A stretch of DNA of 64,000 nucleotides. Source: Phorcus lineatus. Lineage: Eukaryota; Mollusca; Gastropoda; Trochida; Trochidae. Shown piece by piece: positions 1-64,000 of this stretch. The stretch spans positions 36,463,764 through 36,527,763 of the forward strand of contig OV121092.1 of the NCBI GenBank assembly GCA_921293015.1, written 5' to 3'. The notes under the pieces are model-generated. The model made no database searches and was not told the origin of the DNA. It saw only the letters and a program-made list of their open reading frames with translations. The stretch's first letter is position 1, and each line of letters opens with the position of its first letter. Made by a program: the position numbers and the translations under genes.

Positions 1-208
1 AAACTTTCATCAAATGTACATCACATTGTGTTCTTTCGATTGAGCAATAGCAATTTCCTGTCCGGTTCTTGGTTTGGGCTCCAGATTCGAGCTTAAACAG
101 GTACAGATAGCTGATTTTGACCAAATTCGCGGGAAAAGACTGAGTCCAATATATGCATATTGTTGTAGCGAGCGCGATAACTTTCTTAAAAATGCATATT
201 TCTAAACC
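1..208. repeat. Reference monomer (M1) and its internal anatomy
   Basis: This monomer defines the coordinates used for variants. It is about 38.5% GC with 8 CpG sites. Landmarks are an odd dyad CACATTGTG at 22-30, CCAAT at 146-150 running into the 10-bp palindrome ATATGCATAT at 151-160, a second ATGCAT at 192-197, and an A-rich run at 188-192. Recurrent variable positions are 21 (T/C), 35 (A/T), 50 (G/C), 58 (C/A), 63 (C/T), 65 (G/A), 78 (G/C), 82 and 85, 121 (C/A), 132-133, 147, 150, 174 (G/A), 175 (C/T) and 193 (T/A). The stretches 89-120, 151-171 and 176-208 are nearly invariant. A weak internal echo, AACTTTC followed by AAATG, occurs at 179-194 and again at the start of the next monomer. 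Confidence 0.95.
146..160. other. CCAAT plus ATATGCATAT palindrome, once per monomer
   Basis: Shown for M1; it recurs every 208 bp. CCAAT abuts a TA-rich tract ending in a perfect 10-bp palindrome. The same segment can be read as a 6-bp inverted repeat CAATAT/ATATTG around a 4-base ATGC loop. Variants break the CCAAT part: GTCAAAT (for example M9, M21, M30), CCAAG (right half of the window) and TTCAAT (M210, M224). This is also where every TA-tract expansion in the window sits. A role as a protein-binding or fragile site is inference only. Confidence 0.6.
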
Positions 209-832
209 AAACTTTCATCAAATGTACATCACATTGTGTTCTATCGATTGAGCAATACCAATTTCCTGTCTGATTCTTGGTTTGGCCTCCAGATTCGAGC
301 TTAAACAGATACAGATAGCTGATTTTGACCAAATTCGCGGAAAAAGACTGAGTCCAATATATGCATATTGTTGTAGCGAGCGCGATAACTTTCTTAAAAA
401 TGCATATTTCTAAACCAAACTTTCATCAAATGTACATCACATTGTGTTCTATCGATTGAGCAATACCAATTTCCTGTCTGATTCTTGGTTTGGCCTCCAG
501 ATTCGAGCTTAAACAGGTACAGATAGCTGATTTTGACCAAATTCGCGGAAAAAGACTGAGTCCAATATATGCATATTGTTGTAGCGAGCGTGATAACTTT
601 CTTAAAAATGCATATTTCTAAACCAAACTTTCATCAAATGTACATCACATTGTGTTCTTTCGATTGAGCAATAGCAATTTCCTGTCCGGTTCTTGGTTTG
701 GCCTCAAGTTTCGAGCTTAAACAGGTACAGATAGCTGATTTTGACCAAATTCGCGGGAAAAGACTGAGTCCAATATATGCATATTGTTGTAGCGAGCGCG
801 ATAACTTTCTTAAAAATGCATATTTCTAAACC

Positions 833-3800
833 AAACTTTCATCAAATGTACACCACATTGTGTTCTATCGATTGAGCAATAGCAATTTCCTGTCCGATTC
901 TTGGTTTGGCCTCCAGATTCGAGCTTAAACAGGTACAGATAGCTGATTTTGAACAAATTCGCGAAAAAAGACTGAGTCCAATATATGCATATTGTTGTAG
1001 CGAGCGCGATAACTTTCTTAAAAAAGCATATTTCTAAACCAAACTTTCATCAAATGTACACCACATTGTGTTCTATCGATTGAGCAATACCAATTTCCTG
1101 TCCGATTGTTGGTTTGGCCTCAAGTTTCGAGCTTAAACAGGTACAGATAGCTGATTTTGACCAAATTCGCGGAAAAAGACTGAGTCCAATATATGCATAT
1201 TGTTGTAGCGAGCACGATAACTTTCTTAAAAATGCATATTTCTAAACCAAACTTTCATCAAATGTACATCACATTGTGTTCTATCGATTGAGCAATACCA
1301 ATTTCCTGTCCGATTCTTGGTTTGGGCTCCAGATTCGAGCTTAAACAGGTACAGATAGCTGATTTTGACCAAATTCGCGGAAAAAGACTGAGTCCAATAT
1401 ATGCATATTGTTGTAGCGAGCGCGATAACTTTCTTAAAAATGCATATTTCTAAACCAAACTTTCATCAAATGTACATCACATTGTGTTCTATCGATTGAG
1501 CAATACCAATTTCCTGTCTGATTCTTGGTTTGGCCTCTAGATTCGAGCTTAAACAGGTACAGATAGCTGATTTTGACCAAATTCGCGGAAAAAGACCGAG
1601 TCCAATATATGCATATTGTTGTAGCGAGCGTGATAACTTTCTTAAAAATGCATATTTCTAAACCAAACTTTCATCAAATGTACACCACATTGTGTTCTAT
1701 CGATTGAGCAATAGCAATTTCCTGTCCGGATCTTGGTTTGGCCTCAAGTTTCGAGCTTAAACAGGTACAGATAGCTGATTTTGACCAAATTCGCGGAAAA
1801 AGACTGAGTCAAATATATGCATATTGTTGTAGCGAGCACGATAACTTTCTTAAAAATGCATATTTCTAAACCAAACTTTCATCAAATGTACATCACATTG
1901 TGTTCTATCGATTGAGCAATACCAATTTCATGTCCGATTCTTGGTTTGGGCTCAAGATTCGAGCTTTAACAGGTACAGATAGCTGATTTTGACCAAATTC
2001 GCGGGAAAAGACTGAGTCCAATATATGCATATTGTTGTAGCGAGCGCGATAACTTTCTTAAAAATGCATATTTCTAAACCAAACTTTCATCAAATGTACA
2101 CCACATTGTGTTCTATCGATTGAGCAATAGCAATTTCCTGTCCGATTCTTGGTTTGGGCTCCAGATTCGAGCTTAAACAGGTACAGATAGCTGATTTTGA
2201 CCAAATTCGCGGAAAAAGACTGAGTCCAATATATGCATATTGTTGTAGCGAGCACGATAACTTTCTTAAAAATGCATATTTCTAAACCAAACTTTCATCA
2301 AATGTACACCACATTGTGTTCTATCGATTGAGCAATACCCATTTCCTGTCCGATTCTTGGTTTGGGCTCCAGATTCGAGCTTAAACAGGTACAGATAGCT
2401 GATTTTGACCAAATTCGCGGAAAAAGACTGAGTCCAATATATGCATATTGTTGTAGCGAGCACGATAACTTTCTTAAAAATGCATATTTCTAAACCAAAC
2501 TTTCATCAAATGTACACCACATTGTGTTCTATCGATTGAGCAATAGCAATTTCCTGTCCGATTCTTGGTTTGGGCTCCAGATTCGAGCTTAAACAGGTAC
2601 AGATAGCTGATTTTGACCAAATTCGCGGAAAAAGACTGAGTCCAATATATGCATATTGTTGTAGCGAGCGCGATAACTTTCTTAAAAATGCATATTTCTA
2701 AACCAAACTTTCATCAAATGTACATCACATTGTGTTCTATCGATTGAGCAATACCAATTTCCTGTCTGATTCTTGGTTTGGGCTCAAGATTCGAGCTTAA
2801 ACAGGTACAGATAGCTGATTTTGACCAAATTCGCGGAAAAAGACTGAGTCCAATATATGCATATTGTTGTAGCGAGCGTGATAACTTTCTTAAAGATGCA
2901 TATTTCTAAACCAAACTTTCATCAAATGTACTTCACATTGTGTTCTTTCGATTGAGCAATAGCAATTTCCTGTCCGATTCTTGGTTTGGCCTCCAGATTC
3001 GAGCTTAAACAGGTACAGATAGCTGATTTTGAACAAATTCGCGAAAAAAGACTGAGTCCAATATATGCATATTGTTGTAGCGAGCGCGATAACTTTCTTA
3101 AAAAAGCATATTTCTAAACCAAACTTTCATCAAATGTACACCACATTGTGTTCTATCGATTGAGCAATACCAATTTCCTGTCCGGTTCTTGGTTTGGCCT
3201 CAAGTTTCGAGCTTAAACAGGTACAGATAGCTGATTTTGACCAAATTCGCGGGAAAAGACTGAGTCCAATATATGCATATTGTTGTAGCGAGCGCGATAA
3301 CTTTCTTAAAAATGCATATTTCTAAACCAAACTTTCATCAAATGTACACCACATTGTGTTCTATCGATTGAGCAATAGCAATTTCCTGTCCGATTCTTGG
3401 TTTGGCCTCCAGATTCGAGCTTAAACAGGTACAGATAGCTGATTTTGAACAAATTCGCGAAAAAAGACTGAGTCCAATATATGCATATTGTTGTAGCGAG
3501 CGCGATAACTTTCTTAAAAAAGCATATTTCTAAACCAAACTTTCATCAAATGTACACCACATTGTGTTCTATCGATTGAGCAATACCAATTTCCTGTCCG
3601 GTTCTTGGTTTGGCCTCAAGTTTCGAGCTTAAACAGGTACAGATAGCTGATTTTGACCAAATTCGCGGAAAAAGACTGAGTCCAATATATGCATATTGTT
3701 GTAGCGAGCACGATAACTTTCTTAAAAATGCATATTTCTAAACCAAACTTTCATCAAATGTACATCACATTGTGTTCTATCGATTGAGCAATACCAATTT

Positions 3801-4784
3801 CCTGTCCGATTCTTGGTTTGGGCTCCAGATTCGAGCTTAAACAGGTACAGATAGCTGATTTTGACCAAATTCGCGGAAAAAGACTGAGTCCAATATATGC
3901 ATATTGTTGTAGCGAGCGCGATAACTTTCTTAAAAATGCATATTTCTAAACCAAACTTTCATCAAATGTACATCACATTGTGTTCTATCGATTGAGCAAT
4001 ACCAATTTCCTGTCTGATTCTTGGTTTGGCCTCTAGATTCGAGCTTAAACAGGTACAGATAGCTGATTTTGACCAAATTCGCGGAAAAAGACCGAGTCCA
4101 ATATATGCATATTGTTGTAGCGAGCGTGATAACTTTCTTAAAAATGCATATTTCTAAACCAAACTTTCATCAAATGTACACCACATTGTGTTCTATCGAT
4201 TGAGCAATAGCAATTTCCTGTCCGGTTCTTGGTTTGGCCTCAAGTTTCGAGCTTAAACAGGTACAGATAGCTGATTTTGACCAAATTCGCGGAAAAAGAC
4301 TGAGTCAAATATATGCATATTGTTGTAGCGAGCGCGATAACTTTCTTAAAAATGCATATTTCTAAACCAAACTTTCATCAAATGTACATCACATTGTGTT
4401 CTATCGATTGAGCAATACCAATTTCATGTCCGATTCTTGGTTTGGGCTCAAGATTCGAGCTTTAACAGGTACAGATAGCTGATTTTGACCAAATTCGCGG
4501 GAAAAGACTGAGTCCAATATATGCATATTGTTGTAGCGAGCGCGATAACTTTCTTAAAAATGCATATTTCTAAACCAAACTTTCATCAAATGTACACCAC
4601 ATTGTGTTCTATCGATTGAGCAATAGCAATTTCCTGTCCGATTCTTGGTTTGGGCTCCAGATTCGAGCTTAAACAGGTACAGATAGCTGATTTTGACCAA
4701 ATTCGCGGAAAAAGACTGAGTCCAATATATGCATATTGTTGTAGCGAGCGCGATAACTTTCTTAAAAATGCATATTTCTAAACC
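833..4784. repeat. 12-monomer higher-order repeat, two partial copies
   Basis: Monomers M5-M11 (833-2288) recur as M17-M23 (3329-4784) at an offset of 2,496 bp, exactly 12 monomers. Diagnostic marks shared in order are GAACAAATTCGCGAA with AAAAAAGCAT, then GGCCTCTAG with GACCGAG and GCGTGAT, then GTCAAATAT, then the unusual GCTTTAAC at monomer position 91-98. The intervening M12-M16 differ, so the HOR is imperfect. Small differences include TCCGGATC in M9 against TCCGGTTC in M21. Confidence 0.8.
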
Positions 4785-7696
4785 AAACTTTCATCAAATG
4801 TACACCACATTGTGTCCTTTCGATTGAGCAATAGCAATTTCCTGTCCGATTCTTGGTTTGGCCTCAAGTTTCGAGCTTAAACAGGTACAGATAGCTGATT
4901 TTGACCAAATTCGCGGAAAAAGACTGAGTCCAATATATGCATATTGTTGTAGCGAGCGCGATAACTTTCTTAAAAAAGCATATTTCTAAACCAAACTTTC
5001 ATTAAATGTACACCACATTGTGTTCTATCGATTGAGCAATACCAATTTCCTGTCCGGTTCTTGGTTTGGCCTCAAGTTTCGAGCTTAAACAGGTACAGAT
5101 AGCTGATTTTGACCAAATTCGCGGATAAAGACTGAGTCCAATATATGCATATTGTTGTAGCGAGCACGATAACTTTCTTAAAAATGCATATTTCTAAACC
5201 AAACTTTCATCAAATGTACACCACATTGTGTTCTATCGATTGAGCAATAGCAATTTCCTGTCCGGTTCTTGGTTTGGCCTCAAGTTTCGAGCTTAAACAG
5301 GTACAGATAGCTGATTTTGACCAAATTCGCGGAAAAAGACTGAGTCAAATATATGCATATTGTTGTAGCGAGCACGATAACTTTCTTAAAAATGCATATT
5401 TCTAAACCAAACTTTCATCAAATGTACATCACAGTGTGTTCTATCGATTGAGCAATACCAATTTCATGTCCGATTCTTGGTTTGGGCTCAAGATTCGAGC
5501 TTAAACAGGTACAGATAGCTGATTTTGACCAAATTCGCGGAAAAAGACTGAGTCCAATATATGCATATTGTTGTAGCGAGCGCGATAACTTTCTTAAAAA
5601 TGCATATTTCTAAACCAAACTTTCATCAAATGTACATCACATTGTGTTCTATCGATTGAGCAATACCAATTTCCTGTCCGGTTCTTGGTTTGGCCTCAAG
5701 TTTCGAGCTTAAACAGGTACAGATAGCTGATTTTGACCAAATTCGCGGAAAAAGACTGAGTCCAATATATGCATATTGTTGTAGCGAGCGCGATAACTTT
5801 CTTAAAAATGCATATTTCTAAACCAAACTTTCATCAAATGTACATCACATTGTGTTCTATCGATTGAGCAATACCAATTTCCTGTCTGATTCTTGGTTTG
5901 GCCTCTAGATTCGAGCTTAAACAGGTACAGATAGCTGATTTTGACCAAATTCGCGGAAAAAGACCGAGTCCAATATATGCATATTGTTGTAGCGAGCGTG
6001 ATAACTTTCTTAAAAATGCATATTTCTAAACCAAACTTTCATCAAATGTACACCACATTGTGTTCTATCGATTGAGCAATAGCAATTTCCTGTCCGGTTC
6101 TTGGTTTGGCCTCAAGTTTCGAGCTTAAACAGGTACAGATAGCTGATTTTGACCAAATTCGCGGAAAAAGACTGAGTCAAATATATGCATATTGTTGTAG
6201 CGAGCACGATAACTTTCTTAAAAATGCATATTTCTAAACCAAACTTTCATCAAATGTACATCACATTGTGTTCTATCGATTGAGCAATACCAATTTCATG
6301 TCCGATTCTTGGTTTGGGCTCAAGATTCGAGCTTTAACAGGTACAGATAGCTGATTTTGACCAAATTCGCGGGAAAAGACTGAGTCCAATATATGCATAT
6401 TGTTGTAGCGAGCGCGATAACTTTCTTAAAAATGCATATTTCTAAACCAAACTTTCATCAAATGTACACCACATTGTGTTCTATCGATTGAGCAATACCA
6501 ATTTCCTGTCCGATTCTTGGTTTGGGCTCCAGATTCGAGCTTAAACAGGTACAGATAGCTGATTTTGACCAAATTCGCGGAAAAAGACTGAGTCCAATAT
6601 ATGCATATTGTTGTAGCGAGCGCGATAACTTTCTTAAAAATGCATATTTCTAAACCAAACTTTCATCAAATGTACACCACATTGTGTTCTATCGATTGAG
6701 CAATACCAATTTCCTGTCTGATTCTTGGTTTGGCCTCCAGATTCGAGCTTAAAAAGGTACAGATAGCTGATTTTGACCAAATTCGCGGAAAAAGACTGAG
6801 TCCAATATATGCATATTGTTGTAGCGAGCGCGATAACTTTCTTAAAAATGCATATTTCTAAACCAAACTTTCATCAAATGTACACCACATTGTGTCCTTT
6901 CGATTGAGCAATAGCAATTTCCTGTCCGATTCTTGGTTTGGCCTCAAGTTTCGAGCTTAAACAGGTACAGATAGCTGATTTTGACCAAATTCGCGGAAAA
7001 AGACTGAGTCCAATATATGCATATTGTTGTAGCGAGCGCGATAACTTTCTTAAAAAAGCATATTTCTAAACCAAACTTTCATTAAATGTACACCACATTG
7101 TGTTCTATCGATTGAGCAATACCAATTTCCTGTCCGGTTCTTGGTTTGGCCTCAAGTTTCGAGCTTAAACAGGTACAGATAGCTGATTTTGACCAAATTC
7201 GCGGAAAAAGACTGAGTCCAATATATGCATATTGTTGTAGCGAGCACGATAACTTTCTTAAAAATGCATATTTCTAAACCAAACTTTCATCAAATGTACA
7301 CCACATTGTGTTCTATCGATTGAGCAATAGCAATTTCATGTCCGGTTCTTGGTTTGGCCTCAAGTTTCGAGCTTAAACAGGTACAGATAGCTGATTTTGA
7401 CCAAATTCGCGGAAAAAGACTGAGTCAAATATATGCATATTGTTGTAGCGAGCACGATAACTTTCTTAAAAATGCATATTTCTAAACCAAACTTTCATCA
7501 AATGTACATCACATTGTGTTCTATCGATTGAGCAATACCAATTTCATGTCCGATTCTTGGTTTGGGCTCAAGATTCGAGCTTAAACAGGTACAGATAGCT
7601 GATTTTGACCAAATTCGCGGAAAAAGACTGAGTCCAATATATGCATATTGTTGTAGCGAGCGCGATAACTTTCTTAAAAATGCATATTTCTAAACC
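3953..7696. repeat. 9/10-monomer higher-order repeat
   Basis: M20-M22 (3953-4576) recur at 5825-6448, offset 9 monomers (1,872 bp). M24-M27 (4785-5616) recur at 6865-7696, offset 10 monomers (2,080 bp), marked by ATTAAATG at 4993 and again at 7073. The change of offset is explained by one extra monomer in the second copy, M33 (6657-6864), which carries TTAAAAAGGTAC. The copies are therefore a 9-mer unit and a 10-mer derivative. Confidence 0.8.
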
Positions 7697-8736
7697 AAAC
7701 TTTCATCAAATGTACACCACATTGTGTTCTATCGATTGAGCAATAGCAATTTCCTGTCCGGTTCTTGGTTTGGCCTCAAGTTTCGAGCTTAAACAGGTAC
7801 AGATAGCTGATTTTGACCAAATTCGCGGAAAAAGACTGAGTCAAATATATGCATATTGTTGTAGCGAGCACGATAACTTTCTTAAAAATGCATATTTCTA
7901 AACCAAACTTTCATCAAATGTACATCACATTGTGTTCTATCGATTGAGCAATACCAATTTCATGTCCGATTCTTGGTTTGGGCTCAAGATTCGAGCTTAA
8001 ACAGGTACAGATAGCTGATTTTGACCAAATTCGCGGAAAAAGACTGAGTCCAATATATGCATATTGTTGTAGCGAGCGCGATAACTTTCTTAAAAATGCA
8101 TATTTCTAAACCAAACTTTCATCAAATGTACACCACATTGTGTCCTTTCGATTGAGCAATAGCAATTTCCTGTCCGATTCTTGGTTTGGCCTCCAGATTC
8201 GAGCTTAAACAGGTACAGATAGCTGATTTTGAACAAATTCGCGGAAAAAGACTGAGTCCAATATATGCATATTGTTGTAGCGAGCACGATAACTTTCTTA
8301 AAAATGCATATTTCTAAACCAAACTTTCATCAAATGTACACCACATTGTGTTCTATCGATTGAGCAATAGCAATTTTCTGTCCGGTTCTTGGTTTGGCCT
8401 CAAGTTTCGAGCTTAAACAGGTACAGATAGCTGATATTGACCAAATTCGCGGAAAAAGACTGAGTCAAATATATGCATATTGTTGTAGCGAGCACGATAA
8501 CTTTCTTAAAAATGCATATTTCTAAACCAAACTTTCATCAAATGTACATCACATTGTGTTCTATCGATTGAGCAATACCAATTTCATGTCCGATTCTTGG
8601 TTTGGGCTCAAGATTCGAGCTTAAACAGGTACAGATAGCTGATTTTGACATAATTCGCGGGAAAAGACTGAGTCCAATATATGCATATTGTTGTAGCGAG
8701 CGCGATAACTTTCTTAAAAATGCATATTTCTAAACC
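7281..8736. repeat. Dimeric repeat (416 bp), three copies, one displaced
   Basis: The pair 'CAAGTTT with GTCAAATAT and GCACGAT' followed by 'CATGTCCGATTC with GGGCTCAAG' occurs at 7281-7696, 7697-8112 and 8321-8736. A single unrelated-type monomer (M40, 8113-8320) separates the second and third copies. The third copy carries private changes (GATATTG, GACATAATTC, TTTTCTGTCC), so it has diverged since duplication. Confidence 0.7.
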
Positions 8737-8944
8737 AAACTTTCATCAAATGTACACCACATTGTGTTCTATCGATTGAGCAATAGCAATTTCCTGTCCG
8801 ATTCTTGGTTTGGGCTCCAGATTCGAGCTTAAACAGGTACAGATAGCTGATTTTGACCAAATTCGCGGAAAAAGACTGAGTCCAATATATGCATATTGTT
8901 GTAGCGAGCGCGATAACTTTCTTAAAAATGCATATTTCTAAACC

Positions 8945-11900
8945 AAACTTTCATCAAATGTACATCACATTGTGTTCTATCGATTGAGCAATACCAATTT
9001 CCTCTCTGATTCTTGGTTTGGCCTCCAGATTCGAGCTTAAACAGGTACAGATAGCTGATTTTGACCAAATTCGCGGAAAAAGACTGAGTCCAATATATGC
9101 ATATTGTTGTAGCGAGCGTGATAACTTTCTTAAAAATGCATATTTCTAAACCAAACTTTCATCAAATGTACATCACATTGTGTCCTTTCGATTGAGCAAT
9201 AGCAATTTCCTGTCCGATTCTTGGTTTGGCCTCCAGATTCGAGCTTAAACAGGTACAGATAGCTGATTTTGAACAAATTCGCGAAAAAAGACTGAGTCCA
9301 ATATATGCATATTGTTGTAGCGAGCGCGATAACTTTCTTAAAAAAGCATATTTCTAAACCAAACTTTCATCAAATGTACACCACATTGTGTTCTATCGAT
9401 TGAGCAATACCAATTTCCTGTCCGGTTCTTGGTTTGGCCTCAAGTTTCGAGCTTAAACAGGTACAGATAGCTGATTTTGACCAAATTCGCGGAAAAAGAC
9501 TGAGTCCAATATATGCATATTGTTGTAGCGAGCACGATAACTTTCTTAAAAATGCATATTTCTAAACCAAACTTTCATCAAATGTACACCACATTGTGTT
9601 CTTTCGATTGAGCAATAGCAATTTCCTGTCCGATTCTTGGTTTGGCCTCCAGATTCGAGCTTAAACAGGTACAGATAGCTGATTTTGAACAAATTCGCGG
9701 AAAAAGACTGAGTCCAATATATGCATATTGTTGTAGCGAGCGCGATAACTTTCTTAAAAAAGCATATTTCTAAACCAAACTTTCATCAAATGTACACCAC
9801 ATTGTGTTCTATCGATTGAGCAATACCAATTTCCTGTCCGGTTCTTGGTTTGGCCTCAAGTTTCGAGCTTAAACAGGTACAGATAGCTGATTTTGACCAA
9901 ATTCGCGGAAAAAGACTGAGTCCAATATATGCATATTGTTGTAGCGAGCACGATAACTTTCTTAAAAATGCATATTTCTAAACCAAACTTTCATCAAATG
10001 TACACCACATTGTGTTCTATCGATTGAGCAATAGCAATTTCCTGTCCGGTTCTTGGTTTGGCCTCAAGTTTCGAGCTTAAACAGGTACAGATAGCTGATT
10101 TTGACCAAATTCGCGGAAAAAGACTGAGTCCAATATATGCATATTGTTGTAGCGAGCGCGATAACTTTCTTAAAAATGCATATTTCTAAACCAAACTTTC
10201 ATCAAATGTACACCACATTGTGTTCTATCGATTGAGCAATAGCAATTTCCTGTCCGATTCTTGGTTTGGGCTCCAGATTCGAGCTTAAACAGGTACAGAT
10301 AGCTGATTTTGACCAAATTCGCGGAAAAAGACTGAGTCCAATATATGCATATTGTTGTAGCGAGCGCGATAACTTTCTTAAAAATGCATATTTCTAAACC
10401 AAACTTTCATCAAATGTACATCACATTGTGTTCTATCGATTGAGCAATACCAATTTCCTGTCTGATTCTTGGTTTGGCCTCCAGATTCGAGCTTAAACAG
10501 GTACAGATAGCTGATTTTGACCAAATTCGCGGAAAAAGACTGAGTCCAATATATGCATATTGTTGTAGCGAGCGTGATAACTTTCTTAAAAATGCATATT
10601 TCTAAACCAAACTTTCATCAAATGTACATCACATTGTGTTCTTTCGATTGAGCAATAGCAATTTCCTGTCCGATTCTTGGTTTGGCCTCCAGATTCGAGC
10701 TTAAACAGGTACAGATAGCTGATTTTGAACAAATTCGCGGAAAAAGACTGAGTCCAATATATGCATATTGTTGTAGCGAGCACGATAACTTTCTTAAAAA
10801 TGCATATTTTTAAACCAAACTTTCATCAAATGTACATCACACGTCATTGTGTTCTATCGATTGAGCAATACCAATTTCCTGTCCGGTTCTTGGTTTGGCC
10901 TCAAGTTTCGAGCTTAAACAGGTACAGATAGCTGATTTTGACCAAATTCGCGGGAAAAGACTGAGTCCAATATATGCATATTGTTGTAGCGAGCGCGATA
11001 ACTTTCTTAAAAATGCATATTTCTAAACCAAACTTTCATCAAATGTACACTACATTGTGTTCTATCGATTGAGCAATAGCAATTTCCTGTCCGATTCTTG
11101 GTTTGGCCTCCAGATTCGAGCTTAAACAGGTACAGATAGCTGATTTTGAACAAATTCGCGAAAAAAGACTGAGTCCAATATATGCATATTGTTGTAGCGA
11201 GCGCGATAACTTTCTTAAAAAAGCATATTTCTAAACCAAACTTTCATCAAATGTACATCACATTGTGTTCTATCGATTGAGCAATACCAATTTCCTGTCT
11301 GATTCTTGGTTTGGCCTCCAGATTCGAGCTTAAAAAGGTACAGATAGCTGATTTTGACCAAATTCGCGGAAAAAGACTGAGTCCAATATATGCATATTGT
11401 TGTAGCGAGCGTGATAACTTTCTTAAAAATGCATATTTCTAAACCAAACTTTCATCAAATGTACATCACATTGTGTCCTTTCGATTGAGCAATAGCAATT
11501 TCCTGTCCGATTCTTGGTTTGGCCTCAAGTTTCGAGCTTAAACAGGTACAGATAGCTGATTTTGACCAAATTCGCGGAAAAAGACTGAGTCCAATATATG
11601 CATATTGTTGTAGCGAGCACGATAACTTTCTTAAAAATGCATATTTCTAAACCAAACTTTCATCAAATGTACACCACATTGTGTTCTATCGATTGAGCAA
11701 TAGCAATTTCATGTCCGATTCTTGGTTTGGGCTCCAGATTCGAGCTTAAACAGGTACAGATAGCTGATTTTGACCAAATTCGCGGAAAAAGACTGAGTCC
11801 AATATATGCATATTGTTGTAGCGAGCGCGATAACTTTCTTAAAAATGCATATTTCTAAACCAAACTTTCATCAAATGTACACCACATTGTGTTCTATCGA

Positions 11901-12069
11901 TTGAGCAATAGCAATTTCCTGTCCGATTCTTGGTTTGGCCTCCAGATTCGAGCTTAAACAGGTACAGATAGCTGATTTTGACCAAATTCGCGGAAAAAGA
12001 CTGAGTCCAATATATGCATATTGTTGTAGCGAGCGCGATAACTTTCTTAAAAATGCATATTTCTAAACC
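8945..12069. repeat. 15-monomer HOR, copy 1 (M44-M58)
   Basis: The block is 3,125 bp, 15 monomers plus a 5-bp insertion. It opens with the marker CCTCTCTGA and holds M45-M49, an alternation of GAAC/AAAAAAG monomers with CAAGTTT/GCAC monomers. Near its middle it carries the 5-bp insertion and the neighbouring CATATTTTTAAACC change. The same order of variants follows in the adjoining block 12070-15817. Confidence 0.85.
10841..10845. other. 5-bp insertion ACGTC in monomer M53
   Basis: CATCAC-ATTGTG is interrupted by five bases. With the change CATATTTTTAAACC just upstream it forms a private two-site haplotype found only here and at 14589. It shifts the array phase by +5. Confidence 0.95.
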
Positions 12070-14271
12070 AAACTTTCATCAAATGTACATCACATTGTGT
12101 TCTATCGATTGAGCAATACCAATTTCCTCTCTGATTCTTGGTTTGGCCTCCAGATTCGAGCTTAAACAGGTACAGATAGCTGATTTTGACCAAATTCGCG
12201 GAAAAAGACTGAGTCCAATATATGCATATTGTTGTAGCGAGCGTGATAACTTTCTTAAAAATGCATATTTCTAAACCAAACTTTCATCAAATGTACATCA
12301 CATTGTGTCCTTTCGATTGAGCAATAGCAATTTCCTGTCCGATTCTTGGTTTGGCCTCCAGATTCGAGCTTAAACAGGTACAGATAGCTGATTTTGAACA
12401 AATTCGCGAAAAAAGACTGAGTCCAATATATGCATATTGTTGTAGCGAGCGCGATAACTTTCTTAAAAAAGCATATTTCTAAACCAAACTTTCATCAAAT
12501 GTACACCACATTGTGTTCTATCGATTGAGCAATACCAATTTCCTGTCCGGTTCTTGGTTTGGCCTCAAGTTTCGAGCTTAAACAGGTACAGATAGCTGAT
12601 TTTGACCAAATTCGCGGAAAAAGACTGAGTCCAATATATGCATATTGTTGTAGCGAGCACGATAACTTTCTTAAAAATGCATATTTCTAAACCAAACTTT
12701 CATCAAATGTACACCACATTGTGTCCTTTCGATTGAGCAATAGCAATTTCCTGTCCGATTCTTGGTTTGGCCTCCAGATTCGAGCTTAAACAGGTACAGA
12801 TAGCTGATTTTGAACAAATTCGCGGAAAAAGACTGAGTCCAATATATGCATATTGTTGTAGCGAGCGCGATAACTTTCTTAAAAAAGCATATTTCTAAAC
12901 CAAACTTTCATCAAATGTACACCACATTGTGTTCTATCGATTGAGCAATACCAATTTCCTGTCCGGTTCTTGGTTTGGCCTCAAGTTTCGAGCTTAAACA
13001 GGTACAGATAGCTGATTTTGACCAAATTCGCGGAAAAAGACTGAGTCCAATATATGCATATTGTTGTAGCGAGCACGATAACTTTCTTAAAAATGCATAT
13101 TTCTAAACCAAACTTTCATCAAATGTACACCACATTGTGTTCTATCGATTGAGCAATAGCAATTTCCTGTCCGGTTCTTGGTTTGGCCTCAAGTTTCGAG
13201 CTTAAACAGGTACAGATAGCTGATTTTGACCAAATTCGCGGAAAAAGACTGAGTCCAATATATGCATATTGTTGTAGCGAGCGCGATAACTTTCTTAAAA
13301 ATGCATATTTCTAAACCAAACTTTCATCAAATGTACACCACATTGTGTTCTATCGATTGAGCAATAGCAATTTCCTGTCCGATTCTTGGTTTGGGCTCCA
13401 GATTCGAGCTTAAACAGGTACAGATAGCTGATTTTGACCAAATTCGCGGAAAAAGACTGAGTCAAATATATGCATATTGTTGTAGCGAGCGCGATAACTT
13501 TCTTAAAAATGCATATTTCTAAACCAAACTTTCATCAAATGTACATCACATTGTGTTCTATCGATTGAGCAATACCAATTTCCTGTCTGATTCTTGGTTT
13601 GGCCTCCAGATTCGAGCTTAAACAGGTACAGATAGCTGATTTTGACCAAATTCGCGGAAAAAGACTGAGTCCAATATATGCATATTGTTGTAGCGAGCGT
13701 GATAACTTTCTTAAAAATGCATATTTCTAAACCAAACTTTCATCAAATGTACATCACATTGTGTCCTTTCGATTGAGCAATAGCAATTTCCTGTCCGATT
13801 CTTGGTTTGGCCTCAAGTTTCGAGCTTAAACAGGTACAGATAGCTGATTTTGACCAAATTCGCGGAAAAAGACTGAGTCCAATATATGCATATTGTTGTA
13901 GCGAGCACGATAACTTTCTTAAAAATGCATATTTCTAAACCAAACTTTCATCAAATGTACACCACATTGTGTTCTATCGATTGAGCAATAGCAATTTCAT
14001 GTCCGATTCTTGGTTTGGGCTCCAGATTCGAGCTTAAACAGGTACAGATAGCTGATTTTGACCAAATTCGCGGAAAAAGACTGAGTCCAATATATGCATA
14101 TTGTTGTAGCGAGCGCGATAACTTTCTTAAAAATGCATATTTCTAAACCAAACTTTCATCAAATGTACACCACATTGTGTTCTATCGATTGAGCAATAGC
14201 AATTTCCTGTCCGATTCTTGGTTTGGCCTCCAGATTCGAGCTTAAACAGGTACAGATAGCTGATTTTGACC

Positions 14272-14273
14272 AA
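14272..14273. other. 1-bp deletion in monomer M69
   Basis: GACCAATTCG stands where other monomers have GACCAAATTCG. It shifts the phase by -1 and is seen only once. Confidence 0.9.
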
Positions 14274-14588
14274 TTCGCGGAAAAAGACTGAGTCCAATAT
14301 ATGCATATTGTTGTAGCGAGCGTGATAACTTTCTTAAAAATGCATATTTCTAAACCAAACTTTCATCAAATGTACATCACATTGTGTTCTTTCGATTGAG
14401 CAATAGCAATTTCCTGTCCGATTCTTGGTTTGGCCTCCAGATTCGAGCTTAAACAGGTACAGATAGCTGATTTTGAACAAATTCGCGGAAAAAGACTGAG
14501 TCCAATATATGCATATTGTTGTAGCGAGCACGATAACTTTCTTAAAAATGCATATTTTTAAACCAAACTTTCATCAAATGTACATCAC

Positions 14589-14593
14589 ACGTC
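14589..14593. other. Second copy of the 5-bp ACGTC insertion (M71)
   Basis: It has the same insertion and the same upstream TTTTT change as at 10841. The spacing of 3,748 bp equals 18 monomers plus 5 minus 1, so both copies descend from one event by block duplication. Confidence 0.95.
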
Positions 14594-15817
14594 ATTGTGT
14601 TCTATCGATTGAGCAATACCAATTTCCTGTCCGGTTCTTGGTTTGGCCTCAAGTTTCGAGCTTAAACAGGTACAGATAGCTGATTTTGACCAAATTCGCG
14701 GGAAAAGACTGAGTCCAATATATGCATATTGTTGTAGCGAGCGCGATAACTTTCTTAAAAATGCATATTTCTAAACCAAACTTTCATCAAATGTACACTA
14801 CATTGTGTTCTATCGATTGAGCAATAGCAATTTCCTGTCCGATTCTTGGTTTGGCCTCCAGATTCGAGCTTAAACAGGTACAGATAGCTGCTTTTGAACA
14901 AATTCGCGAAAAAAGACTGAGTCCAATATATGCATATTGTTGTAGCGAGCGCGATAACTTTCTTAAAAAAGCATATTTCTAAACCAAACTTTCATCAAAT
15001 GTACATCACATTGTGTTCTATCGATTGAGCAATACCAATTTCCTGTCTGATTCTTGGTTTGGCCTCCAGATTCGAGCTTAAAAAGGTACAGATAGCTGAT
15101 TTTGACCAAATTCGCGGAAAAAGACTGAGTCCAATATATGCATATTGTTGTAGCGAGCGTGATAACTTTCTTAAAAATGCATATTTCTAAACCAAACTTT
15201 CATCAAATGTACATCACATTGTGTCCTTTCGATTGAGCAATAGCAATTTCCTGTCCGATTCTTGGTTTGGCCTCAAGTTTCGAGCTTAAACAGGTACAGA
15301 TAGCTGATTTTGACCAAATTCGCGGAAAAAGACTGAGTCCAATATATGCATATTGTTGTAGCGAGCACGATAACTTTCTTAAAAATGCATATTTCTAAAC
15401 CAAACTTTCATCAAATGTACACCACATTGTGTTCTATCGATTGAGCAATAGCAATTTCATGTCCGATTCTTGGTTTGGGCTCCAGATTCGAGCTTAAACA
15501 GGTACAGATAGCTGATTTTGACCAAATTCGCGGAAAAAGACTGAGTCCAATATATGCATATTGTTGTAGCGAGCGCGATAACTTTCTTAAAAATGCATAT
15601 TTCTAAACCAAACTTTCATCAAATGTACACCACATTGTGTTCTATCGATTGAGCAATAGCAATTTCCTGTCCGATTCTTGGTTTGGCCTCCAGATTCGAG
15701 CTTAAACAGGTACAGATAGCTGATTTTGACCAAAATCGCGGGAAAAGACTGAGTCCAATATATGCATATTGTTGTAGCGAGCGCGATAACTTTCTTAAAA
15801 ATGCATATTTCTAAACC

Positions 15818-18800
15818 AAACTTTCATCAAATGTACATCACATTGTGTTCTATCGATTGAGCAATACCAATTTCCTGTCTGATTCTTGGTTTGGCCTCTA
15901 GATTCGAGCTTAAACAGGTACAGATAGCTGATTTTGACCAAATTCGCGGAAAAAGACTGAGTCCAATATATGCATATTGTTGTAGCGAGCACGATAACTT
16001 TCTTAAAAATGCATATTTCTAAACCAAACTTTCATCAAATGTACACCACATTGTGTTCTATCGATTGAGCAATAGCAATTTCATGTCCGATTCTTGGTTT
16101 GGGCTCCAGATTCGAGCTTAAACAGGTACAGATAGCTGATTTTGACCAAATTCGCGGAAAAAGACTGAGTCCAATATATGCATATTGTTGTAGCGAGCGC
16201 GATAACTTTCTTAAAAATGCATATTTCTAAACCAAACTTTCATCAAATGTACACCACATTGTGTTCTATCGATTGAGCAATAACAATTTCCTGTCCGATT
16301 CTTGGTTTGGCCTCCAGATTTGAGCTTAAACAGGTACAGATAGCTGATTTTGAACAAATTCGCGGAAAAAGACTGAGTCCAATATATGCATATTGTTGTA
16401 GCGAGCGCGATAACTTTCTTAAAAAAGCATATTTCTAAACCAAACTTTCATCAAATGTACACCACATTGTGTTCTATCGATTGAGCAATACCAATTTCCT
16501 GTCCGGTTCTTGGTTTGGCCTCAAGTTTCGAGCTTAAACAGGTACAGATAGCTGATTTTGACCAAATTCGCGGAAAAAGACTGAGTCCAATATATGCATA
16601 TTGTTGTAGCGAGCACGATAACTTTCTTAAAAATGCATATTTCTAAACCAAACTTTCATCAAATGTACATCACATTGTGTTCTATCGATTGAGCAATACC
16701 AATTTCCTGTCCGATTCTTGGTTTGGGCTACAGATTCGAGCTTAAACAGGTACAGATAGCTGATTTTGACCAAATTCGCGGAAAAAGACTGAGTCCAATA
16801 TATGCATATTGTTGTAGCGAGCGCGATAACTTTCTTAAAAATGCATATTTCTAAACCAAACTTTCATCAAATGTACACCACATTGTGTTCTATCGATTGA
16901 GCAATAGCAATTTCCTGTCCGATTCTTGGTTTGGGCTCCAGATTTGAGCTTAAACAGGTACAGATAGCTGATTTTGACCAAATTCGCGGAAAAAGACTGA
17001 GTCCAATATATGCATATTGTTGTAGCGAGCGCGATAACTTTCTTAAAAAAGCATATTTCTAAACCAAACTTTTATCAAATGTACACCACATTGTGTTCTA
17101 TCGATTGAGCAATAGCAATTTCCTGTCCGATTCTTGGTTTGGGCTCCAGATTCGAGCTTAAACAGGTACAGATAGCTGATTTTGACCAAATTCGCGGAAA
17201 AAGACTGAGTCCAATATATGCATATTGTTGTAGCGAGCGCGATAACTTTCTTAAAAATGCATATTTCTAAACCAAACTTTCATCAAATGTACATCACATT
17301 GTGTTCTATCGATTGAGCAATACCAATTTCCTGTCTGATTCTTGGTTTGGCCTCCAGATTCGAGCTTAAAAAGGTACAGATAGCTGATTTTGACCAAATT
17401 CGCGGAAAAAGACTGAGTCCAATATATGCATATTGTTGTAGCGAGCGTGATAACTTTCTTAAAAATGCATATTTCTAAACCAAACTTTCATCAAATGTAC
17501 ATCACATTGTGTCCTTTCGATTGAGCAATAGCAATTTCCTGTCCGATTCTTGGTTTGGCCTCAAGTTTCGAGCTTAAACAGGTACAGATAGCTGATTTTG
17601 ACCAAATTCGCGGAAAAAGACTGAGTCCAATATATGCATATTGTTGTAGCGAGCACGATAACTTTCTTAAAAATGCATATTTCTAAACCAAACTTTCATC
17701 AAATGTACACCACATTGTGTTCTATCGATTGAGCAATAGCAATTTCATGTCCGATTCTTGGTTTGGGCTCCAGATTCGAGCTTAAACAGGTACAGATAGC
17801 TGATTTTGACCAAATTCGCGGAAAAAGACTGAGTCCAATATATGCATATTGTTGTAGCGAGCGCGATAACTTTCTTAAAAATGCATATTTCTAAACCAAA
17901 CTTTCATCAAATGTACACCACATTGTGTTCTATCGATTGAGCAATAACAATTTCCTGTCCGATTCTTGGTTTGGCCTCCAGATTTGAGCTTAAACAGGTA
18001 CAGATAGCTGATTTTGAACAAATTCGCGAAAAAAGACTGAGTCCAATATATGCATATTGTTGTAGCGAGCGCGATAACTTTCTTAAAAAAGCATATTTCT
18101 AAACCAAACTTTCATCAAATGTACACCACATTGTGTTCTATCGATTGAGCAATACCAATTTCCTGTCCGGTTCTTGGTTTGGCCTCAAGTTTCGAGCTTA
18201 AACAGGTACAGATAGCTGATTTTGACCAAATTCGCGGAAAAAGACTGAGTCCAATATATGCATATTGTTGTAGCGAGCACGATAACTTTCTTAAAAATGC
18301 ATATTTCTAAACCAAACTTTCATCAAATGTACATCACATTGTGTTCTATCGATTGAGCAATACCAATTTCCTGTCCGATTCTTGGTTTGGGCTACAGATT
18401 CGAGCTTAAACAGGTACAGATAGCTGATTTTGACCAAATTCGCGGAAAAAGACTGAGTCCAATATATGCATATTGTTGTAGCGAGCGCGATAACTTTCTT
18501 AAAAATGCATATTTCTAAACCAAACTTTCATCAAATGTACATCACATTGTGTTCTATCGATTGAGCAATACCAATTTCCTGTCTGATTCTTGGTTTGGCC
18601 TCTAGATTCGAGCTTAAACAGGTACAGATAGCTGATTTTGACCAAATTCGCGGAAAAAGACTGAGTCAAATATATGCATATTGTTGTAGCGAGCACGATA
18701 ACTTTCTTAAAAATGCATATTTCTAAACCAAACTTTCATCAAATGTACATCACATTGTGTTCTATCGATTGAGCAATACCAATTTCATGTCCGATTCTTG

Positions 18801-21017
18801 GTTTGGGCTCAAGATTCGAGCTTAAACAGGTACAGATAGCTGATTTTGACCAAATTCGCGGGAAAAGACTGAGTCCAATATATGCATATTGTTGTAGCGA
18901 GCGCGATAACTTTCTTAAAAATGCATATTTCTAAACCAAACTTTCATCAAATGTACACCACATTGTGTTCTATCGATTGAGCAATACCAATTTCCTGTCT
19001 GATTCTTGGTTTGGCCTCCAGATTCGAGCTTAAAAAGGTACAGATAGCTGATTTTGACCAAATTCGCGGAAAAAGACTGAGTCCAATATATGCATATTGT
19101 TGTAGCGAGCGTGATAACTTTCTTAAAAATGCATATTTCTAAACCAAACTTTCATCAAATGTACATCACATTGTGTCCTTTCGATTGAGCAATAGCAATT
19201 TCCTGTCCGATTCTTGGTTTGGCCTCAAGTTTCGAGCTTAAACAGGTACAGATAGCTGATTTTGACCAAATTCGCGGAAAAAGACTGAGTCCAATATATG
19301 CATATTGTTGTAGCGAGCACGATAACTTTCTTAAAAATGCATATTTCTAAACCAAACTTTCATCAAATGTACACCACATTGTGTTCTATCGATTGAGCAA
19401 TAGCAATTTCATGTCCGATTCTTGGTTTGGGCTCCAGATTCGAGCTTAAACAGGTACAGATAGCTGATTTTGAACAAATTCGCGAAAAAAGACTGAGTCC
19501 AATATATGCATATTGTTGTAGCGAGCGCGATAACTTTCTTAAAAAAGCATATTTCTAAACCAAACTTTCATCAAATGTACACCACATTGTGTTCTATCGA
19601 TTGAGCAATAGCAATTTCCTGTCCGATTCTTGGTTTGGGCTCCAGATTCGAGCTTAAACAGGTACAGATAGCTGATTTTGACCAAATTCGCGGAAAAAGA
19701 CTGAGTCCAATATATGCATATTGTTGTAGCGAGCGCGATAACTTTCTTAAAAATGCATATTTCTAAACCAAACTTTCATCAAATGTACATCACATTGTGT
19801 TCTATCGATTGAGCAATACCAATTTCCTGTCTGATTCTTGGTTTGGCCTCCAGATTCGAGCTTAAAAAGGTACAGATAGCTGATTTTGACCAAATTCGCG
19901 GAAAAAGACTGAGTCCAATATATGCATATTGTTGTAGCGAGCGTGATAACTTTCTTAAAAATGCATATTTCTAAACCAAACTTTCATCAAATGTACATCA
20001 CATTGTGTCCTTTCGATTGAGCAATAGCAATTTCCTGTCCGATTCTTGGTTTGGCCTCAAGTTTCGAGCTTAAACAGGTACAGATAGCTGATTTTGACCA
20101 AATTCGCGGAAAAAGACTGAGTCCAATATATGCATATTGTTGTAGCGAGCACGATAACTTTCTTAAAAATGCATATTTCTAAACCAAACTTTCATCAAAT
20201 GTACACCACATTGTGTTCTATCGATTGAGCAATAGCAATTTCATGTCCGATTCTTGGTTTGGGCTCCAGATTCGAGCTTAAACAGGTACAGATAGCTGAT
20301 TTTGACCAAATTCGCGGAAAAAGACTGAGTCCAATATATGCATATTGTTGTAGCGAGCGCGATAACTTTCTTAAAAATGCATATTTCTAAACCAAACTTT
20401 CATCAAATGTACACCACATTGTGTTCTATCGATTGAGCAATAGCAATTTCCTGTCCGATTCTTGGTTTGGCCTCCAGATTCGAGCTTAAACAGGTACAGA
20501 TAGCTGATTTTGAACAAATTCGCGAAAAAAGACTGAGTCCAATATATGCATATTGTTGTAGCGAGCGCGATAACTTTCTTAAAAAAGCATATTTCTAAAC
20601 CAAACTTTCATCAAATGTACACCACATTGTGTTCTATCGATTGAGCAATACCAATTTCCTGTCCGGTTCTTGGTTTGGCCTCAAGTTTCGAGCTTAAACA
20701 GGTACAGATAGCTGATTTTGACCAAATTCGCGGAAAAAGACTGAGTCCAATATATGCATATTGTTGTAGCGAGCACGATAACTTTCTTAAAAATGCATAT
20801 TTCTAAACCAAACTTTCATCAAATGTACATCACATTGTGTTCTATCGATTGAGCAATACCAATTTCCTGTCCGATTCTTGGTTTGGGCTCCAGATTCGAG
20901 CTTAAACAGGTACAGATAGCTGATTTTGACCAAATTCGCGGAAAAAGACTGAGTCCAATATATGCATATTGTTGTAGCGAGCGCGATAACTTTCTTAAAA
21001 ATGCATATTTCTAAACC
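15818..21017. repeat. Irregular HOR region with an 8-monomer offset repeat
   Basis: M78-M81 (16026-16857) recur as M86-M89 (17690-18521), offset 1,664 bp or 8 monomers, marked by ATAACAATTT with CAGATTTGAG and then GGGCTACAG. Elsewhere the order is shuffled. A 3-monomer module (AAAAAGGTAC/GCGT, then GTCCTTTC/CAAGTTT/GCAC, then CATGTCC/GGGCTCC) recurs at 17274, 18938 and 19770. It is also present at 11238, 14982 and later in the window. No single HOR period describes the region. Confidence 0.7.
19354..19561. repeat. Chimeric monomer M94
   Basis: The left part (CATGTCCGATTC, GGGCTCCAG) is of the type found in M86 and M98. The right part (GAACAAATTCGCGAA, AAAAAAGCAT) is of the type found in M99 and M110. 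In sister contexts (M109-M110) these are two consecutive monomers, so one monomer length was lost. The length is exactly 208 bp and the junction lies between monomer positions 84 and 121, as expected for homologous unequal exchange. Confidence 0.6.
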
Positions 21018-24000
21018 AAACTTTCATCAAATGTACACCACATTGTGTTCTATCGATTGAGCAATAGCAATTTCCTGTCCGATTCTTGGTTTGGGCTCCA
21101 GATTTGAGCTTAAACAGGTACAGATAGCTGATTTTGACCAAATTCGCGGAAAAAGACTGAGTCCAATATATGCATATTGTTGTAGCGAGCGCGATAACTT
21201 TCTTAAAAATGCATATTTCTAAACCAAACTTTCATCAAATGTACATCACATTGTGTTCTATCGATTGAGCAATAGCAATTTCCTGTCTGATTCTTGGTTT
21301 GGCCTCCAGATTCGAGCTTAAAAAGGTACAGATAGCTGATTTTGACCAAATTCGCGGAAAAAGACTGAGTCCAATATATGCATATTGTTGTAGCGAGCGT
21401 GATAACTTTCTTAAAAATGCATATTTCCAAACCAAACTTTCATCAAATGTACATCACATTGTGTCCTTTCGATTGAGCAATAGCAATTTCCTGTCCGATT
21501 CTTGGTTTGGCCTCAAGTTTCGAGCTTAAACAGGTACAGATAGCTGATTTTGACCAAATTCGCGGAAAAAGACTGAGTCCAATATATGCATATTGTTGTA
21601 GCGAGCGTGATAACTTTCTTAAAAATGCATATTTCTAAACCAAACTTTCATCAAATGTACACCACATTGTGTTCTATCGATTGAGCAATAGCAATTTCAT
21701 GTCCGATTCTTGGTTTGGGCTCCAGATTCGAGCTTAAACAGGTACAGATAGCTGATTTTGACCAAATTCGCGGAAAAAGACTGAGTCCAATATATGCATA
21801 TTGTTGTAGCGAGCGCGATAACTTTCTTAAAAATGCATATTTCTAAACCAAACTTTCATCAAATGTACATCACATTGTGTCCTTTCGATTGAGCAATACC
21901 AATTTCCTGTCTGATTCTTGGTTTGGCCTCTAGATTCGAGCTTAAACAGGTACAGATAGCTGATTTTGACCAAATTCGCGGAAAAAGACCGAGTCCAATA
22001 TATGCATATTGTTGTAGCGAGCGTGATAACTTTCTTAAAATGCATATTTCTAAACCAAACTTTCATCAAATGTACATCACATTGTGTTCTATCGATTGAG
22101 CAATACCAATTTCCTGTCTGATTCTTGGTTTGGGCTCAAGATTCGAGCTTAAACAGGTACAGATAGCTGATTTTGACCAAATTCGCGGAAAAAGACTGAG
22201 TCCAATATATGCATATTGTTGTAGCGAGCGTGATAACTTTCTTAAAAATGCATATTTCTAAACCAAACTTTCATCAAATGTACATCACATTGTGTCCTTT
22301 CGATTGAGCAATAGCAATTTCCTGTCCGATTCTTGGTTTGGCCTCAAGTTTCGAGCTTAAACAGGTACAGATAGCTGATTTTGAACAAATTCGCGGAAAA
22401 AGACTGAGTCCAATATATGCATATTGTTGTAGCGAGCACGATAACTTTCTTAAAAATGCATATTTCTAAACCAAACTTTCATCAAATGTACACCACATTG
22501 TGTTCTATCGATTGAGCAATAGCAATTTCATGTCCGATTCTTGGTTTGGGCTCCAGATTCGAGCTTAAACAGGTACAGATAGCTGATTTTGACCAAATTC
22601 GCGGAAAAAGACTGAGTCCAATATATGCATATTGTTGTAGCGAGCGCGATAACTTTCTTAAAAATGCATATTTCTAAACCAAACTTTCATCAAATGTACA
22701 CCACATTGTGTTCTATCGATTGAGCAATAGCAATTTCCTGTCCGATTCTTGGTTTGGCCTCCAGATTCGAGCTTAAACAGGTACAGATAGCTGATTTTGA
22801 ACAAATTCGCGAAAAAAGACTGAGTCCAATATATGCATATTGTTGTAGCGAGCGCGATAACTTTCTTAAAAAAGCATATTTCTAAACCAAACTTTCATCA
22901 AATGTACACCACATTGTGTTCTATCGATTGAGCAATAGCAATTTCCTGTCCGATTCTTGGTTTGGGCTCCAGATTCGAGCTTAAACAGGTACAGATAGCT
23001 GATTTTGACCAAATTCGCGGAAAAAGACTGAGTCCAATATATGCATATTGTTGTAGCGAGCGCGATAACTTTCTTAAAAATGCATATTTCTAAACCAAAC
23101 TTTCATCAAATGTACATCACATTGTGTTCTATCGATTGAGCAATACCAATTTCCTGTCTGATTCTTGGTTTGGCCTCCAGATTCGAGCTTAAAAAGGTAC
23201 AGATAGCTGATTTTGACCAAATTCGCGGAAAAAGACTGAGTCCAATATATGCATATTGTTGTAGCGAGCGCGATAACTTTCTTAAAAATGCATATTTCTA
23301 AACCAAACTTTCATCAAATGTACACCACATTGTGTTCTATCGATTGAGCAATAGCAATTTCCTGTCCGATTCTTGGTTTGGCCTCCAGATTCGAGCTTAA
23401 ACAGGTACAGATAGCTGATTTTGAACAAATTCGCGAAAAAAGACTGAGTCCAATATATGCATATTGTTGTAGCGAGCGCGATAACTTTCTTAAAAAAGCA
23501 TATTTCTAAACCAAACTTTCATCAAATGTACACCACATTGTGTTCTATCGATTGAGCAATACCAATTTCCTGTCCGGTTCTTGGTTTGGCCTCAAGTTTC
23601 GAGCTTAAACAGGTACAGATAGCAAATTTTGACCAAATTCGCGGGAAAAGACTGAGTCCAATATATGCATATTGTTGTAGCGAGCACGATAACTTTCTTA
23701 AAAATGCATATTTCTAAACCAAACTTTCATCAAATGTACATCACATTGTGTTCTATCGATTGAGCAATACCAATTTCCTGTCCGATTCTTGGTTTGGGCT
23801 TCAGATTCGAGCTTAAACAGGTACAGATAGCTGATTTTGACCAAATTCGCGGAAAAAGACTGAGTCCAATATATGCATATTGTTGTAGCGAGCGCGATAA
23901 CTTTCTTAAAAATGCATATTTCTAAACCAAACTTTCATCAAATGTACATCACATTGTGTTCTATCGATTGAGCAATACCAATTTCCTGTCTGATTCTTGG

Positions 24001-26424
24001 TTTGGCCTCTAGATTCGAGCTTAAACAGGTACAGATAGCTGATTTTGACCAAATTCGCGGAAAAAGACTGAGTCAAATATATGCATATTGTTGTAGCGAG
24101 CACGATAACTTTCTTAAAAATGCATATTTCTAAACCAAACTTTCATCAAATGTACATCACATTGTGTTCTATCGATTGAGCAATAGCAATTTCATGTCCG
24201 ATTCTTGGTTTGGGCTCAAGATTCGAGCTTAAACAGGTACAGATAGCTGATTTTGACCAAATTCGCGGGAAAAGACTGAGTCCAATATATGCATATTGTT
24301 GTAGCGAGCGCGATAACTTTCTTAAAAATGCATATTTCTAAACCAAACTTTCATCAAATGTACACCACATTGTGTTCTATCGATTGAGCAATAGCAATTT
24401 CCTGTCCGATTCTTGGTTTGGGCTCCAGATTTGAGCTTAAACAGGTACAGATAGCTGATTTTGACCAAATTCGCGGAAAAAGACTGAGTCCAATATATGC
24501 ATATTGTTGTAGCGAGCGCGATAACTTTCTTAAAAATGCATATTTCTAAACCAAACTTTTATCAAATGTACATCACATTGTGTTCTATCGATTGAGCAAT
24601 AGCAATTTCCTGTCTGATTCTTGGTTTGGCCTCCAGATTCGAGCTTAAAAAGGTACAGATAGCTGATTTTGACCAAATTCGCGGAAAAAGACTGAGTCCA
24701 ATATATGCATATTGTTGTAGCGAGCGTGATAACTTTCTTAAAAATGCATATTTCTAAACCAAACTTTCATCAAATGTACATCACATTGTGTCCTTTCGAT
24801 TGAGCAATAGCAATTTCCTGTCCGATTCTTGGTTTGGCCTCAAGTTTCGAGCTTAAACAGGTACAGATAGCTGATTTTGACCAAATTCGCGGAAAAAGAC
24901 TGAGTCCAATATATGCATATTGTTGTAGCGAGCACGATAACTTTCTTAAAAATGCATATTTCTAAACCAAACTTTCATCAAATGTACACCACATTGTGTT
25001 CTATCGATTGAGCAATAGCAATTTCATGTCCGATTCTTGGTTTGGGCTCCAGATTCGAGCTTAAACAGGTACAGATAGCTGATTTTGACCAAATTCGCGG
25101 AAAAAGACTGAGTCCAATATATGCATATTGTTGTAGCGAGCGCGATAACTTTCTTAAAAATGCATATTTCTAAACCAAACTTTCATCAAATGTACATCAC
25201 ATTGTGTTCTATCGATTGAGCAATACCAATTTCCTGTCCGAGTCTTGGTTTGGGCTCAAGATTCGAGCTTAAACAGGTACAGATAGCTGATTTTGACCAA
25301 ATTCGCGGAAAAAGACTGAGTCCAATATATGCATATTGTTGTAGCGAGCGTGATAACTTTCTTAAAAATGCATATTTCTAAACCAAACTTTCATCAAATG
25401 TACATCACATTGTGTTCTTTCGATTGAGCAATAGCAATTTCCTGTCCGATTATTGGTTTGGGCTCCAGATTCGAGCTTAAACAGGTACAGATAGCTGATT
25501 TTGACCAAATTCGCGGAAAAAGACTGAGTCCAATATATGCATATTGTTGTAGCGAGCACGATAACTTTCTTAAAAATGCATATTTCTAAACCAAACTTTC
25601 ATCAAATGTACACCACATTGTGTTCTATCGATTGAGCAATAGCAATTTCATGTCCGATTCTTGGTTTGGGCTCCAGATTCGAGCTTAAACAGGTACAGAT
25701 AGCTGATTTTGACCAAATTCGCGGAAAAAGACTGAGTCCAATATATGCATATTGTTGTAGCGAGCGCGATAACTTTCTTAAAAATGCATATTTCTAAACC
25801 AAACTTTCATCAAATGTACATCACATTGTGTTCTATCGATTAAGCAATACCAATTTCCTGTCCGGTTCTTGGTTTGGCCTCAAGTTTCGAGCTTAAACAG
25901 GTACAGATAGCTGATTTTGACCAAATTCGCGGAAAAAGACTGAGTCCAATATATGCATATTGTTGTAGCGAGCGCGATAACTTTCTTAAAAATGCATATT
26001 TCTAAACTAAACTTTCATCAAATGTACACCACATTGTGTTCTATCGATTGAGCAATAGCAATTTCATTTCCAATTCTTGGTTTGGGCTCCAGATTCGAGC
26101 TTAAACAGGTACAGATAGCTGATTTTGACCAAATTCGCGGAAAAAGACTGAGTCTAATATATGCATATTGTTGTAGCGAGCGCGATAACTTTCTTAAAAA
26201 TGCATATTTCTAAACCAAACTTTCATCAAATGTACATCACATTGTGTTCTATCGATTGAGCAATAGCAATTTCCTGTCCTATTCTTGGTTTGGGCTCAAG
26301 ATTCGAGCTTAAACAGGTACAGATAGCTGATTTTGACCAAATTCGCGGAAAAAGACTGAGTCCAATATATGCATATTGTTGTAGCGAGCACGATAACTTT
26401 CTTAAAAATGCATATTTCTAAACC
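21018..26424. repeat. 26-monomer HOR, copy 1 (M102-M127)
   Basis: The block is 5,407 bp: 26 x 208 minus one base at the A-run 22037-22040. Ordered markers are CAGATTTGAG, AAAAAGGTAC, GTCCTTTC, CATGTCC, GACCGAG with the A deletion, TCCGAGTC, GATTATTGG, ATTAAGC, CTAAACTAAAC with CATTTCCA, and CCTGTCCTATTC. All recur in the same order in 26425-31415. A shorter subrepeat lies inside: the four-monomer start M102-M105 recurs as M118-M121. Confidence 0.88.
22037..22040. other. 1-bp deletion in the A-run (M106)
   Basis: Four A residues stand where nearly all other monomers have five or six before GCAT. The deletion travels with GGCCTCTAG, GACCGAG and GCGTGAT and recurs at 27444. Confidence 0.93.
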
Positions 26425-27443
26425 AAACTTTCATCAAATGTACACCACATTGTGTTCTATCGATTGAGCAATAGCAATTTCCTGTCCGATTCTTGGTTTG
26501 GGCTCCAGATTTGAGCTTAAACAGGTACAGATAGCTGATTTTGACCAAATTCGCGGAAAAAGACTGAGTCCAATATATGCATATTGTTGTAGCGAGCGCG
26601 ATAACTTTCTTAAAAATGCATATTTCTAAACCAAACTTTCATCAAATGTACATCACATTGTGTTCTATCGATTGAGCAATAGCAATTTCCTGTCTGATTC
26701 TTGGTTTGGCCTCCAGATTCGAGCTTAAAAAGGTACAGATAGCTGATTTTGACCAAATTCGCGGAAAAAGACTGAGTCCAATATATGCATATTGTTGTAG
26801 CGAGCGTGATAACTTTCTTAAAAATGCATATTTCTAAACCAAACTTTCATCAAATGTACATCACATTGTGTCCTTTCGATTGAGCAATAGCAATTTCCTG
26901 TCCGATTCTTGGTTTGGCCTCAAGTTTCGAGCTTAAACAGGTACAGATAGCTGATTTTGACCAAATTCGCGGAAAAAGACTGAGTCCAATATATGCATAT
27001 TGTTGTAGCGAGCACGATAACTTTCTTAAAAATGCATATTTCTAAACCAAACTTTCATCAAATGTACACCACATTGTGTTCTATCGATTGAGCAATAGCA
27101 ATTTCATGTCCGATTCTTGGTTTGGGCTCCAGATTCGAGCTTAAACAGGTACAGATAGCTGATTTTGACCAAATTCGCGGAAAAAGACTGAGTCCAATAT
27201 ATGCATATTGTTGTAGCGAGCGCGATAACTTTCTTAAAAATGCATATTTCTAAACCAAACTTTCATCAAATGTACATCACATTGTGTTCTATCGATTGAG
27301 CAATACCAATTTCCTGTCTGATTCTTGGTTTGGCCTCTAGATTCGAGCTTAAACAGGTACAGATAGCTGATTTTGACCAAATTCGCGGAAAAAGACCGAG
27401 TCCAATATATGCATATTGTTGTAGCGAGCGTGATAACTTTCTT

Positions 27444-27447
27444 AAAA
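27444..27447. other. Second copy of the A-run deletion (M132)
   Basis: It has the same haplotype as at 22037, 5,407 bp downstream. It marks common descent of the two large HOR copies. Confidence 0.93.
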
Positions 27448-28087
27448 TGCATATTTCTAAACCAAACTTTCATCAAATGTACATCACATTGTGTTCTATC
27501 GATTGAGCAATACCAATTTCCTGTCTGATTCTTGGTTTGGGCTCAAGATTCGAGCTTAAACAGGTACAGATAGCTGATTTTGACCAAATTCGCGGAAAAA
27601 GACTGAGTCCAATATATGCATATTGTTGTAGCGAGCGCGATAACTTTCTTAAAAATGCATATTTCTAAACCAAACTTTCATCAAATGTACACCACATTGT
27701 GTTCTATCGATTGAGCAATAGCAATTTCCTGTCCGATTCTTGGTTTGGGCTCCAGATTCGAGCTTAAACAGGTACAGATAGCTGATTTTGACCAAATTCG
27801 CGGAAAAAGACTGAGTCCAATATATGCATATTGTTGTAGCGAGCGCGATAACTTTCTTAAAAATGCATATTTCTAAACCAAACTTTCATCAAATGTACAT
27901 CACATTGTGTTCTATCGATTGAGCAATACCAATTTCCTGTCTGATTCTTGGTTTGGCCTCCAGATTCGAGCTTAAAAAGGTACAGATAGCTGATTTTGAC
28001 CAAATTCGCGGAAAAAGACTGAGTCCAATATATGCATATTGTTGTAGCGAGCGTGATAACTTTCTTAAAAATGCATATTTCTAAACC

Positions 28088-28295
28088 AAACTTTCATCAA
28101 ATGTACATCACATTGTGTCCTTTCGATTGAGCAATAGCAATTTCCTGTCCGATTCTTGGTTTGGCCTCAAGTTTCGAGCTTAAACAGGTACAGATAGCTG
28201 ATTTTGAACAAATTCGCGAAAAAAGACTGAGTCCAATATATGCATATTGTTGTAGCGAGCGCGATAACTTTCTTAAAAAAGCATATTTCTAAACC
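28088..28295. repeat. Chimeric monomer M136
   Basis: The left part (GTCCTTTC, GGCCTCAAGTTT, GAAC) matches M108 of copy 1 and the right part (CGCGAAAAAAG, GCGC, AAAAAAGCAT) matches M110. The junction window is monomer positions 121-132. The length is exactly 208 bp. Confidence 0.65.
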
Positions 28296-28919
28296 AAACT
28301 TTCATCAAATGTACACCACATTGTGTTCTATCGATTGAGCAATAGCAATTTCCTGTCCGATTCTTGGTTTGGGCTCCAGATTCGAGCTTAAACAGGTACA
28401 GATAGCTGATTTTGACCAAATTCGCGGAAAAAGACTGAGTCCAATATATGCATATTGTTGTAGCGAGCGCGATAACTTTCTTAAAAATGCATATTTCTAA
28501 ACCAAACTTTCATCAAATGTACATCACATTGTGTTCTATCGATTGAGCAATACCAATTTCCTGTCTGATTCTTGGTTTGGCCTCCAGATTCGAGCTTAAA
28601 AAGGTACAGATAGCTGATTTTGACCAAATTCGCGGAAAAAGACTGAGTCCAATATATGCATATTGTTGTAGCGAGCGCGATAACTTTCTTAAAAATGCAT
28701 ATTTCTAAACCAAACTTTCATCAAATGTACACCACATTGTGTTCTATCGATTGAGCAATAGCAATTTCCTGTCCGATTCTTGGTTTGGCCTCCAGATTCG
28801 AGCTTAAACAGGTACAGATAGCTGATTTTGACCAAATTCGCGGAAAAAGACTGAGTCCAATATATGCATATTGTTGTAGCGAGCGCGATAACTTTCTTAA
28901 AAAAGCATATTTCTAAACC

Positions 28920-29127
28920 AAACTTTCATCAAATGTACACCACATTGTGTTCTATCGATTGAGCAATACCAATTTCCTGTCCGGTTCTTGGTTTGGCCTC
29001 AAGTTTCGAGCTTAAACAGGTACAGATAGCTGATTTTGACCAAATTCGCGGGAAAAGACTGAGTCAAATATATGCATATTGTTGTAGCGAGCACGATAAC
29101 TTTCTTAAAAATGCATATTTCTAAACC
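28920..29127. repeat. Chimeric monomer M140
   Basis: The left part matches M114 (ATACCAATTTCC, CAAGTTT, CGGGAAAAG) and the right part matches M116 (GTCAAATAT, GCACGAT). The junction lies between monomer positions 133 and 147. It explains the loss of exactly two monomers between the two large HOR copies. The private AGCAAATTTT change of M114 is absent here, so that change arose after duplication. Confidence 0.72.
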
Positions 29128-31415
29128 AAACTTTCATCAAATGTACATCACATTGTGTTCTATCGATTGAGCAATAGCAATTTCATGTCCGATTCTTGGT
29201 TTGGGCTCAAGATTCGAGCTTAAACAGGTACAGATAGCTGATTTTGACCAAATTCGCGGGAAAAGACTGAGTCCAATATATGCATATTGTTGTAGCGAGC
29301 GCGATAACTTTCTTAAAAATGCATATTTCTAAACCAAACTTTCATCAAATGTACATCACATTGTGTTCTATCGATTGAGCAATAGCAATTTCCTGTCCGA
29401 TTCTTGGTTTGGGCTCCAGATTTGAGCTTAAACAGGTACAGATAGCTGATTTTGACCAAATTCGCGGAAAAAGACTGAGTCCAATATATGCATATTGTTG
29501 TAGCGAGCGCGATAACTTTCTTAAAAATGCATATTTCTAAACCAAACTTTCATCAAATGTACATCACATTGTGTTCTATCGATTGAGCAATAGCAATTTC
29601 CTGTCTGATTCTTGGTTTGGCCTCCAGATTCGAGCTTAAAAAGGTACAGATAGCTGATTTTGACCAAATTCGCGGAAAAAGACTGAGTCCAATATATGCA
29701 TATTGTTGTAGCGAGCGTGATAACTTTCTTAAAAATGCATATTTCTAAACCAAACTTTCATCAAATGTACATCACATTGTGTCCTTTCGATTGAGCAATA
29801 GCAATTTCCTGTCCGATTCTTGGTTTGGCCTCAAGTTTCGAGCTTAAACAGGTACAGATAGCTGATTTTGACCAAATTCGCGGAAAAAGACTGAGTCCAA
29901 TATATGCATATTGTTGTAGCGAGCTCGATAACTTTCTTAAAAATGCATATTTCTAAACCAAACTTTCATCAAATGTACACCACATTGTGTTCTATCGATT
30001 GAGCAATAGCAATTTCATGTCCGATTCTTGGTTTGGGCTCCAGATTCGAGCTTAAACAGGTACAGATAGCTGATTTTGACCAAATTCGCGGAAAAAGACT
30101 GAGTCCAATATATGCATATTGTTGTAGCGAGCGCGATAACTTTCTTAAAAATGCATATTTCTAAACCAAACTTTCATCAAATGTACATCACATTGTGTTC
30201 TATCGATTGAGCAATACCAATTTCCTGTCCGAGTCTTGGTTTGGGCTCAAGATTCGAGCTTAAACAGGTACAGATAGCTGATTTTGACCAAATTCGCGGA
30301 AAAAGACTGAGTCCAATATATGCATATTGTTGTAGCGAGCGTGATAACTTTCTTAAAAATGCATATTTCTAAACCAAACTTTCATCAAATGTACATCACA
30401 TTGTGTTCTTTCGATTGAGCAATAGCAATTTCCTGTCCGATTATTGGTTTGGGCTCCAGATTCGAGCTTAAACAGGTACAGATAGCTGATTTTGACCAAA
30501 TTCGCGGAAAAAGACTGAGTCCAATATATGCATATTGTTGTAGCGAGCACGATAACTTTCTTAAAAATGCATATTTCTAAACCAAACTTTCATCAAATGT
30601 ACACCACATTGTGTTCTATCGATTGAGCAATAGCAATTTCATGTCCGATTCTTGGTTTGGGCTCCAGATTCGAGCTTAAACAGGTACAGATAGCTGATTT
30701 TGACCAAATTCGCGGAAAAAGACTGAGTCCAATATATGCATATTGTTGTAGCGAGCGCGATAACTTTCTTAAAAATGCATATTTCTAAACCAAACTTTCA
30801 TCAAATGTACATCACATTGTGTTCTATCGATTAAGCAATACCAATTTCCTGTCCGGTTCTTGGTTTGGCCTCAAGTTTCGAGCTTAAACAGGTACAGATA
30901 GCTGATTTTGACCAAATTCGCGGAAAAAGACTGAGTCCAATATATGCATATTGTTGTAGCGAGCGCGATAACTTTCTTAAAAATGCATATTTCTAAACTA
31001 AACTTTCATCAAATGTACACCACATTGTGTTCTATCGATTGAGCAATAGCAATTTCATTTCCAATTCTTGGTTTGGGCTCCAGATTCGAGCTTAAACAGG
31101 TACAGATAGCTGATTTTGACCAAATTCGCGGAAAAAGACTGAGTCCAATATATGCATATTGTTGTAGCGAGCGCGATAACTTTCTTAAAAATGCATATTT
31201 CTAAACCAAACTTTCCTCAAATGTACATCACATTGTGTTCTATCGATTGAGCAATAGCAATTTCCTGTCCTATTCTTGGTTTGGGCTCAAGATTCGAGCT
31301 TAAACAGGTACAGATAGCTGATTTTGACCAAATTCGCGGAAAAAGACTGAGTCCAATATATGCATATTGTTGTAGCGAGCGCGATAACTTTCTTAAAAAT
31401 GCATATTTCTAAACC

Positions 31416-32455
31416 AAACTTTCATCAAATGTACATCACATTGTGTTCTATCGATTGAGCAATACCAATTTCCTGTCCGGTTCTTGGTTTGGCCTCCAGT
31501 TTCGAGCTTAAACAGGTACAGATAGCTGATTTTGACCAAATTCGCGAAAAAAGACTGAGTCCAATATATGCATATTGTTGTAGCGAGCACGATAACTTTC
31601 TTAAAAATGCATATTTCTAAACCAAACTTTCATCAAATGTACACCACATTGTGTTCTATCGAGTGAGCAATAGCAATTTCATGTTCGATTCTTGGTTTGG
31701 GCTCCAGATTCGAGCTTAAACAGGTACAGATAGCTGATTTTGACCAAATTCGCGGAAAAAGACTGAGTCCAAGATATGCATATTGTTGTAGCGAGCACGA
31801 TAACTTTCTTAAAAATGCATATTTCTAAACCAAACTTTCATCAAATGTACACCACATTGTGTTCTATCGATTGAGCAATAGCAATTTCATGTCCGATTCT
31901 TGGTTTGGGCTCCAGATTCGAGCTTAAACAGGTACAGATAGCTGATTTTGACCAAATTCGCGGAAAAAGACTGAGTCCAATATATGCATATTGTTGTAGC
32001 GAGCGCGATAACTTTCTTAAAAATGCATATTTCTAAACCAAACTTTCATCAAATGTACATCACATTGTGTTCTATCGATTGAGCAATACCAATTTCCTGT
32101 CCGGTTCTTGGTTTGGCCTCAAGTTTCGAGCTTAAACAGGTACAGATAGCTGATTTTGACCAAATTCGCGGAAAAAGACTGAGTCCAATATATGCATATT
32201 GTTGTAGCGAGCGCGATAACTTTCTTAAAAATGCATATTTCTAAACCAAACTTTCATCAAATGTACATCACATTGTGTTCTATCGATTGAGCAATACCAA
32301 TTTCCTGTCCGATTCTTGGTTTGGGCTCCAGATTCGAGCTTAAACAGGTACAGATAGCTGATTTTGACCAAATTCGCGGAAAAAGACTGAGTCCAATATA
32401 TGCATATTGTTGTAGCGAGCGCGATAACTTTCTTAAAAATGCATATTTCTAAACC
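31416..32455. repeat. Transition segment M152-M156
   Basis: Five monomers without a clear HOR partner. M152 has the hybrid GGCCTCCAGTTTC and M153 has CGAGTGAGC, CATGTTCG and the first CCAAGATATG of the window. This is the boundary between the left and right variant domains. Confidence 0.6.
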
Positions 32456-32603
32456 AAACTTTCATCAAATGTACATCACATTGTGTTCTATCGATTGAGC
32501 AATAGCAATTTCCTGTCCGGTTCTTGGTTTGGCCTCAAGTTTCGAGCTTAAACAGGTACAGATAGCTGATTTTGACCAAATTCGCGGAAAAAGACTGAGT
32601 CCA

Positions 32604-32613
32604 ATATATAAAT
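32604..32613. other. 4-bp tract expansion, variant form (M157)
   Basis: CCAATATATAAATGCAT replaces CCAATATATGCAT: four extra bases, with one A where the sister copies have T. Confidence 0.9.
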
Positions 32614-33439
32614 GCATATTGTTGTAGCGAGCGCGATAACTTTCTTAAAAATGCATATTTCTAAACCAAACTTTCATCAAATGTACATCACATTGTGTTC
32701 TATCGATTGAGCAATACCAATTTCCTGTCCGGTTCTTGGTTTGGCCTCAAGTTTCGAGCTTAAACAGGTACAGATAGCTGATTTTGACCAAATTCGCGGA
32801 AAAAGACTGAGTCCAATATATGCATATTGTTGTAGCGAGCGCGATAACTTTCTTAAAAATGCATATTTCTAAACTAAACTTTCATCAAATGTACACCACA
32901 TTGTGTTCTATCGATTGAGCAATAGCAATTTCATTTCCAATTCTTGGTTTGGGCTCCAGATTCGAGCTTAAACAGGTACAGATAGCTGATTTTGACCAAA
33001 TTCGCGGAAAAAGACTGAGTCCAATATATGCATATTGTTGTAGCGAGCACGATAACTTTCTTAAAAATGCATATTTCTAAACCAAACTTTCATCAAATGT
33101 ACATCACATTGTGTTCTTTCGATTGAGCAATAGCAATTTCATGTCCGATTCTTGGTTTGGGCTCCAGATTCGAGCTTAAACAGGTACAGATAGCTGATTT
33201 TGACCAAATTCGCGGAAAAAGACTGAGTCCAATATATGCATATTGTTGTAGCGAGCGCGATAACTTTCTTAAAAATGCATATTTCTAAACCAAACTTTCA
33301 TCAAATGTACATCACATTGTGTTCTATCGATTGAGCAATAGCAATTTCCTGTCCGGTTCTTGGTTTGGCCTCAAGTTTCGAGCTTAAACAGGTACAGATA
33401 GCTGATTTTGACCAAATTCGCGGAAAAAGACTGAGTCCA

Positions 33440-33449
33440 ATATATATAT
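33440..33449. other. TA-tract expansion (M161)
   Basis: The alternating AT tract before GCAT is 10 bases instead of 6. Confidence 0.95.
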
Positions 33450-34275
33450 GCATATTGTTGTAGCGAGCGCGATAACTTTCTTAAAAATGCATATTTCTAA
33501 ACCAAACTTTCATCAAATGTACATCACATTGTGTTCTATCGATTGAGCAATACCAATTTCCTGTCCGGTTCTTGGTTTGGCCTCAAGTTTCGAGCTTAAA
33601 CAGGTACAGATAGCTGATTTTGACCAAATTCGCGGAAAAAGACTGAGTCCAATATATGCATATTGTTGTAGCGAGCGCGATAACTTTCTTAAAAATGCAT
33701 ATTTCTAAACTAAACTTTCATCAAATGTACACCACATTGTGTTCTATCGATTGAGCAATAGCAATTTCATTTCCAATTCTTGGTTTGGGCTCCAGATTCG
33801 AGCTTAAACAGGTACAGATAGCTGATTTTGACCAAATTCGCGGAAAAAGACTGAGTCCAATATATGCATATTGTTGTAGCGAGCACGATAACTTTCTTAA
33901 AAATGCATATTTCTAAACCAAACTTTCATCAAATGTACATCACATTGTGTTCTTTCGATTGAGCAATAGCAATTTCATGTCCGATTCTTGGTTTGGGCTC
34001 CAGATTCGAGCTTAAACAGGTACAGATAGCTGATTTTGACCAAATTCGCGGAAAAAGACTGAGTCCAATATATGCATATTGTTGTAGCGAGCGCGATAAC
34101 TTTCTTAAAAATGCATATTTCTAAACCAAACTTTCATCAAATGTACATCACATTGTGTTCTATCGATTGAGCAATAGCAATTTCCTGTCCGGTTCTTGGT
34201 TTGGCCTCAAGTTTCGAGCTTAAACAGGTACAGATAGCTGATTTTGACCAAATTCGCGGAAAAAGACTGAGTCCA

Positions 34276-34285
34276 ATATATATAT
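34276..34285. other. TA-tract expansion (M165)
   Basis: Same 10-base tract, in the third 836-bp HOR copy. Confidence 0.95.
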
Positions 34286-34755
34286 GCATATTGTTGTAGC
34301 GAGCGCGATAACTTTCTTAAAAATGCATATTTCTAAACCAAACTTTCATCAAATGTACATCACATTGTGTTCTATCGATTGAGCAATACCAATTTCCTGT
34401 CCGGTTCTTGGTTTGGCCTCAAGTTTCGAGCTTAAACAGGTACAGATAGCTGATTTTGACCAAATTCGCGGAAAAAGACTGAGTCCAATATATGCATATT
34501 GTTGTAGCGAGCGCGATAACTTTCTTAAAAATGCATATTTCTAAACTAAACTTTCATCAAATGTACACCACATTGTGTTCTATCGATTGAGCAATAGCAA
34601 TTTCATTTCCAATTCTTGGTTTGGGCTCCAGATTCGAGCTTAAACAGGTACAGATAGCTGATTTTGACCAAATTCGCGGAAAAAGACTGAGTCCAATATA
34701 TGCATATTGTTGTAGCGAGCACGATAACTTTCTTAAAAATGCATATTTCTAAACC

Positions 34756-37251
34756 AAACTTTCATCAAATGTACACCACATTGTGTTCTATCGATTGAGC
34801 AATAGCACTTTCATGTCCGATTCTTGATTTGGGCTCCAGATTCGAGCTTAAACAGGTACAGATAGCTGATTTTGACCAAATTCGCGGAAAAAGACTGAGT
34901 CCAAGATATGCATATTGTTGTAGCGAGCGCGATAACTTTCTTAAAAATGCATATTTCTAAACCAAACTTTCATCAAATGTACATCACATTGTGTTCTTTC
35001 GATTGAGCAATAGCAATTTCCTGTCCGATTCTTGGTTTGGCCTCCAGATTCGAGCTTAAACAGGTACAGATAGCTGATTTTGACCAAATTCGCGGAAAAA
35101 GACTGAGTCCAATATATGCATATTGTTGTAGCGAGCGCGATAACTTTCTTAAAAATGCATATTTCTAAACCAAACTTTCATCAAATGTACATCACATTGT
35201 GTTCTATCGATTGAGCAATACCAATTTCCTGTCCGATTCTTGGTTTGGGCTCCAGATTCGAGCTTAAACAGGTACAGATAGCTGATTTTGACCAAATTCG
35301 CGGAAAAAGACTGAGTCCAATATATGCATATTGTTGTAGCGAGCACGATAACTTTCTTAAAAATGCATATTTCTAAACCAAACTTTCATCAAATGTACAT
35401 CACATTGTGTTCTTTCGATTGAGCAATAGCAATTTCCTGTCCGATTCTTGGTTTGGCCTCCAGATTCGAGCTTAAACAGGTACAGATAGCTGATTTTGAC
35501 CAAATTCGCGGAAAAAGACTGAGTCCAATATATGCATATTGTTGTAGCGAGCGCGATAACTTTCTTAAAAATGCATATTTCTAAACCAAACTTTCATCAA
35601 ATGTACATCACATTGTGTTCTATCGATTGAGCAATACCAATTTCCTGTCCGATTCTTGGTTTGGGCTCCAGATTCGAGCTTAAACAGGTACAGATAGCTG
35701 ATTTTGACCAAATTCGCGGAAAAAGACTGAGTCCAATATATGCATATTGTTGTAGCGAGCACGATAACTTTCTTAAAAATGCATATTTCTAAACCAAACT
35801 TTCATCAAATGTACACCGCATTGTGTTCTATCGATTGAGCAATAGCAATTTCATGTCCGATTCTTGGTTTGGGCTCCAAATTCGAGCTTAAACAGGTACA
35901 GATAGCTGATTTTGACCAAATTCGCGGAAAAAGACTGAGTCCAATATATGCATATTGTTGTAGCGAGCACGATAACTTTCTTAAAAATGCATATTTCTAA
36001 ACCAAACTTTCATCAAATGTACACCACATTGTGTTCTATCGATTGAGCAATAGCACTTTCATGTCCGATTCTTGATTTGGGCTCCAGATTCGAGCTTAAA
36101 CAGGTACAGATAGCTGATTTTGACCAAATTCGCGGAAAAAGACTGAGTCCAAGATATGCATATTGTTGTAGCGAGCGCGATAACTTTCTTAAAAATGCAT
36201 ATTTCTAAACCAAACTTTCATCAAATGTACATCACATTGTGTTCTTTCGATTGAGCAATAGCAATTTCCTGTCCGATTCTTGGTTTGGCCTCCAGATTCG
36301 AGCTTAAACAGGTACAGATAGCTGATTTTGACCAAATTCGCGGAAAAAGACTGAGTCCAATATATGCATATTGTTGTAGCGAGCGCGATAACTTTCTTAA
36401 AAATGCATATTTCTAAACCAAACTTTCATCAAATGTACATCACATTGTGTTCTATCGATTGAGCAATACCAATTTCCTGTCCGATTCTTGGTTTGGGCTC
36501 CAGATTCGAGCTTAAACAGGTACAGATAGCTGATTTTGACCAAATTCGCGGAAAAAGACTGAGTCCAATATATGCATATTGTTGTAGCGAGCACGATAAC
36601 TTTCTTAAAAATGCATATTTCTAAACCAAACTTTCATCAAATGTACATCACATTGTGTTCTTTCGATTGAGCAATAGCAATTTCCTGTCCGATTCTTGGT
36701 TTGGCCTCCAGATTCGAGCTTAAACAGGTACAGATAGCTGATTTTGACCAAATTCGCGGAAAAAGACTGAGTCCAATATATGCATATTGTTGTAGCGAGC
36801 GCGATAACTTTCTTAAAAATGCATATTTCTAAACCAAACTTTCATCAAATGTACATCACATTGTGTTCTATCGATTGAGCAATACCAATTTCCTGTCCGA
36901 TTCTTGGTTTGGGCTCCAGATTCGAGCTTAAACAGGTACAGATAGCTGATTTTGACCAAATTCGCGGAAAAAGACTGAGTCCAATATATGCATATTGTTG
37001 TAGCGAGCACGATAACTTTCTTAAAAATGCATATTTCTAAACCAAACTTTCATCAAATGTACACCGCATTGTGTTCTATCGATTGAGCAATAGCAATTTC
37101 ATGTCCGATTCTTGGTTTGGGCTCCAAATTCGAGCTTAAACAGGTACAGATAGCTGATTTTGACCAAATTCGCGGAAAAAGACTGAGTCCAATATATGCA
37201 TATTGTTGTAGCGAGCGCGATAACTTTCTTAAAAATGCATATTTCTAAACC
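34756..37251. repeat. 6-monomer HOR (1,248 bp), two copies, with nested dimers
   Basis: M168-M173 (34756-36003) and M174-M179 (36004-37251) match in order. The start is AGCACTTTCATG with CTTGATTTGGG and CCAAGATATG. Two identical dimers follow (TTCTTTCG/GGCCTCCAG/GCGC then ATACC/GGGCTCCAG/GCAC). The end is a monomer with ACACCGCATTG and CTCCAAATTCG. The only difference noted is GCAC against GCGC in the last monomer. The dimer recurs at 37668-38083, showing three levels of organisation. Confidence 0.88.
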
Positions 37252-37400
37252 AAACTTTCATCAAATGTACATCACATTGTGTTCTATCGATTGAGCAATA
37301 GCAATTTCCTGTCCGGTTCTTGGTTTGGGCTCAAGATTCGAGCTTAAACAGGTACAGATAGCTGATTTTGACCAAATTCGCGGAAAAAGACTGAGTCCAA

Positions 37401-37412
37401 TATAATTTATAT
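37401..37412. other. 9-bp insertion in the TA tract (M180)
   Basis: CCAATATAATTTATATATGC replaces CCAATATATGC. It is the longest length variant in the window. It probably builds on the 4-bp expansion, with an extra ATTTA-like segment. Confidence 0.93.
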
Positions 37413-38448
37413 ATGCATATTGTTGTAGCGAGCGCGATAACTTTCTTAAAAATGCATATTTCTAAACCAAACTTTCATCAAATGTACATCACATTGTGTT
37501 CTATCGATTGAGCAATAGCAATTTCCTGTCCGGTTCTTGGTTTGGCCTCAAGTTTCGAGCTTAAACAGGTACAGATAGCTGATTTTGACCAAATTCGCGG
37601 AAAAAGACTGAGTCCAATATATGCATATTGTTGTAGCGAGCACGATAACTTTCTTAAAAATGCATATTTCTAAACCAAACTTTCATCAAATGTACATCAC
37701 ATTGTGTTCTTTCGATTGAGCAATAGCAATTTCCTGTCCGATTCTTGGTTTGGCCTCCAGATTCGAGCTTAAACAGGTACAGATAGCTGATTTTGACCAA
37801 ATTCGCGGAAAAAGACTGAGTCCAATATATGCATATTGTTGTAGCGAGCGCGATAACTTTCTTAAAAATGCATATTTCTAAACCAAACTTTCATCAAATG
37901 TACATCACATTGTGTTCTATCGATTGAGCAATACCAATTTCCTGTCCGATTCTTGGTTTGGGCTCCAGATTCGAGCTTAAACAGGTACAGATAGCTGATT
38001 TTGACCAAATTCGCGGAAAAAGACTGAGTCCAATATATGCATATTGTTGTAGCGAGCACGATAACTTTCTTAAAAATGCATATTTCTAAACCAAACTTTC
38101 ATCAAATGTACACCGCATTGTGTTCTATCGATTGAGCAATAGCAATTTCATGTCCGATTCTTGGTTTGGGCTCCAAATTCGAGCTTAAACAGGTACAGAT
38201 AGCTGATTTTGACCAAATTCGCGGAAAAAGACTGAGTCCAATATATGCATATTGTTGTAGCGAGCGCGATAACTTTCTTAAAAATGCATATTTCTAAACC
38301 AAACTTTCATCAAATGTACATCACATTGTGTTCTATCGATTGAGCAATAGCAATTTCCTGTCCGGTTCTTGGTTTGGGCTCAAGATTCGAGCTTAAACAG
38401 GTACAGATAGCTGATTTTGACCAAATTCGCGGAAAAAGACTGAGTCCA

Positions 38449-38458
38449 ATATATATAT
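38449..38458. other. TA-tract expansion (M185)
   Basis: 10-base alternating AT tract in place of 6. Confidence 0.95.
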
Positions 38459-39700
38459 GCATATTGTTGTAGCGAGCGCGATAACTTTCTTAAAAATGCA
38501 TATTTCTAAACCAAACTTTCATCAAATGTACATCACATTGTGTTCTATCGATTGAGCAATAGCAATTTCCTGTCCGGTTCTTGGTTTGGCCTCAAGTTTC
38601 GAGCTTAAACAGGTACAGATAGCTGATTTTGACCAAATTCGCGGAAAAAGACTGAGTCCAATATATGCATATTGTTGTAGCGAGCGCGATAACTTTCTTA
38701 AAAATGCATATTTCTAAACTAAATTTTCATCAAATGTACATCACATTGTGTTCTATCGATTGAGCAATAGCAATTTCATTTCCAATTCTTGGTTTGGGCT
38801 CCAGATTCGAGCTTAAACAGGTACAGATAGCTGATTTTGACCAAATTCGCGGAAAAAGACTGAGTCCAATATATGCATATTGTTGTAGCGAGCACGATAA
38901 CTTTCTTAAAAATGCATATTTCTAAACCAAACTTTCATCAAATGTACACCACATTGTGTTCTATCGATTGAGCAATAGCACTTTCATGTCCGATTCTTGA
39001 TTTAGGCTCCAGATTCGAGCTTAAACAGGTACAGATAGCTGATTTTGACCAAATTCGCGGGAAAAGACTGAGTCCAAGATATGCATATTGTTGTAGCGAG
39101 CGCGATAACTTTCTTAAAAATGCATATTTCTAAACCAAACTTTCATCAAATGTACATCACATTGTGTTCTTTCGATTGAGCAATAGCAATTTCCTGTCCG
39201 ATTCTTGGTTTGGCCTCCAGATTCGAGCTTAAACAGGTACAGATAGCTGATTTTGACCAAATTCGCGGAAAAAGACTGAGTCCAATATATGCATATTGTT
39301 GTAGCGAGCGCGATAACTTTCTTAAAAATGCATATTTCTAAACCAAACTTTCATCAAATGTACACCACATTGTGTTCTATCGATTGAGCAATAGCACTTT
39401 CATGTCCGATTCTTGATTTAGGCTCCAGATTCGAGCTTAAACAGGTACAGATAGCTGATTTTGACCAAATTCGCGGGAAAAGACTGAGTCCAAGATATGC
39501 ATATTGTTGTAGCGAGCGCGATAACTTTCTTAAAAATGCATATTTCTAAACCAAACTTTCATCAAATGTACATCACATTGTGTTCTATCGATTGAGCAAT
39601 AGCAATTTCCTGTCCGGTTCTTGGTTTGGGCTCAAGATTCGAGCTTAAACAGGTACAGATAGCTGATTTTGACCAAATTCGCGGAAAAAGACTGAGTCCA

Positions 39701-39710
39701 ATATATATAT
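39701..39710. other. TA-tract expansion (M191)
   Basis: 10-base alternating AT tract in place of 6. Confidence 0.95.
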
Positions 39711-41160
39711 GCATATTGTTGTAGCGAGCGCGATAACTTTCTTAAAAATGCATATTTCTAAACCAAACTTTCATCAAATGTACATCACATTGTGTTCTAT
39801 CGATTGAGCAATAGCAATTTCCTGTCCGGTTCTTGGTTTGGCCTCAAGTTTCGAGCTTAAACAGGTACAGATAGCTGATTTTGACCAAATTCGCGGAAAA
39901 AGACTGAGTCCAATATATGCATATTGTTGTAGCGAGCGCGATAACTTTCTTAAAAATGCATATTTCTAAACTAAATTTTCATCAAATGTACATCACATTG
40001 TGTTCTATCGATTGAGCAATAGCAATTTCATTTCCAATTCTTGGTTTGGGCTCCAGATTCGAGCTTAAACAGGTACAGATAGCTGATTTTGACCAAATTC
40101 GCGGAAAAAGACTGAGTCCAATATATGCATATTGTTGTAGCGAGCACGATAACTTTCTTAAAAATGCATATTTCTAAACCAAACTTTCATCAAATGTACA
40201 CCACATTGTGTTCTATCGATTGAGCAATAGCACTTTCATGTCCGATTCTTGATTTAGGCTCCAGATTCGAGCTTAAACAGGTACAGATAGCTGATTTTGA
40301 CCAAATTCGCGGGAAAAGACTGAGTCCAAGATATGCATATTGTTGTAGCGAGCGCGATAACTTTCTTAAAAATGCATATTTCTAAACCAAACTTTCATCA
40401 AATGTACATCACATTGTGTTCTTTCGATTGAGCAATAGCAATTTCCTGTCCGATTCTTGGTTTGGCCTCCAGATTCGAGCTTAAACAGGTACAGATAGCT
40501 GATTTTGACCAAATTCGCGGAAAAAGACTGAGTCCAATATATGCATATTGTTGTAGCGAGCGCGATAACTTTCTTAAAAATGCATATTTCTAAACCAAAC
40601 TTTCATCAAATGTACATCACATTGTGTTCTATCGATTGAGCAATACCAATTTCCTGTCCGATTCTTGGTTTGGGCTCCAGATTCGAGCTTAAACAGGTAC
40701 AGATAGCTGATTTTGACCAAATTCGCGGAAAAAGACTGAGTCCAATATATGCATATTGTTGTAGCGAGCACGATAACTTTCTTAAAAATGCATATTTCTA
40801 AACCAAACTTTCATCAAATGTACACCACATTGTGTTCTATCGATTGAGCAATAGCACTTTCATGTCCGATTCTTGATTTAGGCTCCAGATTCGAGCTTAA
40901 ACAGGTACAGATAGCTGATTTTGACCAAATTCGCGGGAAAAGACTGAGTCCAAGATATGCATATTGTTGTAGCGAGCGCGATAACTTTCTTAAAAATGCA
41001 TATTTCTAAACCAAACTTTCATCAAATGTACATCACATTGTGTTCTATCGATTGAGCAATAGCAATTTCCTGTCCGGTTCTTGGTTTGGCCCCAAGTTTC
41101 GAGCTTAAACAGGTACAGATAGCTGATTTTGACCAAATTCGCGGAAAAAGACTGAGTCCA

Positions 41161-41170
41161 ATATATATAT
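41161..41170. other. TA-tract expansion (M198)
   Basis: 10-base alternating AT tract in place of 6, in a monomer that also has GGCCCCAAG. Confidence 0.95.
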
Positions 41171-41788
41171 GCATATTGTTGTAGCGAGCGCGATAACTTT
41201 CTTAAAAATGCATATTTCTAAACAAAACTTTCATCAAATGTACATCACATTGTGTTCTATCGATTGAGCAATACCAATTTCCTTTCCGATTCTTGGTTTG
41301 GGCTCCAGATTCGAGCTTAAACAGGTACAGATAGCTGATTTTGACCAAATTCGCGGAAAAAGACTGAGTCCAATATATGCATATTGTTGTAGCGAGCACG
41401 ATAACTTTCTTAAAAATGCATATTTCTAAACCAAACTTTCATCAAATGTACACCACATTGTGTTCTATCGATTGAGCAATAGCACTTTCATGTCCGATTC
41501 TTGATTTAGGCTCGAGATTCGAGCTTAAACAGGTACAGATAGCTGATTTTGACCAAATTCGCGGGAAAAGACTGAGTCCAAGATATGCATATTGTTGTAG
41601 CGAGCGCGATAACTTTCTTAAAAATGCATATTTCTAAACCAAACTTTCATCAAATGTACATCACATTGTGTTCTATCGATTGAGCAATAGCAATTTCCTG
41701 TCCGGTTCTTGGTTTGGCCCCAAGTTTCGAGCTTAAACAGGTACAGATAGCTGATTTTGACCAAATTCGCGGAAAAAGACTGAGTCCA

Positions 41789-41798
41789 ATATATATAT
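41789..41798. other. TA-tract expansion (M201), last in the window
   Basis: 10-base alternating AT tract. From here to the end the monomer phase is constant, so the final 22 kb contain no net length change. Confidence 0.95.
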
Positions 41799-43100
41799 GC
41801 ATATTGTTGTAGCGAGCGCGATAACTTTCTTAAAAATGCATATTTCTAAACAAAACTTTCATCAAATGTACATCACATTGTGTTCTATCGATTGAGCAAT
41901 AGCAATTTCCTGTCCGGTTCTTGGTTTGGCCTCAAGTTTCGAGCTTAAACAGGTACAGATAGCTGATTTTGACCAAATTCGCGGAAAAAGACTGAGTCCA
42001 ATATATGCATATTGTTGTAGCGAGCGCGATAACTTTCTTAAAAATGCATATTTCTAAACTAAATTTTCATCAAATGTACATCACATTGTGTTCTATCGAT
42101 TGAGCAATAGCAATTTCATTTCCAATTCTTGGTTTGGGCTCCAGATTCGAGCTTAAACAGGTACAGATAGCTGATTTTGACCAAATTCGCGGAAAAAGAC
42201 TGAGTCCAATATATGCATATTGTTGTAGCGAGCACGATAACTTTCTTAAAAATGCATATTTCTAAACCAAACTTTCATCAAATGTACACCACATTGTGTT
42301 CTATCGATTGAGCAATAGCACTTTCATGTCCGATTCTTGATTTAGGCTCCAGATTCGAGCTTAAACAGGTACAGATAGCTGATTTTGACCAAATTCGCGG
42401 GAAAAGACTGAGTCCAAGATATGCATATTGTTGTAGCGAGCGCGATAACTTTCTTAAAAATGCATATTTCTAAACCAAACTTTCATCAAATGTACATCAC
42501 ATTGTGTTCTTTCGATTGAGCAATAGCAATTTCCTGTCCGATTCTTGGTTTGGCCTCCAGATTCGAGCTTAATCAGGTACAGATAGCTGATTTTGACCAA
42601 ATTCGCGGAAAAAGACTGAGTCCAATATATGCATATTGTTGTAGCGAGCGCGATAACTTTCTTAAAAATGCATATTTCTAAACCAAACTTTCATCAAATG
42701 TACATCACATTGTGTTCTATCGATTGAGCAATACCAATTTCCTGTCCGATTCTTGGTTTGGGCTCCAGATTCGAGCTTAAACAGGTACAGATAGCTGATT
42801 TTGACCAAATTCGCGGAAAAAGACTGAGTCCAATATATGCATATTGTTGTAGCGAGCACGATAACTTTCTTAAAAATGCATATTTCTAAACCAAACTTTC
42901 ATCAAATGTACACCACATTGTGTTCTATCGATTGAGCAATAGCACTTTCATGTCCGATTCTTGATTTAGGCTCCAGATTCGAGCTTAAACAGGTACAGAT
43001 AGCTGATTTTGACCAAATTCGCGGGAAAAGACTGAGTCCAAGATATGCATATTGTTGTAGCGAGCGCGATAATTTTCTTAAAAATGCATATTTCTAAACC

Positions 43101-45804
43101 AAACTTACATCAAATGTACATCACATTGTGTTCTATCGATTGAGCAATACCAATTTCCTGTCCGGTTCTTGGCTTGGCCTCAAGTTTCGAGCTTAAACAG
43201 GTACAGATAGCTGATTTTGACCAAATTCGCGGAAAAGGACTGAGTCCAATATATGCATATTGTTGTAGCGAGCACGATAACTTTCTTAAAAATGCATATT
43301 TCTAAACCAAACTTTCATCAAATGTACACCACATTGTGTTCTATCGATTGAGCAATAGCAATTTCCTGTCCGATTCTTGGTTTGGCCTCCAGATTCGAGC
43401 TTAAACAGGTACAGATAGCTGATTTTGAACAAATTCGCGGAAAAAGACTGAGTCCAATATATGCATATTGTTGTAGCGAGCGCGATAACTTTCTTAAAAA
43501 TGCATATTTCTAAACCAAACTTTCATCAAATGTACACCACATTGTGTTCTATCGATTGAGCAATACCAATTTCCTGTCCGGTTCTTGGTTTGGCCTCAAG
43601 TTTCGAGCTTAAACAGGTACAGATAGCTGATTTTGACCAAATTCGCGGAAAAAGACTGAGTTCAATATATGCATATTGTTGTAGCGAGCACGATAACTTT
43701 CTTAAAAATGCATATTTCTAAACTAAACTTTCATCAAATGTACACCGCATTGTGTTCTATCGATTGAGCAATAGCAATTTCATGTCCGATTCTTGGTTTG
43801 GGCTCCAGATTCGAGCTTAAACAGGTACAGATAGCTGATTTTGACCAAATTCGCGGAAAAAGACTGAGTCCAATATATGCATATTGTTGTAGCGAGCGCG
43901 ATAACTTTCTTAAAAATGCATATTTCTAAACCAAACTTTCATCAAATGTACATCACATTGTGTTCTTTCAATTGAGCAATAGCAATTTCCTGTCCGATTC
44001 TTGGTTTGGCCTCCAGATTCTAGCTTAAACAGGTACAGATAGCTGATTTTGAACAAATTCGCGAAAAAAGACTGAGTCCAATATATGCATATTGTTGTAG
44101 CGAGCGCGATAACTTTCTTAAAAATGCATATTTCTAAACCAAACTTTCATCAAATGTACACCACATTGTGTTCTATCGATTGAGCAATAGCAATTTCATG
44201 TCCGATTCTTGGTTTGGGCTCCAGATTCGAGCTTAAACAGGTACAGATAGCTGATTTTGACCAAATTCGCGGAAAAAGACTGAGTCCAATATATGCATAT
44301 TGTTGTAGCGAGCGCGATAACTTTCTTAAAAATGCATATTTCTAAACCAAACTTTCATCAAATGTACATCACATTGTGTTCTATCGATTGAGCAATACCA
44401 ATTTCCTGTCCTATTCTTGGTTTGGGCTCAGGATTCGAGCTTAAACAGGTACAGATAGCTGATTTTGACCAAATTCGCGGAAAAAGACTGAGTCCAATAT
44501 ATGCATATTGTTGTAGCGAGCGCGATAACTTTCTTAAAAATGCATATTTCTAAACCAAACTTTCATCAAATGTACATCACATTGTGTTCTTTCGATTGAG
44601 CAATAGCAATTTCCTGTCCGATTCTTGGTTTGGCCTCCAGATTCTAGCTTAAACAGGTACAGATAGCTGATTTTGAACAAATTCGCGAAAAAAGACTGAG
44701 TCCAATATATGCATATTGTTGTAGCGAGCGCGATAACTTTCTTAAAAATGCATATTTCTAAACCAAACTTTCATCAAATGTACACCACATTGTGTTCTAT
44801 CGATTGAGCAATAGCAATTTCCTGTCCGGTTCTTGGTTTGGCCTCAAGTTTCGAGCTTAAATAGGTACAGATAGCTGATTTTGACCAAATTCGCGGAAAA
44901 AGACTGAGTCCAATATATGCATATTGTTGCAGCGAGCGCGATAACTTTCTTAAAAATGCATATTTCTAAACCAAACTTTCATCAAATGTACATCACATTG
45001 TGTTCTTTCAATTGAGCAATAGCAATTTCCTGTCCGATTCTTGGTTTGGCCTCCAGATTCTAGCTTAAACAGGTACAGATAGCTGATTTTGAACAAATTC
45101 GCGAAAAAAGACTGAGTCCAATATATGCATATTGTTGTAGCGAGCGCGATAACTTTCTTAAAAATGCATATTTCTAAACCAAACTTTCATCAAATGTACA
45201 CCACATTGTGTTCTATCGATTGAGCAATAGCAATTTCATGTCCGATTCTTGGTTTGGGCTCCAGATTCGAGCTTAAACAGGTACAGATAGCTGATTTTGA
45301 CCAAATTCGCGGAAAAAGACTGAGTCCAATATATGCATATTGTTGTAGCGAGCGCGATAACTTTCTTAAAAATGCATATTTCTAAACCAAACTTTCATCA
45401 AATGTACATCACATTGTGTTCTATCGATTGAGCAATACCAATTTCCTGTCCTATTCTTGGTTTGGGCTCAGGATTCGAGCTTAAACAGGTACAGATAGCT
45501 GATTTTGACCAAATTCGCGGAAAAAGACTGAGTCCAATATATGCATATTGTTGTAGCGAGCACGATAACTTTCTTAAAAATGCATATTTCTAAACCAAAC
45601 TTTCATCAAATGTACACCACATTATGTTCTATCGATTGAGCAATAGCACTTTCATGTCCGATTCTTGATTTAGGCTCCAGATTCGAGCTTAAACAGGTAC
45701 AGATAGCTGATTTTGACCAAATTCGCGGGAAAAGACTGAGTCCAAGATATGCATATTGTTGTAGCGAGCGCGATAATTTTCTTAAAAATGCATATTTCTA
45801 AACC
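43101..45804. repeat. 13-monomer HOR, copy 1 (M208-M220)
   Basis: Markers in order are AAACTTACATC with CTTGGCTTGG, GAGTTCAAT, CTAAACTAAAC with ACACCGCATTG, TTTCAATTG with ATTCTAGC, CCTGTCCTATTC with CTCAGGATTC, and GTTGCAGCG. All recur in 45805-48716, where most are offset by 14 monomers (2,912 bp). A 5-monomer subrepeat starts at 43933 and again at 44973 (offset 1,040 bp). Confidence 0.85.
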
Positions 45805-48716
45805 AAACTTACATCAAATGTACATCACATTGTGTTCTATCGATTGAGCAATACCAATTTCCTGTCCGGTTCTTGGCTTGGCCTCAAGTTTCGAGCTTAA
45901 ACAGGTACATATAGCTGATTTTGACCAAATTCGCGGAAAAAGACTGAGTCCAATATATGCATATTGTTGTAGCGAGCACGATAACTTTCTTAAAAATGCA
46001 TATTTCTAAACCAAACTTTCATCAAATGTACACCACATTGTGTTCTATCGATTGAGCAATACCAATTTCCTGTCCGGTTCTTGGCTTGGCCTCAAGTTTC
46101 GAGCTTAAACAGGTACATATAGCTGATTTTGACCAAATTCGCGGAAAAAGACTGAGTCCAATATATGCATATTGTTGTAGCGAGCGCGATAACTTTCTTA
46201 AAAATGCATATTTCTAAACCAAACTTTCATCAAATGTACATCACATTGTGTTCTATCGATTGAGCAATACCAATTTCCTGTCCGATTCTTGGTTTGGCCT
46301 CCAGATTCGAGCTTAAACAGGTACAGATAGCTGATTTTGAACAAATTCGCGGAAAAAGACTGAGTCCAATATATGCATATTGTTGTAGCGAGCACGATAA
46401 CTTTCTTAAAAATGCATATTTCTAAACCAAACTTTCATCAAATGTACACCACATTGTGTTCTATCGATTGAGCAATACCAATTTCCTGTCCGGTTCTTGG
46501 TTTGGCCTCAAGTTTCGAGCTTAAACAGGTACAGATAGCTGATTTTGACCAAATTCGCGGAAAAAGACTGAGTTCAATATATGCATATTGTTGTAGCGAG
46601 CACGATAACTTTCTTAAAAATGCATATTTCTAAACTAAACTTTCATCAAATGTACACCGCATTGTGTTCTATCGATTGAGCAATAGCAATTTCATGTCCG
46701 ATTCTTGGTTTGGGCTCCAGATTCGAGCTTAAACAGGTACAGATAGCTGATTTTGACCAAATTCGCGGAAAAAGACTGAGTCCAATATATGCATATTGTT
46801 GTAGCGAGCGCGATAACTTTCTTAAAAATGCATATTTCTAAACCAAACTTTCATCAAATGTACATCACATTGTGTTCTTTCAATTGAGCAATAGCAATTT
46901 CCTGTCCGATTCTTGGTTTGGCCTCCAGATTCTAGCTTAAACAGGTACAGATAGCTGATTTTGAACAAATTCGCGAAAAAAGACTGAGTCCAATATATGC
47001 ATATTGTTGTAGCGAGCGCGATAACTTTCTTAAAAATGCATATTTCTAAACCAAACTTTCATCAAATGTACACCACATTGTGTTCTATCGATTGAGCAAT
47101 AGCAATTTCATGTCCGATTCTTGGTTTGGGCTCCAGATTCGAGCTTAAACAGGTACAGATAGCTGATTTTGACCAAATTCGCGGAAAAAGACTGAGTCCA
47201 ATATATGCATATTGTTGTAGCGAGCGCGATAACTTTCTTAAAAATGCATATTTCTAAACCAAACTTTCATCAAATGTACATCACCTTGTGTTCTATCGAT
47301 TGAGCAATACCAATTTCCTGTCCTATTCTTGGTTTGGGCTCAGGATTCGAGCTTAAACAGGTACAGATAGCTGATTTTGACCAAATTCGCGGAAAAAGAC
47401 TGAGTCCAATATATGCATATTGTTGTAGCGAGCGCGATAACTTTCTTAAAAATGCATATTTCTAAACCAAACTTTCATCAAATGTACATCACATTGTGTT
47501 CTTTCGATTGAGCAATAGCAATTTCCTGTCCGATTCTTGGTTTGGCCTCCAGATTCTAGCTTAAACAGGTACAGATAGCTGATTTTGAACAAATTCGCGA
47601 AAAAAGACTGAGTCCAATATATGCATATTGTTGTAGCGAGCGCGATAACTTTCTTAAAAATGCATATTTCTAAACCAAACTTTCATCAAATGTACACCAC
47701 ATTGTGTTCTATCGATTGAGCAATAGCAATTTCCTGTCCGGTTCTTGGTTTGGCCTCAAGTTTCGAGCTTAAACAGGTACAGATAGCTGATTTTGACCAA
47801 ATTCGCGGAAAAAGACTGAGTCCAATATATGCATATTGTTGCAGCGAGCGCGATAACTTTCTTAAAAATGCATATTTCTAAACCAAACTTTCATCAAATG
47901 TACATCACATTGTGTTCTTTCAATTGAGCAATAGCAATTTCCTGTCCGATTCTTGGTTTGGCCTCCAGATTCTAGCTTAAACAGGTACAGATAGCTGATT
48001 TTGAACAAATTCGCGAAAAAAGACTGAGTCCAATATATGCATATTGTTGTAGCGAGCGCGATAACTTTCTTAAAAATGCATATTTCTAAACCAAACTTTC
48101 ATCAAATGTACACCACATTGTGTTCTATCGATTGAGCAATAGCAATTTCATGTCCGATTCTTGGTTTGGGCTCCAGATTCGAGCTTAAACAGGTACAGAT
48201 AGCTGATTTTGACCAAATTCGCGGAAAAAGACTGAGTCCAATATATGCATATTGTTGTAGCGAGCGCGATAACTTTCTTAAAAATGCATATTTCTAAACC
48301 AAACTTTCATCAAATGTACATCACATTGTGTTCTATCGATTGAGCAATACCAATTTCCTGTCCTATTCTTGGTTTGGGCTCAGGATTCGAGCTTAAACAG
48401 GTACAGATAGCTGATTTTGACCAAATTCGCGGAAAAAGACTGAGTCCAATATATGCATATTGTTGTAGCGAGCGCGATAACTTTCTTAAAAATGCATATT
48501 TCTAAACCAAACTTTCATCAAATGTACATCACATTGTGTTCTTTCGATTGAGGAATAGCAATTTCCTGTCCGATTCTTGGTTTGGCCTCCAGATTCTAGC
48601 TTAAACAGGTACAGATAGCTGATTTTGAACAAATTCGCGAAAAAAGACTGAGTCCAATATATGCATATTGTTGTAGCGAGCGCGATAACTTTCTTAAAAA
48701 TGCATATTTCTAAACC
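45805..48716. repeat. 14-monomer copy 2 of the same HOR (M221-M234)
   Basis: It has one monomer more than copy 1. M221 and M222 both carry CTTGGCTTGG and the private GTACATATAG, so a single-monomer tandem duplication explains the extra unit. The 5-mer subrepeat starts at 46845 and 47885. Confidence 0.84.
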
Positions 48717-51700
48717 AAACTTTCATCAAATGTACACCACATTGTGTTCTATCGATTGAGCAATACCAATTTCCTGTCCGATTCTTGGTTTGGCCTCAAG
48801 TTTCGAGCTTAAACAGGTACAGATAGCTGATTTTGACCAAATTCGCGGAAAAAGACTGAGTCCAATATATGCATATTGTTGTAGCGAGCGCGTTAACTTT
48901 CTTAAAAATGCATATTTCTAAACCAAACTTTCATCAAATGTACATCACATCGTGTTCTATCGATTGAGCAATAGCAATTTCCTGTCCGGTTCTTATTTTG
49001 GCCTAAAGTTTCGAGCTTAAACAGGTACAGATAGCTGATTTTGACCAAATTCGCGGAAAAAGACTGAGTCCAATATATGCATATTGTTGTAGCGAGCACG
49101 ATAACTTTCTTAAAAATGCATATTTCTAAACCAAACTTTCATCAAATGTACACCACATTGTGTTCTATCGATTGAGCAATAGCAATTTCATGTCCGATTC
49201 TTGATTTGGGCTCCAGATTCGAGCTTAAACAGGTACAGATAGCTGATTTTGACCAAATTCGCGGGAAAAGACTGAGTCCAATATATGCATATTGTTGTAG
49301 CGAGCGCGATAACTTTCTTAAAAATGCATATTTCTAAACCAAACTTTCATCAAATGTACACCACATTGTGTTCTATCGATTGAGCAATACCAATTTCATG
49401 TCCGAATCTTGGTTTGGGCTCCAGATTCGAGCTTAAACAGGTACAGATAGCTGATTTTGACCAAATTCGCGGGAAAAGACTGAGTCCAAGATATGCATAT
49501 TGTTGTAGCGAGCGCGATAACTTTCTTAAAAATGCATATTTCTAAACCAAACTTTCATCAAATGTACATCACATTGTGTTCTATCGATTGAGCAATAGCA
49601 ATTTCCTGTCCGGTTCTTGGTTTGGCCTAAAGTTTCGAGCTTAAACAGGTACAGATAGCTGATTTTGACCAAATTCGCGGAAAAAGACTGAGTCCAATAT
49701 ATGCATATTGTTGTAGCGAGCGCGATAACTTTCTTAAAAATGCATATTTCTAAATTAAACTTTTATCAAATGTACACCACATTGTGTTCTATCGATTGAG
49801 CAATAGCAATTTTATTTCCAATTCTTGGTTTGGGCTCCAGATTCGAGCTTAAACAGGTACAGATAGCTGATTTTGACCAAATTCGCGGGAAAAGACTGAG
49901 TCCAATATATGCATATTGTTGTAGCGAGCGCGATAACTTTCTTAAAAATGCATATTTCTAAACCAAACTTTCATCAAATGTACACCACATTGTGTTCTAT
50001 CGATTGAGCAATACCAATTTCATGTCCGAATCTTGGTTTGGGCTCCAGATTCGAGCTTAAACAGGTACAGATAGCTGATTTTGACCAAATTCGCGGGAAA
50101 AGACTGAGTCCAAGATATGCATATTGTTGTAGCGAGCGCGATAACTTTCTTAAAAATGCATATTTCTAAACCAAACTTTCATCAAATGTACATCACATTG
50201 TGTTCTTTCGATTGAGCAATAGCAATTTCCTGTCCGGTTCTTGGTTTGGGCTCCAGATTCGAGCTTAAACAGGTACAGATAGCTGATTTTGACCAAATTC
50301 GCGGAAAAAGACTGAGTCCAAGATATGCATATTGTTGTAGCGAGCGCGATAACTTTCTTAAAAATGCATATTTCTAAACCAAACTTTCATCAAATGTACA
50401 TCACATTGTGTTCTTTCGATTGAGCAATAGCAATTTCTTGTCCGATTCTTGATTTGGGCTCCAGATTCGAGCTTAAACAGGTACAGATAGCTGATTTTGA
50501 ACAAATTCGCGAAAAAAGACTGAGTCCAATATATGCATATTGTTGTAGCGAGCGCGATAACTTTCTTAAAAATGCATATTTCTAAACCAAACTTTCATCA
50601 AATGTACACCACATTGTGTTCTATCGATTGAGCAATACCAATTTCCTGTCCGATTCTTGGTTTGGCCTCAAGTTTCGAGCTTAAACAGGTACAGATAGCT
50701 GATTTTGACCAAATTCGCGGAAAAAGACTGAGTCCAATATATGCATATTGTTGTAGCGAGCACGATAACTTTCTTAAAAATGCATATTTCTAAACCAAAC
50801 TTTCATCAAATGTACACCACATTGTGTTCTATCGATTGAGCAATAGCAATTTCATGTCCGATTCTTGATTTGGGCTCCAGATTCGAGCTTAAACAGGTAC
50901 AGATAGCTGATTTTGACCAAATTCGCGGGAAAAGACTGAGTCCAATATATGCATATTGTTGTAGCGAGCGCGATAACTTTCTTAAAAATGCATATTTCCA
51001 AACCAAACTTTCATCAAATGTACATCACATTGTGTTCTATCGATTGAGCAATACCAATTTCCTGTCCGGTTCTTGGTTTGGCCTCAAGTTTCGAGCTTAA
51101 ACAGGTACAGATAGCTGATTTTGACCAAATTCGCGGAAAAAGACTGAGTCCAATATATGCATATTGTTGTAGCGAGCGCGATAACTTTCTTAAAAATGCA
51201 TATTTCTAAACCAAACTTTCATCAAATGTACACCACATTGTGTTCTATCGATTGAGCAATACCAATTTCCTGTCCGATTCTTGGTTTGGGCTCCAGATTC
51301 GAGCTTAAACAGGTACAGATAGCTGATTTTGACCAAATTCGCGGAAAAAGACTGAGTCCAATATATGCATATTGTTGTAGCGAGCGCGATAACTTTCTTA
51401 AAAATGCATATTTCTAAACCAAACTTTCATCAAATGTACATCACATTGTGTTCTATCGATTGAGCAATAGCAATTTCCTGTCCGGTTCTTGGTTTGGCCT
51501 CAAGTTTCGAGCTTAAACAGGTACAGATAGCTGATTTTGACCAAATTCGCGGAAAAAGACTGAGTCCAATATATGCATATTGTTGTAGCGAGCGCGATAA
51601 CTTTCTTAAAAATGCATATTTCTAAACCAAACTTTCATCAAATGTACATCACATTGTGTTCTATCGATTGAGCAATAGCAATTTCCTGTCCGATTCTTGG

Positions 51701-54700
51701 TTTGGCCTCCAGATTCGAGCTTAAACAGGTACAGATAGCTGATTTTGACCAAATTCGCGGAAAAAGACTGAGTCCAATATATGCATATTGTTGTAGCGAG
51801 CGCGATAACTTTCTTAAAAATGCATATTTCTAAACTAAACTTTCATCAAATGTACACCACATTGTGTTCTATCGATTGAGCAATAGCAATTTTATTTCCA
51901 ATTCTTGGTTTGGGCTACAGATTCGAGCTTAAACAGGTACAGATAGCTGATTTTGACCAAATTCGCGGAAAAAGACTGAGTCCAATATATGCATATTGTT
52001 GTAGCGAGCGCGATAACTTTCTTAAAAATGCATATTTCTAAACCAAACTTTCATCAAATGTACACCACATTGTGTTCTATCGATTGAGCAATACCAATTT
52101 CATGTCCGAATCTTGGTTTGGGCTCCAGATTCGAGCTTAAACAGGTACAGATAGCTGATTTTGACCAAATTCGCGGAAAAAGACTGAGTCCAATATATGC
52201 ATATTGTTGTAGCGAGCGCGATAACTTTCTTAAAAATGCATATTTCTAAACCAAACTTTCATCAAATGTACACCACATTGTGTTCTATCGATTGAGCAAT
52301 ACCAATTTCCTGTCCGATTCTTGGTTTGGCCTCAGGTTTCGAGCTTAAACAGGTACAGATAGCTGATTTTGACCAAATTCGCGGAAAAAGACTGAGTCCA
52401 ATATGTGCATATTGTTGTAGCGAGCACGATAACTTTCTTAAAAATGCATATTTCTAAACCAAACTTTCATCAAATGTACACCACATTGTGTTCTATCGAT
52501 TGAGCAATAGCAATTTCATGTCCGATTCTTGATTTGGGCTCCAGATTCGAGCTTAAACAAGTACAGATAGCTGATTTTGACCAAATTCGCGGGAAAAGAC
52601 TGAGTCCAAGATATGCATATTGTTGTAGCGAGCGCGATAACTTTCTTAAAAATGCATATTTCTAAACCAAACTTTCATCAAATGTACATCACATTGTGTT
52701 CTTTCGATTGAGCAATAGCAATTTCCTGTCCGGTTCTTGGTTTGGGCTCCAGATTCGAGCTTAAACAGGTACAGATAGCTGATTTTGACCAAATTCGCGG
52801 AAAAAGACTGAGTCCAAGATATGCATATTGTTGTAGCGAGCGCGATAACTTTCTTAAAAATGCATATTTCTAAACCAAACTTTCATCAAATGTACATCAC
52901 ATTGTGTTCTTTCGATTGAGCAATAGCAATTTCCTGTCCGATTCTTGGTTTGGGCTCCAGATTCGAGCTTAAACAGGTACAGATAGCTGATTTTGACCAA
53001 ATTCGCGGAAAAAGACTGAGTCCAATATATGCATATTGTTGTAGCGAGCGCGATAACTTTCTTAAAAATGCATATTTCTAAACCAAACTTTCATCAAATG
53101 TACACCACATTGTGTTCTATCGATTGAGCAATAGCAATTTCATGTCCGATTCTTGATTTGGGCTCCAGATTCGAGCTTAAACAAGTACAGATAGCTGATT
53201 TTGACCAAATTCGCGGGAAAAGACTGAGTCCAAGATATGCATATTGTTGTAGCGAGCGCGATAACTTTCTTAAAAATGCATATTTCTAAACCAAACTTTC
53301 ATCAAATGTACATCACATTGTGTTCTATCGATTGAGCAATACCAATTTCCTGTCCGGTTCTTGGTTTGGCCTCCAGATTCGAGCTTAAACAGGTACAGAT
53401 AGCTGATTTTGACCAAATTCGCGGAAAAAGACTGAGTCCAATATATGCATATTGTTGTAGCGAGCGCGATAACTTTCTTAAAAATGCATATTTCTAAACC
53501 AAACTTTCATCAAATGTACACCACATTGTGTTCTATCGATTGAGCAATACCAATTTCATGTCCGAATCTTGGTTTGGGCTCCAGATTCGAGCTTAAACAG
53601 GTACAGATAGCTGATTTTGACCAAATTCGCGGGAAAAGACTGAGTCCAAGATATGCATATTGTTGTAGCGAGCGCGATAACTTTCTTAAAAATGCATATT
53701 TCTAAACCAAACTTTCATCAAATGTACATCACATTGTGTTCTTTCGATTGAGCAATAGCAATTTCCTGTCCGGTTCTTGGTTTGGGCTCCAGATTCGAGC
53801 TTAAACAGGTACAGATAGCTGATTTTGACCAAATTCGCGGAAAAAGACTGAGTCCAAGATATGCATATTGTTGTAGCGAGCGCGATAACTTTCTTAAAAA
53901 TGCATATTTCTAAACCAAACTTTCATCAAATGTACATCACATTGTGTTCTTTCGATTGAGCAATAGCAATTTCCTGTCCGATTCTTGGTTTGGGCTCCAG
54001 ATTCGAGCTTAAACAGGTACAGATAGCTGATTTTGACCAAATTCGCGGAAAAAGACTGAGTCCAATATATGCATATTGTTGTAGCGAGCGCGATAACTTT
54101 CTTAAAAATGCATATTTCTAAACCAAACTTTCATCAAATGTACATCACATTGTGTTCTATCGATTGAGCAATAGCAATTTCCTGTCCGGTTCTTGGTTTG
54201 GGCTCCAGATTCGAGCTTAAACAGGTACAGATAGCTGATTTTGACCAAATTCGCGGAAAAAGACTGAGTCCAATATATGCATATTGTTGTAGCGAGCGCG
54301 ATAACTTTCTTAAAAATGCATATTTCTAAACCAAACTTTCATCAAATGTACATCACATTGTGTTCTTTCGATTGAGCAATAGCAATTTCCTGTCCGATTC
54401 TTGGTTTGGGCTCCAGATTTGAGCTTAAACAGGTACAGATAGCTGATTTTGAACAAATTCGCGAAAAAAGACTGAGTCCAATATATGCATATTGTTGTAG
54501 CGAGCGCGATAACTTTCTTAAAAATGCATATTTCTAAACCAAACTTTCATCAAATGTACACCACATTGTGTTCTATCGATTGAGCAATACCAATTTCATG
54601 TCCGAATCTTGGTTTGGGCTCCAGATTCGAGCTTAAACAGGTACAGATAGCTGATTTTGACCAAATTCGCGGGAAAAGACTGAGTCCAAGATATGCATAT

Positions 54701-55788
54701 TGTTGTAGCGAGCGCGATAACTTTCTTAAAAATGCATATTTCTAAACCAAACTTTCATCAAATGTACATCACATTGTGTTCTTTCGATTGAGCAATAGCA
54801 ATTTCCTGTCCGGTTCTTGGTTTGGGCTCCAGATTCGAGCTTAAACAGGTACAGATAGCTGATTTTGAACAAATTCGCGGAAAAAGACTGAGTCCAAGAT
54901 ATGCATATTGTTGTAGCGAGCGCGATAACTTTCTTAAAAATGCATATTTCTAAACCAAACTTTCATCAAATGTACATCACATTGTGTTCTTTCGATTGAG
55001 CAATAGCAATTTCCTGTCCGATTCTTGGTTTGGGCTCCAGATTCGAGCTTAAACAGGTACAGATAGCTGATTTTGAACAAATTCGCGGAAAAAGACTGAG
55101 TCCAATATATGCATATTGTTGTAGCGAGCACGATAACTTTCTTAAAAATGCATATTTCTAAACCAAACTTTCATCAAATGTACACCACATTGTGTTCTAT
55201 CGATTGAGCAATAGCAATTTCATGTCCGATTCTTGATTTGGCCTCCAGATTCGAGCTTAAACAGGTACAGATAGCTGATTTTGAACAAATTCGCGGGAAA
55301 AGACTGAGTCCAAGATATGCATATTGTTGTAGCGAGCGCGATAACTTTCTTAAAAATGCATATTTCCAAACCAAACTTTCATCAAATGTACATCACATTG
55401 TGTTCTATCGATTGAGCAATAGCAATTTCCTGTCCGGTTCTTGGTTTGGCCTCAAGTTTCGAGCTTAAACAGGTACAGATAGCTGATTTTGACCAAATTC
55501 GCGGAAAAAGACTGAGTCCAATATATGCATATTGTTGTAGCGAGCACGATAACTTTCTTAAAAATGCATATTTCTAAACCAAACTTTCATCAAATGTACA
55601 CCACATTGTGTTCTATCGATTGAGCAATAGCAATTTCCTGTCCGATTCTTGGTTTGGGCTCCAGATTCGAGCTTAAACAGGTACAGATAGCTGATTTTGA
55701 CCAAATTCGCGGAAAAAGACTGAGTCCAATATATGCATTTTGTTGTAGCGAGCGCGATAACTTTCTTAAAAATGCATATTTCTAAACC
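48717..55788. repeat. Irregular HOR region with a 3-monomer module
   Basis: The module CATGTCCGAATC/CCAAGATATG, then TTCTTTCG/CCTGTCCGG/CCAAGATATG, then TTCTTTCG/CCTGTCCGA starts at 53501 and at 54541 (offset 5 monomers). Its last two members also follow 49965 and 52461. Monomers with CTTGATTTGGG and AACAAGTAC occur at 52461 and 53085. CAATTTTATTTCC first appears near 49.8 kb. M236 (48925) has several private changes (CACATCGTG, CTTATTTTGG). Confidence 0.68.
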
Positions 55789-57244
55789 AAACTTTCATCA
55801 AATGTACATCACATTGTGTTCTATCGATTGAGCAATAGCAATTTCCTGTCCGGTTCTTGGTTTGGCCTCAAGTTTCGAGCTTAAACAGGTACAGATAGCT
55901 GATTTTGACCAAATTCGCGGAAAAAGACTGAGTCCAATATATGCATATTGTTGTAGCGAGCGCGATAACTTTCTTAAAAATGCATATTTCTAAACCAAAC
56001 TTTCATCAAATGTACACCACATTGTGTTCTATCGATTGAGCAATAGCAATTTCATGTCCGATTCTTGGTTTGGGCTCCAGATTCGAGCTTAAACAGGTAC
56101 AGATAGCTGATTTTGACCAAATTCGCGGAAAAAGACTGAGTCCAATATATGCATATTGTTGTAGCGAGCGCGATAACTTTCTTAAAAATGCATATTTCTA
56201 AACCAAACTTTCATCAAATGTACATCACATTGTGTTCTATCGATTGAGCAATAGCAATTTCCTGTCCGGTTCTTGGTTTGGCCTCAAGTTTCGAGCTTAA
56301 ACAGGTACAGATAGCTGATTTTGACCAAATTCGCGGAAAAAGACTGAGTCCAATATATGCATATTGTTGTAGCGAGCGCGATAACTTTCTTAAAAATGCA
56401 TATTTCTAAACCAAACTTTCATCAAATGTACACCACATTGTGTTCTATCGATTGAGCAATAGCAATTTCATGTCCGATTCTTGGTTTGGGCTCCAGATTC
56501 GAGCTTAAACAGGTACAGATAGCTGATTTTGACCAAATTCGCGGAAAAAGACTGAGTCCAATATATGCATATTGTTGTAGCGAGCGCGATAACTTTCTTA
56601 AAAATGCATATTTCTAAACCAAACTTTCATCAAATGTACATCACATTGTGTTCTATCGATTGAGCAATAGCAATTTCCTGTCCGGTTCTTGGTTTGGCCT
56701 CAAGTTTCGAGCTTAAACAGGTACAGATAGCTGATTTTGACCAAATTCGCGGAAAAAGACTGAGTCCAATATATGCATATTGTTGTAGCGAGCGCGATAA
56801 CTTTCTTAAAAATGCATATTTCTAAACCAAACTTTCATCAAATGTACACCACATTGTGTTCTATCGATTGAGCAATAGCAATTTCATGTCCGATTCTTGG
56901 TTTGGGCTCCAGATTCGAGCTTAAACAGGTACAGATAGCTGATTTTGACCAAATTCGCGGAAAAAGACTGAGTCCAATATATGCATATTGTTGTAGCGAG
57001 CGCGATAACTTTCTTAAAAATGCATATTTCTAAACCAAACTTTCATCAAATGTACATCACATTGTGTTCTATCGATTGAGCAATAGCAATTTCCTGTCCG
57101 GTTCTTGGTTTGGCCTCAAGTTTCGAGCTTAAACAGGTACAGATAGCTGATTTTGACCAAATTCGCGGAAAAAGACTGAGTCCAATATATGCATATTGTT
57201 GTAGCGAGCGCGTTAACTTTCTTAAAAATGCATATTTCTAAACC
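55789..57244. repeat. Homogeneous dimeric HOR (416 bp), 3.5 copies
   Basis: CCTGTCCGG/GGCCTCAAG monomers alternate with CATGTCCGA/GGGCTCCAG monomers from M269 to M275. I see no difference between the first three dimers. The last half-copy has GCGCGTTAAC. This is the most uniform stretch in the window and so probably one of the youngest amplifications. Confidence 0.88.
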
Positions 57245-58076
57245 AAACTTTCATCAAATGTACATCACATTGTGTTCTATCGATTGAGCAATAGCAATTT
57301 CCTGTCCGATTCTTGGTTTGGCCTTAAGTTTCGAGCTTAAACAGGTACAGATAGCTGATTTTGACCAAATTCGCGGAAAAAGACTGAGTCCAATATATGC
57401 ATATTGTTGTAGCGAGCGCGATAACTTTCTTAAAAATGCATATTTCTAAACTAAACTTTCATCAAATGTACACCACATTGTGTTCTATCGATTGAGCAAT
57501 AGCAATTTTATTTCCAATTCTTGGTTTGGGCTCCAGATTCGAGCTTAAACAGGTACAGATAGCTGATTTTGACCAAATTCGCGGAAAAAGACTGAGTCCA
57601 ATATATGCATATTGTTGTAGCGAGCGCGATAACTTTCTTAAAAATGCATATTTCTAAACCAAACTTTCATCAAATGTACACCACATTGTGTTCTATCGAT
57701 TGAGCAATAGCAATTTCATGTCCGATTCTTGGTTTGGGCTCCAGATTCGAGCTTAAACAGGTACAGATAGCTGATTTTGACCAAATTCGCGGAAAAAGAC
57801 TGAGTCCAATATATGCATATTGTTGTAGCGAGCGCGATAACTTTCTTAAAAATGCATATTTCTAAACCAAACTTTCATCAAATGTACATCACATTGTGTT
57901 CTATCGATTGAGCAATAGCAATTTCCTGTCCGGTTCTTGGTTTGGCCTCAAGTTTCGAGCTTAAACAGGTACAGATAGCTGATTTTGACCAAATTCGCGG
58001 AAAAAGACTGAGTCCAATATATGCATATTGTTGTAGCGAGCGCGTTAACTTTCTTAAAAATGCATATTTCTAAACC
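57245..58076. repeat. 4-monomer bridging segment M276-M279
   Basis: GGCCTTAAG and CAATTTTATTTCC monomers, then a CATGTCC and a CCTGTCCGG/GCGCGTTAAC monomer as in the preceding dimer. M275-M277 and M279-M281 correspond at an offset of 4 monomers (832 bp). Confidence 0.7.
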
Positions 58077-60156
58077 AAACTTTCATCAAATGTACATCAC
58101 ATTGTGTTCTATCGATTGAGCAATAGTAATTTCCTGTCCGATTCTTGGTTTGGCCTTAAGTTTCGAGCTTAAACAGGTACAGATAGCTGATTTTGACCAA
58201 ATTCGCGGAAAAAGACTGAGTCCAATATATGCATATTGTTGTAGCGAGCGCGATAACTTTCTTAAAAATGCATATTTCTAAACTAAACTTTCATCAAATG
58301 TACACCACATTGTGTTCTATCGATTGAGCAATAGCAATTTTATTTCCAATTCTTGGTTTGGGCTCCAGATTCGAGCTTAAACAGGTACAGATAGCTGATT
58401 TTGACCAAATTCGCGGGAAAAGACTGAGTCCAAGATATGCATATTGTTGTAGCGAGCGCGATAACTTTCTTAAAAATGCATATTTCTAAACCAAACTTTC
58501 ATCAAATGTACATCACATTGTGTTCTATCGATTGAGCAATACCAATTTCCTGTCCGGTTCTTGGTTTGGCCTCCAGATTCGAGCTTAAACAGGTACAGAT
58601 AGCTGATTTTGAACAAATTCGCGGAAAAAGACTGAGTCCAATATATGCATATTGTTGTAGCGAGCACGATAACTTTCTTAAAAATGCATATTTCTAAACC
58701 AAACTTTCATCAAATGTACACCACATTGTGTTCTATCGATTGAGCAATACCAATTTCATGTACGAATCTTGGTTTGGGCTCCAGATTCGAGCTTAAACAG
58801 GTACAGATAGCTGATTTTGACCAAATTCGCGAAAAAAGACTGAGTCCAATATATGCATATTGTTGTAGCGAGCGCGATAACTTTCTTAAAAATGCATATT
58901 TCTAAACCAAACTTTCATCAAATGTACACCACATTGTGTTCTATCGATTGAGCAATACCAATTTCCTGTCCGGTTCTTGGTTTGGCCTCCAGATTCGAGC
59001 TTAAACAGGTACAGATAGCTGATTTTGACCAAATTCGCGGAAAAAGACTGAGTCCAATATATGCATATTGTTGTAGCGAGCGCGATAACTTTCTTAAAAA
59101 TGCATATTTCTAAACCAAACTTTCATCAAATGTACATCACATTGTGTTCTATCGATTGAGCAATAGTAATTTCCTGTCCGATTCTTGGTTTGGCCTTAAG
59201 TTTCGAGCTTAAACAGGTACAGATAGCTGATTTTGACCAAATTCGCGGAAAAAGACTGAGTCCAATATATGCATATTGTTGTAGCGAGCGCGATAACTTT
59301 CTTAAAAATGCATATTTCTAAACTAAACTTTCATCAAATGTACACCACATTGTGTTCTATCGATTGAGCAATAGCAATTTTATTTCCAATTCTTGGTTTG
59401 GGCTCCAGATTCGAGCTTAAACAGGTACAGATAGCTGATTTTGACCAAATTCGCGGGAAAAGACTGAGTCCAAGATATGCATATTGTTGTAGCGAGCGCG
59501 ATAACTTTCTTAAAAATGCATATTTCTAAACCAAACTTTCATCAAATGTACATCACATTGTGTTCTATCGATTGAGCAATACCAATTTCCTGTCCGGTTC
59601 TTGGTTTGGCCTCCAGATTCGAGCTTAAACAGGTACAGATAGCTGATTTTGAACAAATTCGCGGAAAAAGACTGAGTCCAATATATGCATATTGTTGTAG
59701 CGAGCACGATAACTTTCTTAAAAATGCATATTTCTAAACCAAACTTTCATCAAATGTACACCACATTGTGTTCTATCGATTGAGCAATACCAATTTCATG
59801 TCCGATTCTTGGTTTGGGCTCCAGATTCGAGCTTAAACAGGCACAGATAGCTGATTTTGACCAAATTCGCGAAAAAAGACTGAGTCCAATATATGCATAT
59901 TGTTGTAGCGAGCGCGATAACTTTCTTAAAAATGCATATTTCTAAACCAAACTTTCATCAAATGTACACCACATTGTGTTCTATCGATTGAGCAATACCA
60001 ATTTCCTGTCCGGTTCTTGGTTTGGCCTCCAGATTCGAGCTTAAACAGGTACAGATAGCTGATTTTGACCAAATTCGCGGAAAAAGACTGAGTCCAATAT
60101 ATGCATATTGTTGTAGCGAGCACGATAACTTTCTTAAAAATGCATATTTCTAAACC
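58077..60156. repeat. 5-monomer HOR (1,040 bp), two copies
   Basis: Copies are 58077-59116 and 59117-60156. Each has AATAGTAAT with GGCCTTAAG, then CAATTTTATTTCC with CCAAGATATG, then GGCCTCCAG with GAAC and GCAC, then a CATGT monomer with GCGAAAAAAG, then CCTGTCCGG with GGCCTCCAG. Differences are CATGTACGAATC against CATGTCCGATTC and a private AGGCACAG in the second copy. Confidence 0.88.
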
Positions 60157-63100
60157 AAACTTTCATCAAATGTACACCACATTGTGTTCTATCGATTGAG
60201 CAATAGCACTTTCATGTCCGATTCTTGATTTGGGCTCCAGATTCGAGCTTAAACAGGTACAGATAGCTGATTTTGACCAAATTCGCGGGAAAAGACTGAG
60301 TCCAATATATGCATATTGTTGTAGCGAGCGCGATAACTTTCTTAAAAATGCATATTTCTAAACCAAACTTTCATCAAATGTACACCACATTGTGTTCTAT
60401 CGATTGAGCAATAGCAATTTCATGTCCGATTCTTGATTTGGGCTCCAGATTCGAGCTTAAACAAGTACAGATAGCTGATTTTGACCAAATTCGCGGGAAA
60501 AGACTGAGTCCAAGATATGCATATTGTTGTAGCGAGCGCGATAACTTTCTTAAAAATGCATATTTCTAAACCAAACTTTCATCAAATGTACATCACATTG
60601 TGTTCTATCGATTGAGCAATACCAATTTCCTGTCCGGTTCTTGGTTTGGCCTCCAGATTCGAGCTTAAACAGGTACAGATAGCTGATTTTGACCAAATTC
60701 GCGGAAAAAGACTGAGTCCAATATATGCATATTGTTGTAGCGAGCACGATAACTTTCTTAAAAATGCATATTTCTAAACCAAACTTTCATCAAATGTACA
60801 CCACATTGTGTTCTATCGATTGAGCAATACCAATTTCATGTCCGAATCTTGGTTTGGCCTCAAGTTTCGAGCTTAAACAGGTACAGATAGCTGATTTTGA
60901 CCAAATTCGCGGAAAAAGACTGAGTCCAATATATGCATATTGTTGTAGCGAGCGCGATAACTTTCTTAAAAATGCATATTTCTAAACTAAACTTTCATCA
61001 AATGTACACCACATTGTGTTCTATCGATTGAGCAATAGCAATTTTATTTCCAATTCTTGGTTTGGGCTCCAGATTCGAGCTTAAACAGGTACAGATAGCT
61101 GATTTTGACCAAATTCGCGGAAAAAGACTGAGTCCAATATATGCATATTGTTGTAGCGAGCGCGATAACTTTCTTAAAAATGCATATTTCTAAACCAAAC
61201 TTTCATCAAATGTACACCACATTGTGTTCTATCGATTGAGCAATACCAATTTCATGTCCGAATCTTGGTTTGGCCTCAAGTTTCGAGCTTAAACAGGTAC
61301 AGATAGCTGATTTTGACCAAATTCGCGGGAAAAGACTGAGTCCAAGATATGCATATTGTTGTAGCGAGCGCGATAACTTTCTTAAAAATGCATATTTCTA
61401 AACCAAACTTTCATCAAATGTACATCACATTGTGTTCTATCGATTGAGCAATACCAATTTCCTGTCCGGTTCTTGGTTTGGCCTCCAGATTCGAGCTTAA
61501 ACAGGTACAGATAGCTGATTTTGAACAAATTCGCGGAAAAAGACTGAGTCCAATATATGCATATTGTTGTAGCGAGCGCGATAACTTTCTTAAAAATGCA
61601 TATTTCTAAACCAAACTTTCATCAAATGTACACCACATTGTGTTCTATCGATTGAGCAATAGCAATTTCATGTCCGATTCTTGATTTGGGCTCCAGATTC
61701 GAGCTTAAACAAGTACAGATAGCTGATTTTGACCAAATTCGCGGGAAAAGACTGAGTCCAAGATATGCATATTGTTGTAGCGAGCGCGATAACTTTCTTA
61801 AAAATGCATATTTCTAAACCAAACTTTCATCAAATGTACATCACATTGTGTTCTATCGATTGAGCAATACCAATTTCCTGTCCGGTTCTTGGTTTGGGCT
61901 CCAGATTCGAGCTTAAACAGGTACAGATAGCTGATTTTGAACAAATTCGCGGAAAAAGACTGAGTCCAATATATGCATATTGTTGTAGCGAGCACGATAA
62001 CTTTCTTAAAAATGCATATTTCTAAACCAAACTTTCATCAAATGTACACCACATTGTGTTCTATCGATTGAGCAATACCAATTTCATGTACGAATCTTGG
62101 TTTGGGCTCCAGATTCGAGCTTAAACAGGTACAGATAGCTGATTTTGACCAAATTCGCGAAAAAAGACTGAGTCCAATATATGCATATTGTTGTAGCGAG
62201 CGCGATAACTTTCTTAAAAATGCATATTTCTAAACCAAACTTTCATCAAATGTACACCACATTGTGTTCTATCGATTGAGCAATACCAATTTCCTGTCCG
62301 GTTCTTGGTTTGGCCTCCAGATTCGAGCTTAAACAGGTACAGATAGCTGATTTTGAACAAATTCGCGGAAAAAGACTGAGTCCAATATATGCATATTGTT
62401 GTAGCGAGCACGATAACTTTCTTAAAAATGCATATTTCTAAACCAAACTTTCATCAAATGTACACCACATTGTGTTCTATCGATTGAGCAATAGCACTTT
62501 CATGTCCGATTCTTGGTTTGGGCTCCAGATTCGAGCTTAAACAGGTACAGATAGCTGATTTTGAACAAATTCGCGGAAAAAGACTGAGTCCAATATATGC
62601 ATATTGTTGTAGCGAGCGCGATAACTTTCTTAAAAATGCATATTTCTAAACCAAACTTTCATCAAATGTACACCACATTGTGTTCTATCGATTGAGCAAT
62701 ACCAATTTCATGTCCGAATCTTGGTTTGGCCTCAAGTTTCGAGCTTAAACAGGTACAGATAGCTGATTTTGACCAAATTCGCGGGAAAAGACTGAGTCCA
62801 AGATATGCATATTGTTGTAGCGAGCGCGATAACTTTCTTAAAAATGCATATTTCTAAACCAAACTTTCATCAAATGTACACCACATTGTGTTCTATCGAT
62901 TGAGCAATAGCACTTTCATGTCCGATTCTTGATTTGGGCTCCAGATTCGAGCTTAAACAGGTACAGATAGCTGATTTTGACCAAATTCGCGGGAAAAGAC
63001 TGAGTCCAATATATGCATATTGTTGTAGCGAGCGCGATAACTTTCTTAAAAATGCATATTTCTAAACCAAACTTTCATCAAATGTACATCACATTGTGTT

Positions 63101-64000
63101 CTATCGATTGAGCAATACCAATTTCCTGTCCGATTCTTGGTTTGGCCTCCAGATTCGAGCTTAAACAGGTACAGATAGCTGATTTTGAACAAATTCGCGG
63201 AAAAAGACTGAGTCCAATATATGCATATTGTTGTAGCGAGCACGATAACTTTCTTAAAAATGCATATTTCTAAACCAAACTTTCATCAAATGTACACCAC
63301 ATTGTGTTCTATCGATTGAGCAATAGCAATTTCCTGTCCGATTCTTGGTTTGGGCTCCAGATTCGAGCTTAAACAGGTACAGATAGCTGATTTTGACCAA
63401 ATTCGCGGAAAAAGACTGAGTCCAATATATGCATTTTGTTGTAGCGAGCGCGATAACTTTCTTAAAAATGCATATTTCTAAACCAAACTTTCATCAAATG
63501 TACATCACATTGTGTTCTATCGATTGAGCAATAGCAATTTCCTGTCCGGTTCTTGGTTTGGCCTCAAGTTTCGAGCTTAAACAGGTACAGATAGCTGATT
63601 TTGACCAAATTCGCGGAAAAAGACTGAGTCCAATATATGCATATTGTTGTAGCGAGCACGATAACTTTCTTAAAAATGCATATTTCTAAACCAAACTTTC
63701 ATCAAATGTACACCACATTGTGTTCTTTCGATTGAGCAATAGCAATTTTATTTCCAATTCTTGGTTTGGGCTCCAGATTCGAGCTTAAACAGGTACAGAT
63801 AGCTGATTTTGACCAAATTCGCGGAAAAAGACTGAGTCCAATATATGCATATTGTTGTAGCGAGCGCGATAACTTTCTTAAAAATGCATATTTCTAAACC
63901 AAACTTTCATCAAATGTACACCACATTGTGTTCTATCGATTGAGCAATAGCACTTTCATGTCCGATTCTTGATTTGGGCTCCAGATTCGAGCTTAAACAG
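60157..64000. repeat. Irregular HOR region to the window end (M290-M308)
   Basis: M291-M292 (60365-60780) correspond to M297-M298 (61613-62028), offset 6 monomers, marked by AACAAGTAC. AGCACTTTC monomers occur at 60157, 62445, 62861 and 63901. M305 (63277) shares the rare GCATTTTG with M268 (55581). The array is cut by the window edge after 100 bp of M308, so it continues beyond. Confidence 0.68.

What the first reader, a model, noticed from the sequence alone, without database searches (positions are those of the whole stretch)
1..64000. A 64-kb pure megasatellite of an unrecognised 208-bp monomer
All 64 kb are one head-to-tail satellite with no gene, transposon or inversion. I do not recognise the monomer from any satellite family I know. 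The unit length is compatible with one nucleosome plus linker. Such purity over more than 300 monomers suggests a functional heterochromatin domain, possibly the centromere, but this is inference.
Basis: partly seen in the sequence, partly recalled or inferred. Interest (0 to 1): 0.7.

Follow-up and report, generated by a model that had tools for sequence, protein, structure and literature searches.

The report
A 208-bp satellite DNA array
The window is one unbroken stretch of a 208-base satellite repeat, an ordinary kind of non-coding chromosome DNA, with one odd detail: no two neighbouring copies in it are identical, although copies two or more units apart often are.

Summary
All 64,000 bases are one direct array of a 208-bp monomer: 307 full copies and a 100-base partial one, no N, no inversion, no gene found, mean identity 97.8% to the consensus. 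The array runs through both window ends, so its length is unknown. The host was not identified: the genome search failed 16 of 16 times, and no satellite library is on hand. Centromere function could be neither supported nor refuted.

Near-identical neighbours are absent: 0 of 306 adjacent pairs differ at no or one site, against 19-24 at each lag 2-8. Simulations disfavour single-monomer duplication (zero identical neighbours in 0-4% of runs) and fit exchange units of two or more monomers better (10-18.5%), though only marginally on stricter measures. Most likely an ordinary lineage-specific heterochromatic or (peri)centromeric satellite, homogenised by unequal exchange or break-induced replication. 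New sequence as far as searched, known kind.

The parts
1..64000 (+). Uninterrupted head-to-tail array of a 208-bp satellite monomer (307 full plus one 100-base partial; direction is relative to the window strand)
1..208 (+). First monomer, taken as phase 1 (arbitrary phase): starts AAACTTTCATCAAATGTAC, ends TCTAAACC
24137..26216 (+). Ten-monomer block whose near-identical copy (4 differences in all) lies at 29128-31207, 24 monomers away
43517..45596 (+). Ten-monomer block whose near-identical copy (3 differences in all) lies at 46429-48508, 14 monomers away
8737..10608 (+). Nine-monomer block whose near-identical copy (3 differences in all) lies at 11862-13733, 15 monomers away
32456..34755 (+). 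Local tetramer higher-order repeat, unit 836 bp (one 212-bp plus three 208-bp monomers), 2.75 copies, 1 difference in all
55789..57244 (+). Local dimer higher-order repeat: two monomer types in alternation, 3.5 copies, 1 difference in all
37252..37468 (+). 217-bp monomer, the longest; its 9 extra bases lie in the AT-rich stretch after GAGTCC. The seven 212-bp monomers (32456, 33292, 34128, 38301, 39553, 41013, 41641) carry 4 extra bases there
10817..11029 (+). 213-bp monomer with 5 extra bases near column 21; the other 213-bp monomer lies 18 monomers on, at 14565, so it marks one block duplication

Best explanation
A lineage-specific satellite DNA array of a eukaryote, most likely constitutive heterochromatin, (peri)centromeric or other (eukaryote and place are inferred, not shown). 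No coding role was found. It is kept homogeneous by repeated local duplication, deletion and conversion between out-of-register copies, by unequal exchange or break-induced replication. Shown by the sequence: blocks of 4 to 10 monomers recur 2 to 33 monomers away; linkage between variants ignores the monomer boundary; recent duplicates lie at least two monomers (416 bp) apart and never one. Inferred: that one monomer carries one nucleosome, and that exchange by a single monomer is either not made or quickly lost.
For: Array, purity, no gene found. Block duplications: 48 blocks of at least 3 monomers with at most 1 difference per monomer, covering 64% of monomers, against a mean of 0.73 and a maximum of 3 in 30 order shuffles. 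Linkage between variant columns falls with distance, not strictly step by step (mean r2 0.090 at 1-10 bp, 0.027 at 25-50, 0.058 at 50-75, about 0.02 at 130-208, 0.006-0.009 beyond 208; unlinked expectation 0.003), and crosses the monomer boundary. Adjacent pairs: 0 of 306 identical, against 6-16 at each lag 2-14. Runs of pairs with at most 1 difference: 0 at lag 1, 9-18 at each lag 2-14, 3 at lag 15. In the raw sequence, whatever the phase, the longest exact match at offset 208 is 205 bp, against 1057, 397, 641, 716 and 1337 bp at offsets 416, 624, 832, 1040 and 1248. In each third of the window 0 adjacent pairs have at most 1 difference. Simulations with the mutation rate tuned to the identity at lags 2-6: with single-monomer steps allowed, zero identical neighbours in 1.0%, 4.0% and 0% of 200 runs under three size distributions; with units of two or more, 16.5%, 10% and 18.5%. 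AT phasing at 10.4 bp, 20 turns per monomer: 39 of 3000 shuffles as strong.
Against: No flank, chromosome or host is known, so the placement has no data behind it. The two-monomer model is marginal on stricter measures: no adjacent pair with at most 1 difference in 4.5%, 3.0% and 2.5% of runs, and the observed excess of lag-1 difference in 15.5%, 2.5% and 3.5%. The simulations do not match the observed share of distinct monomers (0.31-0.70 against 0.53). In an untuned simulation no run of any model, units of two or more included, gave zero (0 of 12 each). The 10.4-bp signal is not the only peak: 1229 of 3000 shuffles have some period as strong as the strongest. An assembly effect is not excluded without reads.
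Confidence: 0.8

Rival explanations
1. It is the functional centromere: the monomer phases CENH3/CENP-A nucleosomes and the kinetochore forms on this array.
For: Unit near nucleosome size, AT-rich (63%), local higher-order blocks, AT phasing at 10.4 bp. [quoted passage not shown]
Against: Nothing here tests it. No CENP-B box: the best match in the whole window, either strand, has 5 of 17 mismatches at one site, and the consensus has 6 (3 of 9 in the core; box recalled). One monomer folded on each strand is not unusual, z 0.19 and 0.50. Length and GC are not conserved among candidate centromere repeats (PMC4053949, section 9).
Confidence: 0.35
2. It is a non-centromeric heterochromatic or subtelomeric satellite, or part of a sex or B chromosome.
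For: Purity and local homogenisation are equally expected there (established knowledge); no transposon in 64 kb fits a young, fast-turning array.
Against: No chromosome context is available either way.
Confidence: 0.45
3. The absence of identical neighbours is active: adjacent near-identical monomers are removed, by recombination between neighbours or by selection, rather than merely not made.
For: Adjacent pairs differ more (7.50) than pairs 100 or more apart (7.13), and in each third more than pairs 20 or more apart (7.23 against 6.49, 7.10 against 6.80, 8.14 against 7.40). Two-monomer models reach zero pairs with at most 1 difference in only 2.5-4.5% of runs. Neighbour-collapse simulations always give zero, but by construction. 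A comparable rule, CENP-B boxes rarely in adjacent monomers, is reported for human alpha satellite (PMC8997354, passage seen).
Against: A minimum unit of two monomers explains much of it. In the middle third lag 2 is as different as lag 1 (7.21 against 7.10). The excess is small.
Confidence: 0.3
4. The missing identical neighbours are an assembly or consensus effect.
For: Reads were not available. Satellite arrays are hard to assemble.
Against: Exact repeats of 1057 bp at offset 416 and 1337 bp at offset 1248 survive in the assembly; an error that drops only 208-bp offsets is hard to picture.
Confidence: 0.1

Closest known systems
Human alpha satellite with higher-order repeats (171-bp monomer)
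   Same: Direct array, block-wise duplication, neighbours more different than block copies; near-nucleosome unit
   Different: Monomers within an alpha higher-order repeat may be only 50-70% identical while multimer copies are nearly identical (PMC8997354, passage seen); here two monomers differ at about 7 of 208 sites on average, blocks are irregular, and there is no CENP-B box
Arabidopsis CEN178 centromere satellite
   Same: Very many overlapping short higher-order blocks (TRASH paper PMC10199239, passages seen); that they are irregular among highly similar monomers is recalled
   Different: 178 bp, plant, other sequence (recalled, not aligned here); whether CEN178 lacks identical neighbours was not checked
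Tribolium madens major satellites (TmSat1, TmSat2)
   Same: Long arrays of putative (peri)centromeric satellite
   Different: Their longer arrays tend to carry inverted subarrays, macro-dyad symmetries (PMC13081366, passages seen); this window has no inversion in 64 kb
Hemp delCS-237 (208-bp consensus)
   Same: Unit length only
   Different: About 2.5 monomers (209, 206 and a 109-bp part; first two 89% alike) in the 45S rDNA spacer (PMC9183113, passages seen). Sequences were not aligned; none of 18 fragments of this window's monomer occurs in that paper's held text

Membership tests
Satellite DNA (long tandem arrays of a non-coding unit) | Long head-to-tail array of near-identical units | tested here: met
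   307.5 copies, 64 kb
Satellite DNA (long tandem arrays of a non-coding unit) | No protein-coding gene in the unit | tested here: met
   No ORF above 80 aa; 3 of 38 ORFs scanned, no Pfam match
Centromeric satellite | CENH3/CENP-A nucleosomes on the monomer | not testable with these tools
   No chromatin data
Centromeric satellite | Most abundant tandem repeat of the genome | not tested
   The genome search unanswered in 16 of 16 attempts (last)
CENP-B-binding satellites | 17-bp CENP-B box | tested here: not met
   Best match in the window has 5 of 17 mismatches, one site; consensus 6 of 17, core 3 of 9; box recalled from memory
Regular higher-order repeat array (alpha-satellite type) | One fixed multimer period over the array | tested here: not met
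   No dominant lag in 1-60; the 21 blocks of four or more monomers have lags from 2 to 33
Tribolium-type macro-dyad satellite | Inverted subarrays | tested here: not met
   0 reverse-complement 15-mers in this window; the rest of the array was not seen

The most novel reading that the evidence does not exclude
Satellite turnover here obeys a nearest-neighbour rule: copies are exchanged only in steps of two or more monomers, and near-identical neighbours are actively lost. This would mean that chromatin (one nucleosome per 208-bp unit) or mismatch-sensitive recombination sets a minimum step for satellite exchange, a rule readable from any assembled array.
Probability: 0.3. Interest if true: 0.55.

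Novelty: new member of a known kind. Interest (0 to 1): 0.32.

Why it matters
As a satellite it adds one more sequence family to a very large class. The part worth keeping is the neighbour rule. How satellites turn over (unequal exchange, conversion or break-induced replication, and with what step size) is an open question, and the distribution of identical copies by lag in an assembled array bears on the step size directly. The same count can be run on any telomere-to-telomere centromere.

Tried and rejected
Host identification: the genome search 'own' was tried 16 times with one and the same request and never answered. Exact-pattern scans: genome contigs one pattern, 0 hits; viral contigs three patterns with 0 hits and one 19-base pattern with one hit that does not extend, taken as chance. 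Diverged relatives would be missed by these. Plasmids and phages: no blastn match at E 0.1 for the first 416 bases.

Literature: searches for a 208-bp satellite and for 18 fragments of the monomer, 13-18 nt, 9 from each strand, gave no paper on this repeat. The papers listed were: hemp CS-237 (passages seen: a 208-bp rDNA-spacer variant), fish CharSat01-52 (passage seen: 208 bp is a concatenated consensus of that repeat, used for read mapping), a Hippophae mitochondrial genome and a DEK nucleosome paper (listing only). Supplements were not searchable. sought papers on neighbour similarity; of 14 listed, five were opened in part (PMC4053949, PMC8997354, PMC10199239, PMC13081366; PMC13192020, where the passages seen say nothing on neighbours).

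Rejected: a regular higher-order repeat; a simple A/B alternation (lag 2 is not more alike than lags 3-6); a coding or RNA-gene array (with the limits given); an unusually structured strand (one monomer); a significantly long conserved box (longest run of columns with at most 5 variants is 23; 61% of permutations reach that). CpG o/e is 1.04; C>T/G>A is higher at CpG columns (mean 9.9 against 2.1), but 10 of 16 CpG positions show none, so host methylation is left open.

Overstatement corrected: order permutations made zero identical neighbours look impossible (none in 2000 at each of three local block widths; P 0.015 for the whole array). Block-duplication simulations, the fairer null, give 0-4% with single-monomer steps and 10-18.5% without. 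A first untuned simulation gave far too many identical pairs and was set aside; in it no model gave zero. In one search the printed test on pairs with at most 2 differences used a threshold of 8, which counts indels, while its own observed value is 12; it is not used.

Full report
Observation. The window is a single direct array. TRF reports one row, 1-64000, period 208, 307.5 copies, 96% matches. A wrap-around alignment gives 307 full monomers and a 100-base partial one; 294 of the full ones are exactly 208 bp, the rest 207, 212, 213 or 217. Mean identity to the consensus is 97.8% and no monomer equals it; 162 of 307 are distinct by substitutions. GC is 37% and flat along the window. No reverse-strand copy exists, and there is no N. 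No gene was found: the largest ORF is 80 aa, no tRNA, no Rfam match in the first 5,000 bases, all that was scanned, no Pfam match in 3 of 38 ORFs. The array runs through both window ends, so its total length is unknown.

Host and novelty. The genome tool did not complete (16 of 16 attempts, last), so host, copy number and neighbours are unknown; that the host is a eukaryote is inferred from the kind of sequence. Exact patterns from the monomer have no match in prokaryote genome contigs (one pattern) or viral contigs (three patterns), apart from one 19-base chance match. The first 416 bases have no blastn match in plasmids or phages. Eight paper searches by unit length or by fragment found no description; the one 208-bp unit they turned up, hemp delCS-237, is a short rDNA-spacer repeat (passages seen) and was not aligned. 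No satellite database was available, so 'unrecognised' is not the same as 'undescribed'.

Anatomy of variation. Of 208 columns, 126 never vary in the 307 full monomers; 25 columns carry a variant in 12 or more of them and hold 90% of all differences. Common variants cluster in columns 21-85 (18 of 65 columns have more than 5 variants, against 12 of 143 elsewhere, Fisher P 0.0005; the range was chosen after seeing the counts), while rare variants do not (P 0.39). Linkage between variant columns falls with distance, though not strictly step by step, and runs across the monomer boundary, so exchange breakpoints do not seem tied to the monomer's phase. This is the mosaic expected from conversion and unequal exchange (inference).

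Blocks. Near-identical blocks recur locally: ten monomers at 24137 copied at 29128, ten at 43517 copied at 46429, nine at 8737 copied at 11862, a tetramer at 32456-34755 and a dimer at 55789-57244. In all, 48 blocks of at least three monomers with at most one difference each cover 64% of monomers; order shuffles give 0.73 on average and 3 at most in 30. By looser criteria like the defaults of TRASH (at most 5 differences) the observed 974 is little above the shuffled 835, so that criterion says little at this similarity. There is no fixed period, so these are irregular, local higher-order blocks.

Neighbour rule. Not one of 306 adjacent pairs is identical; lags 2-14 give 6-16 identical pairs each. 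Allowing one difference, adjacent pairs form 0 runs against 9-18 runs at each lag 2-14 and 3 at lag 15. Without any monomer alignment, the longest exact match at offset 208 is 205 bp, while offsets 416 to 1248 reach 397-1337 bp. Each third of the window has 0 adjacent pairs with at most one difference. Order permutation is too easy a null, because a duplication of k monomers gives identity at lag k. In block-duplication simulations with k from 1 upward, zero identical neighbours occurred in 1.0%, 4.0% and 0% of 200 runs under three size distributions; with k from 2 upward, in 16.5%, 10% and 18.5%. The stricter statistic, no adjacent pair with at most one difference, occurred in 0, 2.5 and 0% against 4.5, 3.0 and 2.5%; the observed excess of lag-1 difference in 2, 2 and 0% against 15.5, 2.5 and 3.5%. 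These simulations do not reproduce the observed share of distinct monomers (0.31-0.70 against 0.53). So single-monomer steps are disfavoured, and a two-monomer minimum fits better but marginally. A simpler tuned simulation agrees: zero in 1 of 40 and 1 of 40 runs with k from 1, 5 of 40 and 7 of 40 with k from 2. An untuned one had too many identical pairs and gave zero under no model, 0 of 12 each. Adjacent pairs are also a little more different (7.50) than pairs 100 or more apart (7.13), and in each third more than pairs 20 or more apart, though in the middle third lag 2 is as different as lag 1. This leaves room for active loss of similar neighbours. An assembly effect is unlikely, since much longer exact repeats survive at other offsets, but reads would settle it.

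Physical features. AT dinucleotides of the consensus show 10.4-bp phasing, 20 turns per monomer (39 of 3000 shuffles as strong), but some period is as strong as the strongest in 1229 of 3000. This is suggestive of nucleosome fit and no more. A 10-bp palindrome ATATGCATAT lies at columns 151-160 in a little-varying stretch, but conserved stretches as long are common under permutation. There is no CENP-B box (at best 5 of 17 mismatches in the whole window) and no unusual folding of the one monomer tested. CpG is not depleted.

Mechanism. In the models reviewed in PMC8997354 (passages seen), out-of-register unequal exchange or break-induced replication amplifies local blocks; both fit. The sequence adds that the step is at least two monomers. 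Why is inferred: one nucleosome per monomer may hinder exchange at a one-unit shift, or similar neighbours may recombine and be lost. The human rule that CENP-B boxes are rarely in adjacent monomers is the nearest published parallel seen; only two searches were made for such parallels, so no claim is made that the rule is unpublished.

Verdict. An ordinary satellite array of unknown host, of a family not found in the collections searched, with a clean and testable neighbour rule. The centromere reading remains open.

Noticed in passing
window 1-64000, offset 208: No adjacent pair of monomers is identical or differs at a single site (0 of 306), while each lag from 2 to 14 has 6-16 identical pairs.
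   Followed up: yes
window 32456-41852: All seven 212-bp monomers and the 217-bp one lie in this stretch and carry extra bases in the AT-rich stretch after GAGTCC, a local indel marker seemingly spread by block duplication.
   Followed up: partly
monomer columns 1-19 and about 177-195: The fuzzy anchor for the monomer start also matches 32 bp before it in most monomers, so the unit holds two loosely related AT-rich stretches, perhaps a trace of a shorter ancestral unit.
   Followed up: no
window 41641-49964: Diversity within blocks of 20 monomers is highest here (mean pair difference 8.5 against 5.4-7.5 in the other blocks), and the monomer types change between the left and right parts of the window.
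   Followed up: no
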